From positions 62,001-126,000 of the forward strand of contig NZ_BLIV01000006.1 of assembly GCF_009811755.1 (NCBI RefSeq): a stretch of DNA of 64,000 nucleotides, written 5' to 3'. The notes under the pieces are model-generated. The model searched no databases and was not told the origin of the DNA. It was given only the letters and a program-made list of their open reading frames with translations. This DNA comes from Roseobacter cerasinus (GTDB lineage: Bacteria; Pseudomonadota; Alphaproteobacteria; Rhodobacterales; Rhodobacteraceae). Within the stretch, counting starts at the first letter, position 1. Every line of letters starts with the position of its first letter. This document shows positions 1 to 64,000 of this stretch, one piece after another. The translations under genes were made by a program, and so were the position numbers.

Positions 1-1
1 C

Positions 2-586
2 CGCGACATGGGCGCCGGTGACGTGCTCGATCCGTCAAGGGACGCCGCGACCGCGTTGCGCGGCGGTCGGGCGATGCTGACCCTCGGCTTGAAGCGCCTC
101 GATCACGCAGATGGGGCTGGCCTCATCGATCACTATTACCCTGTGTTGCTGGAGGCGTATGGCGCGGCGATCGACGTGCATACGCATCTCTACCCGGGCG
201 CGATGGAGGCAGTGGAGAGGCTCAAGGCCGCAGGCTACGGTGTAGGCATCTGCACCAACAAGCCAGAGGGTTTGGCACATAGTCTTCTGCGGCGTCTGGG
301 CGTGCGAGATGCCTTTGCCTCGCTTGTAGGAGCGGATACCTTGCCAGTGCGCAAGCCGGACCCAGAGCCGCTGTTTGAGGCCGCGCGCCGCACCGGGGGG
401 GACCCGGCGCGATGTGTGCTGATCGGCGACTCCGATACCGACCACAAGACCGCCCGGGCTGCGGGTGTGCCTTGTGTCCTTGTGACATTCGGCCCGGCGG
501 GTGGGGACATGGCTGCGCTCGAACCCGAAGCATTGCTGGACGACTACCGTAACTTGCCCGCTCTGATAGGTCGTCTGCTGGCTTGA
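2..586 (+). CDS. gph: Phosphoglycolate phosphatase-type HAD hydrolase, 5' end cut by the window
   Basis: Haloacid-dehalogenase superfamily phosphatase, most likely the Gph type that dephosphorylates 2-phosphoglycolate in the cytoplasm. The frame is open back to the first base, so the N-terminus with the DxDGT nucleophile motif lies outside the window; the ATG at base 8 is only an internal methionine. Visible are the helical cap, the TNKPEG motif, the motif III lysine in RKPDPEP and the acidic motif GDSDTD. The roughly 194 residues seen leave about 25 missing against the usual 220 or so. Other HAD phosphatases such as PpaX share these motifs, so the substrate is inferred. Confidence 0.8.
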   Translation, partial: RDMGAGDVLDPSRDAATALRGGRAMLTLGLKRLDHADGAGLIDHYYPVLLEAYGAAIDVHTHLYPGAMEAVERLKAAGYGVGICTNKPEGLAHSLLRRLGVRDAFASLVGADTLPVRKPDPEPLFEAARRTGGDPARCVLIGDSDTDHKTARAAGVPCVLVTFGPAGGDMAALEPEALLDDYRNLPALIGRLLA

Positions 587-632
587 CCGCGCCCGCCGCC
601 GCCTGCAATGTCGGCGAACATGAGGGCAGCGG

Positions 633-1841
633 ATGACCGAGATCTTTAGAGGCAGTTTTACCCAGCAGGAGCCGATCCCGGAGGCGGGGATTGAGGCCGC
701 GCTGAAGGTCATGCGCGGCGGTCGGTTGCATCGCTACAACACGAGCCCCGATGAGGTCGGCGAGACGGCTCTGCTGGAGCAGGAGTTCGCAGCAACGGTC
801 GGGGCGACGTATTGCCTTGCGGTTGCTTCGGGTGGCTACGCAATGGCGACGGCGCTGCGGGCGGTTGGCGTGCAGCCGGGCGACCTGGTGCTGTCGAACG
901 CCTTCACGCTGGCCCCGGTGCCGGGGGCAATTGCGGCGGTCGGGGCCAAGCCTGTCTTTGTGGGCGTGACCGAAGACCTGACCATCGACCTTGACGATCT
1001 GCGCGCCAAGGTGGGGCAGGCGAGGGTGCTTCTGCTCAGCCATATGCGCGGGCACATCTGCGACATGGATGCGCTGATGGAGATCTGCGATGGCGCGGGC
1101 ATCAAGGTGATCGAGGATTGCGCGCATACGATGGGCGCGGCGTGGAACGGTGTGCCCTCCGGTCGGCATGGTATCGCGGGCTGCTACTCCTGCCAGACCT
1201 ACAAGCATGTGAACTCCGGTGAGGGTGGCTTCCTGGTGACCGACGATGTGGAGGTTGCGGCGCGGGCGGTGATGCTATCGGGCTCTTACATGCTTTACGA
1301 GCGGCATTTGGCGGCACCGCCGAAGGAGGCTTTTGAGACGATCCGTTATGAGACGCCGAATATCTCGGGCCGGATGGACAATCTGCGCGCGGCGATCCTG
1401 CGCCCGCAGGTGGCGGATCTGGCGACGCAATGCGCCCGTTGGAACGAGCGCTACCTGCGGCTGGAGGCGGGGCTGCGCGGCACGCCGGGGCTGAGAGTGA
1501 TCGAGCGGCCCGAGGCCGAGACCATCGTGGGCTCGTCCATTCAGGTGTTGCTACTGGATTGGGCGCCCTCGGACGTGCAGGCCGTGGTGGCCCGCTGTGC
1601 GGCGCGGGGGGTGGAACTCAAATGGTTCGGCGGGGCGGAGCCGGTTGGCTTTACCAGCCGTTATGACAGCTGGCGCTATGCCGAAACCCCGCGCATGCCC
1701 GCGTCGGACCGGGTGCTGGCCGGTATCCTCGACATGCGCGTGCCGCTGACCTTTTCGCTGGAAGACTGTGACCTCATTGCCCGTATCATCCGGGCCGAGG
1801 TGGGCGCCGTCTATCAGGAGCAGTCGACCGCTGCGGAGTAG
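633..1841 (+). CDS. DegT/DnrJ/EryC1/StrS-family PLP aminotransferase
   Basis: A 402-residue PLP enzyme of the sugar-aminotransferase (DegT/ArnB) family, which transfers an amino group to a keto-sugar or related ketone. The Schiff-base lysine is K191 in the stretch YSCQTYKHVNSGEGG, and the cofactor ring is held by D162 in EDCAH. Length and fold order match the family. Start chosen at ATG 633 behind GAGGG. It stands 46 bases after the phosphatase gene and 78 before ivd. No sugar-nucleotide or cell-wall genes are near, so the substrate cannot be told from context. Some DegT proteins are PLP-binding regulators rather than enzymes, but both catalytic residues are present here. Confidence 0.8.
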   Translation: MTEIFRGSFTQQEPIPEAGIEAALKVMRGGRLHRYNTSPDEVGETALLEQEFAATVGATYCLAVASGGYAMATALRAVGVQPGDLVLSNAFTLAPVPGAIAAVGAKPVFVGVTEDLTIDLDDLRAKVGQARVLLLSHMRGHICDMDALMEICDGAGIKVIEDCAHTMGAAWNGVPSGRHGIAGCYSCQTYKHVNSGEGGFLVTDDVEVAARAVMLSGSYMLYERHLAAPPKEAFETIRYETPNISGRMDNLRAAILRPQVADLATQCARWNERYLRLEAGLRGTPGLRVIERPEAETIVGSSIQVLLLDWAPSDVQAVVARCAARGVELKWFGGAEPVGFTSRYDSWRYAETPRMPASDRVLAGILDMRVPLTFSLEDCDLIARIIRAEVGAVYQEQSTAAE

Positions 1842-1879
1842 GCCGCCCGCTTGACCGGTGCGGTCCGCTATGACATTAA

Positions 1880-1892
1880 TGAACGCGTGTTC
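1880..1892. promoter_or_regulatory. Candidate operator upstream of ivd
   Basis: An inverted repeat TGAAC-GCG-GTTCA-like (arms TGAAC at 1880-1884 and GTTCA at 1888-1892, three bases between) lies about 28 bases before the ivd start and just upstream of its GAGGGGAGG ribosome site. TetR- and MerR-type regulators of leucine/isovalerate genes bind short inverted repeats in this position in other bacteria. Which protein binds here is unknown, and no regulator gene of that kind is in the window. Confidence 0.35.
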
Positions 1893-1919
1893 AATAAATT
1901 CTGAGGGGAGGTCCGCGCG

Positions 1920-3083
1920 ATGTTCATGGCCACCATGGCATTCGATCTGGGCGAGGATGTGAACGCGCTGCGCGAGGTCGTGCACCGCTGGGCGCAGGAC
2001 CGCGTCGCCCCGATGGCCGCCGAGATCGACACGAAAAACGCTTTCCCGCCAGAGCTTTGGCCCGAGATGGGCGCGCTGGGACTGCTGGGCATCACGGTTG
2101 GGGAAGAGTTCGGCGGCGCCAGCATGTCCTACCTCGCGCATACCGTCGCCATTGAGGAAATCGCACGGGCCAGCGCCTCGGTCTCGCTGTCCTACGGGGC
2201 GCATTCCAATCTTTGCGTGAACCAGATCAAGCTGAATGGCACGCAGGAGCAGAAAGAGAAATACCTGCCGGGGCTGATTTCGGGCGAGCACGTGGGCGCG
2301 CTGGCGATGTCCGAGGCAGGCGCGGGTTCCGACGTGGTCTCGATGAAACTGCGCGCCGAAAAGCGCAACGATCACTACCGGCTGAACGGCACGAAGTACT
2401 GGATCACGAACGGGCCGGATGCCGACACGCTGGTGGTCTATGCCAAGACCGACCCGGATGCCGGGTCAAAGGGCATCACCGCCTTTCTGATCGAGAAGGA
2501 GATGACCGGCTTCTCGACCTCACCACATTTCGACAAGCTGGGGATGCGTGGCTCGAACACGGCGGAGCTGATCTTTGAGGACGTCGAGGTGCCCTTCGAG
2601 AATGTGCTGGGCGAAGAGGGTAAAGGGGTGCGTGTGCTGATGTCCGGCCTCGATTATGAGCGTGTCGTGCTGGCGGGCATCGGCACGGGCATCATGGCGG
2701 CCTGCCTCGATGCGATCATGCCCTATCTCAGCGAGCGCAAGCAGTTCGGCCAGCCCATCGGAAGCTTCCAGCTGATGCAGGGCAAGATTGCGGACATGTA
2801 TACCGCGATGAACTCGGCGCGCGCCTATGTCTATGAGGTGGCCAAGGCCTGCGACCGGGGGGATGTGACGCGACAGGATGCGGCGGCCTGCTGTCTCTAT
2901 GCCTCTGAGGAGGCGATGAAACAGGCGCATCAGGCGGTGCAGGCGATGGGGGGCGCAGGGTTCTTGAACGACAGCCCTGTGGCTCGGATTTTCCGGGATG
3001 CAAAGCTGATGGAGATCGGCGCCGGCACGTCAGAGATCCGCCGCATGCTCGTGGGCCGCGAGTTGATGGCGGCGATGGGCTGA
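1920..3083 (+). CDS. ivd: Isovaleryl-CoA dehydrogenase
   Basis: FAD-dependent acyl-CoA dehydrogenase (387 aa) that oxidises isovaleryl-CoA to 3-methylcrotonyl-CoA, the third step of leucine breakdown, passing electrons to ETF. It has the N-terminal helical domain, the FAD-binding strand segment with the [12 protein letters not shown] signature at about 127-138 and YWITNG at 160-165, and a C-terminal helical domain. The glutamate in LDYER (E247) sits where isovaleryl-CoA dehydrogenase carries its catalytic base; most other acyl-CoA dehydrogenases have theirs about 120 residues later. This, with mccA, mccB, HMG-CoA lyase and the hydratase downstream, makes the assignment firm. ATG 1920 follows GAGGGGAGG; ATG 1926 or 1935 are possible. 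Confidence 0.95.
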
Positions 3084-3129
3084 CCCGATGGGAGGGACCG
3101 GATCAGCCCAGCGTGATGCGCCGCGTGCC

Positions 3130-3732
3130 TCAGAACTTATGCACGTAGGCGACGCCAAAGAGGAACGGGTCGATCTCGGCAGTACCGATATCCGCGCCGT
3201 TCAGGCTCGCGTCGGTGTCAATGTCGAACCAGCGCACATTGGCCCGCAGCCAACCGTTCTCGCTGATCTTGTAGTCAAGGCCGACCTGCACCGAGATCCC
3301 AAAGGAATCGTCCAGCTCAAGCGTGCCAAGGCTGGTCTCTTCCTCGAAGAAGGTGGTGTAGTTGATACCAGCACCGATGTAGGGCTTCCACGGGCTCGCA
3401 TTGGTGAAGTGGTAGTTCACCGACAGGGTCGGCGGCAGGTGCCTGGTGGTGGCCGCAGGCGAGCCGCCCAGCGAAATCTCATGCTCGAAGGGGGTCGCGG
3501 CCAGCAATTCGATCCCGATGTTGTCGCGTATGAAATATTCGAAGGTCAGCGTGAGCGCCTCATCGCTGGCAATGGTGGCCGCCGATCCGGCGAGCGTGCC
3601 GTTGTCGGATTTCGGGTCGACGCTGCCGACACCGATCCCGAAGGTCCAATCACCTTGGGATTGCGCGAATCCGGGCAGAGCGCAGACCGCAAGGGCGCTG
3701 CTCAGAAGGAGGGTTTTGACGGTGACTCTCAT
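3130..3732 (-). CDS. OmpW-family outer membrane protein
   Basis: A 200-residue precursor with a signal peptide (cationic start, hydrophobic core, likely cut after PGFA at about residue 22) and alternating beta-strand sequence. It ends in ...AYVHKF, the terminal phenylalanine recognised by the outer-membrane assembly machinery. Features such as WTFGIGVG near the start, the NYHF strand and PYIGAGINYTTF match OmpW, an eight-stranded barrel carrying small hydrophobic molecules. The start at 3732 is set by GGAAGG a few bases upstream; the frame is open further upstream but that part lacks porin character. It is transcribed against the flanking leucine genes, so it is probably a separate unit. Confidence 0.85.
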   Translation of the reverse strand: MRVTVKTLLLSSALAVCALPGFAQSQGDWTFGIGVGSVDPKSDNGTLAGSAATIASDEALTLTFEYFIRDNIGIELLAATPFEHEISLGGSPAATTRHLPPTLSVNYHFTNASPWKPYIGAGINYTTFFEEETSLGTLELDDSFGISVQVGLDYKISENGWLRANVRWFDIDTDASLNGADIGTAEIDPFLFGVAYVHKF

Positions 3733-3866
3733 TGGTTTTTTCCTTCCGTTATCGAGTTCGCTCATGTCATGCACCCTGTGGATTGCTGCTGCATTGATAC
3801 AGATCAACAGGGGTACGGTGCCGCCTGTGCGAAAACGCCGCAGGAGGTCTGTGGTGTGGGGGTCTG

Positions 3867-4184
3867 ATGCCAAGGTGGATATGGTTCGCACCGCTGACGC
3901 TCCTGATCCTGGCAGGGGCTGTCTGGGCGTTTCGCTGGGGCTGGATCGCAGCGACAATCACCGAAACGGATGTGATCAACATCTATACGCAGCGGTATCT
4001 GTCGGAAGGCGGCGCAACGGCGCGCCTGACCGATTGTACGGCCGTACCGGGCCAGCAGTCCGGTGTCTGGATTGTGGTGCGCTGTGTGGGGGCAGAGGCC
4101 CGTTTCGACTATCCGGTCGACCGCTTCGGCCGGTTGCGGGCGGTTCCCGCGCCGCAGCGTGCAACAGACGCGCCGGAAACATGA
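3867..4184 (+). CDS. Small membrane-anchored protein of unknown function
   Basis: A 105-residue protein I do not recognise. Residues 5-25 form one hydrophobic segment (N-terminal anchor or signal). The remainder is a small domain with two cysteines (CTAV and RCVG) that could pair outside the membrane, and a proline/alanine-rich end. It starts 134 bases from the divergent OmpW gene and ends 40 bases before mccB, so it may share the mccB transcript. The frame is uninterrupted and its composition matches its neighbours, which is why I accept it. Confidence 0.6.
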
Positions 4185-4224
4185 TAGGCTTGGCGGCGGG
4201 ACTGCGCTGCAAGGAGGGCGTGGC

Positions 4225-5829
4225 ATGAAACTTAGATCACAGGCGCTGCCCTCTTCGGAAGGGTTTCAGAGCAACCGCAAGGCGCATCTGAAGGCGCTCG
4301 CCGAAATCGCTGAGGCGGCTGAAGCGGCGGCCTTGGGGGGCGGCGAGAGGTCGCGTGCGCGGCATGTGAGCCGGGGCAAGATGCTGCCGCGCGAGCGGGT
4401 GGCGAACCTGCTGGACCCCGGCAGCCCGTTTCTGGAGGTGGGCGCCACGGCGGCCCATGGCTTGTACGACGGCGCGGCGCCTTGCGCGGGGGTGATCGCG
4501 GGTGTGGGTCAGGTGCAGGGGCAGGAGGTCATGGTCGTGTGCAACGACGCCACAGTGAAGGGCGGCACCTATTATCCCATGACCGTGAAAAAGCACCTGC
4601 GCGCACAAGAGATCGCGCAGGAGAACCATCTTCCTTGCGTCTATCTCGTGGACAGCGGTGGGGCCAACCTGCCCAATCAGGATGAGGTCTTCCCCGACCG
4701 CGATCACTTTGGCCGCATCTTCTACAACCAGGCGCGGATGTCGGCGATGGGCATTCCGCAGATCGCCGTGGTCATGGGCTCTTGCACGGCGGGCGGCGCC
4801 TATGTGCCTGCCATGTCCGACGTGACGATCATTGTGCGGGATCAGGGCACGATCTTCCTCGCGGGGCCACCGCTGGTGAAAGCGGCGACTGGAGAAGTGG
4901 TCAGTGCCGAAGATCTTGGCGGTGGCGATGTGCATACACGGCTGAGCGGGGTGGCGGACTATCTGGCGGAAGATGACGCTCACGCCTTGGCGTTGGCGCG
5001 GCGGGCTGTGGCGTCGCTGAACCGGGCAAAGCCCGCAACTGTGCAGTGGGAAGCCCCGGAAGAGCCAGCCTATGAGCCCGAAGAGCTTCTGGGCGTGGTG
5101 CCTGCCGATCTGCGCACCCCTTATGACATTCGCGAGGTGATCGCACGGCTGGTGGATGGCTCGCGCTTTGACGAGTTCAAGCCACGCTTTGGCGAGACTC
5201 TCGTGACCGGCTTTGCCCATCTGAAGGGCTGCCCCATCGGAATCATTGCCAACAATGGGGTGCTGTTCTCGGAAGCTGCGCAGAAGGGTGCGCATTTTGT
5301 CGAACTGTGTTCGCAACGCCGCATCCCACTGGTGTTCTTGCAGAATATCACCGGCTTCATGGTCGGGCGGACCTATGAAAACGAAGGCATCGCGCGGCAC
5401 GGGGCCAAGATGGTGACGGCCGTGGCCTCGACCAATGTGCCGAAAGTCACCTTACTGGTGGGCGGCTCCTTTGGCGCAGGCAACTATGGGATGGCCGGGC
5501 GCGCCTATTCACCACGGTTCCTCTGGACATGGCCCAATTCGAGGATCTCTGTCATGGGCGGGCCACAAGCGGCGGGCGTTCTGGCCACGGTAAAACGTGA
5601 CGCAATAGAGCGCGCAGGCGAAAGCTGGTCGGCTGAGGCGGAAGCTGCGTTCAAGCAGCCAACCATCGATATGTTCGAACGCCAAAGCCACCCGCTCTAC
5701 GCTTCGGCGCGTCTCTGGGATGACGGGGTGATCGACCCGCGCCGCAGCCGCGACGTGCTCTTCCTGTCGCTCTCTGCCGCCCTGAATGCTCCAATCGAAG
5801 AGACACGTTTTGGCGTGTTCCGGATGTGA
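4225..5829 (+). CDS. mccB: Methylcrotonyl-CoA carboxylase, carboxyltransferase (beta) subunit
   Basis: A 534-residue acyl-CoA carboxyltransferase that moves carboxyl from biotin to 3-methylcrotonyl-CoA, giving 3-methylglutaconyl-CoA. Both crotonase-like halves are present: an N-terminal half with the oxyanion-type glycines in [13 protein letters not shown], and a C-terminal half with [16 protein letters not shown] at about 412-427. Length and sequence fit MCC beta rather than propionyl- or acetyl-CoA carboxylase. The start at 4225 is fixed by AAGGAGG seven bases upstream. Its partner mccA is separated by two small genes. Known family biochemistry requires the biotin-bearing alpha subunit for activity. 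Confidence 0.95.
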
Positions 5830-5839
5830 GGGCGCGAAG

Positions 5840-6262
5840 ATGGTGACGCTCGCAGAGGTCAAAGCACGCTATCCAGACGCAGAAGTGTTCAGCTTTGGCG
5901 ATACTCCGGAGTTGATTGCAGTGCTGACGGCACTCGTGCGCTCCGGCGCCAAGCGCGCGACCTGCTCTGCGGTCGTCGATATCGAGGCGGGTCGACAGGA
6001 AGCCCCGCAGGTTGGCCGCCGCGACATCGCACTGGGGCCGGGTGGCGCCCCTGCGCTGGTCATCGAAACGCTCGAACTGCGAGAAACGACCTGGGAGACG
6101 ATGCCGGAGGAGATGGCTCTGGCGGAAGGAGAGAACGAGACGCTCGAAGGCTGGCGCGCCGATCACAAGAGTGAGTATGAGCGCCATGGCATCTTTGCCC
6201 CGGACATGGGGCTGATCTGGGAACGTTTCGAGGTCATTGAGGATTTCGGAGAGGACCCATGA
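5840..6262 (+). CDS. ASCH-domain protein
   Basis: A 140-residue protein with an ASCH domain, a small beta-barrel related to PUA that is thought to bind RNA or nucleotides. The family marks seen are an early ARYPDAEVFSFGD, the KRATCSA segment and WETMPEEMALAEGEN followed by W and a C-terminal strand. It lies ten bases after mccB and overlaps the next gene by four bases (ATGA), so it is co-transcribed with mccB. No link to leucine breakdown is known; it may be a passenger in the operon. The start at 5840 was chosen because the longer frame would overlap mccB. Confidence 0.75.
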   Translation: MVTLAEVKARYPDAEVFSFGDTPELIAVLTALVRSGAKRATCSAVVDIEAGRQEAPQVGRRDIALGPGGAPALVIETLELRETTWETMPEEMALAEGENETLEGWRADHKSEYERHGIFAPDMGLIWERFEVIEDFGEDP

Positions 6263-6948
6263 AAGGCATCCGCGCGCTTGGGGATCGGATTGTGGATACC
6301 GTCGGCGGGTTGAGCCTGCCCAAGCTGGGCCGGGAGGTAGAGCTGCCGGTCTATCTCATCCACAATTCTCCGGATGCCGAAGATTATTTTTTCATCTTCG
6401 ATTTTGAGGATTTCGTGGAGCAGTCGCGACAAGGCTGGTTTGTGCGACCCAAGCTGCGGCTTTGGGCCGGGCGGTCTGACTTCAACCGCCGGGCCTTTGC
6501 CCGGCTGTTCCGCGAGAGCTTTGCGCAGGAGTTCGAGCTGGCGCGGGTCGAGCTGGCCCGACGGCCTGAGGCCAAGCGCGGTTGGTTTGGTGGGCTGCCC
6601 GGGTTCTTTCGGGACATCGCGGCGCCGTCGATCCCGGGGATGCTGGCGAACCTTGTGCTGCTCGTTGCGGTCTCGGCAGGCGGCAAGGTGCTGGGGCAGA
6701 TCCTGCCTGCCAGCTGGACGCGGCAGAAAACGGATGCGCAGAAGCTCGAAGAGGGTATCACCGAGACCCAGGGCAAGGTGGACGCAGCGCTCAGCGAAAT
6801 CGAGATTTCGCTGCATATGGAGCTTTACCGGCACGCCTGGCGCGGTCAGCCGCCGGGGCGGCTGACCGGTGTGGAGTATGATGCCTGGCCGCTGCCGAAT
6901 TACGTGCGGCAGCATCTGGAGGACGGGACCTCGGGGTCGTGGTGGTAA
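6259..6948 (+). CDS. Unknown protein with one membrane segment
   Basis: A 229-residue protein without a family I can name. An N-terminal soluble part rich in aromatic and acidic residues (DYFFIFDFEDF near 42-52) is followed by a hydrophobic segment at about 127-148, then a helical, charged stretch (about 155-185) likely to form a coiled coil, and a tryptophan-ended tail. It overlaps the ASCH gene by four bases and ends three bases before mccA, so it is translated as part of the carboxylase operon. The join suggests membrane association but gives no function. Confidence 0.7.
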   Translation: MKGIRALGDRIVDTVGGLSLPKLGREVELPVYLIHNSPDAEDYFFIFDFEDFVEQSRQGWFVRPKLRLWAGRSDFNRRAFARLFRESFAQEFELARVELARRPEAKRGWFGGLPGFFRDIAAPSIPGMLANLVLLVAVSAGGKVLGQILPASWTRQKTDAQKLEEGITETQGKVDAALSEIEISLHMELYRHAWRGQPPGRLTGVEYDAWPLPNYVRQHLEDGTSGSWW

Positions 6949-6951
6949 GAG

Positions 6952-8886
6952 ATGTTTGACAGAATTCTGATTGCAAATCGGGGCGAGATCGCCTGTCGGG
7001 TGATGGAGACGGCGCAGGGCCTGGGTGTGTCTTGCGTGGCGGTCTATTCGGATGCGGATGCGGGCGCGAAACATGTGGCGATGGCGGATGTGGCGGTGCA
7101 CATCGGCGGGGCCGCCCCGGCGGAGAGCTATTTGCGCGGCGATGTGATCATTCAGGCAGCTTTGGACACCGGCGCTCAGGCGATCCACCCCGGCTATGGG
7201 TTTCTGAGCGAGAACCCGGAGTTTGTGGAGGCGGTTGAGGTGGCGGGGCTCACCTTCATCGGGCCGTCGGCATTGGCGATCCGGGCGATGGGTCTGAAAG
7301 ATGCGGCGAAGGCGCTGATGGTCGAGGCGGGCGTCCCGGTGGTGCCGGGCTATCACGGCGCCGATCAGGACGACGCGCTGCTGGCGGCTGAGGCCGAGGC
7401 GATCGGCTATCCGGTGCTGATCAAGGCGGTCGCTGGCGGCGGCGGCAAGGGCATGCGGCTGGTGGAGGATGCGTCGGGCTTTGCGGCGGCGCTGGCCTCG
7501 GCGCGCAGCGAGGCGCAGACAGCCTTTGGCAACTCTGACGTGCTGGTCGAGAAATTCGTGACTCAGCCGCGCCATATCGAAGTGCAGGTCTTTGGGGACG
7601 GCACCAGCGCCGTGCATCTTTTCGAACGGGATTGTTCCTTGCAGCGGCGGCACCAGAAGGTGATCGAAGAGGCGCCTGCTCCGGGGATGACGGAGGAGAT
7701 GCGCGCGGCGATGGGTGCCGCAGCCGTGCGCGCGGCGACGGCCATCGGGTACTGCGGCGCGGGCACGGTGGAATTCATCGTCGATGGGTCGGGCGAACTG
7801 AAACCTGACAACTTCTTCTTCATGGAGATGAACACACGGTTGCAGGTAGAGCACCCTGTGACCGAAGCGATCACGGGTGTCGATCTCGTGGAGTGGCAGT
7901 TGCGGGTGGCCGCAGGCGAAGGCCTCCCGACCGCGCAGGAGCACCTGTCGATCAACGGGCATGCATTCGAAGCGCGGCTTTACGCCGAAGATGTGCCTGC
8001 CGGGTTCCTGCCCGCGACCGGCACGTTGAGCCACTTGCGGTTTCCTGACGGGGTGCGGGCAGACAGCGGCGTGCGTGCGGGCGATACAATCAGCCCGTTT
8101 TACGACCCGATGATTGCCAAGGTGATTGTGCAGGGGCCGACGCGGGCAGTGGCATTGAAACGGCTGTCGGCAGCGCTGAAGGCCACGCAAGTGGGCGGCA
8201 CGGTAACCAACCTCGCCTTTCTCGGAGCCTTGGCCGGGCACGCCGGGTTTGGGCGCGGGGAGGTCGATACGGGATTGATTGCGCGAGATCTTGAGACTCT
8301 GACAGCGGCGCCGGAAGTCGCGCCGCGACATCTTGTGGTGGCGGGTATGGCCGCACTCGACCTGCTGGAGCCGGGTGAGATGGCGGGCTTCACGCTCTGG
8401 CAGCTCTTACGGCACTCCGTCACGTTGGTCGCGCAGGAGGTGCGCCATGAGGTGAGCGTCGAAGTGCTCTCACCTGTTCGCCAGCGATGGTATGTCAATG
8501 AGGAAGAGATCATCGCGGAGCGCCTGGGCGAGTGCTGGCAGATTGGTGGTGTGCCAGCACCTGCGGTGGCGGTCGCCGGGTCATTGGTCACTGTTTTTGA
8601 TCGCTATGGGCTGACGATCGCTGTGGTGGACCCGCTGGACCAGGCTGTGGGTGCAGCAGGCGATGGCAATCTGATCGAAGCGCCGATGCCGGGGCTTGTG
8701 AAGGCGGTTGACGCTGTGCCGGGTCAGGCTGTGTCTCAGGGTGACCGGCTGGCGGTGCTGGAGGCGATGAAGATGGAACACAGCCTGCTCGCCGCGCGCG
8801 ATGGTGTGGTGGCTGAGGTTTTGGCTGCGGCTGGCGATCAGGTTGAGGCTGGGGCGGCGCTGATCCGATTGGAGGCAGAGGCATGA
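6952..8886 (+). CDS. mccA: Methylcrotonyl-CoA carboxylase, biotin-carrying (alpha) subunit
   Basis: A 644-residue biotin carboxylase plus carrier protein. The N-terminal carboxylase has the ATP-grasp glycine loop AVAGGGGKGMR at about 160-170 and EMNTRLQVEHPVTE at about 292-305 with the catalytic arginine. The C-terminal biotinyl domain carries EAMKMEHS with the biotinylated lysine near residue 607. It uses ATP and bicarbonate to load biotin for MccB. The single long chain with a middle BT-like region is typical of MCC and propionyl-CoA carboxylase alpha subunits; the neighbours decide for MCC. The next gene begins inside its stop codon (ATGA). Confidence 0.95.
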   Translation: MFDRILIANRGEIACRVMETAQGLGVSCVAVYSDADAGAKHVAMADVAVHIGGAAPAESYLRGDVIIQAALDTGAQAIHPGYGFLSENPEFVEAVEVAGLTFIGPSALAIRAMGLKDAAKALMVEAGVPVVPGYHGADQDDALLAAEAEAIGYPVLIKAVAGGGGKGMRLVEDASGFAAALASARSEAQTAFGNSDVLVEKFVTQPRHIEVQVFGDGTSAVHLFERDCSLQRRHQKVIEEAPAPGMTEEMRAAMGAAAVRAATAIGYCGAGTVEFIVDGSGELKPDNFFFMEMNTRLQVEHPVTEAITGVDLVEWQLRVAAGEGLPTAQEHLSINGHAFEARLYAEDVPAGFLPATGTLSHLRFPDGVRADSGVRAGDTISPFYDPMIAKVIVQGPTRAVALKRLSAALKATQVGGTVTNLAFLGALAGHAGFGRGEVDTGLIARDLETLTAAPEVAPRHLVVAGMAALDLLEPGEMAGFTLWQLLRHSVTLVAQEVRHEVSVEVLSPVRQRWYVNEEEIIAERLGECWQIGGVPAPAVAVAGSLVTVFDRYGLTIAVVDPLDQAVGAAGDGNLIEAPMPGLVKAVDAVPGQAVSQGDRLAVLEAMKMEHSLLAARDGVVAEVLAAAGDQVEAGAALIRLEAEA

Positions 8887-9548
8887 TCACGTTGCATCAT
8901 TGTCCGCAGACGCGTTCGATGCGGACGCTTTGGCTTTTACATGAGCTGGGCGTGGAGTTCCAGCTGCGCAGCTATCCCTTTGATCGGACCTTGCGGGAAC
9001 CGGAGTTTCTGAGCCTGTCGCCCGCCGGGCGGGTGCCCGCGCTGGAGATCGACGGCGAACGGATGTTCGAGACAGGCGCGATCACCGAATATCTCTGCGA
9101 GCGGTTCAGCCCGGACGGGCTGGGCCGGAGCCCGGGGAGCCCTGACCGGATGAGCTGGCTGGTATGGCTGCATTTCGCTGAGACTGTGAGCCAGCATACG
9201 GCGGCGCTGACCCAGCAGCATGTGGCGCTTTATGAAGATGATATGCGCAGCCCGATTGTCATGAAGCTGGAAGCCGCGCGCGTGGCCAAGTGCTATGCTG
9301 CGATCGAGGCGCGGCTTCAGACACCGATTGAAAGCCGGGACCATCTGCTGACCAGCGGGTTTTCGGCAGTTGATATTTCTGTCGGCCAGGCAGTCTACAT
9401 GGCACGGCATTTCGTGGCACTGGATGATTTTCCGGCGACTGCGGCGTGGTATGATCGGATCACGGCGCGGTCTGGGTTTGAGGCGGCGCTGCCGGATGGT
9501 GACGGGATTTACGACCGGGCGTTCTATGCACCTTGGCCGGTGGACTAG
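8883..9548 (+). CDS. Glutathione S-transferase family protein
   Basis: A 221-residue protein with the two-domain glutathione S-transferase layout. The N-terminal thioredoxin fold begins MITLHHCPQTRSMR and includes PAGRVPALEIDG with the cis-proline and ETGAITEYL, where the backbone grips glutathione. The all-helical C-terminal domain follows from about residue 85. The early CPQTRS suggests a serine or cysteine as the activating residue. It overlaps mccA by four bases, so it belongs to the leucine operon. It might deal with reactive enoyl-CoA side products, but that is inference; no substrate can be read from sequence. Confidence 0.85.
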   Translation: MITLHHCPQTRSMRTLWLLHELGVEFQLRSYPFDRTLREPEFLSLSPAGRVPALEIDGERMFETGAITEYLCERFSPDGLGRSPGSPDRMSWLVWLHFAETVSQHTAALTQQHVALYEDDMRSPIVMKLEAARVAKCYAAIEARLQTPIESRDHLLTSGFSAVDISVGQAVYMARHFVALDDFPATAAWYDRITARSGFEAALPDGDGIYDRAFYAPWPVD

Positions 9549-9563
9549 GAGGCGGCGGCGGAT

Positions 9564-9585
9564 GCATATTTTGGGAACAATGAAG
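9564..9585 (+). repeat. Short intergenic repeat, copy 1
   Basis: A 22-base stretch, GCATATTTT followed by GGGAACAATGAAG, lies between the GST and HMG-CoA lyase genes. It matches the copy at 25162-25183 in 21 of 22 bases, and a looser copy lies at 21339-21359. All three are in the last gap before a plus-strand start codon. Such AT-rich boxes ending in GAAG recur in Roseobacter intergenic DNA; their role is not known to me. Confidence 0.6.
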
Positions 9586-9605
9586 ATGGGGCGAAGGAGT
9601 GACTG

Positions 9606-10475
9606 ATGAGCCTTGGGCCGTGTGAGATCTTTGAGGTGGGCCCGCGGGACGGGTTGCAAAACGAAGCCCGGGATATTCCCGTGGCGGAGAAGGTGGCGCT
9701 GGTTGATTGTCTGAGCCGGGCGGGGTTTTCGCGGATTGAGGTGGCGAGTTTTGTCTCACCCAAATGGGTGCCACAGATGGCCGGATCAGCGCAGGTGTTG
9801 GCTGGCATCACTCGGGCTGACGGTGTTCGCTACGCCGCGCTGACGCCAAACCCGCGCGGGTTTGCCGATGCCAAAGCTGCGGGTGTGGATGAGGTCGCCG
9901 TCTTTGCTTCCGCCTCCGAAGGGTTTTCCAAGGCAAATGTGAACGCCAGCATTGCCGAGAGCCTTGCGCGGTTTGCGCCTATACTGGAGGACGCGCGGCA
10001 CATTGATCTACCGGTGCGCGGCTATGTCTCCTGCGTGGTCGAATGCCCTTACGATGGCACCGTTAAGCCTGCGGCAGTGGCGGACGTGGCCGACAAGCTC
10101 TTTGCGATGGGGTGCTATGAGATCAGCCTGGGCGACACAATCGGGGCGGGGACTCCCGACAGCATTGCGCGCATGCTGCTTGCTGTGCGCGATGTGGTGC
10201 CGGTGGGGCGGCTGGCCGGGCATTACCACGACACGCATGGTCGAGCGCTTGAAAACATTGATACGTCCCTGAGCCTCGGCCTGCGGGTCTTTGATGCGGC
10301 TGTCGGGGGTTTGGGCGGGTGCCCCTATGCGCCGGGGGCTGCGGGCAATGTGGCGACCGAGGCCGTGGCGCGGCACCTCGCGGCACTTGGGTACGACACG
10401 GGGCTCGATCTTGCTGTCATTGATGAAGCTGCTGCCATGGCGCAAGCGATGCGCGGTGAGAGTGCTCATGTTTGA
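9606..10475 (+). CDS. Hydroxymethylglutaryl-CoA lyase
   Basis: A 289-residue TIM-barrel lyase that splits 3-hydroxy-3-methylglutaryl-CoA into acetoacetate and acetyl-CoA, the last step of leucine breakdown. The N-terminal signature GPRDGLQNE (12-20) holds the catalytic arginine and metal-binding aspartate. The C-terminal loop GGLGGCPYAPGA carries the active-site cysteine at about 239. The metal-binding histidines are in AGHYHDTHG. Start 9606 has AAGGAG eight bases upstream. It overlaps the following hydratase gene by eight bases. HMGL rather than homocitrate or isopropylmalate synthase is clear from these motifs and the short length. Confidence 0.95.
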   Translation: MSLGPCEIFEVGPRDGLQNEARDIPVAEKVALVDCLSRAGFSRIEVASFVSPKWVPQMAGSAQVLAGITRADGVRYAALTPNPRGFADAKAAGVDEVAVFASASEGFSKANVNASIAESLARFAPILEDARHIDLPVRGYVSCVVECPYDGTVKPAAVADVADKLFAMGCYEISLGDTIGAGTPDSIARMLLAVRDVVPVGRLAGHYHDTHGRALENIDTSLSLGLRVFDAAVGGLGGCPYAPGAAGNVATEAVARHLAALGYDTGLDLAVIDEAAAMAQAMRGESAHV

Positions 10476-11250
10476 CACCCTCCGGATCGAAACCGACGCG
10501 CGCGGCATTGCGACACTGACGTTGAACCGGCCCGACAAGCACAATGCGATGTCGGCGCAGATGCTGGTCGAGCTGACCGACGCCGCCGAACAGTTGGGCG
10601 CAGATGACAGGGTTCGGGCCGTTGTGCTCACAGGGGCAGGGGGCAGCTTTTGCGCTGGGGGTGATCTGGCCTGGATGCAGGCGCAGCGAGAGATGGACAG
10701 GGCGACCCGCAGTGCCGAGGCCCGCAAGCTCGCCACCATGCTGGAGGTGTTGAATACCTTGCCAAAACCATTGATCGGGAAGGTGCAGGGGAATGCCTTT
10801 GGCGGCGGGGTTGGGCTGGCATGCGTCTGCGATGTGGCGGTTGCATGTGACACTGCCCGGTTTGGATTTACCGAGACGCGGCTGGGACTCATTCCGGCCA
10901 CCATCGGGCCCTATGTCCTGGCGCGTATGGGCGAGGGCCGGGCGCGGCGGGTCTTCATGTCGGCCCGCATCTTTGATGCGGCGGAGGCGGTTGATCTGGG
11001 GCTTGTCGCGCGGGTTGTGCCTCAGCAGGAGTTGGCGGAGGCGGTGGAGGCGGACGTGCGCCCCTATCTCTCCTGCGCGCCTGGGGCTGTCGCTGCGGCA
11101 AAGCGCCTGGCACGGGATCTGGGCCCGCAGATCAACGCGGCCGTGGTGGATCGCACCGTTGCGGCGCTTTCGGCGCAATGGGAGACGCCCGAGGCCGATG
11201 AAGGCATCAGCGCGTTCTTTGACAAGCGAAAGCCGCGCTGGGTGACGTAG
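10468..11250 (+). CDS. Enoyl-CoA hydratase family, probable methylglutaconyl-CoA hydratase
   Basis: A 260-residue crotonase-fold protein. The oxyanion-hole signatures are GAGGSFCAGGDLAWM (about 50-65) and GNAFGGGVGLACVCD (about 109-123). Glutamates follow in the helix region FTETRLGLIPATIGPYV, as in active hydratases. Placed between HMG-CoA lyase and the E1 gene, it fills the one missing step of the pathway, 3-methylglutaconyl-CoA to HMG-CoA. The start at 10468 overlaps the lyase by eight bases, pointing to coupled translation. Crotonase sequences alone do not fix substrate, so the specific name rests on context. Confidence 0.88.
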   Translation: MFDTLRIETDARGIATLTLNRPDKHNAMSAQMLVELTDAAEQLGADDRVRAVVLTGAGGSFCAGGDLAWMQAQREMDRATRSAEARKLATMLEVLNTLPKPLIGKVQGNAFGGGVGLACVCDVAVACDTARFGFTETRLGLIPATIGPYVLARMGEGRARRVFMSARIFDAAEAVDLGLVARVVPQQELAEAVEADVRPYLSCAPGAVAAAKRLARDLGPQINAAVVDRTVAALSAQWETPEADEGISAFFDKRKPRWVT

Positions 11251-11343
11251 CCACCCGTTGGTGCCCCTGCTGCAGGGGTCTATGTGCTCTTCCCCGCCTT
11301 TCTAGTCTGGCGTAAGAGGCAAGGGCAATCAGCTGAGGGTGCC

Positions 11344-13518
11344 ATGGACCGGGTCCAGATCGTACATGACAATTTCCTGCGCCGCGTGGCCAACGGTGAT
11401 TTTCCTGCCGGTACGCCGCCTGTGGGGTCGCTGGAGCCGACAACGGCCTTGACGCTCTACCGCGCGCAGGTCGCCAGCCGCGCACTCGACATCCAGAGCC
11501 GGGCGATGCAAAGCGCGGGGCAGGGGTTTTATACGATTGGCTCCTCAGGCCACGAAGGAATGGCTGCCGTGGCGCAGGCGCTGCGCATCGATGATATTGC
11601 TTTCCTGCACTACCGCGATGCGGCCTTCCAACTGGCGCGTGCGGCGCAGGCCGGACAAACGGGCATGATCCGGGATATGCTGCTCAGCTTTGCCTGTTCG
11701 TCGAAAGACCCGACAAGCGGCGGGCGCCACAAGGTGCTGGGCAGCAGGCCTTTGATGATCCCTCCGCAGACGTCGACGATTGCCAGCCACCTGCCCAAGG
11801 CGTTGGGCGCGGCCTACAGCCTCGGCTTGGCGCGCCGCCACGCGCCGGAGCATCGCGTTTTGCCCGAAGACGGCCTTGCCATGGTCAGCTTTGGCGACGC
11901 CTCGGTCAATCACTCCACCGCGCAAGGCACCATCAATGCGGCGGGGTGGGCCAGCGCGCAGAGCGGGCCGCTGCCGCTGCTGATGGTCTGCGAAGACAAT
12001 GGCATCGGCATCTCCACCAAGACACCCAAAGGATGGATCAAAGCCTCGCTGCAGCATCGCCCCGGGTTGCGGTATTTCGAGGCCAACGGGTTGGATATGT
12101 TCGAAACCTATGCGGTGGCCTTCGCGGCGGCGGATTTTGTGCGTCGCCAACGCAAGCCGGCGGTGCTGCATCTGAAGATGGTGCGGCTTTACGGTCATGC
12201 GGGCGCGGATGTGGCCACCAGTTACCTGCCCCGAGCCGAAGTCGAGGCTGAGGAGGCCAATGATACGCTGCTGCATTCCGCGCGTCTGCTGACAGAAGCG
12301 GGGGCCGCGTCCGCCGCGGATCTTCTGCACATCTATGAACAGACCTTGGAGGAGGTTGCGGCGGAAGCCATGCAGGTCGTCAAGGAGCCGCACTTGAAGA
12401 CGGCGCAAGATGTCATGTCCAGCCTGATCCCGCCCGCCCGGGTTTGCGCGCCCAGCAACGTGCCGGACCCCGCCGCGCGCGCAGATGTTTTTGGCAAGGA
12501 CCTGGCGCAGATGGACAGCCCCCAGCCCATGTCCCGCCTGATCAACTGGGCGCTGCATGATCTGATGCTGGCTCACCCCGAGACCTTGATCATGGGCGAA
12601 GACGTGGGTCGCAAGGGCGGTGTCTACGGCGTGACCCAAAAGCTGGAAGCGCGGTTTGGCCGAGACCGTGTGATCGACACGCTTTTGGATGAGCAATCCA
12701 TCTTGGGTCTGGCCATCGGCACGGCGCACAACGGCTTTCTGCCGATGCCTGAGATCCAGTTCCTCGCGTATCTGCACAACGCCGAAGACCAACTGCGCGG
12801 CGAGGCGGCGACGCTGCCGTTCTTCAGTTGCGGTCAGTGGACGAACCCGATGGTGCTGCGCATTGCGGGGCTGGGCTACCAGAAGGGCTTCGGTGGGCAT
12901 TTCCACAACGACAACTCGCTGGCCGTGCTGCGCGACATTCCGGGCCTCGTGATCGCCTGCCCCTCCACCGGTGCTGATGCGGCCCGCATGCTGCGCGAAT
13001 GCCACCGCCTGGCGCGGGAAGAGCAGCGGGTCTGTGTCTTTGTCGAGCCGATTGCCCTTTATCCCATGCGCGACCTCGCAGCACCGGGTGACGAAGGTTG
13101 GATGACGCGCTACCCCGAGCCTGACCAGCGCGCAGCGCTTGGTCAGGTCGGGGTGCACGGGGATGGCACGGATGTGGCCATCGTGACCTATGGCAATGGG
13201 CATTACCTGTCGCGACAGGCGCAGCAGTTGTTGGCGGAGGACGGTATTGCGGTGCGCGTGATTGACCTGCGCTGGCTGGCGCCGCTGCCGGAGGCCGCCC
13301 TGCTCGAAGCGGCGGGGCCTTGCGCTGAGCTGCTGATCGTCGACGAGTGCCGCCGGACCGGCGGGCAGGCCGAAGCGCTTATGGCACTCTTTGCAGAACA
13401 GGGCCGCCTTGCCGCGCGCTACGCGGCGGAGGACAGCTTCATCGCTACCGGGCCTGCCTATGCGGCCACGCTGCCCTCGCGCGACGGGATTGTCACGGCG
13501 GTCAAAGCGCTCTTATGA
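11344..13518 (+). CDS. Fused alpha-beta E1 of branched-chain 2-oxoacid dehydrogenase
   Basis: A 724-residue thiamine-diphosphate enzyme in which the alpha and beta E1 chains are one polypeptide. The alpha part (about 1-370) has HEGMAAVAQAL, YRDAAFQL and the cofactor motif running from GDASVN (about 184) to CEDN (about 217). The beta part starts near residue 396 (MSRLINWAL) and contains GEDVGRKGGVYGVT and EPIALYPM. It would decarboxylate the branched-chain keto acids and pass the acyl group to E2. No E2 or E3 gene lies beside it. ATG 11344 with TGAGGG before it is preferred over the upstream ATG at 11284. Its stop overlaps the end of the convergent broken gene. Confidence 0.88.
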   Translation: MDRVQIVHDNFLRRVANGDFPAGTPPVGSLEPTTALTLYRAQVASRALDIQSRAMQSAGQGFYTIGSSGHEGMAAVAQALRIDDIAFLHYRDAAFQLARAAQAGQTGMIRDMLLSFACSSKDPTSGGRHKVLGSRPLMIPPQTSTIASHLPKALGAAYSLGLARRHAPEHRVLPEDGLAMVSFGDASVNHSTAQGTINAAGWASAQSGPLPLLMVCEDNGIGISTKTPKGWIKASLQHRPGLRYFEANGLDMFETYAVAFAAADFVRRQRKPAVLHLKMVRLYGHAGADVATSYLPRAEVEAEEANDTLLHSARLLTEAGAASAADLLHIYEQTLEEVAAEAMQVVKEPHLKTAQDVMSSLIPPARVCAPSNVPDPAARADVFGKDLAQMDSPQPMSRLINWALHDLMLAHPETLIMGEDVGRKGGVYGVTQKLEARFGRDRVIDTLLDEQSILGLAIGTAHNGFLPMPEIQFLAYLHNAEDQLRGEAATLPFFSCGQWTNPMVLRIAGLGYQKGFGGHFHNDNSLAVLRDIPGLVIACPSTGADAARMLRECHRLAREEQRVCVFVEPIALYPMRDLAAPGDEGWMTRYPEPDQRAALGQVGVHGDGTDVAIVTYGNGHYLSRQAQQLLAEDGIAVRVIDLRWLAPLPEAALLEAAGPCAELLIVDECRRTGGQAEALMALFAEQGRLAARYAAEDSFIATGPAYAATLPSRDGIVTAVKALL

Positions 13519-14486
13519 CAGCGCGTTGGACCGGGCGATCAGATCCACACCCATCTGCTGCATGAGATCCATGTAGTCGAGCAGCACCCAGTTCTCGGCA
13601 ATCTTGCCGTTCGCGCAGCGGTAGAAATCCATCACTCGCAGGGTCAGCGCTCGGCCTGTGGGTGCAACACCCAGATAGGGGCCTTGATGGGTCATGGTCA
13701 TGGAGGGCCAGCCCGAGACAGCGGCGTAGTTGCCATCGCCGATCCGGCAGTAGTGGTTCCCGCCTTTGCGGTCTGGGAAGGCGGCCAGAAACGGGGCCCG
13801 GTGATCCTTTACGAACCCCTCCCACCGGTAGTTCGACCCGATCCCGCAGGGCCCGTACCACATCATGTCATCTGCCCAGTAGCCATTGGTGCCCGTTTGT
13901 CCCTTTGACCCACCCGTGGCGGGGTCATAGATGTGCAGATCCGCCAGCATCGCCTCCACCAGATCCAGGCTCGCCACACCGTCGCCGGTTTTCGGCAGCA
14001 CGCCGTCGTGGGTTGCAGGGCCGGGAAAAAGCCCTTCCAGCCCAAGCTGACCACCAAACGGGTCGCGCCCGGCCGCCGCATCAGATCCGGCAGATCGAGG
14101 ATGATTCGCGCCTGGGTTATGCGCCCATCCTCGACGCGGTAGAACTCCCCCGCGCGCAAAAACGCTAGCCGATGCGAGGGTTCGATGCCAAAAAAAGCGG
14201 CATCAAAAGTGCCAACGTAGTGCGCCACCGCAGCAATCCACTGCCCGCCCCCGGCGCGCCGGTTCATCCCGGTGATGAATATTTCGTCTCTCCGATAGAC
14301 ATGTCGCAGAGCCGCGCGCAGAGGTGTGTAAAACCCGTCTATGATGACCTCACACCCCTGCAGACGGCCCAATGGGTGCGAGATTTCAAAGACGCACTCC
14401 GGGTGCAGAAGCTGGCGAAATGTGGCGTCACCCGCAGCAAGCCCTGTGTTTAACAAATCGTGAATCTTGTGCTGAAGATCGGGCAT
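13513..14486 (-). pseudogene. Two-domain NTF2/SnoaL-like protein broken by a one-base frameshift
   Basis: Two overlapping minus-strand frames together make one protein of about 324 residues similar to the intact gene at 21362-22408. The first frame (14486 downwards) encodes the N-terminal domain through DLPDLM and GWKGFFP, then turns to nonsense (ALQPTTACC). The second frame resumes with GPATHDGVLP and runs through MWYGPCGIGS, GDGNYAAVSGWP, GVAPTGR and ENWVLLDYMD, all echoed in the 21362 paralog. The shift falls in an A5 tract at 14026-14030 (T5 in the coding sense), where one extra base would restore the frame. It is either a recent mutation or a homopolymer sequencing error. It diverges from the ABC importer operon. 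Confidence 0.8.
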
Positions 14487-14516
14487 CGGTTGGCATCCTG
14501 GATGAGCGGTTTAATA

Positions 14517-14534
14517 TTTGCACACGTGTGCAAA
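14517..14534. promoter_or_regulatory. Perfect 18-bp palindrome, probable LacI-family operator
   Basis: TTTGCACACGTGTGCAAA is a perfect inverted repeat centred on CG, the usual symmetry of LacI-family operators. It lies between the minus-strand SnoaL-like gene (starting at 14486) and the importer ATPase gene (starting at 14613), so it could control both. The best candidate regulator is the LacI-family protein encoded at 23166-24182 in the same cluster. Confidence 0.65.
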
Positions 14535-14612
14535 AAATCCTTGCCAAGTGCCGCGCCCGATGTCTAGCGTCAATACAACCTGGGAAAACAGGTCTGCGAC
14601 AGCGGGGGACTT

Positions 14613-15692
14613 ATGGCCGAAATTCAACTTCGGAACGTCAATAAACGGTGGGGCAGCTTTGTCGGTGTCGACAATTTCGACCTCACCATTGCCGATCAGG
14701 AATTCCTCGTGCTGCTGGGGCCGTCGGGCTGTGGCAAGACCACCACGATGCGCATGATCGCCGGGCTGGAGGACGCCACGGACGGTGACATCATCATTGA
14801 CGGGCGCGTGGTCAACGATCTCGACCCAAAAGACCGCGACGTGGCCATGGTGTTCCAGTCATACGGCCTCTATCCGAACATGAACGTCTATGAGAATATC
14901 CGCTTCCCGCTGAAGGTGCGCAAAGTGCCCGAGGCCGAACACGACGAACGCGTGCGCCGCGCCTCAGCGATGGTGGAGTTGGACGATTTCCTGCACCGCA
15001 AACCGGCGGAGCTGTCGGGCGGTCAGCGCCAGCGCGTGGCGCTTGCCCGTGCGATTGTACGCGAGCCGAATGTCTTTCTCATGGACGAGCCGCTCTCGAA
15101 CCTTGATGCCAAGCTGCGCGTCTCGACCCGCGCGCAAATCAAGAACCTCAGCCACGAGCTGAAGGTCACCACCGTCTACGTAACCCACGACCAGATCGAA
15201 GCGATGACGCTGGCCGACCGCGTCGTGGTCATGAAACAGGGCAAGGTGCAGCAGGTGGGTACGCCGACCGACATCTATGATCATCCGGCGAACACTTTTG
15301 TGGCCAGTTTCATCGGCAGCCCCGCGATGAACCTGATGGATGGCACGCTGCAGGGCGGCACGTTCTCTGGCGATAATGTGTCGATCTCGGGACTGAGCGC
15401 CCCGGATGGTCCTGTCACGTTGGGGTTCCGCGCGGAGGATGCGACCCTCGCCGAAGGGGCCAGCGGCCAGATCACGGCACCGATCTACACCATCGAGCTT
15501 CTGGGCGACGCGACCATGCTGACCGTGCGCGCGGGCGGGCAGCTTGTCTCGGTCAAGGCGCACAAGGAATACCGCGCCGAGATTGGCGATATGGTCTCTT
15601 TCTCAGTGCCCGTGGGCATCTGCCACCTCTTTCACAAGGACAGCGGTATGCGTCTTGAGACAGGCGCCGATCAACACGCCGAGATCGCGTGA
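14613..15692 (+). CDS. ABC importer ATPase, MalK/UgpC type
   Basis: A 359-residue ATP-binding subunit of a carbohydrate-class ABC importer. It shows Walker A GPSGCGKTT (36-44), the signature LSGGQRQR (about 134-141), Walker B VFLMDEP and the downstream switch histidine in YVTHDQIEAM. The C-terminal third (from about 240) is the OB-fold regulatory domain typical of MalK, UgpC and ThuK. It is first in the importer operon, ahead of the binding protein and two permeases, and lies behind the palindrome at 14517. The transported substrate is not readable from an ATPase. Confidence 0.93.
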   Translation: MAEIQLRNVNKRWGSFVGVDNFDLTIADQEFLVLLGPSGCGKTTTMRMIAGLEDATDGDIIIDGRVVNDLDPKDRDVAMVFQSYGLYPNMNVYENIRFPLKVRKVPEAEHDERVRRASAMVELDDFLHRKPAELSGGQRQRVALARAIVREPNVFLMDEPLSNLDAKLRVSTRAQIKNLSHELKVTTVYVTHDQIEAMTLADRVVVMKQGKVQQVGTPTDIYDHPANTFVASFIGSPAMNLMDGTLQGGTFSGDNVSISGLSAPDGPVTLGFRAEDATLAEGASGQITAPIYTIELLGDATMLTVRAGGQLVSVKAHKEYRAEIGDMVSFSVPVGICHLFHKDSGMRLETGADQHAEIA

Positions 15693-15777
15693 CCCGACAC
15701 GCCCCGGCGTCGGGGCCAACCAAAGGGTGCAGCCTTGCAAGATGCACCCGAAGCCAACTGCAACAGGGAGTTTGCAT

Positions 15778-16995
15778 ATGTTTTTGAAGAGAATTGCTTT
15801 GGCGGGGGCCGTCTCGCTCATGGGAAGCGCGGCACTGGCCTGTTCCTACCAGAACGAGGTTCCGATCAAGTCGCTGAGCGCCGGATTTGAGGCGTGGAAA
15901 GCCGTGACGGACGCGATGGCCGAATGCGGGAACTTCCAGGCGGAGCTGGATCAGGAGTTTCGCAAAAAGCAGCCCGCCGCCTTTGAGGCCAACCCCTCGC
16001 TCTACCACATCGGCGGGGTGGCCAATGGCACCATCACGCCGCTGCTGAATGCGGGCACCATCCGCCCGCTGGATGATCTGGTCGAGAAATACGGCCAGAC
16101 CCTCAAACCCAATCAGCTCATTCGCATCAATGGTCAGATCATGGCGGTCGCGATGATGGTGAACACGCAGCACCTGATGTACCGCTCCGACGTTCTGGCG
16201 GATCTGGGCATTGCAACCCCCACCACCTGGGATGAGGTCTACGCCGCAGCGGCCAAGATCAAAGAGGCTGGCGTGATGGAGTATCCGCTGGGTGCGACGA
16301 TGAAGTCGGGCTGGAACATCGCGCAGGAATTCGTGAACATGTACCCGGCCCATGGCGGTGCGTTTTTCAATGCGGATAACACAACGGCGGTGAACTCGGA
16401 TGCGGGGATGGCCGCACTTGAAACTATGAAGGCAGCGCTCGAATTCACCGACCCGGAGGTGCTGGTCAGCGATTCAACCTACGTTCAGCAGCAATTCCAG
16501 CAGGGCAAGATCGCGATGGCGAACCTCTGGGCCAGCCGCGCGGGCGCCATGGATGATGAGGCCGAAAGCCAGGTTGTGGGCAAGGTGGCCATGGCGGCAG
16601 CGCCAAAGGCTGTGGCCGATGGTGCACCGGCAACAACGCTCTGGTGGGATGGGATTGTGATTGCGAAAAACATCTCTGACGAGGAGGCTGAGGCGGCCTT
16701 CCGTCTGGCGATGGAAGGGCTTGATGCTGAGACCGTGCAGGGCGCCAATGACGCCGCGATCTGGCTAGTGGATGGCTACCAACCGACGGAGATTGCCCAA
16801 GGCGCAATCGCGACGGCAACCGCGAACCCGGCGCCGCCTGCGTACCCCTCGACCACTCAGATGGGGCTGCTGCACAGCGCGCTTGGCAACGAACTGCCGT
16901 CTTTCCTGACTGGAGAGCGCGACGCTGCAGCGACGTTGGCCGCGATTGAAGAGGCCTATACAACCTCCGCCAAGGAAGCGGGCGTTCTGAAGTAA
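15778..16995 (+). CDS. ABC importer substrate-binding protein, family 1
   Basis: A 405-residue periplasmic binding protein of the maltose/glycerol-phosphate class. A signal peptide covers residues 1-21, with probable cutting after AALA, leaving a mature start at CSYQ; the cysteine position is not a standard lipobox. The two-lobe solute-binding fold is seen in IRINGQIMAVAMMVNTQ, PTTWDEVYAAAAKI and FQQGKIAMANLW. Start ATG 15778 follows CAGGGAG. It lies 85 bases after the ATPase gene and is followed by a strong hairpin at 17003. Neighbouring enzymes hint at a polyol, sugar acid or similar ligand, which is inference only. Confidence 0.9.
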   Translation: MFLKRIALAGAVSLMGSAALACSYQNEVPIKSLSAGFEAWKAVTDAMAECGNFQAELDQEFRKKQPAAFEANPSLYHIGGVANGTITPLLNAGTIRPLDDLVEKYGQTLKPNQLIRINGQIMAVAMMVNTQHLMYRSDVLADLGIATPTTWDEVYAAAAKIKEAGVMEYPLGATMKSGWNIAQEFVNMYPAHGGAFFNADNTTAVNSDAGMAALETMKAALEFTDPEVLVSDSTYVQQQFQQGKIAMANLWASRAGAMDDEAESQVVGKVAMAAAPKAVADGAPATTLWWDGIVIAKNISDEEAEAAFRLAMEGLDAETVQGANDAAIWLVDGYQPTEIAQGAIATATANPAPPAYPSTTQMGLLHSALGNELPSFLTGERDAAATLAAIEEAYTTSAKEAGVLK

Positions 16996-17002
16996 CACTG
17001 GC

Positions 17003-17026
17003 GCTGGCTGGGTCCGCCCGGCCAGC
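17003..17026 (+). promoter_or_regulatory. Strong RNA hairpin between binding protein and permease genes
   Basis: GCTGGCTGGG and CCCGGCCAGC form a ten-pair stem (one G-T pair) closed by the tetraloop TCCG. It begins eight bases after the binding-protein stop codon and is not followed by a T run. Hairpins in this position usually protect the upstream message so that the binding protein is made in excess over the membrane parts; here that is inferred. Confidence 0.6.
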
Positions 17027-17050
17027 CTGCTTGCCCGGCTGGTGAGACAA

Positions 17051-17105
17051 ACACATCACAAATGTGTTTTGCAAACTCTATCTGGTCAGTTTGCAAATCG
17101 ATTTG
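17051..17105. promoter_or_regulatory. Cluster of inverted repeats before the first permease gene
   Basis: Three inverted repeats fall within 55 bases: ACACAT/ATGTGT (17051-17067), TTTGCAAAC with GTTTGCAAA separated by 12 bases (17068-17097), and CAAATCGATTTG (17094-17105). The TTTGCA half resembles the arms of the palindrome at 14517, so these may be further sites for the same regulator, or an internal promoter region. The ribosome site AAGGAG follows directly. Confidence 0.45.
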
Positions 17106-17121
17106 ACGCAAGGAGCGCGCC

Positions 17122-18147
17122 ATGAAGTTCAAGACATTTGCAGCCTTTGTCGGCCCGTCGGTCTTCATGATGCTGCTCTTCATCGCGGCACCGCTTGTCA
17201 GTGTTTTCATTCAGAGTTTTCAGGTCACGCAACCGATCCTTGAACAGATCGAGGTGGAGACTTGCACCCCTGGTTTCCTAACCCAGACCTGCACCACGGA
17301 AATCAAGACCGTGCCCGCACTGGATGAGAACGGCAAGACCATCACCGAGACGCGCTGGGTGGGTTTGCAAAGCTATCAGAACGTTTTGCAAATGGATAAA
17401 TTCTGGTCGGCCATCGGCAATGGCAGCTGGAATCAGATCATGCAGATCGATTTCTGGAAAGCGCTGCGCTTCACCCTGACCTTCACGCTTTTGACGCTGC
17501 CTCTGGTCATCGGGGTCGGGCTCGCCATTGCGCTTGCGGTGAACAACGCTACGCGCAGCATCCGCGGTCCAGTTATCTTCGTGTCGCTGCTGCCGTTCAT
17601 CATTACCCCGGTTATCGGCTCACTGTCGATCTACTGGCTCTTTGTGGGTGACGGCATCCTGACCGTCATGCTGGAGAGGTGGTCAGGGCAAAATATCTCC
17701 ATGTTTGCGCAGTCCTGGACGATCGAAATTCTGATGTATTTCTACCAGGTCTGGCATGTGGCCCCCTTCGCCTTCGTGATCTTCTACGCCGGGCTGCAGA
17801 CCGTGAACATGGATACGCTGGAATCCGCAGTGATCGATGGCGCCAGCCGTTGGGAACGGCTGCGCCATGTGATCGTGCCGCATCTGATGCCGCTGATCAT
17901 TTTTATTTCGCTCATCCACCTGATGGACACCTATCGCGCCTTCGAGGTCATCGTTGGCTTCCGCAGTCAGGCGCATGTGATCTCGCTGCAGTGGCTGACC
18001 TATGACTTCATGACGCCGGATGACGCAGGCAACCGGGCGATGTCCCGCGCCTCGGCCAGCGCCATGCTGACCATGATTGGGATCGTATTCCTGCTGATCC
18101 TGCCGCTGCGCCGCACCTGGCGCGACCACAAAGGGAGCGCGCACTGA
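17122..18147 (+). CDS. ABC importer permease, MalF type
   Basis: A 341-residue inner-membrane subunit. The first helix (about 10-33) is followed by a periplasmic stretch of some 75 residues with four cysteines close together (two in ETCTPG-type turns), then five further helices. The cytoplasmic EAA loop that docks on the ATPase is SAVIDGASRWERLRHVIVPH at about 234-253. It pairs with the following permease, whose start overlaps its stop by one base. The position after the hairpin and inverted repeats suggests separate control of its expression level. Confidence 0.92.
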   Translation: MKFKTFAAFVGPSVFMMLLFIAAPLVSVFIQSFQVTQPILEQIEVETCTPGFLTQTCTTEIKTVPALDENGKTITETRWVGLQSYQNVLQMDKFWSAIGNGSWNQIMQIDFWKALRFTLTFTLLTLPLVIGVGLAIALAVNNATRSIRGPVIFVSLLPFIITPVIGSLSIYWLFVGDGILTVMLERWSGQNISMFAQSWTIEILMYFYQVWHVAPFAFVIFYAGLQTVNMDTLESAVIDGASRWERLRHVIVPHLMPLIIFISLIHLMDTYRAFEVIVGFRSQAHVISLQWLTYDFMTPDDAGNRAMSRASASAMLTMIGIVFLLILPLRRTWRDHKGSAH

Positions 18148-19304
18148 TGTCGACCCCCAAGGCCATGCAGCAGTCCTTTGCACTGCGTTTCTCTTCCGGC
18201 GCCTTCCTCGCGATCTGGTGTCTGCTCGCTGCCTTCCCGATCTTCTGGATCACGGTGATGAGCTTCAAATCGCCCGTAGATGCTTTTGCCGACAGCCCTC
18301 TGGATGTGATTTTCGGCCCGGTCACCCGCGCGAGCGGCGATGGGCTTTCGGTCGTCGACATCGTACTTGGGCTGGTGGTGCTGTTTTTTGCGATCCGCTG
18401 GGCCTTCACGCGGTTGCCAGCGCTTGTGCGACAGTACTGCCCGCCGGGGTTGATCGTGTTGGGCTGGCTGGTCGGCGCTTTGGTCTATGCCATCGCTTTC
18501 GTGCTCGTGTTCTTCGGCCTGCTGCCGCTTATCCTCGGCCTGCTGAATGGCCTGTTGGGCCCGCTTGGCACGCCGGTGCTGGGGCTTACCACAGATCACT
18601 ATGTTGCGGTCTGGGCGGAGAATGAGTTTTACCGCAACTTCCTCAACTCCATGCTGGTGACAGCGGGCGTTGTGACCATCTCGCTCACGGTGGGTACGCT
18701 GGCGGGCTATGGTCTCGCGCGCTCAGGCTCTGACCTGGCGTTCTGGTTGCTGATTTTTGCGCTGGTGTTCCGGGCGCTGCCGCACTCCGTCCTGGTGGCG
18801 GGCTATCTGCCGGTGTTCATCAATTCAAGTGAGATCCTGCGCCCGATCTTTGGCGAAGGCGCGCCCACGCTCTATGGCCAGCCTTGGGCGGTGATCGCGG
18901 TGCTGGTGTCGATCAACCAACCCTTCACCATCTGGATGCTGCGCAGCTTCTTCCAGAACATCCCCGCCGAGCTGGACGAGGCCGCCCGAGTGGATGGCTG
19001 CAGCCACTTCCAGGCGTTCCGCCGGGTGATCATGCCGGTGATGTGGCCCGGAGTGATAACCACAGGGCTGTTCTCCTTCCTACTGGGCTATAACGACTTC
19101 CTCGTGACCTCGCTGCTGCTCGATGCGCAAAACCAGACGATGGTTCCGGCCATTGCGGGCTATTTCAATCGTGAGACAACAACCACCGATCAGGTGGAGG
19201 CGGTCGCGGCGGCGGTCTCGATCACAGCACCCTTGTTCCTGCTGGTCATGATCTTCCAACGCCAGATCGTCAGCGGCCTGACAGCGGGGGCGGTGAAGGG
19301 CTGA
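18147..19304 (+). CDS. ABC importer permease, MalG type, with a membrane insertion
   Basis: A 385-residue permease, about 100 longer than the usual 280. The first helix (20-40) and the start of the loop that normally leads into the permease core (to about residue 58) are ordinary. Then residues 59-146 form an insert with hydrophobic stretches at about 70-88 and 102-138, after which the normal sequence resumes at TTDHYVAVWAENEFYRNFLNS. The EAA loop is LDEAARVDGCSHFQAFRRV. The insert would add two or three membrane spans. Its partner, the MalF-type gene, overlaps by one base. Function as the second channel half is secure; the insert's purpose is unknown. Confidence 0.9.
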   Translation: MSTPKAMQQSFALRFSSGAFLAIWCLLAAFPIFWITVMSFKSPVDAFADSPLDVIFGPVTRASGDGLSVVDIVLGLVVLFFAIRWAFTRLPALVRQYCPPGLIVLGWLVGALVYAIAFVLVFFGLLPLILGLLNGLLGPLGTPVLGLTTDHYVAVWAENEFYRNFLNSMLVTAGVVTISLTVGTLAGYGLARSGSDLAFWLLIFALVFRALPHSVLVAGYLPVFINSSEILRPIFGEGAPTLYGQPWAVIAVLVSINQPFTIWMLRSFFQNIPAELDEAARVDGCSHFQAFRRVIMPVMWPGVITTGLFSFLLGYNDFLVTSLLLDAQNQTMVPAIAGYFNRETTTTDQVEAVAAAVSITAPLFLLVMIFQRQIVSGLTAGAVKG

Positions 19305-19393
19305 TGAGCAAACATGCCAGATCCGGCTTGATGCAGCGCCATCCGGCGCTGAACCGGATGCCACGGGATTTCATCAGCGGAGACGTGTCTTAG
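19304..19393 (+). CDS. Possible 29-residue micro-ORF coupled to the permease
   Basis: An ATG overlapping the permease stop (TGATG) opens a 29-codon frame ending at TAG 19391-19393. The peptide begins MSKHARSG and is basic, with no recognised motif. The overlap allows coupled translation, but such a short frame can arise by chance. A small hairpin (ATCCGG at 19341-19346 with CCGGAT at 19354-19359) lies inside it. I list it only as a candidate. Confidence 0.2.
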   Translation: MSKHARSGLMQRHPALNRMPRDFISGDVS

Positions 19394-19428
19394 CCTACGC
19401 GTTTTCCATTTGATGACAGGAGCACCCG

Positions 19429-19959
19429 ATGAAGGGATCCAGACCAGAGCAGGCCGTGCTGAGCAGAGACACGGATATGAGCAAAACAGAGGCCACCCGC
19501 GCTGTGATTGAAGGCATGGTTGATGGGCTGAACGACCACCGTATCGACGACATCGGTGCGTTTTTCGCCGAAAGCTTCCGCTGGATGGGCAATCATGGCT
19601 GCGGCATCAAAACCGGCTTGCGCGAGTTTCAGGACAACTGGCAGCGCCCGTTCCAGGCGGCCTTTTCGGACAAGATCTGCGTCGATGAAGCACGGCTTTA
19701 TATGGGGGAATGGGCGGCGGCCTTTGGGCGGCAGGAGGCGACGCATTCGGGTGCTTTCATGGGCGTGGCCCCTACCGGTAAGCGGGTGGACATTCGCTAT
19801 ATGGATTTCTGGAAGGTGGAGGACGGCAAGATCATCGACAATTGGGTGATGGTCGATTTTCCGCATGTATTGGCCCAGCTGGGCGTGGATGTGTTCGGCG
19901 GCGAGGGCTGGGAAGCCTTTGACCGGGGTGAGAAAACTCCGCCGCGCCCCGATCAGTGA
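19429..19959 (+). CDS. Single-domain NTF2/SnoaL-like protein
   Basis: A 176-residue cone-shaped NTF2-like fold, the group that includes polyketide cyclase SnoaL and many small hydrolases, isomerases and lyases. It holds MVDGLNDHRIDDIGAFF near the start and the run GVAPTGKRVDIRYMDFW...IIDNWVMVD that recurs in the other three SnoaL-like genes of this cluster. ATG 19429 with CAGGAG upstream is chosen; ATG 19477 is also possible. It lies between the importer and the HisD-like enzyme. The fold is clear, but no reaction can be deduced because these proteins share no universal catalytic residue. Confidence 0.8.
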   Translation: MKGSRPEQAVLSRDTDMSKTEATRAVIEGMVDGLNDHRIDDIGAFFAESFRWMGNHGCGIKTGLREFQDNWQRPFQAAFSDKICVDEARLYMGEWAAAFGRQEATHSGAFMGVAPTGKRVDIRYMDFWKVEDGKIIDNWVMVDFPHVLAQLGVDVFGGEGWEAFDRGEKTPPRPDQ

Positions 19960-19971
19960 GGAGAGAGTGAG

Positions 19972-21300
19972 ATGGCGATAGAGTATCTGAAACGTGGCAA
20001 ATCCGACGCGGAGCGGGCGGATGATGATGCCAAGACACGAGCAGCGGTCGAAGGGACACTGGCTGATATCGAGGCGCGCGGCGATGTGGCCGTGCGGGAG
20101 TTGAGCGAGAAGTTCGACAGCTATTCGCCTGCCTCGTTCCGGCTCAGCCAGCAGGAGATTGACGACCTGATTGCGCAGCTCTCCCCGCGCGAGCTGGAGG
20201 ACATCAAGTTCGCCCAGGAGCAGGTGCGGAATTTTGCGCAGGCGCAGCGGGATTCGATGCTGGATGTTGAGGTGGAGACGATGCCCGGTGTGATCCTCGG
20301 CCACAAGAACATCCCTGTGCAGTCGGTGGGCTGCTACGTGCCGGGTGGCAAATTTCCCATGGTGGCCTCGGCGCATATGTCGGTGGCGACGGCCAGTGTC
20401 GCGCAGGTGCCGCGCATCATCGCCTGCACCCCGCCATTTCAGGGCAAGCCCAACCCCGGTGTGATCGCGGCGATGCACCTGGGTGGCGCGCATGAGATCT
20501 ATGTGATGGGCGGCATTCAGGCCGTGGGGGCCATGGCGCTCGGGACGGAGACCATTGACCCCGTGCATATGATCGTCGGGCCCGGCAATGCCTTTGTGGC
20601 CGAGGCCAAGCGCCAGCTCTTCGGGCGCGTTGGCATTGACCTCTTCGCCGGGCCGACCGAGACGATGGTGATCGCCGATGAGACCGTGGATGCCGAGATG
20701 TGCGCGACGGACCTGCTGGGGCAGGCCGAGCATGGGTATAACTCACCCGCGGTGCTGCTGACCAACTCCCGGGAGCTCGCCGAAGGGACCCTGGCCGAGA
20801 TCGACCGGATCCTGCAGATCCTGCCGACGGCAGAGACCGCACGGGTGAGCTGGGAGGAGTATGGCGAGGTCATTCTCTGCGATAGCTATGACGAGATGCT
20901 TCAGGTGGCAGACGATGTGGCGAGCGAGCATGTGCAGGTGATGACCGATCGCGACGACTGGTTCCTCGCGCATATGACCTGCTACGGGGCGCTGTTCCTG
21001 GGCCCACGGACCAATGTGGCCAATGGCGACAAGGTGATCGGCACCAACCACACGCTGCCGACGAAGAAGGCGGGGCGGTATACCGGCGGGCTCTGGGTCG
21101 GCAAGTTCCTGAAAACACACAGTTATCAGAAGGTCACCACGGATGCGGCGGCGGCTGAGATCGGCGCTTACGGGTCGCGGCTTTGTATGCTGGAGGGCTT
21201 CGTGGGGCATGCCGAGCAGTGCAATCTGCGGGTGCGGCGCTATGGCGGGGTGAATGTGCCTTATGGTGAGGGCGCGCCCGCGGTGGAGGCGGCGGAGTAG
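19972..21300 (+). CDS. Histidinol-dehydrogenase-family NAD-dependent dehydrogenase
   Basis: A 442-residue protein of the HisD fold. The zinc and catalytic residues of the family are kept: Q251 and H254 in [11 protein letters not shown]319-H320 in the SEHVQV motif, an aspartate and histidine in [14 protein letters not shown] and the late histidine in GHAEQ. Its start (MAIEYLKRG), [13 protein letters not shown] and [11 protein letters not shown] resemble the catabolic paralog group that includes sulfopropanediol 3-dehydrogenase (HpsN) more than biosynthetic HisD. No his genes are near. I infer a two-step oxidation of a primary or secondary alcohol to an acid on the imported substrate. It could still be annotated as hisD by similarity. 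Confidence 0.82.
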
Positions 21301-21311
21301 GTGGGGGACGG

Positions 21312-21359
21312 CCGGGGGCGCTGCCCCCGGACCCCCGGGATATTTTTGGCCAGAAGAAG
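21312..21359 (+). repeat. Palindrome plus intergenic repeat, copy 2
   Basis: A perfect eight-pair hairpin, CCGGGGGC-GCT-GCCCCCGG (21312-21330), is followed by ACCCCCGG and then GATATTTTTGGCCAGAAGAAG (21339-21359), which ends just before an ATG at 21362. A GC-rich palindrome joined to this AT-rich box is a recurring intergenic element in Rhodobacteraceae genomes. It may end transcription of the HisD-like gene and serve as leader of the next, as the GAAGAAG lies in the ribosome-site position. Confidence 0.65.
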
Positions 21360-21361
21360 AC

Positions 21362-22408
21362 ATGGACGCACAGTCAAGACATAAGGCGCTGATCGCTCCG
21401 CTGCGTGCGGCGATGTATGATTTTGACCTCGCGGCGATGCGCGCCGCCTTGCAGGAGGTTTGTGCGCCAGAGGCGGTGTTCCGGCTGGCCTTTCCGTTTG
21501 AGACCATCGAGGGCGTCGAGGCTTATGTGGAGGCGGCCTATGCGCCGCTGGTGCGGGCGGTGCCCGACCTGGAGCGGCGCGATCATATCGTCATGGCGGG
21601 GCCCACGCCCGAGGGGGCGGAGTGGGTTGGCTGCGGAGGGTTTTACACCGGTACCTTCCGCGCGCCCTGGCTCGACATTCCGCCCACGGGGCATGTGGTG
21701 CACATGCGGTTTCACGAGTTCTATCGCTTTGAAAACGGTCGGATTGTGGAGATGCAGGCGCTCTGGGATTTGCCGGAGGTGATGATGCAGGCGCGGGCCT
21801 GGCCGATGGTGCCATCGCTGGGGCGGGAGTGGCATGTGCCGGGGCCCGCGACCTGTGACGGGCTGGTGCCGGGGCCTTATGACGTGGCGCAGGGGGCGGC
21901 CACCTGCCAGCACATCATCGACATGCTGGACCATCTCAAGCGCCACCCGTCGCAGGGCGGGCCGGAGGTCATGGAGATGCAGCGCTTCTGGCATCCGCGC
22001 ATGAGCTGGTACGGGCCCTCGGGCATTGGCACGGGGCGCGGCATCGAGGGCTTTCGCAAGTGGCACCAGATCCCGTTCCTGAACGGCATGCCGGACCGGG
22101 GGCATTATCTGGACGAGGTGGAATATCACTTCTTTGGCGACCGCAACTATGCCGCCGTGACCGGCTGGCCAGATATGGTGCAGTCGATCACTCACGGCGG
22201 CTGGCTTGGCATCGCGCCCACAGGCCGGAAGATCGACATGCGCTCGCTTGACTTTTGGCGCGTGGAAGGCGGGCTCATTCGTGAGAACTGGGTCATGGTG
22301 GATCTTTTGCACATGTATGATCAGATCGGCGTGGATGTCTTCGCGCGGATGCGCGAGTTTAATAAGGCGCGGGCGGGCTTTGACCCGGAGACGGGGGTGG
22401 CGCTGTGA
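21362..22408 (+). CDS. Two-domain NTF2/SnoaL-like protein
   Basis: A 348-residue protein with two consecutive NTF2-like domains. The N-terminal one (about 1-150) has GGFYTGTF and HEFYRFENGRIVEMQALWDLPEVM-type sequence. A linker with GPATCDGLVPGPYD follows, then the C-terminal one (about 195-345) with MSWYGPSGIGT, GDRNYAAVTGWP, GIAPTGRKIDMRSLDFW and ENWVMVDLLHMYDQIG. The broken minus-strand gene at 13513-14486 has the same plan. The start at 21362 follows the repeat element. Its TGA overlaps the GTG start of the SDR gene. Fold assigned, chemistry unknown; a cyclase, lyase or dehydratase role would suit the neighbours. Confidence 0.8.
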   Translation: MDAQSRHKALIAPLRAAMYDFDLAAMRAALQEVCAPEAVFRLAFPFETIEGVEAYVEAAYAPLVRAVPDLERRDHIVMAGPTPEGAEWVGCGGFYTGTFRAPWLDIPPTGHVVHMRFHEFYRFENGRIVEMQALWDLPEVMMQARAWPMVPSLGREWHVPGPATCDGLVPGPYDVAQGAATCQHIIDMLDHLKRHPSQGGPEVMEMQRFWHPRMSWYGPSGIGTGRGIEGFRKWHQIPFLNGMPDRGHYLDEVEYHFFGDRNYAAVTGWPDMVQSITHGGWLGIAPTGRKIDMRSLDFWRVEGGLIRENWVMVDLLHMYDQIGVDVFARMREFNKARAGFDPETGVAL

Positions 22409-23166
22409 CACCTCTGCCCCGGACGCCGAGCTTTGATTTGACGGGCAAGCGGGCGCTGGTGACCGGCGCCTCCTCGGGCATTGGGCTTGGCTGTGCCGTG
22501 GCCCTGGCGGAGGCGGGCGCGCATGTGGTTTGTGCGGCGCGCCGGGCCGAGGTGCTGCAAGAGGCGGTCGGCGCGATGGCTGCGCAAGGCTGGTCGGCCG
22601 AAGCGATGCCACTTGATCAGAGCGATGTGGCCGCGATGAGCGCCGCCTTTGAAGCCCCGTTCGACATCGTGGTGAATTCGGCTGGGCTTGCGCGGCATGC
22701 GCCCGCCATCGAGACGACGCCCGAGGACTACGACGCGGTGATGAACCTCAATCTGCGCGGCGCGTATTTTCTCTCGGCTCGGGCCGCCAAGGCGTTGATT
22801 GCGGACGGAAAGCCGGGCTCGATCATCCATATCTCCAGCCAGATGGGTCATGTGGGGGGCGTTGACCGGGCCGTCTATTGTGCCTCGAAACACGGGCTCG
22901 AAGGCATGGTCAAGGCGATGGCCATTGAATGGGGCAAGGCGGGTATTCGCATCAACACCATCTGCCCCACCTTCATTCGCACACCGCTCTCCGCGGTCAC
23001 CTTCGACAATCCCGAGCGGCTCGCCTGGATCATGGAAAAGATCAAGCTGCCGCGCGTGGGCGAGGTGGAGGATATCATGGGCGCGGTGCTTTTTCTGGCC
23101 TCCGACGCCTCGGCCATGGTCACCGGCACCTCGATGCTGATCGACGGCGGCTGGACCGCAGGCTGA
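22405..23166 (+). CDS. Short-chain dehydrogenase/reductase
   Basis: A 253-residue classical SDR using NAD(P). It has TGASSGIG near residue 20, NSAGLA for the adenine pocket, the active-site serine in HISSQMG, and YCASK with the catalytic tyrosine and lysine. The ending SMLIDGGWTAG is usual for the family. It starts at GTG 22405 inside the stop of the SnoaL-like gene (GTGA), and its own stop overlaps the LacI gene by one base. It most likely oxidises or reduces a hydroxyl or keto group in the cluster's pathway, alongside the HisD-like enzyme; the 3-oxoacyl reductase label such proteins often get is not supported by context. Confidence 0.88.
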   Translation: MTPLPRTPSFDLTGKRALVTGASSGIGLGCAVALAEAGAHVVCAARRAEVLQEAVGAMAAQGWSAEAMPLDQSDVAAMSAAFEAPFDIVVNSAGLARHAPAIETTPEDYDAVMNLNLRGAYFLSARAAKALIADGKPGSIIHISSQMGHVGGVDRAVYCASKHGLEGMVKAMAIEWGKAGIRINTICPTFIRTPLSAVTFDNPERLAWIMEKIKLPRVGEVEDIMGAVLFLASDASAMVTGTSMLIDGGWTAG

Positions 23167-24182
23167 TGAGCAAGGTGACCGCCCTCGATGTGGCTGAAAA
23201 GGCCGGGGTCAGCCGCTCTGCGGTGAGCCGGGTGTTCACGCCCGGCGCCTCGGTGAGCAAGGGCACGGCGGAGAAGGTGCGCAAAGCCGCCACTGCGCTC
23301 GGCTACCGGCCCAATGTGCTCGCACGCTCGCTGATCACGGGGCGCAGCCGGATCATCGGGCTCGTCGTCGCCTATCTGGAAAACCAGTTCTACCCCGAGG
23401 CCATCGAACGCCTGTCGAAGGCCCTGCAGGCCGAAGGCTACCACGTGCTGGTCTTCATGGCGTCGAATGACCACGACGCCACCCAGACGGTGATTGACGA
23501 GTTGCTCGATTACCAGGTGGATGCGATCATCGCCGCCTCTGTGGGGCTCTCGAATGATCTCACGCAGCGTTGCGAGGGCCTCGGCATCCCCATCGTGCTC
23601 TTCAATCGGCACCAGTATGATGACCGGCTGACCTCCATTGCCTCGGACAATGAGGCGGGGGGGGCCAAGCTGGCGGAGTTCCTGATTGCCGGGGGGCATC
23701 GCCGCATCGCGCATATCGCCGGGTGGGAAGGCGCGTCGACCCAGATCGACCGCGAACGCGGCTTCATGGCGGGGTTGGCGGCGGCGGGTCTTGAGCTCTA
23801 TGCCCGGGGCCTTGGGAATTTCGACTTTGAGACCGCGCAGGCCGCTGCGCGCGAGATGTTTGACCGCCCCGAGCGCCCTGATGCCGTCTTTGTCGCCAAT
23901 GACCACATGGCCTTCGCCGTCATGGATGTGCTGCGCTACGAGCTTGGGCTGCGCGTGCCGCAGGATGTCTCGGTCGTGGGCTATGACGATGTGACCTTGT
24001 CGCATTGGCCGAGCTATGATCTGACCACCGTGCGCCAGCCCGCTGGGCGCATGGTGGCCGCCACGGTGGATGCGCTGATGGCGCGGCTCACCGACGCGGA
24101 CACCGCCCCGCGCCGCATCACGCTCGACGGCCCGCTGATTATACGCGGCTCCGCCCGCACACCCAAAGGACAGACCTCATGA
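23166..24182 (+). CDS. LacI-family transcriptional regulator
   Basis: A 338-residue repressor. The N-terminal helix-turn-helix is VTALDVAEKAGVSRSAVSRV (4-23), followed by the hinge helix YRPNVLARSL, which reads the CG centre of LacI operators. The rest is the periplasmic-binding-like effector domain with FVANDHMAFAVMDVL and the closing SVVGYDD. It lies inside the operon: its ATG overlaps the SDR stop by one base and its TGA overlaps the next ATG by four. It probably controls its own operon and the importer through the palindrome at 14517. The ligand is likely the imported compound or an early product. Confidence 0.92.
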   Translation: MSKVTALDVAEKAGVSRSAVSRVFTPGASVSKGTAEKVRKAATALGYRPNVLARSLITGRSRIIGLVVAYLENQFYPEAIERLSKALQAEGYHVLVFMASNDHDATQTVIDELLDYQVDAIIAASVGLSNDLTQRCEGLGIPIVLFNRHQYDDRLTSIASDNEAGGAKLAEFLIAGGHRRIAHIAGWEGASTQIDRERGFMAGLAAAGLELYARGLGNFDFETAQAAAREMFDRPERPDAVFVANDHMAFAVMDVLRYELGLRVPQDVSVVGYDDVTLSHWPSYDLTTVRQPAGRMVAATVDALMARLTDADTAPRRITLDGPLIIRGSARTPKGQTS

Positions 24183-25147
24183 AAGGCTTCGACCCGAAGT
24201 TCCGCGATTTCCCCGATTACATCATCGGGATCACCAGAGAGATCTGGGAGGATCGTGGCATCGCGACCCTGCACCAGTATTACTCTGACGATATCGTTGT
24301 GCGCACACCGGCTTCGGTGACGCTTGGCAATGCCAATGTGATCGGAGCAACCATGGCGACCTTGGCGGAGTTTCCCGATCGCACGCTTTTTGGCGAGGAT
24401 GTGATCTGGTCTGGGACGCCGGAAGAGGGGATGCTCTCCTCGCACCGTATCCTGAGCACGGCGACGCATGCGCATGACGGGGTCTATGGAACGGCGACAG
24501 GCAAGACACTGACCTACCGGATTCTTGCGGACTGTCATGCCATCAACAACCAGATCAACGATGAATGGCTGATCCGGGATCAGGGCGCCATTGTATGCCA
24601 GTTGGGGTGGGAGCCGAAGGCCTATGCCGCCGATCTCATCGCGCGCGAAGGGGGGCCGGAGGCTTGTGTGCAGCCGCTGACCCCTGCCAATGACCAGCCC
24701 GGGACTTACAAAGGTAGCGGCAATGACAACGCGTGGGGGGCGAAATACGCGGATATCCTGACCCGCATCATGGGGGCGGATATGGCGGCGATCCCGGCGG
24801 ACTACGACCGCGCCTGTCACGTCGAGTACCCCGGCGGGCACACCGGCCACAGCCACGGCGATGTGGACCAGTTCTGGATGGGGCTGCGCGCATCCTTTCC
24901 CGATGCCACCTTCCAGATCGACCATCAGATCGGGCGCGATGATCCGATGATGCCGCCGAGGGCTGCCTTGCGCTGGTCGCTGCATGGGCGGCATTCCGGC
25001 TGGGGCCGTTTTGGCGCGCCCACCGGGGCCGAGGTCTATTTACTGGGCATTTGTCATGCGGAGTTCGGCCCCTGGGGTCTGCGCCGCGAATATGTCATCT
25101 TTGACGAAACCGCGATCTGGAAACAGATCCTGCTGCAGACGGGCTGA
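24179..25147 (+). CDS. Two-domain NTF2/SnoaL-like (ester-cyclase-like) protein
   Basis: A 322-residue protein with two NTF2-like halves. The first (about 10-150) contains IWEDRGIATLHQYYSDDIVV and GYWx-less ends in WLIRDQGAIVCQLG; the second (about 175-320) holds the histidine-rich HTGHSHGDVDQFW, then WSLHGRHSGWGRFGAPTGAEV and FDETAIWKQIL. This is the ester-cyclase/SnoaL branch and is more distant from the 21362 protein than that is from the broken gene at 13513. The HxGHSHGD run could bind metal, which is a guess from composition. Translation is coupled to the LacI gene through ATGA. Confidence 0.78.
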   Translation: MKGFDPKFRDFPDYIIGITREIWEDRGIATLHQYYSDDIVVRTPASVTLGNANVIGATMATLAEFPDRTLFGEDVIWSGTPEEGMLSSHRILSTATHAHDGVYGTATGKTLTYRILADCHAINNQINDEWLIRDQGAIVCQLGWEPKAYAADLIAREGGPEACVQPLTPANDQPGTYKGSGNDNAWGAKYADILTRIMGADMAAIPADYDRACHVEYPGGHTGHSHGDVDQFWMGLRASFPDATFQIDHQIGRDDPMMPPRAALRWSLHGRHSGWGRFGAPTGAEVYLLGICHAEFGPWGLRREYVIFDETAIWKQILLQTG

Positions 25148-25161
25148 GCCGCAGTGTCTTT

Positions 25162-25183
25162 GCATATTTTTGGAACAATGAAG
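25162..25183 (+). repeat. Short intergenic repeat, copy 3
   Basis: GCATATTTTT then GGAACAATGAAG, identical to copy 1 at 9564-9585 except for one base. It lies in the 61-base gap between the SnoaL-like gene and the bicupin gene. In both copies a purine-rich GGGG run follows directly. Confidence 0.6.
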
Positions 25184-25208
25184 GAGGGGACCCAGTGCCC
25201 GCAGGAAC

Positions 25209-26177
25209 ATGGTAACATCTGCTGAGATGGAAGCGCGGATTGTCCGCTATGGCGATCTGAGGCCCTGCAAGACCGCTTTCATCGATGCCCACACTCCGGG
25301 CAGCGATCAGAAGGAGAACTTTACGATCATTGGTGGTGGGGTGTCTGAAAGCCCTGATCAGCACGTGCATATCTCTATTCCGCATGGCTTCAACATCGGT
25401 GCCGCAGGTCAGCCGCCCAAGTGTCGTAACTCCTTGCACAGCCATCGCACAGCGGAGGTTTTCTTTGTGCTCAAGGGGCGCTGGCGCTTCTTCTGGGGGC
25501 GCTGGGGCGATGCAGGTGAGGTGGTGCTGGAGGAGGGCGACATTTTCAACATCCCCACCGGTACTTTCCGGGGATTCGAGAATATCGGCAATGACTATGG
25601 GATGATCATGGCGATCCTCGGCGGGGACGACGCGGGCGGTGGCGTGATCTGGGCGCCGCAGGTGATCGAGGACGCGGCGGATCACGGGCTGGTGCTCTCG
25701 GAGGAGGGCAAGCTCTATGACAGCAAGCAAGGCCAGACACTGCCCGAGGGCGTGAAGCCCATGCCACTGTTGACCGATAACGAGTTGAAAACCTACCCTG
25801 AGCCCACCACTGCGGATGTGATCCCCGGCTATGTGGCACGCTATTGGGATATGGTCGCGCTGGCGGATCGCACCCCCGCCAAGGTCATCGGCCCGGACGC
25901 CATGCTGCGCGACAGGCCGGGGTTCGAGGTGTCATTGATCACGCGCGGCTCTGCCAGTGATGCGATGCATAGCCACGACAACCCTTCGGTGCTAATGCCC
26001 GTGACTGGCCACTGGAAGGTCACATGGGGGGGTGGCAGCGCCACGCTGGCGCCGGGCGACACGATGTCGGTTCCTGAACATCTGGCCCACAGCACCGTAC
26101 CCTCGATGACCGGTGAGGCCGCGCTTTATCACATCGTCGGGACAGGTGATCCCGCAGGCCCCACATGGCAGGGATAA
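25209..26177 (+). CDS. Bicupin protein
   Basis: A 322-residue protein with two cupin barrels. The first (about 60-140) has the metal-type histidines in LHSHRTAEVFFVLKGRW and the closing GDIFNIPTGTFRGFEN. The second (about 225-315) has MHSHDNPSVLMPVTGHW and GDTMSVPEHLAHS. Two complete motif sets suggest two metal sites, as in bicupin dioxygenases and decarboxylases, but the fold alone does not separate an enzyme from a sugar isomerase or a sensor. It overlaps the methyltransferase gene by 13 bases and belongs to the 24179-28606 gene run. Confidence 0.82.
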   Translation: MVTSAEMEARIVRYGDLRPCKTAFIDAHTPGSDQKENFTIIGGGVSESPDQHVHISIPHGFNIGAAGQPPKCRNSLHSHRTAEVFFVLKGRWRFFWGRWGDAGEVVLEEGDIFNIPTGTFRGFENIGNDYGMIMAILGGDDAGGGVIWAPQVIEDAADHGLVLSEEGKLYDSKQGQTLPEGVKPMPLLTDNELKTYPEPTTADVIPGYVARYWDMVALADRTPAKVIGPDAMLRDRPGFEVSLITRGSASDAMHSHDNPSVLMPVTGHWKVTWGGGSATLAPGDTMSVPEHLAHSTVPSMTGEAALYHIVGTGDPAGPTWQG

Positions 26178-26776
26178 CTGCCGATCCCGACAACACCCGC
26201 GATGCCTATGAGAGCCAGGCGGCACTCTATGATGCGCAACGGTCCCGGGCGCTTTTCGAGGCGCGCTGGCTTGCGCGCTTTGCCGCCTGCCTGCCCACGG
26301 GCGGGCGGGTGCTGGACCTGGGGTGCGGTACAGGAGAGCCGATTGCGCGCTGGTTCATCGCAGAAGGCTATCGCGTCACTGGTGTGGATTTCGCCGAGGC
26401 GATGTTGGACATCGCCCGCAGCCGCTGGCCTGACGGCGACTGGCGGCAAGGTGACATGCGCAGTTTTGATCTGGGCGAGACCTTCGACGGGATCATCGCC
26501 TGGAACAGCTTTTTCCACCTCACGCCCGACGAACAGCGCGCATGTATCGCGCGCATGGCCGCTCATCTTGAACCGGGCGCCTCGTTGCTGATGACCGTGG
26601 GGCCCGATGCCGGGGAGGCATCTGGCACCGTCGGGGATCGCGCCGTCTATCACGCTTCGCTTTCGCCCGCGCAATATGCCACATGTTTGGAGCAAAACGG
26701 CTTGCGTCTCACCGGCTATCTCGCCGAAGACCCGGAGACCAACCAACACAGCGTGCTCATGGCGCGCAAGATCTGA
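26165..26776 (+). CDS. Class I SAM-dependent methyltransferase
   Basis: A 203-residue Rossmann methyltransferase. Motif I is VLDLGCGTGEP (about 49-59), the acidic residue after strand 2 is in VTGVDFAEAMLDIA, and motif IV lies near FDGIIAWNSFFHL. It overlaps the bicupin gene and ends ten bases before the MetE-like gene. In this setting it either methylates a pathway intermediate or, together with the MetE-like protein, takes part in moving a methyl group. The acceptor cannot be read from the sequence. Confidence 0.85.
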   Translation: MAGITADPDNTRDAYESQAALYDAQRSRALFEARWLARFAACLPTGGRVLDLGCGTGEPIARWFIAEGYRVTGVDFAEAMLDIARSRWPDGDWRQGDMRSFDLGETFDGIIAWNSFFHLTPDEQRACIARMAAHLEPGASLLMTVGPDAGEASGTVGDRAVYHASLSPAQYATCLEQNGLRLTGYLAEDPETNQHSVLMARKI

Positions 26777-26786
26777 GGAGACCACC

Positions 26787-27914
26787 ATGCCCATCCTGAC
26801 GACCCACGCGGGCTCGCTGCCTCGCACGCAGAAGGTGGTGGATTTCATCTTTGCTCGTGAACATGGCGCGCCTTATGACGCCTCGGAATTCGATGCAGCA
26901 ATGACCGAGGCCGTATCGGCCACCGTTGCCAAACAGGTCGCCGCAGGTGTGGGCGTGGTCAGCGACGGTGAGACCTCCAAGATTTCCTACGCCACTTACG
27001 TCAAGGACCGCTATACCGGATTTTCCGGGGACAGCCCGCGCAATGCGCCCGCTGATCTGAAGAAATTCCCGACCTTCCTCAAGCGCCTCGCGGATGACGG
27101 TGGCACGCCCAAATACGCGCGTCCCATGTGTACCGGCGAGGTCAAATCCAAAGGGCAGGGCGAGCTGCATAAGGACATTGCCAACCTGCAGGCCGCCATG
27201 GCTGGGCATGGCGCCGCGCGGGGGTTTATGAACGCCGCCTCGCCGGGGGTGATCTCGCTCTTTCTGCAGAACGACTTCTATCCGACCCGCGACGCCTATC
27301 TCGCGGCCCTCGCCGATGCCATGCGCGAGGAATATCGCACCATTGTCGACGCGGGCCTCGATCTGCAACTTGATTGCCCCGACCTCGCATTGTCGCGCCA
27401 TATGCTCTTCAACGACCTCTCCGATGAGGAATTCCTCAAAGTCGCAGGCGCCCATGTGGAGGCACTGAATCACGCGCTTGATGGCATTCCGCAGGAGAAA
27501 GTGCGCGTGCACATCTGCTGGGGCAACTACGAGGGGCCGCATGTTTGCGACATCGGGATGGAGAAGGTCTTTGACACGCTGATGTCGGTGAACGCAAGCT
27601 ATCTGCTTTTCGAGACCTCGAACCCCCGCCACGCCCATGAATGGGTCGTCTTCCGCGACCGCAAGGCCGACATACCTGACGACAAGGTGCTGGTGCCCGG
27701 CGTGGTGGATACGACGACGAATTTTGTTGAGCACCCCGAACTGGTGGCTCAACGGCTTGACAGATTTACACAAATTGTGGGCCATGACCGCGTCGTGGCG
27801 GGATCAGATTGTGGGTTTGGAACATTTGCCGGGTTTGGTGCGATTGACCCGGATATCGCCTATGCCAAGCTCGAAGCCCTGCGCGACGGGGCGAAACTTG
27901 CGGGCGCGGGGTGA
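26787..27914 (+). CDS. MetE-like (cobalamin-independent) zinc methyltransferase or lyase
   Basis: A 375-residue protein equal to the C-terminal catalytic half of methionine synthase MetE, without its N-terminal half. It starts TTHAGSLPRT. The zinc ligands are present: H242 and C244 in VHICWGNYEG, E276 in FETSNPRH, and C342 in GSDCGFGTF. The same half-length family includes UROD-like proteins and epoxyalkane:coenzyme M transferase, so a thiol or methyl transfer is likely but the pair of substrates is open. GAGGAGA before ATG 26787 sets the start. Its stop overlaps the start of the RraA-like gene, tying it to this catabolic run rather than to methionine synthesis. Confidence 0.8.
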   Translation: MPILTTHAGSLPRTQKVVDFIFAREHGAPYDASEFDAAMTEAVSATVAKQVAAGVGVVSDGETSKISYATYVKDRYTGFSGDSPRNAPADLKKFPTFLKRLADDGGTPKYARPMCTGEVKSKGQGELHKDIANLQAAMAGHGAARGFMNAASPGVISLFLQNDFYPTRDAYLAALADAMREEYRTIVDAGLDLQLDCPDLALSRHMLFNDLSDEEFLKVAGAHVEALNHALDGIPQEKVRVHICWGNYEGPHVCDIGMEKVFDTLMSVNASYLLFETSNPRHAHEWVVFRDRKADIPDDKVLVPGVVDTTTNFVEHPELVAQRLDRFTQIVGHDRVVAGSDCGFGTFAGFGAIDPDIAYAKLEALRDGAKLAGAG

Positions 27915-28606
27915 TGGACGACGCCCTTCTTGCGCTGCTGAAAACGGTCGACACGCCCACCGTCTGCAACGCCATCGAGGTGGCGCAGGGCCAGCGCGGC
28001 TTTGACGATTTCACTCGCGGCACGATGCTCTGCTCGGCACCGGGCGAGGCCATGGTGGGCTATGCGCGCACCGCCTGCATCCGCGCTGTGACGCCCTCGG
28101 AAGAGCCGCCCGAGGTGATCAAGGCGCGCCGCATGGCCTATTATGAGTACATGGCCGAGGGGCCACGCCCCGGCATCGCCGTGGTGCAGGACATGGACGG
28201 GTCGGAGGCCATCGGCGCCTATTGGGGTGAGGTGAACACGAATATCCACAAGGCCTTTGGCCTGTCGGGCGCGCTGACCAATGGTGTGATGCGTGACCTC
28301 GGTGATCTGCCCGAGGGCTTCCCGGTTGTCGCGGGCTCTATCGGTCCGAGCCATGGGTTTGTGCATGTGCTGGATTTCGATGTGAAAGTGGAGATTTTCG
28401 GCATGCAGGTTGCGCCCGGCGCGCTGGTCCATGCGGACCGTCACGGCGCGGTTGTGGTCCCTGAGGATGTAGTGCCACTGCTCGGCGACGCCATCTCGAC
28501 GCTCATCCGCTCGGAAAAAATCATTTTTGACGCGGTGAAGGGCAAGACGCTGGGGTTTGACGAGTTTGAAGCCGTCTGGGCTGCGTTTGAGGCGGCGCGG
28601 ACATAG
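27914..28606 (+). CDS. RraA-family protein (aldolase-like)
   Basis: A 230-residue protein of the RraA/HMG-aldolase fold. The family signature is GAYWGEVNTNIHKAFGLSG, then LTNGVMRDL with the arginine-aspartate pair used for substrate and metal, and PGALVHADRHGAVVVPEDV near the end. Members split 4-hydroxy-4-methyl-2-oxoglutarate or decarboxylate oxaloacetate; others bind RNase E. Next to dehydrogenases and an enolase-type protein, an aldolase or decarboxylase role near the end of a catabolic route is the sensible guess. ATG 27914 shares a base with the previous stop; GTG 27911 is an alternative. Confidence 0.82.
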   Translation: MDDALLALLKTVDTPTVCNAIEVAQGQRGFDDFTRGTMLCSAPGEAMVGYARTACIRAVTPSEEPPEVIKARRMAYYEYMAEGPRPGIAVVQDMDGSEAIGAYWGEVNTNIHKAFGLSGALTNGVMRDLGDLPEGFPVVAGSIGPSHGFVHVLDFDVKVEIFGMQVAPGALVHADRHGAVVVPEDVVPLLGDAISTLIRSEKIIFDAVKGKTLGFDEFEAVWAAFEAART

Positions 28607-28642
28607 GCCCTCTGGCTGGTAACGCAGTCGCATTGCGGCGGT

Positions 28643-29875
28643 CTAGTCTTTGGGGACCGGCGCGCCCCCTTCGAACGCATTCCCTTGCGCGTAGTTGCAG
28701 GGCGCCTCTTGCATGTCCAGATGTAACCCATCGCCTGCATAGGGGTGCGCGCGGGCGAGGTCTTCGTCCACCTCGATGCCAAGGCCGGGGGTGTCTGGAG
28801 GCGTGATGAAGCCTTCCTCGACCCGTATGCTGGAGCGGATCAACGCATCGTGGAACGACGTTTCGATGGTTTCGGCCATGAGCAGGTTGGGGATGCAGGC
28901 GGCGAGCTGAATGTTGGCGGCCCATTCGATGGGACCTGCATAGAGGTGCGGGGCTATCTGGGCGTTGTAAGCCTCTGCCATGGCGGCGATTTTTCGGCAC
29001 TCCCAGATCCCGCCTGCGCGGCCGAGAGCGGGTTGCAGGATTGTGGCCGCTCCAGTGCGCAACACCGGTGCGAATTCTGCTCGCGTCGTCAGACGCTCGC
29101 CCGTGGCCACGGGGATGCGCACGGCGCGAGCCACTTTGGCCATCTCTTCCACAGCGTCGGGCGGGATGGGCTCTTCGAACCAGAGCGGGTCGTAAGGCTC
29201 CAGTGCGCGGCCAAGACGGATCGCGCCTGCTGTGCTGAACTGCCCATGGGTGCCAAAGAGCAAGTCGGCGCGGTTGCCCACCGCCTCGCGGATCGCCTTG
29301 CAGAAGGCCACGGACTGCGCGATGTCGCGCATCCCCGGCATATGCCCGCCGCGCATCGTGTAGGGGCCTGCCGGGTCGAACTTGACGGCCGTGTACCCTC
29401 TTGAAACGCAATCCTCTGCGGCCTCCGCTGCCATGACGGGCGAGGTCCAGAAGGTTGCAATGTCGTGGTGCGGCAGCGGGTAGAGGTAGGTATAGGCGCG
29501 GATGCGGTCATTCATCTTGCCGCCCAGCAGCGCCCAGATCGGGCGCTCGCGTGCTTTCCCCAGGATGTCCCAGCAGGCGATTTCGAGGCCGGAAAACGCG
29601 CCCATGACCGTGAGATCGGGGCGTTGGGTGAAGCCGGAGGAATAGGCCCGGCGGAACATCTTTTCGATGTTTTCTGGGTTTTCGCTCTGCATATGGCGAT
29701 CGAAGACATCTGCGATCACCGCCTGCATGGCGCCTGGCCCGACCGAGGCGGCGTAGCATTCGCCCCAGCCGGTGATGCCGTCATCCGTTGTGAGCTTCAC
29801 GAGGATCCAGTAACGCCCGCCCCAGCCGGGCGCGGGCGGGGCGGTGACGATGATGTCCAGATCCTTCAGTTTCAT
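28643..29875 (-). CDS. Enolase-superfamily (mandelate racemase-like) protein with altered metal site
   Basis: A 410-residue two-domain protein: a capping domain (about 1-125) and a TIM barrel with a C-terminal cap. Lysine K165 (AVKFD), E234/E235 (WFEEP), E260 (TGER) and H310 (APHLYAGP) match the superfamily. But where the first metal-binding aspartate is expected the sequence reads FGTHGQ with G208, and where the dyad aspartate is expected it reads QPALG with A283. In galactonate-dehydratase relatives these are Asp. A dehydratase of sugar acids is the usual role; with these changes the chemistry may differ. It is on the opposite strand, convergent with the RraA-like gene. Confidence 0.82.
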   Translation of the reverse strand: MKLKDLDIIVTAPPAPGWGGRYWILVKLTTDDGITGWGECYAASVGPGAMQAVIADVFDRHMQSENPENIEKMFRRAYSSGFTQRPDLTVMGAFSGLEIACWDILGKARERPIWALLGGKMNDRIRAYTYLYPLPHHDIATFWTSPVMAAEAAEDCVSRGYTAVKFDPAGPYTMRGGHMPGMRDIAQSVAFCKAIREAVGNRADLLFGTHGQFSTAGAIRLGRALEPYDPLWFEEPIPPDAVEEMAKVARAVRIPVATGERLTTRAEFAPVLRTGAATILQPALGRAGGIWECRKIAAMAEAYNAQIAPHLYAGPIEWAANIQLAACIPNLLMAETIETSFHDALIRSSIRVEEGFITPPDTPGLGIEVDEDLARAHPYAGDGLHLDMQEAPCNYAQGNAFEGGAPVPKD

Positions 29876-29917
29876 CTGTGGTCTCCGTGGGCGGTGGCCT
29901 AAAGCCCACCGTACCTG

Positions 29918-31018
29918 TCAGTTGCCTTCGTTGTGGAAGACAATCACGTTGCGCCGGGCAGACCCGGATTTGGTATCCGCAATGGCCTCATTGATCTGGT
30001 CCAATCGCCAGCGACCCGAGATCAGCTCGTCGAGTTTGAGGCGGCCTTGCGCGTAGAGATCGACCATCCAGGGGATGTCGCGCTGGATCACCACATCGCC
30101 CATTTTGGAGCCGACCATGCCCTGACCGACGGCAGCAAAGATCACCGGCTCGTAGGATGAGGTGGCTCCGGAATGTGGCATGCCGACCATGACCACCTTG
30201 CCGCCATAGCCCAGATAGCGCGGCGCCTGATCATAGGCGGGAATGGCGCCCACGGTCACGATAACCGCATCTGCGCCGCGCCCGCCGAGCGCTTTGTAGC
30301 TGGCTTTCCATGGTTTGGGATCGGTGGCCAGGATGCCGTGGGTTGCGCCGAAGTCCTTGGCGATCTCCAGCTTCTCTGCGCTCATGTCCACCGCGACGAT
30401 GCGACGTGCACCTGCGATCCGCGCGCCTTGAATGGCGTTCAGGCCCACACCGCCTGCGCCGATCACAACAACGTCTTGCCCGGCGCGCAGACCGGCGGCG
30501 TTGACCACCGCACCGACGCCTGTGATCACGCCGCAGGCGATCAGGCTGGCGGCGTCCTTGGGGATGTCCGCGTCGATGCGCACCACCTGACTTTGCGCTA
30601 CCACCACTTTCTCAGCAAAGGCGCCGCAGGCCATGGCTTGATGCAGAGTACCGCCGTCTGCGGTGGTGATGGGACCGGCGTCTCCATCATAGGGGGTTTC
30701 GCACAGCGTGGGATGGCCGCCTGCGCAATTCCCGCAGGTGCCGCAGGCGCGGATCAAGGTCACAACCACGCTGTCCCCCACGGCCAGCCCGGTGATGCCG
30801 GGCCCCAGCGCCGTCACCACTCCAGCGGCTTCATGGCCGTAGACCGCAGGCAGCGTTCCGCCCCAGGCGCCCTCCGCAAAGGAGATATCCGAATGGCAAA
30901 TCGCCACCGCATCCAGGGTCACTTCGATCTCGCCCATCTGGGGGGCGCGCAGCCGGATGTCTTCGATTTGAAGGGGTGCGCCGAAGGCGCGGCACACGGC
31001 GGCTTTGATGGTTTGCAT
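29918..31018 (-). CDS. Zinc-dependent alcohol dehydrogenase (MDR)
   Basis: A 366-residue medium-chain dehydrogenase. The catalytic zinc ligands are C41 (ICHSD) and H62-E63 (GHEA), the structural zinc is held by C92, C95, C98 and C106, and the nucleotide fold has GAGGVGLNAIQ near 188. Length and the four-cysteine lobe put it with class III/NDMA-type alcohol dehydrogenases. It precedes the enolase-like gene by 42 bases on the same strand, so the two probably form a small operon at the right edge of the catabolic cluster. Substrate unknown; an aldehyde or alcohol intermediate of the pathway is likely. Confidence 0.9.
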   Translation of the reverse strand: MQTIKAAVCRAFGAPLQIEDIRLRAPQMGEIEVTLDAVAICHSDISFAEGAWGGTLPAVYGHEAAGVVTALGPGITGLAVGDSVVVTLIRACGTCGNCAGGHPTLCETPYDGDAGPITTADGGTLHQAMACGAFAEKVVVAQSQVVRIDADIPKDAASLIACGVITGVGAVVNAAGLRAGQDVVVIGAGGVGLNAIQGARIAGARRIVAVDMSAEKLEIAKDFGATHGILATDPKPWKASYKALGGRGADAVIVTVGAIPAYDQAPRYLGYGGKVVMVGMPHSGATSSYEPVIFAAVGQGMVGSKMGDVVIQRDIPWMVDLYAQGRLKLDELISGRWRLDQINEAIADTKSGSARRNVIVFHNEGN

Positions 31019-31113
31019 GTGGGGTCTGGTCTTTCTGCGCGACGCGGTTTCCGGCTAGCGTGCCTGCATCTGCTGCGGGAGCGCAAGGCGGAAACCGACA
31101 TGGGGTGTCGCTG

Positions 31114-32331
31114 TTACCTCATGTCAGGTGCTGCCATCGCGCGGGCAGGTGCCTTCAGAAAGACAGCGAGGCCGAGGAGGATCAGCCCGGCAGAGAGCAG
31201 GAAGGGCGCCCCGGGCAAGTAGAGGGTCGCATCGGCATCGGTGAAGGCGGCGAAGGTCCCGGTCATTGCCATGGGAGAGATGATCATGGCCAGTGCCATG
31301 ACCGAGGTGAGCGCGCCTTGCAGCTCCCCTTGGGCATCTCGCCCGACGGCCTTGGACATGATGCCCTGCAGCGCGGGTGTGATGACAGCGGCAAGGGCGG
31401 CCAGCGGCGTGAGGATCAGCGCGACCGTCCCGCTGGCCACAAAGGCGAGTGCGAGAAAAGCCGCCGTATCAAAGAGATGGCCGTATATCACGGTGCCGCG
31501 TTCGCCCAGAAGACGCAACACCGGGCGGATCAGGCCACCTTGCACCACCGCCATCATGATCCCGAAGAGCGCAAGGCTCAGCCCGATGGTGGCAGGCTCC
31601 CAGCCAAAGCGTTCCTTGCCGAAGTAGGACCAGATCGCGGGGTAAACCATGAAGGCAACCTGATAGAGGAAGAAGACCAGCAGCAGGGGCGCAATGCCCG
31701 GCAAGCGGCTCAGTTGGCGGAAGCTGCCCAGTGGGTTTGCGCGTTTCCAGTCGAAGGGGCGGCGGATCTGATCCGTCACGGTTTCCTTCAGGACAAAATA
31801 TCCGAAGACGGCGTTCAAGGCGGCAAGTGCAGCGGCAGCGAGGAACGGCGCGCGGGTGCCGTATTCTCCCAGAAGCCCGCCCAGAAGGGGGCCCAGCACA
31901 AAGCCCAAGCCAAAGGCGGCCCCCACCAGCCCGAAGTTCGCCGCGCGGTCCTCGGGGCCGGAGATGTCGGCCATGTATGCATTGGCGGTGGATTGCGTGG
32001 CAGCGGTGATCCCGCCAACCACACGGCCCAGGAGCAAGAGCGCCATGCTGCCGGCGACGGCCATCACAAGATAGTCCAGCGCCATGACCGTGAGCGAGAC
32101 CAGCAGCACCGGCCGCCGCCCGAACCTGTCTGACAGCCCGCCGATCACCGGCCCAAAGAGGAACTGCATCACCGCAAAGGTGGTGGATAGAACACCACCC
32201 CACAGGGCGGCAGTGCTCAGATCTGCCCCCTGCACCTCCTGGATCAGATCTGGCATGACCGGGATGATCAGCCCGATGCCCATGGCGTCGATCATGACGG
32301 TGATCAGGATGAACAGGACGGTGGGGCGCAT
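31114..32331 (-). CDS. MFS transporter, TetA-like drug:proton antiporter family
   Basis: A 405-residue inner-membrane protein with twelve hydrophobic segments. The first helix contains MIDAMGIGLIIPVMP and the loop between helices 2 and 3 has motif A GGLSDRFGRRPVLL, both as in TetA-type proton antiporters (DHA1). The central cytoplasmic loop is charged. It is last in a six-gene minus-strand run, three bases after the pcaB-like gene. In that setting it may export or import an aromatic-type acid rather than an antibiotic; the name reflects similarity only. Confidence 0.88.
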   Translation of the reverse strand: MRPTVLFILITVMIDAMGIGLIIPVMPDLIQEVQGADLSTAALWGGVLSTTFAVMQFLFGPVIGGLSDRFGRRPVLLVSLTVMALDYLVMAVAGSMALLLLGRVVGGITAATQSTANAYMADISGPEDRAANFGLVGAAFGLGFVLGPLLGGLLGEYGTRAPFLAAAALAALNAVFGYFVLKETVTDQIRRPFDWKRANPLGSFRQLSRLPGIAPLLLVFFLYQVAFMVYPAIWSYFGKERFGWEPATIGLSLALFGIMMAVVQGGLIRPVLRLLGERGTVIYGHLFDTAAFLALAFVASGTVALILTPLAALAAVITPALQGIMSKAVGRDAQGELQGALTSVMALAMIISPMAMTGTFAAFTDADATLYLPGAPFLLSAGLILLGLAVFLKAPARAMAAPDMR

Positions 32332-32334
32332 GGC

Positions 32335-33660
32335 TCAGAGCGCTCTGACCCGGGTCGCAAAGGCGCGCGCGTCAGCGGTGGCATGTCCAAGCTGATCCAT
32401 GGGCTGAAACAGGGTCTCGGGCAGGGTGTCGTAGCGGGCCAGCGCAAGTTCGGCGAGCGGCGTTTGGGTTTCAAGGGCGGCCATGCACAGGGCCTTTGTG
32501 ACGGCCTGCGCTTCGGGGCGCGTCATGGTCTGCGCCAGAGCAAAGCTGAGCGCTTCGGCATGCACCAGGCCGAGGTTTGCGCCGAGATTGGCCGCCATCC
32601 GTGCGGGCACCGGGCGGAGAGCGCGGGTTGTTTGCAGAGCGATTTGCAATGCGGCTGCGCAGCTGAGCGCGATCTGCGGCAGGACCATCCATTCGGTAAA
32701 CCAGGCGGCGCCGTCGCGTTGGTTCTGATGCACCGCTGCGGTTTGCAGGGTGCTGGTCAGGCCCGCCATCTGATGGGACAGCGCGACCAGAGTTGACGGC
32801 CCGACGGGGTTCTGTTTTTGCGGCATGGTCGAGGAGGCGCCCGCGCCGTCGATCAGCACCTCGCCCACATCACTGGCGGTCAGCGCAACCAGGCTGCTGC
32901 CGAAGGCCGCCAGGGCGGTGGTGACCTCGGCCATCCAGGCGGCACTGCGCAGAAGAGGGCCGCGATCCGTGTGCCAACTGCGCTTTGGGTCGATCAGATT
33001 CAGATCTTTCGCAAGGGCCGCACGCAGATCTGGCGCATGTTCCCCGAGCGCGGCACTTGTTCCTGCGGCTCCGGACAAGGAGACCCACAGGCTGCCTTTG
33101 CGCAGATCCGGCAGCGCGTCCAGCGCGTGCAGCAACGGGTTGCCCCAACCGGCCACCACCGCGCCCCAACTTGTCGGCGTGGCGTGCTGGCCATAAGTCC
33201 GGGCTGCCATGGGCAGCCCGGCGGAGTGCTCAGCCTGATCCGCCAAAAGACTCAAAAGCGTGCGCAGATCCGCCTCCGCCAGAGCCAGCGCCTGACGCAG
33301 GCGCAGCATCAGGCCAGTGTCGCTGATATCCTGCGAGGTGGCGCCCCAGTGCACATATTGCGCATGCTCCGGCGCGTTCATCTCGCTGCGAAAGGCGGTG
33401 ACCAGACCAGGCACGCTGACGCCGTTCTGACCGGTGGCTTGAGCCAGTGCTCCGGGGTCGACCTGTATTTCCAGGCTCGCCCGGTGAATGGCGGCAGCGC
33501 TCACCTCCGGGATAATGCCCAGCCTGCCTTGGGCCTTGGCCAGCGCTCCCTCGACCAGCAGCATGGCGCGCAGGGCGGCGCTGTCGGAAAACAGCCGCCC
33601 CGTCTCGCCGGTTGGAAACAACTGCGCGTAAAGTGGGCTGTCAAAGACGCTCGCGGCCAC
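32335..33660 (-). CDS. pcaB: 3-carboxy-cis,cis-muconate cycloisomerase (PcaB-like)
   Basis: A 441-residue fumarase/aspartase-superfamily protein. Conserved regions are HWGATSQD (104-111), TYGQHATPTSWG (155-166) and the signature loop GAGASSTMPQKQNP (272-285). Length and the early LFPTGETGRLFSDSAALRAM segment match PcaB, which closes 3-carboxy-cis,cis-muconate to the lactone in protocatechuate breakdown, better than adenylosuccinate lyase. The pcaD-like gene lies 13 bases upstream in the same direction, which supports this. The dioxygenase (pcaGH) and decarboxylase (pcaC) are not in the window. Confidence 0.85.
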   Translation of the reverse strand: MAASVFDSPLYAQLFPTGETGRLFSDSAALRAMLLVEGALAKAQGRLGIIPEVSAAAIHRASLEIQVDPGALAQATGQNGVSVPGLVTAFRSEMNAPEHAQYVHWGATSQDISDTGLMLRLRQALALAEADLRTLLSLLADQAEHSAGLPMAARTYGQHATPTSWGAVVAGWGNPLLHALDALPDLRKGSLWVSLSGAAGTSAALGEHAPDLRAALAKDLNLIDPKRSWHTDRGPLLRSAAWMAEVTTALAAFGSSLVALTASDVGEVLIDGAGASSTMPQKQNPVGPSTLVALSHQMAGLTSTLQTAAVHQNQRDGAAWFTEWMVLPQIALSCAAALQIALQTTRALRPVPARMAANLGANLGLVHAEALSFALAQTMTRPEAQAVTKALCMAALETQTPLAELALARYDTLPETLFQPMDQLGHATADARAFATRVRAL

Positions 33661-33673
33661 GGATCAGCGGACC

Positions 33674-34462
33674 CTACACATGGCCGACCTCTTTCAGGAA
33701 AGCCGTCAGTAGGGCGGCATATTCCTCGGGCTTCTCAACGCAGGGCAGGTGGCCTGCGTTGCGGATCACCTGGCAGCGGCTGCCCGGGATCAGGTCAGTG
33801 GTCTCGCGCACGAGATCGGGCGGGGTGGAGCCGTCCTCCGATCCCGAAATGCCCAAGGTTGGCAGGCGCAGGGTGGCGGTTGTCGTATAGAAATCGGTGC
33901 CCGAGATGGCAGCGGAGCAGCCAATATACCCCTCATCCTCCTGCCGGGTCAGCATGTTGCGCCAAAGTTCCAGCTCGGGCGTTGCGAGAAACTCGGTGGA
34001 AAACCAGCGTTCCATCACCGCATCGGCCAGCGCCTCGATCCCGCCTTGGCGGACGGCTTCGATACGCTCTGCCCACATATCCGGCGTGCCAATCTTGGCC
34101 GCCGTATTCGACAGGACCAGCGCGCGGATCATATCGAGCCGCTTCACCGCCAGCCCCTGGGCGATCATGCCGCCGATGGAGAGGCCGACAAAGACGCAGT
34201 CGCGCACACCGATATGGTCGAGCAGCTGCTCGGTCTCGGTGATCAGCGCGCCCATGCTGTAGGGCCCGGGCGGACAGCTTGATAGCCCATGTCCGCGTTT
34301 GTCGAAGCGGATGATTCGCAGCCCCTCGGGCAGCAGCGGCAGGATCGGATCCCACAGCCGCATATCGGTGCCCAGCGAATTGGCAAAGACCACCGGTGGC
34401 CCGTCCGCCGGCCCGTCGACACGGTAGTGCAGGCGCACATCGCCGAGGCCGAGCATCTTCAT
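33674..34462 (-). CDS. pcaD: 3-oxoadipate enol-lactonase (PcaD-like alpha/beta hydrolase)
   Basis: A 262-residue alpha/beta hydrolase. The nucleophile is S95 in GLSIGG, the acid is in GSEDGSTPP (near 213) and the base is the histidine in NAGHLPCVEKPE (near 241). HGL after DKRG and the MIAQGLAVKRLDMIRALVLSNTA-type lid region are typical of PcaD, which opens 3-oxoadipate enol-lactone. It overlaps the PLP dehydratase gene by four bases and precedes pcaB. Related hydrolases of other substrates look alike, but the pcaB neighbour makes PcaD the best reading. Confidence 0.87.
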   Translation of the reverse strand: MKMLGLGDVRLHYRVDGPADGPPVVFANSLGTDMRLWDPILPLLPEGLRIIRFDKRGHGLSSCPPGPYSMGALITETEQLLDHIGVRDCVFVGLSIGGMIAQGLAVKRLDMIRALVLSNTAAKIGTPDMWAERIEAVRQGGIEALADAVMERWFSTEFLATPELELWRNMLTRQEDEGYIGCSAAISGTDFYTTTATLRLPTLGISGSEDGSTPPDLVRETTDLIPGSRCQVIRNAGHLPCVEKPEEYAALLTAFLKEVGHV

Positions 34463-35463
34463 GCAGCGCTCCCTCTTGAGTATGGGGCGGTCTCCAACGT
34501 GGACAAAGCGCGTTGAAACACATCCGGGTCGATGTTGCCGCCTGAAATTGTCACAATTACATCGTCTCCGGCAAGTGTATCTGGCTGGAATAGAGCGGCG
34601 GCGAGGGCAACCGCTCCGCCAGGCTCGGCCACAACCTTCAGCCGGGTGAAGGCAAGTGCGACCGCGCGCAGCGCGTCCGCCTCGGGGACCGCGAAACCGG
34701 GCCCGGCCAGGCGCCTCAGGATCGGAAAGGTCAGCACACCGGGCTGTGGCGTGACAATCGCATCGCAAAGACTGCCGGAGAGCCGGGTGTTGCGCTCAAC
34801 CCGTCCGGAGTGCAGCGAGCGCGCCACATCGTCGAAGTCTTCCGGCTCTGCGGTGCGCACCCGCAGCCCCGGGGCCTCTGCGTTGAGCGCGAGCGCGATC
34901 CCCGAGGACAGCCCGCCGCCGCCACAGCAGACAATGACATCCGCCTGAGCGATCCCGACCTCTGCGGCTTGCTCGGCAATCTCCAACCCCGTTGTGCCCT
35001 GTCCGGCAATGACCTGCGGGTCGTCATAGGGTTTGACAAGCGTGAGGCCGCGCTCGGCTTCCAGCACCGCGCCGATTTCATCCCGGTCCTCCCCGGCGGC
35101 GCGGTCATAGAGGATCACCTCAGCGCCCAGCTGTCGGGTGTTGTCGATTTTCACGCGCGGTGCGTCCTGCGGCATGATGATCGTGGCTGGTACGCCGTGC
35201 GCGCGGGCGGCCAGTGCAACGCCTTGGGCGTGATTGCCGCTTGAAAACGCCAGCACGCCCCGCGCGCGCACGTCATCCGGCAAGGCAGAGACCGCCGACC
35301 ACGCGCCGCGAAACTTGAAGCTGCCAGTGTGCTGTAGACACTCGGCCTTGATCCAGACACGGCGGCCCGCAATCTCATCCAGGAACGGCGAAGACAGCAG
35401 CGGCGTCCTGCGGGCGTGCCCCCGCAGGCGCTCCGCAGCGGCTCTGATCATGTCAATATTCAT
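34459..35463 (-). CDS. Threonine/serine dehydratase-like PLP enzyme
   Basis: A 334-residue fold-type II PLP enzyme. K50 in the GSFKFRGA motif forms the Schiff base, SSGNHAQG grips the substrate carboxylate, and CGGGGLSSG holds the phosphate. There is no C-terminal ACT regulatory domain, so it is of the catabolic type (threonine dehydratase, serine racemase or 3-hydroxyaspartate dehydratase). It overlaps the genes on both sides (11 and 4 bases). The presence of an amino-acid dehydratase between hydrolases and pca-type genes is odd and may point to an amino-acid-derived side chain, which is speculation. Confidence 0.87.
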   Translation of the reverse strand: MNIDMIRAAAERLRGHARRTPLLSSPFLDEIAGRRVWIKAECLQHTGSFKFRGAWSAVSALPDDVRARGVLAFSSGNHAQGVALAARAHGVPATIIMPQDAPRVKIDNTRQLGAEVILYDRAAGEDRDEIGAVLEAERGLTLVKPYDDPQVIAGQGTTGLEIAEQAAEVGIAQADVIVCCGGGGLSSGIALALNAEAPGLRVRTAEPEDFDDVARSLHSGRVERNTRLSGSLCDAIVTPQPGVLTFPILRRLAGPGFAVPEADALRAVALAFTRLKVVAEPGGAVALAAALFQPDTLAGDDVIVTISGGNIDPDVFQRALSTLETAPYSRGSAA

Positions 35464-36298
35464 GTGCGTGCCCCCGTTTCACTGCATTGATCCAGGTTTG
35501 CAAGGCCGCCACGGCCTCGGGTTCGTCGAGGAAGGGGATATGCCCCCGCCCATGCACTGTGACCGCGATCATATCGGGCCTGCGGCGTTGCATCTCTTCC
35601 AGCGTTTCGCGGCTCAAAAGGTCAGAATTCTCGCCCCGGATGCAGGCCAGGGGCAGCCCGCTCAGCGCATCAAAATAGGGCCAGAGATCAGGCGCCGCCT
35701 GCGCGCCCAGGCTTTCGATGGCCGTCCGAAGGCGCGGATCATAGGTGATCTCCAGCCCCGTTCGGCTCTTCTCAAAATGCTTCTCGGCCTCTTCCATCCA
35801 GCGCGCAAAGGGCACGTCTCTGAACCCGGTGTAGGTGCTCTCCATCGCGCGGGCGGCGTCGACCATGGTTTTGGCGCTGGGGGCCCGCCCGAGATAGGTG
35901 GATATGAACTCAAGCCCTTCAGGCTCAATCACCGGGCCAATGTCGTTCAAGGCAACGCCCAGCAGCCGGTCTTTCGCCGACATGGCAAGCCCCATGGCGT
36001 TGAGCCCTCCGCGCGAGGTCCCGAGGATCGCGACCTTCTCAAGCTCCATATGATCCAGCAGTTCGATCACGTCGCGGCATTCCACGGGCAGGCTGTAGTT
36101 TTTCCAGTTCGTATCCCAATCGGATTGCCCGCGGCCGCGATAGTCCATCTTGATCAGCCGAACCCCGGACAGATGCGGGGTGGCATAGTCGAAATCGCGG
36201 GTCGTGCGGGTCAGCCCCGGCAGGCAGAGTACCGGCAGGCCGCGACCCTCATCGGTGTAGTGCAGCGACAGCTTGTCAGAGGTGCGGAAAAAGCTCAT
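35453..36298 (-). CDS. Alpha/beta hydrolase
   Basis: A 281-residue alpha/beta hydrolase with nucleophile S95 in ILGTSRGG, oxyanion-hole region CLPGLTRT, an acid in RGENSDLLS and the base histidine in GRGHIPFLDEPE. These features cover esterases, lactonases and C-C hydrolases; the substrate cannot be fixed. It overlaps the haloacid dehalogenase gene by four bases upstream and the PLP enzyme gene downstream, so it is firmly part of the minus-strand operon. Confidence 0.85.
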   Translation of the reverse strand: MSFFRTSDKLSLHYTDEGRGLPVLCLPGLTRTTRDFDYATPHLSGVRLIKMDYRGRGQSDWDTNWKNYSLPVECRDVIELLDHMELEKVAILGTSRGGLNAMGLAMSAKDRLLGVALNDIGPVIEPEGLEFISTYLGRAPSAKTMVDAARAMESTYTGFRDVPFARWMEEAEKHFEKSRTGLEITYDPRLRTAIESLGAQAAPDLWPYFDALSGLPLACIRGENSDLLSRETLEEMQRRRPDMIAVTVHGRGHIPFLDEPEAVAALQTWINAVKRGHAHEY

Positions 36299-36984
36299 GT
36301 CGTCCCTGCCAGTCCCGGAATGCCGGTCAGATCGCTGAGGATGTGCGCCGGACGCCAGGGCAGCCGGTCGACAGGCTCACCGGCGCGGTTGACCCAGGCG
36401 GTGGTGAAGCCGTAGCCGGTGGCGCAGCCTGCATCCCAGCCGTTGGATGAGACAAACAGCACCTCCCCCTTTGCGCAACCAAACCGTTTGCACACGAGGT
36501 CATAGACCCGCGTGTCGGGTTTAAAGACGCCGACACTCTCGACCGATAGGCTGTCATCCAGCACATCACCGATGCCAGCGGAGGCAACCGCCCCTTTCAG
36601 CATGTCCGGCGATCCGTTGGACAGGATGGCCGTTGTCATGCCCGCGTCTTTCAACTGACGCAGCATGTCCGGCACCTCCGGATAGCTTTGCAGTTCCCAA
36701 TAGAGAGCGAGCAAGCGTTCACGCAGCGCCGCGTCACCGTCCAGCGCGGTTTTCTCCAAAGCCCAGTCGAGACCGTCTTGCGTGACCTGCCAGAAATCGC
36801 AGTGATCTCCCGTGACCGCGCGCAGCCAGGTATATTGCAGTTGTTTCTGGCGCCAGTGTTCGGCGAGCGCGGGCCAGGTGTCCTCAAGACGGGAGAAGCC
36901 CGGTTCCGCAGCCACCTGCCGGGCTGCGGCGGCCACATCGAACAAGGTCCCATATGCGTCAAAGACACAGGTTGTGATCGGCAT
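36295..36984 (-). CDS. Haloacid dehalogenase type II
   Basis: A 229-residue HAD protein of the L-2-haloacid dehalogenase class. The nucleophile is D9 in FDAYGTLFD. Other marks are the serine-asparagine pair in ILSNGSPDM, the lysine in VFKPDTRVYDL, and VSSNGWDAGCATGYGF with the late asparagine and aspartate. The conserved SSN and GWD arrangement separates type II dehalogenases from phosphatases of the fold. It is the first gene of the six-gene minus-strand operon, so the promoter should lie in 36985-37166. It hydrolyses 2-haloacids in characterised members; the true substrate here may not be halogenated. Confidence 0.88.
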   Translation of the reverse strand: MPITTCVFDAYGTLFDVAAAARQVAAEPGFSRLEDTWPALAEHWRQKQLQYTWLRAVTGDHCDFWQVTQDGLDWALEKTALDGDAALRERLLALYWELQSYPEVPDMLRQLKDAGMTTAILSNGSPDMLKGAVASAGIGDVLDDSLSVESVGVFKPDTRVYDLVCKRFGCAKGEVLFVSSNGWDAGCATGYGFTTAWVNRAGEPVDRLPWRPAHILSDLTGIPGLAGTT

Positions 36985-37166
36985 GATGGATCCCCCGCAC
37001 GTGCTTGTGGTTAGAGTGTCACGCCAAGGGCCGGGCGGAAAGGGCCAAATGTCGGGTTTTTCGGCTTTACTCTACGGGGTTCGCCGGGCAGGCTGGGCTG
37101 CACATCCCGGAGAACCTGCGCAGATACGCGGCCTCTACCACTTCTTCAATCAGGATCGGAGCTTTG

Positions 37167-37601
37167 ATGGCGCAGGTGAAGTCGGGCGATACGGTGGGCA
37201 TCCACTACACAGGGACGCTGCAGAACGGGACCGTCTTTGACAGCTCCGACGGGCGCGATCCGTTGCAGTTTACCGTGGGGTCTGGGCAGGTGATCACGGG
37301 GCTTGATGCCGCCATGCCCGGTATGGCGCTTGGGGAGAAGAAGACCGTTCAGGTGCCCTGCGACGAGGCCTATGGTCCCATCAACCCGCAGATGCGGAAG
37401 GCAGTGCCGCGCGAAGGCATCCCCGATGATGTCCCGCTCGACCTGGGCACGCTCCTGAACGTGGAGACGCCTGAAGGGCAGGCCATGCAGGTGATGGTGG
37501 TGGATGTGGATGAGGCAACCGTGACGATCGACGCCAATCATCCGCTGGCCGGGCAGGATCTGACCTTTGATATCGAAGTGATGTCGATTTCAGGCGACTG
37601 A
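37167..37601 (+). CDS. FKBP-type peptidyl-prolyl isomerase (SlyD-like)
   Basis: A 144-residue protein with the FKBP domain interrupted by an insert-in-flap domain, as in SlyD and FkpB. It opens VKSGDTVGIHYTGTLQNGTVFDSS and has GSGQVITGLDAAMPGM, both from the isomerase half, then a chaperone-like flap (about 70-120). It lacks a signal peptide and the histidine-rich tail of E. coli SlyD, so it is a cytoplasmic folding factor without obvious nickel role. The ATG at 37167 with GGAG before it is preferred over the longer frame from 37005. It stands alone, divergent from the dehalogenase operon. Confidence 0.9.
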   Translation: MAQVKSGDTVGIHYTGTLQNGTVFDSSDGRDPLQFTVGSGQVITGLDAAMPGMALGEKKTVQVPCDEAYGPINPQMRKAVPREGIPDDVPLDLGTLLNVETPEGQAMQVMVVDVDEATVTIDANHPLAGQDLTFDIEVMSISGD

Positions 37602-37707
37602 CCCGGGCTGCGCTAAGGCGTCAATTGAAAATCCCACTCCACCAACGCTGCCTGAAATCAACGATTTCGACGCGCTAAGTGATGCGTGAGGTGTTTCGTT
37701 GGACGCT

Positions 37708-38040
37708 CTAGCTGTCTTGGTCGGGCCGATGGATCGGTGTGCGCGTCACGGGCAGGCCTGTCAGCGTTGCGTTCAAATCTGCTGCTTGGCCGGTCGGCTC
37801 ATGCTGAAAGGCGAAACTGTCTTCCGCTGTGCTCTCCCGAGACACAAGGCTCATGGCGAGCGGGGCCAATCCCTCAAGACCGCTTTGCAGCCGTGGCTGC
37901 AAAACAGGATCCGACCACAAGGCCGCCAGAAAAGTGGCACCCGTCACAGGCATCAGCAGCCAGGCAACGCTGCGCGCCCGTGTGGCGCGTTCATTGCAGC
38001 GCGCCTGACGCAGCGCGCGGGTATCCAGATAAGAAACCAT
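37708..38040 (-). CDS. Small membrane-associated protein of unknown function
   Basis: About 110 residues, unrecognised. It has a basic N-terminus (LRQARCNERATRARS), one hydrophobic stretch (VAWLLMPVTGATFLAAL) and a soluble tail rich in threonine and proline. The start is uncertain: ATG 38040, ATG 38052 and TTG 38061 are in frame and none has a clear ribosome site. It lies 59 bases from the fabI end on the same strand and may be the last gene of that transcript. The membrane segment and lack of an overlapping better gene are the only support. Confidence 0.5.
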   Translation of the reverse strand: MVSYLDTRALRQARCNERATRARSVAWLLMPVTGATFLAALWSDPVLQPRLQSGLEGLAPLAMSLVSRESTAEDSFAFQHEPTGQAADLNATLTGLPVTRTPIHRPDQDS

Positions 38041-38099
38041 ACATCCAACCATACAGGCCAAATGTGGCGGTAATTTGGCGGACTGCAGGCAGTGTCAGA

Positions 38100-38891
38100 T
38101 CAGAGGTGTTCGACCTGCGGCATACCGAGCACGTGATAGCCGCCATCCACCCGGATCACTTCACCGGTTGTGCAAGCCCCCGCATCAGAGGCGAGATAGA
38201 CTGCCGTGCCACCCACCGCCTCCAGCGTCGCGTTGGAGCGCAGCGGGGCATTCTGGTCGGTGAACTTATATGTCTTGCGCGCGCCTCCGATGGCGGCGCC
38301 AGCAAGGGTCTTCATGGGGCCGGGTGAGATCGCGTTCACGCGGATACCGTCAGGGCCCAGATCATTGGCCAGATAGCGGGTGGCGCTTTCCAGCGCAGCC
38401 TTGGCCACGCCCATCACATTGTAGTTTGGCACAACCGTGTTGCTGCCCTGATAGGTCAGGGTCAGCACCGTCCCACCGTTCTCGACCATCAGCGGATGCG
38501 CCCGGCGAGTGACCTCGATCAGCGAATAGGCGCTGATGTCCATGGTCCGTTTGAAGTTCGTGCGGCTGGTGTTCAGGATGCGCCCGGTCAGCTCCGCCTT
38601 GTCGGAAAAGGCAATGGCATGCACCAGAAAATCGATGGTCGGCCAGCGATTGCCCAACTGGTCAAAGGCCGTATCCAGCGACGCATCATCAGTCACATCC
38701 ACATCGACCATGAAGTCGGAGCCGACCGATGCGGCCAGCGGCTTCAGCCGCGTGCCAAAGGCGTCACCCTGGTAGGTGAACGCCAGTTCGGCGCCTGCCT
38801 CGGACATGGCTTTCGCGATGCCCCATGCGATGGAGCGTTCATTCGCAACGCCCATGATGAGCCCGCGCTTTCCGTTCAGTAGACCAGACAT
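38100..38891 (-). CDS. fabI: Enoyl-[acyl-carrier-protein] reductase (NADH), FabI
   Basis: A 263-residue SDR-type reductase that performs the last step of each fatty-acid elongation round. FabI features are GVANERSIAWGIA (14-26) for NADH, Y147 and Y157 with K164 in the YxxxxxxK arrangement special to FabI, and FKRTMDISAYS. It follows fabB by nine bases on the minus strand. The FabI class is the triclosan target in other bacteria. Start ATG 38891 is the only good one. Confidence 0.95.
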   Translation of the reverse strand: MSGLLNGKRGLIMGVANERSIAWGIAKAMSEAGAELAFTYQGDAFGTRLKPLAASVGSDFMVDVDVTDDASLDTAFDQLGNRWPTIDFLVHAIAFSDKAELTGRILNTSRTNFKRTMDISAYSLIEVTRRAHPLMVENGGTVLTLTYQGSNTVVPNYNVMGVAKAALESATRYLANDLGPDGIRVNAISPGPMKTLAGAAIGGARKTYKFTDQNAPLRSNATLEAVGGTAVYLASDAGACTTGEVIRVDGGYHVLGMPQVEHL

Positions 38892-38900
38892 ATATGCCTC

Positions 38901-40130
38901 TTAACCGAGATACTTTGACAGAATCATCGACCCGTTCGTACCGCCAAACCCAAAGGAGTTGGTCATGACGGAATCCAAACCTGCATTCTCAACCAGCTCC
39001 GTCGCAATCTCCGAGGCTTGAAAGGCCGGGTCCAGCGTTTCGACATTGATCGACGGTGCGATAAAGTCATCTTTCAGCATCAGCAAGCAATAGATTGCCT
39101 CTTGCGCGCCGGCGGCACCCTGGCTGTGACCCGTCATGGATTTGGTCGAACTGACGGGCGGTTGCGTCTTGCCGTCGAATGCGCGGCGTACCGCCTCCAT
39201 TTCCGGCTGGTCACCTGCGGGGGTCGAGGTGCCGTGTGCGTTGATGTAGCTCACGCTGCGGCCTTCGGGCAGGGTGTCAAGCGCCAGCGTCATGGCCCGC
39301 TCGCCGCCTTCGCCCGACGGGGCGACCATGTCGTGGCCATCAGATGTCGCGGCGTAGCCGGTGACTTCCGCATAGATATGCGCGCCGCGCGCCAGGGCGT
39401 GTTCCAGCGTTTCCAGAACCACAATGCCACCGCCGCCGGAGATCACGAACCCATCTCGGTTCTCATCGAAGGCCCGCGAGGCCTTGTCAGGCGTGTCATT
39501 GAATTTGGACGACATCGCCCCCATCGCGTCAAAGAGGCATGACAGTGTCCAGTCCAACTCCTCCCCGCCGCCTGCGAACATCACGTCCTGTTTGCCCAGC
39601 ATGATCTGCTCGGCGGCATTACCGATACAGTGCAGCGAGGTGGAGCAAGCCGAGGTGATGGAATAGTTGATGCCCTTGATCTTGAACGCGGTCGAGAGGT
39701 TCGCGCTGACCGTCGAAGACATGCATTTGGGCACGGCAAAGGGACCAATCCGTTTGGTCGCCCCGGTGTTTTTCACAACCTCATGCGCGGTGAGCATCGC
39801 GCTGGTGGATGGCCCGCCAGAGCCTGCCACCAGCCCTGTGCGTGGGTTCGAAATGATGTCTTCATCCAGCCCCGCGTCCGCAATCGCCTGCTCCATGGCG
39901 ATATAGGCATAGGCCGAACCCGGCCCCATAAAGCGCAGTGTGCGCTTGTCGATATGCTCTTTCACATCGAGTTTGAGCGTGCCCGCCACCTGACTGCGGA
40001 ACCCGTGCTCTGCCATCTCGGGGCTGGCGACGATCCCGCCGGCGCCGGATTTCAACGAGGCCAAAACCTCTTCGGCGTTGTTCCCGATGGATGAGACGAT
40101 GCCCAACCCTGTCACGACGACGCGGCGCAT
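38901..40130 (-). CDS. fabB: 3-oxoacyl-ACP synthase I, FabB
   Basis: A 409-residue condensing enzyme. The nucleophile is C162 in [12 protein letters not shown], with histidines in [11 protein letters not shown] and [11 protein letters not shown] completing the Cys-His-His triad. Together with FabA it elongates unsaturated acyl chains, and the two genes are adjacent here (38 bases apart) as in other alphaproteobacteria. The ATG at 40130 preceded by GGAGAG is used; the frame stays open upstream only because of composition. Cytoplasmic homodimer by family knowledge. Confidence 0.95.
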
Positions 40131-40168
40131 GGCGCTCTCCTTCATAGTCTCAAATCGCCTGCCCGGGG

Positions 40169-40678
40169 TTAGTTTTCCGACAGCGCGACCTTCATGTCGG
40201 TGACCTGATAGATGGTTTCTCCATCCGCTTCCACCCGGCCATTTGCGACCCCCATTGTCAAGCGCCGGGTCTGCACCGCTTTTGTGAAATCCACGTAGTA
40301 GGTCAGCATCTTGCGATCCGGCCGCACCATGCCTGTGAGCTTCACCTCGCCGACACCCAGCGCATAGCCGCGCCCCTGCCAGCCGCGCCAGCCAAGGTTG
40401 AATCCGGTCAGCTGCCACAAACCGTCAAGACCCAGGCAGCCGGGCATGATCGGATTGCCCGGAAAGTGACAGTCGAAAAACCACAGATCGGGCGTGATGT
40501 CGAACTCGGCCACCACATGGCCTTTGCCATGGTCTCCACCATCGCCTGAAATATCGGTGATCCGGTCCATCATCAGCATCGGCGGCTCTGGAAGCTGCGC
40601 ATTGCCGGGCCCGAAAAGCTCTCCCCGCGCGCATTTCAGCAGGGCGTCTTTGTCAAATGTGGTGGGGTATTGGCCCAT
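40169..40678 (-). CDS. fabA: 3-hydroxydecanoyl-ACP dehydratase/isomerase, FabA
   Basis: A 169-residue hot-dog fold enzyme that dehydrates 3-hydroxydecanoyl-ACP and isomerises the double bond, starting unsaturated fatty acid synthesis. H71 in the stretch [16 protein letters not shown] and D85 are the catalytic pair. Start ATG 40678 follows AGGAGAGG. It is the first gene of the fabA-fabB-fabI run and diverges from irr across a 208-base gap that must hold both promoters. Confidence 0.95.
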
Positions 40679-40886
40679 GTCGGCGCCTCTCCTGCTCGGC
40701 ATTCTTTTATGTTCAAACCCCTCTAGCATCGCGTTTGCAGCCTTCGCAAGTCTGTGCCGCTTGGCTGGCCCAAGCGGCCCGCGGCACGGGGCTGCGGCAA
40801 ATGCGACCCGTCAAATCGCCGGAATCCAATTGAAAACACCCCCTATTGACCCTTATATGATCAAGAAGACGTAACAAGAGCGTGCC

Positions 40887-41306
40887 ATGACACCTGCGCA
40901 ACAGATCATCGGGGCCGACTGGCTTGCCAAAGCCGGGCTGAGACCAACCCGGCAACGCGTCACCCTGGCGACGCTACTCATCGGCGATGGACAGCATCGC
41001 CACGTGACGGCGGAAAGCCTGTTCGCAACGGCCAAAAAGCAAGGTGAGACGGTATCGCTCGCGACCGTCTACAACACATTGCGTGCCTTCTGCGATGCGG
41101 GGCTGATGCAAGAGGTGACCGTGGACGGTGCCAAAAGCTACTTCGACACCAACACACACGACCACCCGCATTTTTTCTGGGAAGAAGAAGACCGGCTGAC
41201 CGATGCGCCAGCCGAAGAGTTGGTGATCGCGCAGCTGCCGGACGCGCCGGAAGGCGCGGAGATCGCGTCGGTCGATGTTGTGATCCGCTTGCGTCGGAAA
41301 CCCTAG
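40887..41306 (+). CDS. irr: Irr, iron-responsive Fur-family regulator
   Basis: A 139-residue Fur-family protein. The winged helix lies at about 17-80 (LRPTRQRVTLATLL, VSLATVYNTLRAF as recognition helix). The HxH-type run THDHPHFFWEEEDR is where Irr senses haem or metal; the C-terminal cysteine zinc motifs of classical Fur are absent. Irr represses or activates iron genes in Rhizobiales and Rhodobacterales according to haem status. Its place divergent from fabA is common in the Roseobacter group. A short gap then leads to the phytanoyl-CoA dioxygenase gene on the same strand. Confidence 0.9.
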   Translation: MTPAQQIIGADWLAKAGLRPTRQRVTLATLLIGDGQHRHVTAESLFATAKKQGETVSLATVYNTLRAFCDAGLMQEVTVDGAKSYFDTNTHDHPHFFWEEEDRLTDAPAEELVIAQLPDAPEGAEIASVDVVIRLRRKP

Positions 41307-41321
41307 GGTCTCCCCTCAAGA

Positions 41322-42128
41322 ATGACACCGTTGATTTCGCGGACCGATATCGAAACCTATGCACGCGATGGGGTTGTCTTCCTTCGTGGTCTGTTTGCCG
41401 ATCATGTGCAGGGCTTACGGGCGGGCGTGGCACGCAATATGGCACAGCCGGGTCCTTACGCCGCCGAAAACCTGCAGAAACACGAGACAGGCCGCTTCTT
41501 TGATGACTACTGCAACTGGCAACGCATACCGGAATTTGAGGCCGCCTGCCACGACGCTGCCATCCTCGATGCCGCTGCAGACTTGATGCAAAGCGACAGG
41601 GTCCAGCTCTTCCATGATCATGTGCTGGTCAAGGAGCCGGGCACGTCGAAACCCACGCCATGGCATCAGGATGCGCCTTACTATTTTGTAGAGGGCTGCC
41701 AGTTGATCAGTTTCTGGGTGCCGCTCGACCCGGTGAAGGAGGCAACGCTGCGCTGCGTCGCGGGCTCTCACCTTTGGCCGAAGCCGGTCTTGCCGACGCG
41801 CTGGCTGGCCGAGACGAATTTCTACCCCGACAGTGACGCCTATATGCCGGTTCCCGACCCGGACACCGAAGAGATGGACATCCGGGAGTTCGAGATGCAG
41901 CCTGGCGACGCGATAGCCTTCCACTACGGTGTGCTGCACGGCGCGCGCGGTAATACGGCCGCAACTCGTCGGCGCGCCTTTTCGCTGCGCTTGCTAGGTG
42001 ACGACGCGCGCTATGTGGCACGTCCGGGGCCAACCTCGCCCCCTTTTCCTGGCCATGACATGACACCGGGTCAGAGCTTGCGGAGCGACTGGTTCCCAAT
42101 TCTCCTGGACCGTGCAACAGGCAGGTAA
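41322..42128 (+). CDS. Phytanoyl-CoA dioxygenase family protein
   Basis: A 268-residue Fe(II)/2-oxoglutarate oxygenase. The iron triad is H115 and D117 in PWHQDAP and H206 in VLHGARGN, with an arginine some ten residues later for 2-oxoglutarate. The start DIETYARDGVVFLRGLF is the usual PhyH opening. Bacterial members hydroxylate small acids, ectoine or phosphonates, so the substrate is not given by the family. It follows irr by 15 bases and may be co-transcribed with it. Confidence 0.87.
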   Translation: MTPLISRTDIETYARDGVVFLRGLFADHVQGLRAGVARNMAQPGPYAAENLQKHETGRFFDDYCNWQRIPEFEAACHDAAILDAAADLMQSDRVQLFHDHVLVKEPGTSKPTPWHQDAPYYFVEGCQLISFWVPLDPVKEATLRCVAGSHLWPKPVLPTRWLAETNFYPDSDAYMPVPDPDTEEMDIREFEMQPGDAIAFHYGVLHGARGNTAATRRRAFSLRLLGDDARYVARPGPTSPPFPGHDMTPGQSLRSDWFPILLDRATGR

Positions 42129-42157
42129 GGTGGGCTTTCAGGCCACCTTTGCCTCCC

Positions 42158-43027
42158 TCAAAACCATTGCCCCGGCTCCATAAGCCCCAGATCAAGCAGT
42201 TGCCGCGACTGCCATTCAAAGGGTGCCGAGTTGTGCCATTTGAAGGTCTGGATAGCCTCCCGGCTGCCCGGATTGCGCGTGAGCGCCTTGGCGGCCCGGA
42301 AGGAACAAATGGCTGCGGTGATGTTGTGATGCCATGGACAGGCGAATGTGTTGTACTCCTCGTCGGAGAATCTGTGGTCCTCCTGCATCTTCAGCCCCGG
42401 TTTCGCCCGAAACAGCGCGATCCGGTCAATCCTGCGCCTTGTGGCCGGCACATATTCTTCAAATCGCCAGCGCAACCCGCCAAAAAAATCGAGCTGCCGT
42501 TCCTTCGGTGCGCCGTCTTGCGCCGTATCCTTCCGCGCCAAAGCATAATACCCCGACCGGTCCAGGAAGGCGTGCTCACGAGAGACGGCATGGGGGTGTG
42601 CGCTCAGATCATCCGCATAGAGATCGATCACATAGGAGAGCATCGCATCGCGCCGCTCTTCGCTGTGAAATGCCAGCAACTCCCCCACAGTGCGGGTCTC
42701 GCAGAACGGAAAGAACAGATACTCGGCGTTGTAACAGTAGTAGATCCAGGCGCCGGGTGCGGCCGCCGAAACCGCATCGACCGCGCTGCGCACGGCACCC
42801 TGCGCCGTGGCGTCATAACTCACGCGGTGAATCTGCTGTGCCAAGTCTTCGGGAAGGGCCATCCTTTGCGGCATGAAGACAACAACGGCGCCAAACCCCA
42901 TCTGCAAATGATGCTGCAGGGTCGAGGCGATCTCGACCTCATCCTCGACAAAGATCAAAGCCACTGGTCCCCTGCGCAGCTCCGCCCGAGCGGTCTTCAG
43001 AAAACTGTCGAGACTGTCATGGGTCAT
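42158..43027 (-). CDS. Protein of unknown function, possibly glycosyltransferase-like
   Basis: A 289-residue protein I do not recognise with certainty. Its first 100 residues alternate strands and helices ([52 protein letters not shown]) in a way that recalls a GT-A-like glycosyltransferase or related nucleotide fold, and the tail is rich in His, Trp and Arg ([20 protein letters not shown]). No DxD is placed convincingly. It is convergent with the dioxygenase gene and divergent from miaB. A Roseobacter-type conserved hypothetical is the safe label. Confidence 0.65.
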
Positions 43028-43139
43028 GGGCGCTCCTGCGGTCGCATTAGGGCAGGTTTGGTTAAATCCCGGTTCATTGCAAGCTGTGGCAGCGGCTGAT
43101 ATGCAGCGCGCATTTCCACCTCAGAACCGGACACCTGCC

Positions 43140-44465
43140 ATGACCGCGCCCAAGAAGCTCTTTGTAAAGACCTACGGCTGCCAGATGAACGTCTATGACA
43201 GCGAACGCATGGCCGAGACGCTGGGCGGGCAGGGCTATGTGCAGACCGACGTGGCGGAAGACGCGGATATGATTCTGCTCAACACCTGCCACATCCGCGA
43301 AAAAGCGGCAGAGAAGGTCTACTCCGAACTGGGCCGCCTGAAGCCTTTGAAGATGGCCAATCCCGATCTCAAGATCGGCGTGGCGGGCTGCGTGGCACAG
43401 GCTGAAGGCGAAGAGATCATGCGCCGCCAGCCAGCGGTGGATCTGGTGGTGGGCCCGCAGTCCTACCACCGCCTGCCGCAAATGGAGGCGCGGCTGCGGC
43501 AGGGCAAAACCGCGCTCGACACGGATTTCCCGGAAGAGGACAAATTCGACCGTCTGCAAAGCCGCCCAAAGGCGAAACGCGCGCCCTCGGCCTTTCTGAC
43601 CGTGCAGGAAGGCTGTGATAAATTCTGTGCCTTCTGCGTGGTGCCCTATACCCGTGGGGCCGAGACCAGCCGCCCGATGACCCGCATCCTCGATGAGGCG
43701 CGCGACCTGGTGGAGCGGGGCGTGCGCGAGATCACCCTGCTGGGTCAGAACGTGAACGCCTATCACGGCGCAGGCCCGGACGGCGCCGAGCAGAGCCTCG
43801 CACAGCTGATCTGGGCGCTCAACGATATCGACGGGCTGGCGCGCATCCGATTCACCACGTCGCACCCAAATGACATGAGCGACGATCTGATCGAGGCGCA
43901 TGGCAGTTGCAAGAAGCTGATGCCTTATCTGCATTTGCCGGTGCAGTCCGGCTCGGACAGGATCCTCAAACGGATGAACCGCAGCCATACTGCGGAGAGC
44001 TATCTGCGGCTGATCGAACGGATTCGCGCCGCGCGCCCTGATATTCTGATGTCCGGGGACTTCATCGTGGGCTTCCCGGAAGAGACAGAGGCGGATTTTC
44101 AGGCGACGCTCGACCTGATTGAAGCCGTGAAATACGGCTACGCCTATTCCTTCAAGTACTCCACCCGGCCCGGCACACCGGCGGCGGAGCGTCCGCAGGT
44201 CGATCCGGATGTGGCGGACGAGCGGCTTCAACGTCTGCAAGCCCTGATCACTCGCCAGCAACAGCAAATCCAGACCGACATGGTCGGTCGCAGCACCAAG
44301 GTGCTGGTGGAAAAACCCGGGCGTGATCCGGGGCAGATGCTCGGGAAATCAGAGTATCTGCACGCGGTGCACATCGACGGCTCAGACGCTGCCATCGGTG
44401 ATATCGTCCCGGTGAGAATCACCGCTGCCAAACGCAACTCCCTGGCTGCAGTGCGGCAGGATTAA
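43140..44465 (+). CDS. miaB: tRNA-2-methylthio-N6-dimethylallyladenosine synthase, MiaB
   Basis: A 441-residue radical-SAM methylthiotransferase that modifies A37 of tRNAs. The N-terminal domain ligates the auxiliary cluster through cysteines in YGCQMN, NTCHIR and GCVAQ. The radical-SAM cluster is C159, C163 and C166 in [13 protein letters not shown] domain closes the protein (about 375-440). Start ATG 43140; the frame remains open upstream into the divergent neighbour but without MiaB character. It begins the series of genes that in related genomes leads on to phoH. Confidence 0.95.
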
Positions 44466-44653
44466 TAGTTAACCGTCGCTCAGAACTGAGAAATCGCGGT
44501 GTTTGAGGCACAGTGATGCTGAAAACCGAACAATCTCCGCCCTTTGTTGCGCAAAAGCTCTTCGGAATTTACAAAAAACGACGCAGTTTTTTGGCCACTG
44601 CGATGTGGATCGCCGGAGGCCGGATGGAGAGGCAAGTGAAGGATGGTCGTGTG

Positions 44654-45220
44654 ATGGTGCGTTTTGAGGGAGCCGGTCGTGCTCTGATCGCAGGGGCGCT
44701 GGCAATGGCGTTGCAAGCGGGTGCCGCCGCTGCTCAGACAAGTTCGCAACAGGGGTTGGACAGGGGCCAGTACATCCCCAGCATCTGGGTTGATCCGGAC
44801 GGATGCGAGCATTGGGTCATGGATGATGGCGCCGAGGGGTTCATGACCCCGCATGTCAACAGGCAGGGCATTCCCGTCTGTCGCGAAGGCCGGGTCTGCG
44901 CCCTGGTGCGCTCTGACCAGTTCTTCGCCACCGACAGTGCCACCATCAGTGCCGAGGGGCGCGACAGCTTGCGCGCGTTCTTCCGGCAATCTGACGCACG
45001 GGCCTTTGTGATCACGGGGCACACCGACAGCGACGCCTCTGACGCTTACAATATGCGCCTGTCGCTGGCGCGGGCCAACACCGTGGCCGGGATTGCCCGG
45101 GCTGCGGGCGTTTCGGTCTCGGATGTGCGCGGGCTGGGCGAGCGCAATCCGATTGCCTCCAACGCCACCGCTGACGGCAAGGCGCGCAATCGCCGTGTCG
45201 AAATCACCTGCATCGGATAG
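44654..45220 (+). CDS. OmpA-family periplasmic/outer-membrane protein
   Basis: About 188 residues: a signal peptide (likely cut after AGAAAA at about 26), a short domain IWVDPDGCEHWVMDDG with two cysteines, and a C-terminal OmpA peptidoglycan-binding domain (FFATDSATIS to RRVEITC) whose GHTDSDASDAYNMRLSLAR carries the aspartate and arginine that hold diaminopimelate. The preceding domain recurs in the next gene. ATG 44624 with GGAGG upstream would give a 10-residue longer start. It lies 14 bases before the lipoprotein gene. Confidence 0.85.
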   Translation: MVRFEGAGRALIAGALAMALQAGAAAAQTSSQQGLDRGQYIPSIWVDPDGCEHWVMDDGAEGFMTPHVNRQGIPVCREGRVCALVRSDQFFATDSATISAEGRDSLRAFFRQSDARAFVITGHTDSDASDAYNMRLSLARANTVAGIARAAGVSVSDVRGLGERNPIASNATADGKARNRRVEITCIG

Positions 45221-45233
45221 AGAGGGCCGCTGG

Positions 45234-45542
45234 ATGACACGTTTGACATGTATCGCGCTGACATGCGGCGCCCTGGCCCTGTCGGCCTGTAGCGAGCTGA
45301 GCTCCGAGAAAGGGGTCGACCGCGGCCCTGATTCCAAGGATCTGTTGGATCTGCAGGCGGGCATCTGGGTCGATCCCAACGGCTGCGACCACTGGATCAT
45401 CGACGATGGGCTCGAAGGCTATCTCTCTGCCCGGCTGGACCGTAATACTGGCAAGCCGGTCTGCTCAGGCGTGGCGGCACCCACCCAGACGGTGGGCGAC
45501 TTCAAGGGCGGCGGTACGCAGATCATCGGCGATCCGTTCTGA
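45234..45542 (+). CDS. Small lipoprotein sharing a domain with the upstream OmpA protein
   Basis: A 102-residue lipoprotein: lipobox LSAC gives a mature start at C19. The core IWVDPNGCDHWIIDDGLEGY...KPVC matches IWVDPDGCEHWVMDDGAEGF...IPVC in the OmpA-like protein just upstream, so the two hold a duplicated small domain with a likely disulfide. Start ATG 45234 with GAGGG before it. The pair is followed by a terminator at 45568, so they form one transcript. I know no function for this domain; a structural part of the envelope is the natural guess. Confidence 0.8.
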   Translation: MTRLTCIALTCGALALSACSELSSEKGVDRGPDSKDLLDLQAGIWVDPNGCDHWIIDDGLEGYLSARLDRNTGKPVCSGVAAPTQTVGDFKGGGTQIIGDPF

Positions 45543-45567
45543 TCCCGGACTTGAGACCTGACGGTTG

Positions 45568-45600
45568 GCCCGCGTCCTCACAGGCGCGGGCTATTTTTCT
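45568..45600 (+). terminator. Rho-independent terminator after the OmpA-lipoprotein pair
   Basis: GCCCGCG (45568-45574) and CGCGGGC (45585-45591) form a seven-pair stem with a ten-base loop, followed by TATTTTTCTTT. It ends the OmpA-lipoprotein transcript and separates it from phoH. Confidence 0.8.
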
Positions 45601-45690
45601 TTGCAAAATCGCTAAAAACCCAGCGTCCCGCTTGCGCCTGCTCTACGGAATTGGCACCGTCTGCGAGAACCTCATCCCAAGGACAAGCGC

Positions 45691-46707
45691 TTGGCCATCA
45701 GTGACCAGATCCAAACCGACACGGTGACCCCGGCTCCGGGCGGCACGGTCGAATTTCCCGATAATCGTCTTTTGATCGACTTGTGTGGCGCTTATGATGC
45801 CAATCTTGCGCAGATCGAGGCGGCTTTGGGTGTTCAAATCGTGCGTCGCGGCAACCAGCTTGCGGTGGCGGGAGAGGGGGATGCCCAGACCGATGCGATT
45901 CGGGTGCTGCACGCGCTTTATGCGCGGCTGGAAAGCGGCCGGGCGGTGGAAGCTGCGGATGTGGACCGTGAGCTGCGCATGGGCCCGTTCGAAGAAGCGA
46001 CAGGTGTGCAGGATGGTGATCAGATGGAAATGCCCATCGGCACCCGCATCGAGATCCAGACCCGAAAGAAGCGGGTGGAGCCGCGCACCGATGCGCAGAA
46101 AGCCTATGTGCAGTCACTCTTTGAGAATGAACTGGCCTTTGGCATCGGGCCTGCGGGCACCGGCAAGACCTATCTGGCCGTGGCTGTGGGTGTCTCCATG
46201 TTCATTTCCGGCCATGTGGACAAGATCATCCTGTCGCGTCCCGCAGTTGAGGCGGGCGAGCGACTGGGCTTTCTGCCCGGTGACATGAAAGACAAGGTCG
46301 ACCCCTATATGCAGCCGCTTTACGACGCGCTGGGAGATTTCCTGCCGGGCAAGCAACTGGCCAAGCTGATCGAGGAAAAGCAGATCGAGATTGCGCCGCT
46401 GGCCTTTATGCGGGGGCGTACGCTCAGCAACGCTTTTGTGGTGCTGGATGAGGCGCAGAACGCGACCTCTATGCAGATGAAGATGTTCCTGACCCGTCTG
46501 GGTGAGGGCTCGCGCATGGTGATCACAGGCGATCGCACGCAGATCGATCTGCCGCGCGGCGTGTCCTCGGGCCTTGCGGATGCGGAGCGGTTGCTGAAGA
46601 CGATTCCCAAGATCAGCTTCAACTACTTCACCTCGAAGGATGTGGTGCGTCATCCGCTGGTCGCTGCCATCATCGAAGCCTATGAAGCGGACACCCCGCC
46701 GGCCTGA
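45691..46707 (+). CDS. phoH: PhoH-family ATPase
   Basis: A 338-residue P-loop protein of the PhoH (YbeZ) group. Walker A GPAGTGKT lies at about 153-160 and the Walker B region VVLDEAQNAT near 250-259. An N-terminal KH-like region precedes it. YbeZ works with the RNase YbeY, whose gene follows directly, so an RNA-processing role is likely. The start is the rare codon TTG at 45691, supported by AAGGA at 45679-45683; there is no ATG or GTG nearby in frame. Its stop overlaps the ybeY start. Confidence 0.92.
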   Translation: MAISDQIQTDTVTPAPGGTVEFPDNRLLIDLCGAYDANLAQIEAALGVQIVRRGNQLAVAGEGDAQTDAIRVLHALYARLESGRAVEAADVDRELRMGPFEEATGVQDGDQMEMPIGTRIEIQTRKKRVEPRTDAQKAYVQSLFENELAFGIGPAGTGKTYLAVAVGVSMFISGHVDKIILSRPAVEAGERLGFLPGDMKDKVDPYMQPLYDALGDFLPGKQLAKLIEEKQIEIAPLAFMRGRTLSNAFVVLDEAQNATSMQMKMFLTRLGEGSRMVITGDRTQIDLPRGVSSGLADAERLLKTIPKISFNYFTSKDVVRHPLVAAIIEAYEADTPPA

Positions 46708-47204
46708 TGCTTGATGTTCTGATTGAAGCGCCCGACTGGGGCCGTATCCCGCTGGAAATGCTGGCTGACCGGGCGACGGTGGCGACGCTGGATCATCTGG
46801 GCCTTCCGTTGGAGCAGTCGAATATCTCGTTGATGGCCTGTGACGATGATCGCATCGGGATCCTCAATGCGACGTTTCGGGAAAAGCCGGTCCCGACCAA
46901 TGTGCTGAGCTGGCCCTCCGATGAGCTGGGGGCGGGGGAGGACGGCAAAGACCCGCGCACGCCGATGCCGGGGTTTGACGGCACATATGAGCTTGGCGAT
47001 ATCGCGATTGCCTATAACACCTGCTCCCGGGAGGCCGAAGAACTGGGCAAATCGCTCGAAGATCACGTAACCCACCTTATTGTTCACGGAATCTTGCATC
47101 TTTTGGGCTATGATCACGTCCGCGACCGCGATGCCACGCTGATGCAGGGCCTCGAAGTTGAAATACTTGGCAAACTGGGTCTTGATGACCCATATAGGAT
47201 TTGA
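46707..47204 (+). CDS. ybeY: Endoribonuclease YbeY
   Basis: A 165-residue zinc metalloprotein needed for 16S rRNA 3' end maturation and ribosome quality control. The zinc motif HGILHLLGYDH (127-137) is intact, with H127, H131 and H137. LNATFREKPVPTNVLSWP is the usual upstream segment. An insert at about 75-93 with acidic and proline residues is common in alphaproteobacterial members. The ATG shares a base with the phoH stop. Confidence 0.95.
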   Translation: MLDVLIEAPDWGRIPLEMLADRATVATLDHLGLPLEQSNISLMACDDDRIGILNATFREKPVPTNVLSWPSDELGAGEDGKDPRTPMPGFDGTYELGDIAIAYNTCSREAEELGKSLEDHVTHLIVHGILHLLGYDHVRDRDATLMQGLEVEILGKLGLDDPYRI

Positions 47205-47240
47205 TCGGCAGCATGCCGGGCCACGCTTGAACAGGACCCA

Positions 47241-48140
47241 ATGGGCGATAACGACGGACAATCTGAAGCGGCGCACCGCGCGCATGTCGAAGCAGACACC
47301 CCACCAGAGCCAGAGCCTTCTAAACAGGGCGGTTTTTTCAGCCGCGTGATTGAAGCGCTCAGCCCCACCGAAGATGAAGAGCCGGCCTCCATGGCGGCTC
47401 TTGCGCCCAGTCGTCCGCAGACCCATGGCATGATGAACCTGCGCCGGATGCGGGTTGAGGATGTCAGCGTGCCCAAGGCGGACATCACGGCATTGCCCCT
47501 GACAGCATCCCTGGAAGAAGCGGTTGCGGTGTTCAAGGACAGCGGGCTGACCCGCTTACCGGTTTATGACGGCACGCTCGACACGCCGATCGGTCTGTTG
47601 CATCTGAAGGATCTGGCGCTCAATCACGGCTTCAACGGGGATGGGCACGGGTTGGATCTGCGCGCCATTCTGCGCCCGCTGCTGTTTGTGCCGCCCTCCA
47701 TGACAATTGGCGTTCTGCTCACCAAGATGCAGGCGGAGCGGCGTCACATGGCGCTGGTCATTGACGAATACGGCGGTGTTGACGGGCTGGTCACCATCGA
47801 GGACCTGATCGAACAGGTCATCGGGGAGATCGAGGACGAGCATGACGTGGACGGAGACCAGTTCTGGACCGAGGAAAAACCGGGCTGCTATCTGGCGCTG
47901 GCCAAGACCCCGCTGGATGATTTCGAGGCAGAGATCGGCCAGTCGCTGACCGAACATGAGGAGGTCGACGAAGAGGAAATCGACACGCTGGGCGGCCTCG
48001 TTTTCATGTTGTCGGGGCGCGTGCCCGCCCGCGGCGAGGTGGTTGTGCACCCCGACGGGCCAGAATTTGAAGTGCTGGACGCAGACCCGCGCCGGATCAA
48101 ACGCCTGCGCGTGCGCACACCTGCTGCCAGCGCCGGATGA
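47241..48140 (+). CDS. CorC/HlyC-type CBS-domain protein
   Basis: A 299-residue cytoplasmic protein: two CBS domains (about 75-205) that bind adenine nucleotides, and a C-terminal transporter-associated CorC_HlyC domain (about 220-290) with GGLVFMLSGRVPARGE. It has no DUF21 membrane domain. The E. coli relative CorC (YbeX) is linked to magnesium and ribosome homeostasis and always lies between ybeY and lnt, as here. It overlaps lnt by four bases. Confidence 0.92.
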   Translation: MGDNDGQSEAAHRAHVEADTPPEPEPSKQGGFFSRVIEALSPTEDEEPASMAALAPSRPQTHGMMNLRRMRVEDVSVPKADITALPLTASLEEAVAVFKDSGLTRLPVYDGTLDTPIGLLHLKDLALNHGFNGDGHGLDLRAILRPLLFVPPSMTIGVLLTKMQAERRHMALVIDEYGGVDGLVTIEDLIEQVIGEIEDEHDVDGDQFWTEEKPGCYLALAKTPLDDFEAEIGQSLTEHEEVDEEEIDTLGGLVFMLSGRVPARGEVVVHPDGPEFEVLDADPRRIKRLRVRTPAASAG

Positions 48141-49669
48141 TCACGGCCACGCCCCGGCCCGCCAAGCCCTGGGGGTGGTACGCAAGACTGCCACGCTGGG
48201 GCCAACTGGCCTTCGCGGCGGCTTTGGGCGGTTTGGGGGCGCTTGGGCAGGCGCCTTATGAGCAACCGCTGTTGCTTTTGATTGCGCTGAGCCTGGCATT
48301 TCTGGTGTTCCGGCAGCACGCCCATGGGCGTGCGGCGGCGCTGGTTGGGTGGTCTTACGGGGTCGGGTATTTCTGCACCGCTCTGGTATGGATCCTGCAG
48401 CCTTTCCAGATCGACCCGGACAAACACGCCTGGATGGCGCCGTTTGCGCTCTTGTTCCTGAGCGCGGGGCTTGCGCTCTTTTGGGGGGCTGCGTTCTGGA
48501 TTGCGCGGCGTTTGTCTGCGCAGGCCTGGCCCCTTCTCTTGACATGGCCTGCTGCCGAGCTGCTGCGGGCTTATGTGTTCACCGGTTTCCCCTGGGCCAG
48601 CCCGGCGCAGGCATTGGTCGACAGCGCTGCGGGGCAGGCGCTGGCCTGGGTCGGGCCACATGGGGTGACGCTTTGGCTGATCTCGCTTGCATGGTTTTTG
48701 AGCGCGCGTGCGCGGTTGCGCTGGCGCGGGGCCATGCGGGCTGCGCAGTTTTTCACCCTGGCCGGGGCCGCCATATCTTTTTATCTGCCACCGTCTGCGC
48801 CGATCGCAGCGCTGACGCCGCATATTGTGCGTCTGGTCCAGCCGAATGCGGAACAACATCTCAAATGGCAGCCTGATTTTGCGCAGGCTTTCTTCCAGCG
48901 GCAGCTTGAGTTCACGGCGGAGCCCGCAACCACCGGAGCGCCACCCGCGCTCACCCTCTGGCCGGAAACCGCGATCCCGTGGACTTACGAAAACGCAGGC
49001 CCGGCGCTGGATCTGATATCGGAGGCTGCCGGGGGGCGGATGGTTGCCCTTGGTCTGTTGCGCAGGACCGACCGCGCAGTTTTCAACAGCATGGCCGTCC
49101 TGGGGCCCGAGCAAGCCGCCACCCAGCTTTACGACAAGCATCATCTCGTCCCCTTCGGCGAGTTCATCCCTTTCCCGAGGCTGGCTGAGCGCCTGGGCCT
49201 GACGGGTCTGGCGCAGGTTTCGGCGATTGGTTTTGCGGCCGGACCTGGCGCACGCACGCTGGATTTTGGCGCTTTGGGTCGAGGCTTGCCGCTGATCTGC
49301 TACGAGGCGGTCTTCGCCCATGATGTGAATGCAGCCCCCGAGCGTCCAGACTTCATCATTCAGATTACAAATGATGCCTGGTTCGGGCGCAACATCGGCC
49401 CGCAACAGCATCTCGCGCAGGCGCGCATGCGCGCCATCGAGCAGGGGCTGCCCTTGATTCGCGCGGCAAACACGGGTGTCTCTGCGATGATCGACCCTTA
49501 CGGGCGTATCCTCGATAGCTTGCCAATGGGGGCTGCCGGGTTCATCGATACGCGCCTGCCGCACCCTCTGCCTCCGACCTTTTACAGCCGCATCGGCGAT
49601 CTTCCGATCATGGTTTTGTTGCTGGCCGGTCTTTTGATTGCCGGGCTGCGTAACCATGCCATCAAATAG
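48137..49669 (+). CDS. lnt: Apolipoprotein N-acyltransferase
   Basis: A 510-residue inner-membrane enzyme that adds the third acyl chain to lipoproteins. Six to seven hydrophobic segments in the first 200 residues are followed by a periplasmic nitrilase domain with the triad E277 (WPETAIPW), K334 (YDKHHLVPFGEF) and C388 (LICYEAVF). A final membrane helix (about 483-503) closes the protein. The lipoprotein encoded at 45234 is a possible local client. Confidence 0.95.
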   Translation: MITATPRPAKPWGWYARLPRWGQLAFAAALGGLGALGQAPYEQPLLLLIALSLAFLVFRQHAHGRAAALVGWSYGVGYFCTALVWILQPFQIDPDKHAWMAPFALLFLSAGLALFWGAAFWIARRLSAQAWPLLLTWPAAELLRAYVFTGFPWASPAQALVDSAAGQALAWVGPHGVTLWLISLAWFLSARARLRWRGAMRAAQFFTLAGAAISFYLPPSAPIAALTPHIVRLVQPNAEQHLKWQPDFAQAFFQRQLEFTAEPATTGAPPALTLWPETAIPWTYENAGPALDLISEAAGGRMVALGLLRRTDRAVFNSMAVLGPEQAATQLYDKHHLVPFGEFIPFPRLAERLGLTGLAQVSAIGFAAGPGARTLDFGALGRGLPLICYEAVFAHDVNAAPERPDFIIQITNDAWFGRNIGPQQHLAQARMRAIEQGLPLIRAANTGVSAMIDPYGRILDSLPMGAAGFIDTRLPHPLPPTFYSRIGDLPIMVLLLAGLLIAGLRNHAIK

Positions 49670-49710
49670 CAATTGACGGGTCCTGATGGTCCACGTATGC
49701 AGCGCCGAAT

Positions 49711-49756
49711 GCGTCACAACGGCTTCCTGACGTGGCGTCTGATGATCCAATGGAGC
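49711..49756 (+). ncRNA. SAM/SAH riboswitch in front of metK
   Basis: A seven-pair stem (GCGTCAC 49711-49717 with GTGGCGT 49732-49738) encloses a 14-base loop AACGGCTTCCTGAC. GCTTCC in the loop (49722-49727) can pair with GGAGC at 49752-49756, forming a pseudoknot that hides the ribosome site of metK. Loop sequence, stem size and the ATGGAGC ending match the SAM/SAH class described from Rhodobacteraceae metK leaders. Ligand binding would shut translation of SAM synthetase: a feedback loop. Confidence 0.92.
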
Positions 49757-49761
49757 GTTTC

Positions 49762-50943
49762 ATGTCCCGTAAAAATTATGTCTTTACCTCTGAGTCCGTG
49801 TCAGAGGGCCACCCCGATAAGGTCTGCGACCGGATTTCCGATGCCGTGCTGGATGCCTTTATTGCGTCCGAGCCGGAGGCTCGCGTCGCTGCAGAAACCT
49901 TTGCCACCACAAACCAGGTTGTGATCGGAGGAGAAGTGGGGCTGTCCGACAAGACGGCTCTGAAGACCCACATGGAGCAGATCGAGGATATCGCGCGCGC
50001 CTGCATCAAGGATATCGGCTACGAGCAGGACAAATTCCACCACGCCACCTGCAAGGTCACCAACCTGCTGCATGAGCAGTCTGCACACATCGCGCAAGGC
50101 GTCGACGCGCGGGACAACAAGGACGAGGGTGCGGGTGATCAGGGGATCATGTTCGGCTTTGCCACGGATGAGACGCCAGAACTCATGCCGGCTCCGATCC
50201 ACTACGCGCATGCCATGCTGCGCCGACTGGCCGAAGTGCGCAAGGACGGCACTGAACCAACCCTGCGCCCGGATGCCAAGAGCCAGCTGTCCGTGCGCTA
50301 TGAAGATGGCAAGCCGGTGGGGGTCACCTCCATCGTGCTCTCGACGCAGCATGCGGACGAAAGCCAGACCTCTGATGATATCCGTGCCATTGTGGAACCC
50401 TACATCCGCGACGTGCTGCCCGAAGGCTGGGTCACGGATGCCACGGAATGGTGGGTCAACCCGACCGGCACCTTTGTGATCGGTGGCCCGGATGGCGACG
50501 CAGGCCTGACGGGACGCAAGATCATCGTCGACACATATGGCGGTGCGGCCCCCCATGGTGGCGGCGCGTTCTCGGGCAAGGACCCAACCAAGGTGGACCG
50601 CTCTGCGGCTTACGCGGCGCGCTATCTGGCCAAGAATGTTGTGGCCTCGGGCATGGCGTCGAAATGCACGATCCAGCTCAGCTACGCCATTGGGGTCAGC
50701 AAACCGCTGTCGATCTACTGTGACACCTTCGGCACCGGTGAGGTGGATGACGCGGCCATTGAGGCGGCGATCGGCAAGACCATGGATCTGACGCCACGCG
50801 GCATTCGTGAGCATCTGCAGCTGAACCGCCCGATCTACCAGCGCACAGCGGCTTATGGCCATTTCGGGCGCGCGCCCGAGGCGGATGGCGGCTTCAGCTG
50901 GGAAAAGACCGATCTGGTTGACGCGCTCAAGGGCGCTGTCTGA
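49762..50943 (+). CDS. metK: S-adenosylmethionine synthetase
   Basis: A 393-residue enzyme making SAM from methionine and ATP. Signature [15 protein letters not shown] and the P-loop-like [19 protein letters not shown] are intact, and the N-terminal [13 protein letters not shown] is the ATP-binding hexapeptide region. ATG 49762 is used because GGAG (49752-49755) lies six bases before it and is the piece held in the riboswitch; the upstream in-frame starts at 49732 and 49750 fall inside the riboswitch. Followed by a GC palindrome and trmB. Confidence 0.96.
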
Positions 50944-50959
50944 CCGGCTGCCGTTGCAC

Positions 50960-50977
50960 AGCCCGCGCGCGCGGGCT
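50960..50977 (+). promoter_or_regulatory. GC palindrome between metK and trmB
   Basis: AGCCCGCGCGCGCGGGCT is a perfect 18-base palindrome starting 17 bases after the metK stop. No T run follows, so it is unlikely to be a rho-independent terminator on its own; it may be an RNA hairpin affecting trmB translation or message ends. Confidence 0.4.
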
Positions 50978-50989
50978 AAAGCGCCGCGC

Positions 50990-51682
50990 ATGGAACGCCC
51001 CCGCAGAAACTTCTATGGCCGCCTCAAGGGCAAATCGCTGAAAGCCTCGCAAAAGGGCTATCTGGACGAGGACCTTGAGGCGCTTTCACCCGGTGCGGTC
51101 TCCTGGGAGGCCAACCCGGAGCGGACGCCGCTGGATCTGGATACCTTGTTTGATGGCAAGCCGGTCTGGCTGGAGATCGGTTTTGGCGGGGGCGAGCATC
51201 TAGTGCATCAGGCCGCCCACAACCCCGGCATCGGCATCATCGGGGCGGAGCCCTACATCAACGGTGTGGCGATGCTGCTGGGCAAGATCCGCCGCGCCGG
51301 GGTCAACAACCTTGCGGTGCATCCGGGCGATGCGCGCGATCTCTTTGATGTGCTGCCCGACGGGTCCATCAACCGGGCTTTCCTGCTCTATCCCGACCCC
51401 TGGCCCAAGATGCGCCACCACCGCCGCCGCTTTGTCACGCCGGAACATCTGGAGCCTCTGGCGCGCGTGTTGAAACCCGGCGCGATCTTCCGGGTCGCCA
51501 CGGATATCGAGGATTATGTGCGCCAGACGCTGGAGCAGGTGCCGCGCCACGGGTTCGACTGGCTGGCCGAGCGCCCGGCGGACTGGCGGCAGCCGTGGGA
51601 CGATTGGCTCTCCACCCGCTATGAGCAGAAGGCGCTGCGCGAAGGGCGAACACCGCACTACCTCACGTTCCGCAAGCGCTAA
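50990..51682 (+). CDS. trmB: tRNA (guanine-N7-)-methyltransferase
   Basis: A 230-residue class I methyltransferase that makes m7G46 in t[13 protein letters not shown] is motif I, GAEPY the acidic residue for SAM, and [16 protein letters not shown] the tRNA-binding and catalytic region unique to TrmB. Start ATG 50990; the longer frame would run into metK. It sits downstream of metK, the source of its methyl donor, in an arrangement seen in many alphaproteobacteria. Confidence 0.95.
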
Positions 51683-51762
51683 CGGCCGGGTCCGCTTGGG
51701 GCTGGACCCCAACCCACACAGCCGCTAAGCCTGCGCCGACTTTGACCGATCCGAGAGCGCCC

Positions 51763-53115
51763 ATGTCCAGCCACGGCACCCCCATCCCGATGACCTCCCG
51801 CCCCTGTGGCCCGCTCACAGGTGAGGCGCGGGTACCCGGCGACAAGTCGATCTCGCACCGCTCCCTGATCCTCGGCGCGCTCTGCGTCGGTGAGACCCAG
51901 ATCGCCGGGCTGCTCGAAGGGCAGGACGTTCTGGACACGGCCAAGGCCATGCGCGCCTTCGGGGCCGAGGTGACGGATCACGGCGGTGGCAATTGGTCCG
52001 TGCACGGCGTGGGTGTGGGCGGCTTTGCCGAGCCAGACCAGGTGATCGACTGCGGCAACTCGGGCACCGGCGTGCGGCTGATCATGGGGGCGATGGCAAC
52101 CTCGCCGATCACCGCGACCTTCACAGGTGATGCCTCATTGAATGGTCGCCCGATGGCGCGGGTGACCGACCCTCTGGCGCTCTTTGGGACGCAAGCGGTT
52201 GGGCGCGCGGGTGGACGGCTGCCCATGACACTGGTGGGCGCGGCGGACCCTGTGCCTGTTGAGTACACCGTGCCGGTGCCCTCGGCGCAGGTGAAATCCG
52301 CTGTGCTGTTCGCCGGCCTCAATGCGCCGGGCAAGACCGTGGTCATTGAGGCTGAAGCCACGCGCGACCACACAGAACGCATGCTGGAAGGCTTCGGCGC
52401 CGAAATCACTGTTGAAGAAACCGACAAGGGCCGGGTCATAACCCTGACCGGCCAGCCCGAGCTGACACCGCAAAAGATCGACGTGCCGCGTGACCCGTCC
52501 TCCGCCGCCTTCCCGGTCTGTGCCGCGCTGATCGTGCCAGGCTCGGACGTATTGGTGCCGGGTATCGGGCTGAACCCGACACGTGCCGGGCTTTATACCA
52601 CGCTGCGCGAGATGGGGGCCGACCTCACCTATGAAAACGAGCGCACCGAAGGCGGCGAGCCCGTCGCAGATCTGCGGGCGCGCTTCTCGCCCGACCTTAA
52701 GGGCATCGAGGTGCCGCCCGAACGCGCGGCCAGCATGATCGATGAATACCCGGTCCTGTCCGTCGTGGCGAGCTTTGCCGACGGGCAGACCGTCATGCGC
52801 GGCGTGAAAGAGCTGCGCGTGAAGGAAAGCGACCGGATCGATGCGATGGCCGTGGGGTTGCGGGCCAATGGCCTCACCGTCGATGAAGGGCCGGATTGGT
52901 GGACGGTCACCGGCCTGGGCCATGGCAACGTGCCGGGCGGGGCGACCTGTGCCAGCCATCTGGATCACCGCATTGCCATGTCGTTCCTGATCCTCGGGAT
53001 GGCGGCACAAAAGCCCGTGAGCGTGGATGACGGTGGCCCCATCGCCACCTCCTTCCCGATCTTTGAGCCGCTGATGAGCAATCTTGGCGCGCATCTGGTG
53101 CGTGCCAACGCATGA
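51763..53115 (+). CDS. aroA: 3-phosphoshikimate 1-carboxyvinyltransferase (EPSP synthase), class II motifs
   Basis: A 450-residue shikimate enzyme joining shikimate-3-phosphate and phosphoenolpyruvate. It carries all four class II marks: GDKS (26-29), SAQVK, RDHTE and NPTR. At the position that in glyphosate-tolerant enzymes is alanine (GNAAT) it reads GNSGTG, with glycine. Start ATG 51763 is preferred to TTG 51742; ribosome-site support is weak for both. It overlaps cmk by four bases. Confidence 0.94.
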
Positions 53116-53726
53116 GCACACCCTTCACCATCGCCATCGATGGCCCGGCCGCTGCAGGCAAGGGCACGATTTCCAAGGCGGTGGCGGCGCATTTCGGTTT
53201 TGCACATCTGGATACCGGGCTGCTCTACCGCGCGGTGGGGGCCAAACTGCTCCTCGGGATGGAGCCGATTGAGGCGGCGCAGCGTCTCACGGCGGAGGAT
53301 CTGCAGACCTATGGGTTGCGCAGCCCAGAAGTAGCCCAGGCCGCCAGCAAGGTCGCCGTGATCGCTGAGGTGCGTGCCGCATTGCTCGACTTTCAGCGCA
53401 GCTTTGCCCGCCGGGCGGGAGGCGCGGTGCTGGACGGGCGCGATATCGGCACGGTTATCTGCCCGGAGGCAGAGGCAAAGCTTTTTGTCACTGCTAGCGC
53501 CGAGGTGCGCGCCGACCGCCGCTTTGCCGAGCTGAGCGCGCAAGGGGCTGCGATCAGCCGTGCTCAAGTGCTCGCAGACGTGAAAGAGCGTGATGCGCGC
53601 GACCGCAACCGGGCCGAGGCACCGCTTTTGCCAGCTGATGATGCAGTGGAAATTGACACCTCCGATATGAGCATCGAGGCCGCAATCGCTGCGGCCATTG
53701 CCGCCATCGAAGCCCGCCGGGCCTGA
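53112..53726 (+). CDS. cmk: Cytidylate kinase
   Basis: A 204-residue nucleoside-monophosphate kinase phosphorylating CMP and dCMP. P-loop GPAAAGKGT (11-19), DTGLLYRA and [21 protein letters not shown] are typical of Cmk. The shorter length against E. coli (about 225) is usual in alphaproteobacteria. It starts at the aroA stop (ATGA); the order aroA-cmk leading toward rpsA is conserved in proteobacteria. Confidence 0.95.
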
Positions 53727-53814
53727 TTGTTGCAACGCTTCACCAAAGGGTGCTTGGCGTTTGAAGGCCCCTGCGGCTAGCCTGATGTCATAGTTTGGAC
53801 GAAAGGGCATTCCC

Positions 53815-54360
53815 ATGGCACGACTTATTCTGGCGTTGGCACTGATCTTTTTTGGCACATTGGGCGCCGCTCAGGACAGCGAGACACCCGCGCCCGAAAC
53901 ACAGACCGAGCCGCCGATGACCTTCGAGCGCCTGGCCAGCATTGTTCAGGTGATCGACGAGGACGCGCAACTGCGCGGGGCCACGATCCAGTTCACCGTT
54001 CAGGATATTCCGGTCATGGTTGTGGCTGACCCACGCGCCGACAGAATGCGCGCCATGGTCCCGATCCGCTCGGCCGATAGTCTGGAGCCTGAGGAATTGA
54101 TGCGCCTGATGCAGGCCAATTTCGACTCCGCGCTTGATGCACGCTATGCGGTGGCGCAGGGTCGGCTGTGGGGCGTGTTCATTCACCCGCTCTCGCCGCT
54201 GGAGCAGGATCAGTTCCTTTCCGGTGTTGCACAGACAGTCAATGTCGCACGCACCTACGGACAGACCTATTCGGGCGGCGCGCAGGTCTTTGGTGGCGGC
54301 GACAGCAATGGCATCTATCAGGATCTGTTGGATGAGTTGCGCAAGGGGCAGGCGCTCTGA
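53815..54360 (+). CDS. Exported protein of unknown function
   Basis: A 181-residue protein with a signal peptide (cut after GAAQ or nearby, at about residue 19), an acidic proline-rich linker, then one domain (about 35-155) resembling the YbjN/type III secretion chaperone-like fold: TFERLASIVQVIDEDAQLRG, IQFTVQDIPVMVVAD, and later ARYAVAQGRLWGVFIHPLSPLEQDQF. The end is glycine-rich (SGGAQVFGGGDSNG). This domain match is by pattern only. GAAAGGG upstream sets ATG 53815. It stands alone between cmk and a terminator at 54499. Confidence 0.65.
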   Translation: MARLILALALIFFGTLGAAQDSETPAPETQTEPPMTFERLASIVQVIDEDAQLRGATIQFTVQDIPVMVVADPRADRMRAMVPIRSADSLEPEELMRLMQANFDSALDARYAVAQGRLWGVFIHPLSPLEQDQFLSGVAQTVNVARTYGQTYSGGAQVFGGGDSNGIYQDLLDELRKGQAL

Positions 54361-54661
54361 TCAGTTGCGCTTATACCGCGGCCCTGTCGTTTTATTGGTA
54401 ACCGGCCCCTAACCCGATCAAGATTGTGAGGCAGCGCAGGGTTTGTCCGGCTGTCGTCACATATCGGGACACGCCGGGTTTGCTCCCCAAGCCAGCCCGG
54501 CGGTGGACCTGCACACCCATCGGGCCGCCGCCTTTTTTTCTGTTTTTCGGCAGCGGATCCGGTCTTATGCATGGCTATTGGCCTGCGGTGGATACTTCGG
54601 TGGTGATGACGGGGCAGGTGCCTGCGCTGCGTTTTTGTCATTGATCAGCGTGGTTCTCCAA
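54361..54661 (+). other. 301-base intergenic stretch, no gene seen
   Basis: The stretch holds the terminator at 54499-54540. It is otherwise free of a convincing reading frame; the open frame that runs through it into the next gene has no recognisable protein character. A promoter for the VPLPA-CTERM gene should lie after 54540, but I see no clear match. Confidence 0.6.
54499..54540 (+). terminator. Rho-independent terminator
   Basis: GGCGGTGG (54499-54506) pairs with CCGCCGCC (54525-54532), one G-T pair included, with an 18-base loop and TTTTTTTC directly after. It would end transcripts from the exported protein gene at 53815. Confidence 0.75.
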
Positions 54662-55363
54662 ATGAAATATCTTATTACTTCAGCCCTCCTTTCAGCAGCC
54701 CTTTTCACCGGGGCCGCACCACTCACCGCGAAGTCCATCGACTTCAGTGGCGAGATTGAGCTTTACAACTACTTAGGCCCAGACTTGCCGTTTGGGGCTG
54801 AACCCGCCTTCATCGATGTCTCCATCGAGTTTGACGATGAGGAACCCCCTGCGATTCTTGAGGATGGTGGCGTGGCCCAGCTGGCGGTTTTCCAAAACGC
54901 TGTGCAGTCGCTTTCCTACGAAGTCTTTGACGAATTCGGTGCGGCATTGGGTCTTTGGTCGGCCTCAGACGTTCAGATCCAGATGCTCGATTTTATCCTG
55001 GGTGACGGTGTCCAGTTTTTCTCGACCGACATCGAAGGGCCGGACCCGTTCAATCGGATGCAATTGCTCTTTGAAGGGGCGCCGGGGGTGTGGTCTACCC
55101 TGACGCTTGACGAGATCACGGAGGATGTGTTGCGCAACATGACAACCGCCTGGATGGACATCAACTTCTTCATTGGCGAGGGGCCGTTTGGCGCGCGCTT
55201 CGCCATCGATACCGACAGTATTGTCGTGACCGATCCCAGCGGACCGCGCGTCTCACCGGTGCCTTTGCCGGCGGGCCTTCCCCTGCTGCTGGCCGGACTT
55301 GGTGCCTTTGGTGTGATAGGTCGTCTGCGCAAGGCCAACCCTTGCAACAGCGCTGACACCTGA
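54662..55363 (+). CDS. Secreted protein with VPLPA-CTERM sorting tail
   Basis: A 233-residue precursor with an N-terminal signal peptide (to about ALFTGAAPLTA, residue 23), a soluble acidic body rich in beta-prone segments, and a C-terminal anchor: VPLPA at residue 200, a hydrophobic helix GLPLLLAGLGAFGVIG and a basic stop GRLRK. This is the VPLPA variant of the PEP-CTERM sorting signal of Rhodobacteraceae, handled by an exosortase encoded elsewhere. Unusually, nine residues follow the basic cluster. Body function unknown; likely surface or extracellular matrix. Confidence 0.85.
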   Translation: MKYLITSALLSAALFTGAAPLTAKSIDFSGEIELYNYLGPDLPFGAEPAFIDVSIEFDDEEPPAILEDGGVAQLAVFQNAVQSLSYEVFDEFGAALGLWSASDVQIQMLDFILGDGVQFFSTDIEGPDPFNRMQLLFEGAPGVWSTLTLDEITEDVLRNMTTAWMDINFFIGEGPFGARFAIDTDSIVVTDPSGPRVSPVPLPAGLPLLLAGLGAFGVIGRLRKANPCNSADT

Positions 55364-55511
55364 GGCCATTTCGGTTGTCCACGAGGATCTGCGCCCTGTC
55401 GTTGCGAGACAACCCACGACGGGCGTGGATCATCCGGCGCGGGCGGGTTTCGACCCGTCCTGCCCCACTCTGGACTGCGGGTTTGAGAACCAGACCCCCG
55501 GGGTGGGGTGC

Positions 55512-55928
55512 TTAGTGGCGGTGCCGCAGACCGTCTGCGTTGGCCGCCAGAAAGACCACCAGATCGAAGGGGTCTACCGTTTTCAACTCCAGCCGATCTT
55601 CGGAGGTCTCCAGCAACTCGGCCAGAGACAGCTGGCCGTTGTCCACAAATCCCATCTGCCAGTCGGGCAGGGTCCGGTTGTCGCGCTGACCTTCTGCGAG
55701 GATCCGCATTCCGGAATGACGTTTATCTTGCCGTATCCTGTTGATGGTCTCATGCAAGGACGCTTTGGGGCCTTCAATGTACTGCAGGAAGAAACGGCCC
55801 TCGCGATGCAGAAAACCGGTCAGCCCCGCCGCACGGTTGTTTTCCTGAGAGCGCTGCAGAATGTCGTTGTGAACTGCCGGATCAACCGGCCCTTTGGCCT
55901 TGCTCTGATAGATCACGTAGTGCAGCAT
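55512..55928 (-). CDS. Stand-alone BLUF blue-light photoreceptor
   Basis: A 138-residue BLUF domain protein that senses blue light through FAD. Its key residues Y7 (VIYQS), N31 (ENNRA), Q49 (FLQYIEG), W90 and M92 (DWQMGF) lie at the same spacing as Y21, N45, Q63, W104 and M106 of AppA, offset by 14. The rest beyond about residue 100 is a short helical cap; there is no output domain, so it probably acts through a partner protein. ATG 55928 with GGAGGAG upstream is chosen over ATG 55955. It is convergent with the VPLPA-CTERM gene. Confidence 0.92.
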   Translation of the reverse strand: MLHYVIYQSKAKGPVDPAVHNDILQRSQENNRAAGLTGFLHREGRFFLQYIEGPKASLHETINRIRQDKRHSGMRILAEGQRDNRTLPDWQMGFVDNGQLSLAELLETSEDRLELKTVDPFDLVVFLAANADGLRHRH

Positions 55929-56222
55929 TTGCTCCTCCGGATGGTCTTCCATCACCGTCCTCTCGAAACCTAGGGGTGGTGAATTGAGAGTTCGTTAAAG
56001 CGCGCCGGTCCCGCCGCCCCTTCGATGCTTGCGTCCAGGGGGCAACTTGGGTATAGACGCGGCGTCGAAGCAGCGGTGACGGCTGTATGGCAAATGGCGA
56101 GCAGGGTCGGGTCCTTCACCGGCCCTTCGTTTTTTGTCTGGTCTCACCACAATGACCAACCCGAAAGACCGGCGGAGACAACCGCACGGCCAGACACATC
56201 AACGTTAGGAAACACGCGCCAT

Positions 56223-57899
56223 ATGGCAAACATGATGGAAGAGTTTGAAGCACTCCTTGAAGAAAGCTTCGAAATGGACACGCCCGAGGAAGGGTCTGTT
56301 GTCAAAGGCAAGGTGATCGCGATTGAAGCGGGCCAGGCCATTATCGACGTCGGCTACAAGATGGAAGGCCGTGTCGAGCTGAAAGAATTTGCAGATCCCG
56401 GTGAAGCACCCAAGATCGACGTCGGTGACGAGGTCGAGGTCTTCTTGCGCCAGGTGGAAAACACCCGTGGCGAAGCGGTCATCTCCCGCGAGATGGCGCG
56501 CCGCGAGGAGGCCTGGGATCGCCTCGAAAAAGCCTATGCGGATGAAGAGCGTGTCGAAGGCGCCATCTTCGGTCGCGTCAAAGGTGGCTTTACGGTTGAT
56601 CTCGGCGGTGCCGTGGCCTTCCTGCCCGGCTCTCAAGTTGACGTGCGCCCCGTACGTGACGCGGGCCCCCTGATGGGTCTCAAGCAGCCGTTCCAGATCC
56701 TGAAGATGGACCGCCGCCGGGGCAACATCGTGGTGTCGCGTCGTGCGATCCTCGAAGAGAGCCGCGCCGAGCAGCGCGCCGAGGTCATCGGCAACCTCTC
56801 CGAAGGTCAGACCGTGGACGGCGTGGTCAAGAACATCACCGAATACGGCGCGTTCGTGGACCTTGGCGGTGTCGACGGCCTGCTGCACGTGACCGACATG
56901 GCATGGCGCCGGGTCAACCACCCGTCGGAAATCCTGTCGATCGGCGAGACCATCAAGGTGCAGGTCATCAAGATCAACAAAGAGACGCACCGCATCAGCC
57001 TCGGCATGAAGCAGCTGCAGGAAGATCCCTGGGATCTGGTGGCCGCGAAATACCCGCTCGATTCCGTGCACACCGGCCGCGTGACCAACATCACCGACTA
57101 CGGTGCCTTTGTTGAGCTGGAAGCCGGTGTCGAAGGTCTTGTGCACGTCTCCGAGATGTCCTGGACCAAGAAGAACGTGCACCCCGGGAAGATCGTTTCC
57201 ACAAGCCAAGAAGTCGAAGTCATGGTGCTGGAAATCGACGGTGCCAAGCGCCGCGTGTCTCTGGGCCTGAAACAGACCATGCGCAACCCCTGGGAAGTCT
57301 TTGCCGAGACACACCCCGAGGGCACAGAGGTCGAAGGCGAAGTCAAGAACATCACCGAGTTTGGCCTGTTCGTGGGCCTCGACGGCGACATCGACGGCAT
57401 GGTGCACCTCTCCGACCTCAGCTGGGACCAGCGTGGCGAAGAGGCGATCCAGGACTACCGCAAGGGCGATGTTGTCCAGGCCGTGGTCTCCGAAGTGGAC
57501 GTCGAGAAAGAGCGCATCTCGCTCTCGATCAAGGCCGTGGGTGGCGACAAGTTCGCCGAAGCGGTGGGCGGCGTGAAGCGCGGCTCCATCGTGACCGTGA
57601 ATGTGACCGCCATCGAAGACGGTGGTGTCGAAGTGGAATACGAAGGCATGAAGTCCTTCATCCGCCGCTCCGACCTGTCGCGTGACCGTGCCGAGCAGCG
57701 CCCCGAGCGGTTCTCCGTTGGCGACAAGGTCGACGTGCGCATCACCAATATCGACAGCAAGTCGCGCCGTCTGGGTGTGTCGATCAAAGCACGCGAGATT
57801 GCCGAGGAGAAAGAGGCCGTCGAGCAGTATGGCTCGTCCGACTCCGGTGCTTCGCTGGGCGATATTCTGGGTGCCGCGCTCAACAAGGGCGACGACTGA
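56223..57899 (+). CDS. rpsA: 30S ribosomal protein S1
   Basis: A 558-residue protein made of six S1 (OB-fold) repeats at roughly 25-95, 110-175, 195-263, 280-350, 367-437 and 454-524. Repeats such as NITEYGAFVDLGG, NITDYGAFVELEAG and NITEFGLFVGLDG are clearly seen. S1 holds mRNA to the 30S subunit and is essential. The ATG at 56223 is chosen; the frame upstream to 56025 has no S1 sequence. About 294 bases of leader lie between it and the BLUF gene. A strong terminator follows at 57923. Confidence 0.96.
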   Translation: MANMMEEFEALLEESFEMDTPEEGSVVKGKVIAIEAGQAIIDVGYKMEGRVELKEFADPGEAPKIDVGDEVEVFLRQVENTRGEAVISREMARREEAWDRLEKAYADEERVEGAIFGRVKGGFTVDLGGAVAFLPGSQVDVRPVRDAGPLMGLKQPFQILKMDRRRGNIVVSRRAILEESRAEQRAEVIGNLSEGQTVDGVVKNITEYGAFVDLGGVDGLLHVTDMAWRRVNHPSEILSIGETIKVQVIKINKETHRISLGMKQLQEDPWDLVAAKYPLDSVHTGRVTNITDYGAFVELEAGVEGLVHVSEMSWTKKNVHPGKIVSTSQEVEVMVLEIDGAKRRVSLGLKQTMRNPWEVFAETHPEGTEVEGEVKNITEFGLFVGLDGDIDGMVHLSDLSWDQRGEEAIQDYRKGDVVQAVVSEVDVEKERISLSIKAVGGDKFAEAVGGVKRGSIVTVNVTAIEDGGVEVEYEGMKSFIRRSDLSRDRAEQRPERFSVGDKVDVRITNIDSKSRRLGVSIKAREIAEEKEAVEQYGSSDSGASLGDILGAALNKGDD

Positions 57900-57922
57900 G
57901 CCCGGCCCTTAAGATAATTCAG

Positions 57923-57957
57923 AAAAGCCCCGCAGCGTCATCTGCGGGGCTTTTTTT
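57923..57957 (+). terminator. Rho-independent terminator after rpsA
   Basis: AAAAGCCCCGCAG (57923-57935) and CTGCGGGGCTTTT (57942-57954) form a 13-pair stem with a six-base loop and a T run. It is the strongest terminator in the window and closes the rpsA transcript. Confidence 0.95.
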
Positions 57958-58227
57958 GACTTTGGCGTGCAGATCCTCGCACCGCGCGAGCGGGACGGGG
58001 CTAACGCCCGAATCATCGCCCCCACGCTGCGTCGCGGCACCGGCGCTGAGGCTGGCATGAAACAGCATCATTTCCGGGATCGCGCGAAAAAGCGCCAGAA
58101 TACAGGGCCTTCGGCGGCAAAAAAGTTCACCCGCAGCCACAGGCTCACTTTCCGTGAGGGCGGTTTGTTTCTATAGTTCCTGAAATAGACGCAGCAAATG
58201 CGCCAAACACCAACAAGGGATGCTGTC
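57958..58227 (+). other. Intergenic stretch between rpsA and ihfB, no gene seen
   Basis: About 270 bases without a convincing gene. A short plus-strand frame at 57967-58176 and an opposing one cover it, but neither has a ribosome site or a known motif. The ihfB promoter should be here; GTTTCTATAGTTCC near 58168 is a possible -10 region. Confidence 0.5.
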
Positions 58228-58512
58228 ATGATCCGGTCCGAGCTGATCCAGAAGATCGCCGATGAGAACCCCCATCTATATCAGCGCGACGTTGAGCGGA
58301 TTGTGAACACGATTTTCGAAGAGGTCACGGGAGCCATGGCGCGCGGCGACCGGGTGGAGCTGCGCGGCTTTGGCGCGTTTTCGGTCAAAAAACGTGACGC
58401 CCGAGTGGGCCGCAATCCCCGCACCGGTGAGACGGTGCATGTGGAGGAAAAGCACGTGCCTTTCTTCAAGACCGGCAAACTGCTCCGTGATCGGCTGAAC
58501 GGAAAGGCCTGA
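58228..58512 (+). CDS. ihfB: Integration host factor, beta subunit
   Basis: A 94-residue DNA-bending protein of the HU/IHF family, beta type. The opening [11 protein letters not shown], the arm region [11 protein letters not shown] with the DNA-intercalating proline, and the [17 protein letters not shown] end fit IHF-beta. It pairs with IhfA from elsewhere. ATG 58228 matches the family start; ATG 58198 lies upstream in the same frame. It follows rpsA, as usual in proteobacteria, and is joined to lapA by one base. Confidence 0.95.
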
Positions 58513-58862
58513 TGCGCTATATTCGATACGCTTGTATTGCCCTGTTTGGCATTGCCCTGATCGCGGTGGCCATTGCCAATCGCGGCCTTGTGTCGCTGCA
58601 GCTGATCCCGTCGGAAGTGGCGGGCTGGTTCTCGGTGAACCCGCAGATTGAGCTGCCGCTGTTTCTGGTGATCTTCGGCGGCATTGTCGTGGGTCTTCTG
58701 GTGGGCTTTGTCTGGGAATGGGTGCGCGAGCATGGCCAGCGCGCCGACGCCGCGCGGCAAGCGCGCGAGATGCGCCGATTGGAGCGCGAGATCGCCAAGC
58801 TCAAGGACGAAAAGCACGCGGGCAAAGACGAAGTGCTTGCCCTGCTGGACGAGGCCAGTTGA
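58512..58862 (+). CDS. LapA-family (lipopolysaccharide assembly protein A domain) membrane protein
   Basis: A 116-residue inner-membrane protein: helix 1 at about 5-25, helix 2 at about 48-70, then a cytoplasmic, charged coiled-coil tail (EMRRLEREIAKLKDEK). This is the LapA (YciS, DUF1049) pattern. In E. coli LapA works with LapB in controlling lipopolysaccharide synthesis; whether that applies here is not known, as no lapB lies beside it. Its start overlaps the ihfB stop by one base. Confidence 0.88.
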   Translation: MRYIRYACIALFGIALIAVAIANRGLVSLQLIPSEVAGWFSVNPQIELPLFLVIFGGIVVGLLVGFVWEWVREHGQRADAARQAREMRRLEREIAKLKDEKHAGKDEVLALLDEAS

Positions 58863-58903
58863 GCCGTCTTGTGTCTGACTGCGTTGCGTGATCAAACGCG
58901 GCC

Positions 58904-59548
58904 ATGGCTGAGAAGACTTCCGTAAAAATATGCGGGCTGAGGACCGTTGAAGAGGTCGCCGCAGTGGCGGCGGCGGGCGCGTCCTACTGCGGCTTCACCT
59001 TCTTTGAAAAATCTCCGCGCGCGGTTGATCTGACCACGGCGCGCGATTTGGCACTTGGGGCGCCTGTGGGCCTGGCCAAGGTGGCGCTGACGGTGAATGC
59101 GGATGACGCGTTTCTCGATGCGCTGACCGCACAGGTGCCGCTGGACATGCTGCAATTGCACGGGGCGGAAAGCCCGGCGCGTGTGGCCGAGGTCAAGGCG
59201 CGCTATGGCTTGCCGGTGATGAAAGCGGTCGGTGTGGCGGAGGCGTCTGATCTCGCAGCGCTAGAGAGCTATTTCCCGGTGGCCGATCAAATCCTCGTCG
59301 ATGCTAAACCGCCAAAAGGCGGGGAGCTGCCCGGTGGCAACGGGCTGACCTTCGACTGGCGTCTGATCGCGGGTCGCCGTTGGCCGGTGCCGTGGATGCT
59401 GGCGGGCGGGCTCACACCCGACAATGTGGCCGAGGCCATTGCCATGACTGGTGCAAGGCAGGTCGACGTGGCCTCTGGTGTCGAGCGCGCACCCGGCGTC
59501 AAAGACCTGGCACGTGTGCAGAGCTTCGTGACATCCGCGCAAGGATGA
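58904..59548 (+). CDS. trpF: Phosphoribosylanthranilate isomerase
   Basis: A 214-residue TIM-barrel enzyme of tryptophan synthesis. KICGL (8-12) holds the catalytic cysteine C10 and LVDAKPP near 130 the catalytic aspartate. [13 protein letters not shown] and [10 protein letters not shown] bind the phosphate. The GNAT gene starts in its stop codon (ATGA), and trpB follows, so the run is a trpF-x-trpB operon without trpA beside it. Confidence 0.95.
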
Positions 59549-59994
59549 GCGTTACGTTCCGCCCCGCGACCCGCGACGACGTGGCTGACGTTGTTGCGCT
59601 GCTGCAAGATGATGCGCTGGGAGCCACGCGGGAAGGGCTGGACCTGGCGGACTACCAACTCGCCTTTGACCGGATGTGCGCCGAAGCGGGCAATCACCTG
59701 CTGGTTGGTGTGCTGGCAGGTCGGATCATCGCAACCTACCAGATCAGCTTTATCTCTGGTCTGTCCTTGCGTGCGGCGCGGCGCGCCCAGATCGAAAGCG
59801 TGCGCGTGGCGAGAGATCTGCGCGGGCACGGGATCGGGCGCTTGATGATCGAGGATGCGGTCGCCCGGGCCAAAGCCGCCGGCTGCAGCCTTATCCAGCT
59901 GACCATGAACAAAAGTCGCACCGACAGTGCCCGTTTCTATCAGGCGCTTGGCTTTACCCCTTCGCACATCGGGTATAAACGCAGTCTGATCTGA
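59545..59994 (+). CDS. GNAT-family N-acetyltransferase
   Basis: A 149-residue acetyltransferase with the acetyl-CoA loop [19 protein letters not shown] (about 91-109) and FYQALGF near the end. The acceptor is unknown; small GNATs of this size act on amino acids, protein ends or antibiotics. It is translated from inside the trpF stop and ends 14 bases before trpB, an insertion into the trp pair that is common in the Roseobacter group. Confidence 0.88.
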
Positions 59995-60008
59995 CAGGAG
60001 TGCGCGGG

Positions 60009-61241
60009 ATGGCAAACGATCTTTTCAATTCCTTCATGACCGGCCCGGATGAAAACGGCAGGTTTGGTGATTTTGGCGGGCGCTTTGTCTCCGAGACCCT
60101 GATGCCACTCATCCTTGAGCTGGAAGCGCAATATGAGAAAGCCAAGACTGACGACAGCTTCTGGGCCGAGATGAACCATCTCTGGACCCATTATGTCGGC
60201 CGCCCCAGCCCGCTATATCTGGCCGAGCGGCTGACCGAGCATCTGGGCGGCGCCAAGGTCTACATGAAGCGCGACGAACTGAACCACACTGGCGCGCATA
60301 AGATCAACAATGTGTTGGGCCAGATCATCCTCGCCCGCCGCATGGGTAAGACCCGGATCATCGCCGAGACCGGTGCAGGCCAGCACGGCGTGGCCACCGC
60401 CACTGTCTGCGCCAAGTTCGGGCTGAAATGCGTGGTCTACATGGGCGCGCATGACGTGCAGCGTCAGGCCCCCAACGTGTTCCGCATGCGCCTCTTGGGC
60501 GCCGAGGTGGTGCCGGTGACCTCCGGGCGCGGCACGCTGAAGGACGCGATGAACGACGCGCTGCGCGATTGGGTCACCAACGTGCGCGACACCTTCTACT
60601 GCATCGGCACGGTCGCAGGCCCGCACCCGTATCCGGCCATGGTGCGTGATTTCCAGTCAATCATCGGCAAGGAAGTCCGCGAGCAGATGACAGCCGCCGA
60701 AGGCCGTTTGCCGGATACGGTCATTGCCGCGATTGGCGGTGGGTCGAACGCCATGGGCCTCTTCTACCCGTTCCTTGACGACAAGGAGGTCGGCATCATT
60801 GGCGTCGAAGCGGGTGGCAAGGGTGTGAATGCCAAGATGGAGCATTGCGCTTCGCTCACCGGCGGGCGCCCCGGGGTGCTGCACGGCAACCGCACGTATC
60901 TGTTGCAGGATGACGACGGGCAGATCCTCGAAGGCTTCTCGATCTCGGCTGGTCTCGACTATCCAGGGATCGGGCCGGAACACGCCTGGCTGCATGACAT
61001 CGGACGCGCGGAGTATGTGGCAATCACCGACAAAGAGGCGCTGGAGGCCTTCCAGCTCTGCTGCGAGCTCGAAGGTATCATTCCAGCGCTGGAGCCTTCC
61101 CACGCGCTGGCCCATGTGATGAAGATCGCGCCGGATCTGCCATCCGATCACATCCTCTGCATGAACATGTGCGGGCGGGGCGACAAGGACATCTTCACTG
61201 TCGCCAAAGCGCTTGGCTTCGAGATGGGTGAGTTCGCCTGA
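60009..61241 (+). CDS. trpB: Tryptophan synthase beta chain
   Basis: A 410-residue PLP enzyme joining indole and serine. K98 in HTGAHKINN forms the Schiff base; [12 protein letters not shown] and GGGSNAMG bind substrate and phosphate, and GRGDKD lies near the end. It fits the TrpB1 type that works with TrpA. CAGGAG before ATG 60009 sets the start; GTG 60000 overlaps the ribosome site and is less likely. Confidence 0.96.
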
Positions 61242-61407
61242 CGGCATCCTCGACCTCATGAAAGACGCCCGTCTGCTGAGCGCCTGATGGCAGCGTCAGA
61301 CAAAAGGCGATCCTTTGCCAAGCGGCGTGCGCGTCAACAGGAAGAGGTGTTCAAACGCCCCGGACCCCTCTACGGTCAGACAACATTCGGCTGAGAAGGG
61401 TTTTGAT

Positions 61408-61725
61408 GTGGCGGATTCCGTGATCGAAGAAGACTTGACCATCGAGGGCAATGTTGTCTCCAAGAAAGGCAACGTCGAGGTCAAGGGCAAGGTGGTGGGC
61501 GATGTCTCTGCTGACCGCCTGACCGTGCAACAAAGCGGGTCCATCGATGGGTCGCTGACAGCCAAGACGATCTCTATCGAAGGGCGCCACAAAGGCAGCC
61601 TGAAGTGCGATGATCTGAAGTTTGCTGCGTCCTCGCATGTTCAGGCGGATGTCACGGCGCAGACAATGACAACCGAAAGCGGCGCCAAGGTGATCGGCAA
61701 GGTAAATATCACCGGCGGCGCTTAA
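61408..61725 (+). CDS. Bactofilin-type polymer-forming protein
   Basis: A 105-residue protein with the repetitive beta-helix of bactofilins: short turns such as DLTIEGNVVSKKGNVEVKGKVVGDVSADRLTV-type, each with alternating valines and a glycine at the corner. Bactofilins form membrane-linked filaments for cell-shape or polar functions. The start is GTG 61408 with GAAGGG before it; a TTG at 61315 would add 31 residues without bactofilin character. It stands alone after trpB. Confidence 0.75.
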   Translation: MADSVIEEDLTIEGNVVSKKGNVEVKGKVVGDVSADRLTVQQSGSIDGSLTAKTISIEGRHKGSLKCDDLKFAASSHVQADVTAQTMTTESGAKVIGKVNITGGA

Positions 61726-62015
61726 GACATCCGGCTTTCAACCCGAGACATCGGACAGCAATGCAAAAGTGCCGGTACGAGGGGGCGGCGCGACAATGTG
61801 CCTGCTGCGCGGGGTGGGTGTGTCTCAGGGCCTATTTACGACACACCCCGCATGTCGACGTTGTCCAAAGAACAGCTTCTGATTTCGGCCCGGCAAGGCA
61901 GAACCACCCTGTTTCGTGACATCGGCAAATGCGCGTGGTGACATTTCGCCGACAGTTTCATCACGCGCGGATGACGACATGCGCCGCCGGTCGGGCAGGG
62001 GGGTGTGCCTGGCCG
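61726..62015. other. 290-base gap, nothing recognised
   Basis: Between the bactofilin gene and the end of the convergent DUF2237 gene there is no supported gene, RNA or repeat. A partial palindrome around CGACACACCCCGCATGTCG (61847 on) is present but imperfect. Confidence 0.5.
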
Positions 62016-62390
62016 TCAGGCTGGCAAGGCGTGTTCGGTCAGCACTTCTAGTGGGACGATATCAAGCGCGCGCTTGTGGGTCGCGGCCAGATGCACCTTG
62101 GGCGCGCAGCCCTCGTCATGAGCCTGCAGAAACCGGCCCGCACAGAGGCACCAGCTGTCTCCGGCTTTCAGGCCCTGAAATCCGAATTCAGGGCGCGGTG
62201 TGCTAAGATCGTTGCCTACGTATTTGGAATAGGCTAGGAACTCATCCGTCATCACGGCGCAGACCGTATGACTGCCCTGATCGGCGGCGCAGGTGTTGCA
62301 CTGCCCGTCGCGGAAGAACCCGGTAATTGGATCAGTGCCGCAGACCGCCAGCGGCTCATTCAAAACATTGACGCTTTTGTCTTTCTCCAT
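62016..62390 (-). CDS. DUF2237 family protein
   Basis: A 124-residue protein with a typical DUF2237 pattern: NVLNEPLAVCGTDPITGFFRDGQCNTC, then SHTVCAVMTDEFLAYSKYVGNDLSTPRPEF and LKAGDSWCLCAGRFLQA. The conserved cysteines suggest metal or redox chemistry, but no function is known for the family. It is monocistronic on the minus strand, 75 bases from the DUF2332 gene. Confidence 0.88.
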   Translation of the reverse strand: MEKDKSVNVLNEPLAVCGTDPITGFFRDGQCNTCAADQGSHTVCAVMTDEFLAYSKYVGNDLSTPRPEFGFQGLKAGDSWCLCAGRFLQAHDEGCAPKVHLAATHKRALDIVPLEVLTEHALPA

Positions 62391-62465
62391 GCCGCCCTCC
62401 TTACGTTGCTCGCCAATTCATGATCTAGCGGGTTTGGCCTGATTTGCCACGTGGTCGATGCAGGC

Positions 62466-63512
62466 TCACGCCGCTTGCGCGCCGGACCAGCGGATCCAGC
62501 GACCGTGGAAGTCGGCCCGGCCGAGGGGCAGGGTCAGATCACCCGGCCAGAGGCGCAGTGTCAGGGCTGCGCCGATGCCGCCGGTGGTGTCGCCGTCGCT
62601 TTCCATGGACATCCAGGCGAGCGGGCGGTCAGGGGTGGTTCGCGCGCCCGCCGTCTCGATCAATTCCTTGCCCCGCGCCTGCACCTCCGCTGGAAAATAT
62701 TGCCAGGCCACCGAGTGTTGAATGAGGTGCAGATGCCCTGCGGGGGCCGCCCCCAGCCGGTCGGCCAGCCAGTCAATCGCATCACCGCGATGCAAGGGCG
62801 CATCCATGACCGCCGCCGCCGCACGGGTCAGGGCCATCCGTTCCGGCTGGTCCGGCCAAAGATAGGCGGTCATGCGCAGCAGATCCTGAGGGTCGGCCGG
62901 GTCAAGCGGGTTCAGATCAGCGCCCGCGCGGTCCGTCACATGTGGCAGATGGCGCGGCGGCATTGGCCCTTCCCACGTGGGCGTCAGCATCAGTACAGGG
63001 GCGTCTGCTGTCAGTGCTCCCCCCGGCAACGACAGCGCGTAGCGGTCCCACATCAGGTTTAACCCACCGCTGGCGCCCAATTCTGACAGAAAGATCGGCA
63101 GATCAAAGTGTTCGGTCGCCACGGCGGCTCCGGCCATGAGCGCGGCAGAGCGGCGGACCTCGTTGGTCTGCGGCGGGCTCTCGATCCAGTCAAGCAGGAA
63201 GCTCTCGTGAACTACGAAGGCCGCGAGCGCGCCCGCCAACAGATCCGCGTCGGTGCGCTTTTCCGGAGGGTAGAGCGCTGCAAGCGCTGGAGCGCGCTCA
63301 CTCAGCACCAGCGCGTGCAGCCCCCCCGCCACGCGCAGCGGCAGCGAATGCCCCGCTGGGCCGACGTCCCCCTCGAACTGTGCCAGCCGATGCGCCAGTG
63401 CGCCGTCTTCCGGCCAGTGGTCGGCCAGCAACCCCAGCAATTGCCCCATGAAATGCGAGCCCATGGTGGCGCAGCTGATGGATTGGTGGCGAAAGGCCTC
63501 CTGCAGCGTCAT
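62466..63512 (-). CDS. DUF2332 family protein
   Basis: A 348-residue protein with DUF2332 features: QEAFRHQSISCATMGSHFMG at the start, LPIFLSELGASGGLNLMWDRY in the middle (a glycine loop like that of methyltransferases) and HSVAWQYFP near the end. Some members show a SAM-type fold, so a methyltransferase-like role is possible but unproved. It overlaps the pth gene by four bases. Confidence 0.85.
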   Translation of the reverse strand: MTLQEAFRHQSISCATMGSHFMGQLLGLLADHWPEDGALAHRLAQFEGDVGPAGHSLPLRVAGGLHALVLSERAPALAALYPPEKRTDADLLAGALAAFVVHESFLLDWIESPPQTNEVRRSAALMAGAAVATEHFDLPIFLSELGASGGLNLMWDRYALSLPGGALTADAPVLMLTPTWEGPMPPRHLPHVTDRAGADLNPLDPADPQDLLRMTAYLWPDQPERMALTRAAAAVMDAPLHRGDAIDWLADRLGAAPAGHLHLIQHSVAWQYFPAEVQARGKELIETAGARTTPDRPLAWMSMESDGDTTGGIGAALTLRLWPGDLTLPLGRADFHGRWIRWSGAQAA

Positions 63513-64000
63513 TTGAATTTCTCCATCAGCCGCTGCAGGGGAGAGCGTGTGTCAGGTTCCGGTTCCGGCACAGGGGCCGCTTGTGTCTTGGGCCCCTTCT
63601 TCCCGGTGCCCGAGCGCGGTGGGTTTACGCGCAAAGCCACCGCATTCGCGAATTTCGCCGCATCACCTGCCGCCAGATAGGGCGCGCCGTCGCTGACCCC
63701 GCGCAGCACATCATCAAGCCAATCCTCATCCGCTTTGGGGAAATCGCGCAGCACATAGCCCGGCACCGCGTCCTTATGGCCGGGGTGGCCAACCCCCAGA
63801 CGCACCCGCGCATAGTCCGGCCCGATGTGGGCATGTACCGACCGCAACCCGTTGTGGCCCGCGTGGCCACCGCCCATCTTATGTTTCACCTTGCCGGGCG
63901 CGAGGTCGATCTCGTCATGCAGCACAACCACGTCAGCAGGCTCCAGCTTGTAAAACCGCATCGCTGCCTGCACCGACTGGCCGGAGTTGTTCATGAAGGT
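63509..64000 (-). CDS. pth: Peptidyl-tRNA hydrolase, 5' end outside the window
   Basis: The C-terminal 164 residues of a Pth enzyme that frees tRNA from stalled peptidyl-tRNA. Seen are TFMNNSGQSV at the edge, HDEIDLAPG with the catalytic-site aspartate, and GGGHAGHNGLRSV. The frame is open through base 64000, so the N-terminus with the catalytic histidine is missing. The tail is longer than in E. coli Pth, with a proline/glutamate-rich and basic extension (TGKKGPKTQAAPVPEPEPD) typical of alphaproteobacteria. Confidence 0.93.
   Translation of the reverse strand, partial: TFMNNSGQSVQAAMRFYKLEPADVVVLHDEIDLAPGKVKHKMGGGHAGHNGLRSVHAHIGPDYARVRLGVGHPGHKDAVPGYVLRDFPKADEDWLDDVLRGVSDGAPYLAAGDAAKFANAVALRVNPPRSGTGKKGPKTQAAPVPEPEPDTRSPLQRLMEKFK

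Follow-up and report, generated by a model that had tools for sequence, protein, structure and literature searches.

Which compound would a marine bacterium consume with several SnoaL-fold proteins encoded beside an importer, a HisD-family dehydrogenase, a bicupin, a MetE-like half enzyme and an RraA-like aldolase? This question is raised by a locus in a 64,000 nucleotide stretch of DNA from Roseobacter cerasinus (the window), in which a compact operon occupies positions 14613–28606. Judged by its gene content, this block of about thirteen genes looks built for import and breakdown of one small molecule. The genes are, in order:

14613–15692, +, ABC importer ATPase of the UgpC/MalK type (PF00005, PF17912; NF008653 449 bits, cut-off 432)
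15778–16995, +, solute-binding protein, SBP_bac_1 (domain match; the start, chosen at MFLKRI, is probably 15778)
17122–18147, +, ABC permease 1 (PF00528)
18147–19304, +, ABC permease 2 (PF00528)
19429–19959, +, single-domain SnoaL protein (PF07366, 72 bits; in 59/65 loci)
19972–21300, +, HisD-family dehydrogenase of a non-HpsN class, motif GKFPM (PF00815, 445 bits)
21362–22408, +, tandem SnoaL protein dsno4 (two PF07366 stretches)
22405–23166, +, SDR dehydrogenase (PF13561)
23166–24182, +, LacI-family regulator (PF00356, PF13377)
24179–25147, +, tandem SnoaL protein dsno5 (two PF07366 stretches)
25209–26177, +, bicupin with HxHxxxE kept and Arg for the fourth-ligand His (domain match, alignments)
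26165–26776, +, SAM-dependent methyltransferase (optional, in 19/65 loci)
26787–27914, +, MetE-like catalytic half with conserved zinc ligands (domain match, alignments)
27911–28606, +, RraA-like aldolase/decarboxylase (PF03737)

All gene classes named in a preliminary description of this DNA (ABC importer, HisD, SDR, LacI, bicupin, methyltransferase, MetE-like, RraA-like, enolase superfamily, zinc alcohol dehydrogenase and SnoaL) were recovered, and the gene overlaps of 1–4 bases that it reported were borne out by the reading frames. These lie between the two permease genes (1 base, 18147), dsno4 and the SDR gene (4 bases, 22405–22408), the SDR and LacI genes (1 base, 23166), the LacI gene and dsno5 (4 bases, 24179–24182) and the MetE-like and RraA-like genes (4 bases, 27911–27914); one further overlap, of the bicupin and methyltransferase genes, spans 13 bases (26165–26177).

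The four SnoaL-like proteins described earlier do not amount to four separate intact genes, as two of their frames, upstream of the operon and divergent from it, are the halves of one frameshifted gene:

13513–14001, −, C-terminal half of a broken tandem SnoaL gene (PF07366, 63 bits)
14061–14486, −, N-terminal half of the same gene (alignment to an intact Ruegeria homologue)

The first of these aligns to residues 150–335 of the intact Ruegeria homologue, and on its upstream side the reading frame remains open as far as about 14073; the frameshift lies near 14061–14073, within a single minus-strand gene at 13513–14486. Of the tandem SnoaL genes one is thus broken and two (dsno4, dsno5) are intact, and a single-domain gene completes the set. 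Among ten relatives within the genus the divergent tandem gene was found as one frame in three and interrupted in three, and there was no match in the 6 kb examined for the other four. In a profile search the SnoaL domain scored above the gathering score in the SnoaL proteins. The structure model of dsno5 (pLDDT 91) has SnoaL cyclases, ketosteroid isomerase and limonene epoxide hydrolase as its nearest chains, and its C-terminal half matches SnoaL folds; its tandem domains set it apart from these, and its identity to the listed chains is 9–17%. An LdpA-type deformylase is a possible model for SnoaL function.

The genes are not scattered in relatives. All 13 core genes occur together in 46 of the 65 loci of close named relatives with full flanks and at least 8 of them in 64 of 65, and the gene order is kept in many marine relatives. 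The binding protein is at least 50% identical to that of the window in 37/65 loci and permease 1 in 41/65, with the others mostly at 38–46%; with two types of both proteins, the transported compound may differ among loci. The core itself is variable in places. The MetE-like gene is missing from 49 of 149 related loci, and in the 149 dsno5-type loci an RraA gene was found in 88, an HpcH gene in 13, both in none and neither in 48 (86, 13, 0 and 47 of 146 after merging three repeated loci, which hardly alters the counts), where related loci are taken as separate rows. The mutual exclusion of RraA and HpcH is partly a lineage effect, and a HisD-A unit of Antarctobacter without dsno genes carries both.

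Transcriptional control of the operon may be exerted at a single site in the gap that separates the importer from the divergent SnoaL gene:

14516–14535, no strand, LacI-type operator candidate, the palindrome TTTGCACACGTGTGCAAA with a central CG

From its sequence this palindrome fits a LacI operator. Of 89 loci, 68 have its core 5' of the importer ATPase gene, compared with 32 matches among 1780 control stretches, and in 18 of 19 species of the genus there is exactly one such palindrome per genome, always at the operon and 9.6–10.7 kb from dsno5. In the remaining 21 of the 89 loci the core is not directly 5' of the ATPase gene, and at least seven of these have it before another gene. The core is also found in related clusters of Deinococcus, Pantoea, Novosphingobium and Ensifer; Novosphingobium has a copy 5' of each of three units (HisD-A; LacI/HisD-B; cupin/hydrolase). 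It was absent in the 14 distant loci checked; the clusters of Priestia, Sinorhizobium, Vibrio and Ensifer E-60 have no copy, nor do the TRAP units, and the strict form of the pattern matched only 7 of 80 genomes outside the genus, missing family members that carry dsno5 (e.g., G007, G025, and G035). Of the operator-like palindromes noted earlier, this one lies far above chance; palindromes of any kind number about 3 per kb here (78 in these 25 kb), so the others carry no weight.

The enolase-superfamily and zinc alcohol dehydrogenase genes, initially included in the same unit, are not supported as parts of it:

28643–29875, −, enolase-superfamily protein, a neighbour rather than core (19/65 loci)
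29918–31018, −, zinc alcohol dehydrogenase, a neighbour rather than core (20/65 loci at any identity, 18/65 at ≥35%)
31114–32331, −, MFS transporter, a neighbour rather than core (19/65 loci)

All three lie on the opposite strand. Near the enolase, alcohol dehydrogenase and MFS genes there is no operator match with fewer than three mismatches, and as pathway members the three are unsupported as core, which they accompany in 18–20/65 loci. Across the 149 loci the enolase gene alone occurs in 22, an alpha/beta hydrolase gene alone in 85, both in none and neither in 42; as the named enolase loci all belong to Roseobacter, Sulfitobacter, and Tateyamaria, replacement of one by the other is indistinguishable from lineage.

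Most of the alignment between the MetE-like protein (375 residues) and MetE falls in the C-terminal half of the latter. The two share the catalytic part, including the H-x-C, E and C columns and the motifs GS and GE, but the MetE-like protein has no N-terminal half (folate domain), and seven methionine synthase models match it with scores far below their cut-offs. Its zinc motif (HxC, CG) is intact in 107 of 107 sequences and H242, C244, E276, and C342 are invariant in 23 aligned rows, so that the demethylation or thiol transfer suggested earlier would fit, as far as sequence can tell. Of seven MetE-like neighbourhoods examined, with incomplete plasmid gene tables, four include SnoaL/NTF2 genes: these adjoin the MetE-like gene in Sphingobium RAC03, Novosphingobium US6-1 and Halobellus limi, and in Pantoea At-9b one other gene intervenes. 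The annotation shows no such gene close by in Dietzia, Natronococcus or Halobaculum. Sphingobium RAC03 and Novosphingobium US6-1 also have aminomethyltransferase-type and methylene-THF reductase genes within 9 kb of the MetE-like gene, a feature of folate-dependent O-demethylation loci. The catalytic motif of RraA-like class II aldolases is (D/E)-X20-R-D, and E-X20-RD was found in 88 of 88 full-length RraA-like matches, all with E. The window protein has PF03737 and this motif in common with RraA-fold class II aldolases (HMG/CHA aldolase, LigK), but reaches only 27.7 bits against the LigK model (cut-off 304.5). A full cupin metal site includes a His in motif 2. In the bicupin Arg replaces this residue in 12/12 and 30/30 aligned rows, the usual fourth metal ligand thus being absent, and P-x4-R-G-F was present in 121/121 matches in a search that looks for the R first. 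The bicupin model ranked quercetinase and salicylate/gentisate dioxygenases first, with oxalate decarboxylases and vicilins nearly as high; identity to quercetin 2,3-dioxygenase and salicylate/gentisate 1,2-dioxygenase bicupins is 13–18%, and the Arg at the fourth ligand sets the window protein apart from them. The SDR is closest to KduD/gluconate 5-dehydrogenase models, below cut-off.

Taken as a whole, the gene set suggests that one methylated, polyhydroxylated compound is imported under LacI control, unmasked, oxidised and split by an aldol cleavage, a general scheme to which we assign a probability of roughly 0.62. The importer would take the compound in, and the compound or a product would release LacI from 14516–14535. 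The SnoaL-fold proteins may then unmask it by enolisation, hydration or ring chemistry, with help from an alpha/beta hydrolase in loci that have one, and from an amidase together with a second HisD in certain relatives. The MetE-like zinc enzyme could move a methyl group from the substrate to a thiol, probably homocysteine, while the HisD-like enzyme would convert a CH2OH adjoining C-OH or C-N to a carboxylate with 2 NAD+ and the SDR would oxidise or reduce a secondary alcohol or ketone. The closing steps would fall to the bicupin and then to the RraA-like aldolase, or HpcH in other loci, with a 4-hydroxy-2-oxo acid split into pyruvate and a second fragment. The earlier proposal that one imported compound is oxidised and cleaved is in keeping with the coordinated and linked gene set, but membership of the enolase and alcohol dehydrogenase genes in the unit, like that of the neighbouring MFS gene, is not supported. 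No characterised pathway equal to the locus emerged from what was checked: the HisD-like protein lacks the HpsN motif, and no matching gene set was among the literature matches listed, those on NTF2-like catabolic enzymes included (weak evidence, with subscription journals and bioRxiv mostly outside).

A degradation pathway for DHPS or another sulfonate is one alternative: among solved structures the HisD-like protein matches DHPS dehydrogenases best (387 bits), and the window shares with DHPS genes a HisD-fold dehydrogenase, its zinc and catalytic residues kept, beside an SDR. In the published extract on HpsN, however, His126 of the motif G-R-Y-A/S-H contacts the sulfonate (PMC11382572), and the window dehydrogenase has GKFPM, with Met at that position. 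In all 141 HisD-A/B matches Pro followed by Met, Leu or Ile occupies the motif (KFPM in 113) and His in none. The HisD-fold zinc ligands and catalytic Glu/His, mapped on the HpsN residues that the extract gives, are present in the window protein, and the zinc and catalytic motifs in 139/141 matches, the two unread being second copies in Deinococcus. The same genome encodes a separate HpsN-type copy with GRYSH (L218), and in the tree the HisD-like protein stands apart from the HpsN group and from the genome's own HisD (split from biosynthetic HisD with 100/100 support, at a midpoint root and with long-branch warnings for HisD-B rows). The window further differs by the SnoaL, cupin, MetE and RraA genes around the dehydrogenase, and the DHPS pathway is rejected on motif, second copy and tree, leaving next to no probability for any HpsN-like sulfonate route. 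Histidinol dehydrogenase belongs to the same family (TIGR00069, 428 bits) and the Pro plus hydrophobic residue at the substrate motif resembles the HisD motif in the published extract, but the window protein falls in a separate group and its surroundings look catabolic. Amidase and HisD-B genes occur together in 13 of the 149 dsno5-type loci (amidase only in 2, HisD-B only in 1, neither in 133). Such pairs, with HisD chemistry turning a primary alcohol into a carboxylate, would suit a pathway for pantothenate or another N-acyl amino-alcohol or pantoate, with amidase, HisD oxidation and decarboxylation in turn; this is very improbable, as 134/149 loci have no such amidase and the SnoaL, cupin and MetE genes are left unexplained. 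Equally hard to credit is a biosynthetic or detoxifying role: the SnoaL fold is known in polyketide biosynthesis, but importer, LacI and aldolase are present, and the scan of the core genes revealed no synthase, ligase or exporter.

A linear sugar acid or polyol as the compound degraded deserves more attention, doubtful as it is. HisD would produce an aldaric acid or a hydroxy acid and the SDR would make a keto acid; the aldolase/decarboxylase would act last, with the SnoaL, cupin and MetE-like proteins adapting conjugates or ethers of the same core. The sugar-type importer, the LacI regulator and the SDR's nearest models point this way, as do small units in Sulfitobacter pontiacus and Antarctobacter that combine HisD-A with a TRAP transporter, SDR and aldolase and are without SnoaL, cupin and MetE. 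Rhizobium johnstonii, Pararhizobium, and Ancylobacter also have HisD-A apart from these three, in different contexts; all these units tell against the general scheme. An Ensifer NER9 cluster with a 3-oxo-tetronate kinase and a second aldolase gene, and no HisD-A or SDR match, also favours a sugar acid; several tandem SnoaL genes and a MetE-like enzyme in one operon remain unexplained by it. Mycosporines and mycosporine-like amino acids are UV sunscreens of algae, cyanobacteria and fungi, and in view of their structures and chemistry each enzyme class fits chemically. Catabolism of these C7-cyclitols is a more specific form of the general scheme of unmasking, oxidation and cleavage, and a speculative one that is probably wrong. 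SnoaL proteins and hydrolases would free the cyclohexenone core of its amino acids, the O-methyl would pass to homocysteine by means of the MetE-like enzyme, HisD-A would turn the C(OH)-CH2OH of the ring into a tertiary hydroxy acid by oxidation, and the cupin would open the enediolone ring to 4-carboxy-4-hydroxy-2-oxoadipate, from which the RraA or HpcH aldolase would release pyruvate and oxaloacetate. Amidase and HisD-B in some relatives would treat fungal glutaminol-type side chains; that the two are nearly always paired is what an amide and amino-alcohol side chain would predict, and the dioxygenases heading the bicupin model's ranking may hint at the ring opening. The extract of a review cites the suggestion that Vibrio harveyi hydrolyses shinorine and porphyra-334, and places glutaminol mycosporines in fungi and terrestrial cyanobacteria (PMC3083659). 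No characterised mycosporine catabolic gene set was among the literature matches listed.

It is tempting to speculate, against the odds, that bacteria mineralise mycosporines and mycosporine-like amino acids with this operon, which would be the first such gene set, and that it is controlled by a LacI regulon that spans at least two phyla and uses operators of one type. If true, the fate of the nitrogen and carbon of natural sunscreens becomes testable. In the search for the substrate, starting points are offered by the conserved palindrome, by the additional HisD-like class and by the tandem SnoaL proteins. A dsno5 homologue was found in 91 of 198 sampled genomes of the marine family and in 19 of 19 of the genus, and 28 of 40 family loci examined have at least 8 of the 13 core genes beside it; genes with no assigned role are therefore probably consuming a compound met by many marine bacteria.

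The analysis shows a conserved import-and-enzyme operon together with one conserved palindrome. The operon can be classed with LacI-type catabolic operons; no account of this gene set was found in the literature searched by gene-set terms, the coverage of which was partial. The features of the window are as follows.

1920–13518: genes for acyl-CoA dehydrogenase, carboxyl transferase, biotin carboxylase, an HMGL-like protein, enoyl-CoA hydratase and a fused 2-oxoacid dehydrogenase E1
14516–14535: palindrome TTTGCACACGTGTGCAAA, ending 78 bases ahead of the ATPase start
14613–28606, plus strand: gene run of the operon
32335–34768, minus strand: Lyase_1 family gene adjoining an alpha/beta hydrolase gene

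According to frame calling and Pfam/NCBIfam scans, the run opens with a UgpC-type ATPase, an SBP_bac_1 protein, two permeases and a single-domain SnoaL protein, continues with a HisD-family dehydrogenase, a tandem SnoaL protein, an SDR, LacI and another tandem SnoaL protein, and ends with a bicupin, a methyltransferase, a MetE-like half enzyme and an RraA-like protein. Six gene joints overlap, by 1, 4, 1, 4, 13, and 4 bases; the preliminary description had noted many overlaps of 1–4 bases. Genes for an enolase-superfamily protein, an alcohol dehydrogenase (ADH) and an MFS transporter lie downstream on the opposite strand. The segment at 1920–13518, which stops right before the SnoaL operon, looks like a locus for leucine/branched-chain degradation, and the pair at 32335–34768 is reminiscent of pcaB/pcaD of protocatechuate breakdown.

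Upstream of the operon lies another tandem SnoaL gene, divergently oriented, whose reading frame is interrupted by a frameshift; its two halves align with an intact Ruegeria homologue in different frames. Among 10 genus relatives (6 kb fetched per locus) this gene is in a single frame in 3, interrupted in 3 and without a match in 4, and therefore looks dispensable. In place of the four SnoaL proteins originally described, the set comprises one single-domain gene, two intact tandem genes and this frameshifted gene.

The second intact tandem SnoaL gene, dsno5, served as marker. A homologue is present in 91 of 198 family genomes (E 0.001), in all 19 members of the genus, and in 30 of 397 phylum genomes (E 1e-25), 7 of these outside the family. 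The core of the gene set singled out in the preliminary description recurs in relatives: at 35% identity or more, 8 or more of 13 core genes are present in 28 of 40 family loci, all 13 in 7 and at most 5 in 6. A further sample comprised 80 named loci, the best of at least 589 relatives, and the 65 of them with full 10-kb flanks were counted; as these are the closest relatives, the figures describe close kin. All 13 core genes occur in 46 of these 65 loci from the best 80, the permeases in 65 and 65, dsno4 (the first intact tandem SnoaL gene) in 64, hisD and lacI in 63 each, the ATPase, binding protein and bicupin in 61 each, the SDR in 60 (59 at 35% identity), the single-domain SnoaL in 59, the MetE-like gene in 58, RraA in 56, the alpha/beta hydrolase in 38, an intact divergent SnoaL in 29, ADH in 20, and the methyltransferase, enolase and MFS in 19 each. 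Binding protein and permease 1 are two-typed in the same close-kin loci (37 and 41 of 65, respectively, reach 50% identity, and most of the others lie at 38–46%), hinting at two transported variants. In loci L096–L175 both divergent types (about 38–46%, vs. at least 60%, identical to those of the window) accompany one and the same set of enzymes. Where dsno5 is distant (L053, L054, L065, L190, L195), the locus contains little of the operon. Copies assigned to Nocardioides, Flavobacteriia and Desulfosarcinaceae (L113, L140, L150) have dsno5 genes 76–81% identical and are alphaproteobacterial-like; as L140 also repeats L139, misbinning or contamination is likely.

In the 300 bases ahead of the ATPase gene, 68 of 89 loci have the palindrome core TGCANNCGNNTGCA, vs. 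32 of 1780 random stretches from the same loci; with repeats merged, the figures are 66 of 86 vs. 63 of 4300. The exact pattern has a single site in its own genome, and 18 of 19 genus members have exactly one site (at most 1 mismatch), 9.6–10.7 kb from dsno5; the nineteenth, G598, in which dsno5 is merely 64% identical, has none at that threshold. The strict pattern matched 7 of 80 other genomes searched, with no match in dsno5-carrying family members such as G007, G025, and G035. We infer that LacI binds this candidate operator. In two Deinococcus plasmids the looser core lies ahead of cupin genes, in Pantoea and three Pantoea-like genomes ahead of LacI/MFS genes, in Novosphingobium ahead of three separate units, and in Ensifer NER9 ahead of the units for importer and cupin. 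It was not found in the Vibrio, Ensifer E-60, Sinorhizobium, or Priestia clusters, nor in five units with the operon's dehydrogenase class (HisD-A) and no SnoaL. By this distribution, two phyla, Pseudomonadota and Deinococcota, share a similar putative switch, though it does not occur everywhere.

The nearest solved structures to the operon's dehydrogenase are HpsN enzymes, the DHPS 3-dehydrogenases. The HpsN paper describes DHPS dehydrogenases as marked by His126 in G-R-Y-A/S-H and HisD by G-S-A-P-L (PMC11382572), whereas the window's enzyme has G-K-F-P-M there. All 141 matches to HisD-A or HisD-B, a second HisD in some relatives' loci, have Pro followed by Met, Leu, or Ile at this motif, and zinc and catalytic motifs could be read in 139. 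The window's genome also encodes a biosynthetic HisD and, in another gene, an HpsN-type enzyme (GRYSH). A 31-row tree separates HisD (100/100), the HpsN type (100/100) and HisD-A (97/95); HisD-B rows form no single group and the program flags long branches. Motif, tree separation and retained zinc and catalytic motifs indicate a further kind of HisD-family enzyme, which would oxidize a CH2OH group next to C-OH or C-N to a carboxylate. HisD-A is not restricted to the operon: copies about 80–88% identical sit with TRAP transporters, SDR and aldolases, and it also occurs in other contexts. Small units in Sulfitobacter pontiacus and Antarctobacter (L091, 4078–11122; L092, 4866–12643) comprise LacI, a TAXI-TRAP transporter, HisD-A, SDR and HpcH aldolase, with RraA in addition in L092, and perhaps constitute a less elaborate pathway acting on a related substrate.

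The MetE-like protein lacks the N-terminal half of MetE; its H-x-C, E, and C columns and GS and GE motifs, which we assume to bind zinc and homocysteine, align with MetE. RraA retains E-X20-RD in 88 of 88 cases. The bicupin retains HxHxxxE, with Arg in place of the next His; its model (mean pLDDT 82, residues 18–53 below 50) is matched best by quercetinase and salicylate/gentisate dioxygenases, but oxalate decarboxylases and vicilins score almost as well. The dsno5 model (pLDDT 91) has two similar domains. Structural matches mainly cover the C-terminal one (182–320), for which SnoaL-like cyclases, ketosteroid isomerase and limonene epoxide hydrolase are the nearest; Pfam assigns the N-terminal one to SnoaL. 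Both halves have conserved His, Asp, and Glu residues, which suggests that the tandem SnoaL proteins are enzymes.

The most likely reading is that a single methylated, polyhydroxylated compound is taken up, that SnoaL proteins and hydrolases unmask it, that its methyl group is moved to a thiol, that HisD-A and SDR oxidize it, and that aldol cleavage then yields pyruvate. The most specific reading fitting many of these parts, which we nevertheless judge unlikely, is a mycosporine as substrate. The mycosporine ring carries a tertiary alcohol with a hydroxymethyl group (HisD-A), an O-methyl group (MetE-like protein) and an amino acid on an enaminone (SnoaL/hydrolase); oxidized and ring-opened it would yield 4-carboxy-4-hydroxy-2-oxoadipate, the substrate of RraA-fold aldolases. 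Fungal glutaminol mycosporines would also account for the amidase and HisD-B, which occur together in 13 of 149 dsno5-type loci (2 have the amidase without HisD-B, 1 has HisD-B without the amidase, and 133 have neither). However, MetE is missing in 11 of 15 amidase loci, the cupin has its Arg, and HisD-A units without ring-opening genes exist. A review notes that glutaminol mycosporines occur in fungi and terrestrial cyanobacteria and cites a suggestion that Vibrio harveyi hydrolyzes shinorine and porphyra-334 (PMC3083659).

Related clusters are found on plasmid records of Deinococcus, Pantoea, Priestia, Novosphingobium, Sinorhizobium, Roseibium, Alloyangia, and Ensifer. The recurring set comprises tandem SnoaL, HisD-A, SDR, LacI, cupin, alpha/beta hydrolase, an aldolase (RraA/HpcH) and an importer (ABC/MFS), with single members missing in some clusters; no HisD-A or SDR was found in the Ensifer NER9 cluster and no HisD-A in that of Priestia. 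RraA is present in 88 and HpcH in 13 of the 149 dsno5-type loci, neither in 48 and never both, which suggests that they do an equivalent job, with lineage as a confounder. Both are present in the Antarctobacter HisD-A unit, which is without dsno genes. A Vibrio pelagius plasmid (L076, 7505–17143) carries an importer and four tandem SnoaL genes adjoining sarcosine oxidase and purU, with no HisD in 31 kb and no cupin or aldolase near the importer-SnoaL genes, possibly representing partial use of the substrate. In the haloarchaeon Halobellus limi (L178, 744–7137) five annotated ester cyclase genes and a MetE-like gene (41% identical) are consecutive and adjoin a phosphonate-type ABC importer; a scan of three of these cyclases identified two as tandem SnoaL proteins and one as a single SnoaL.
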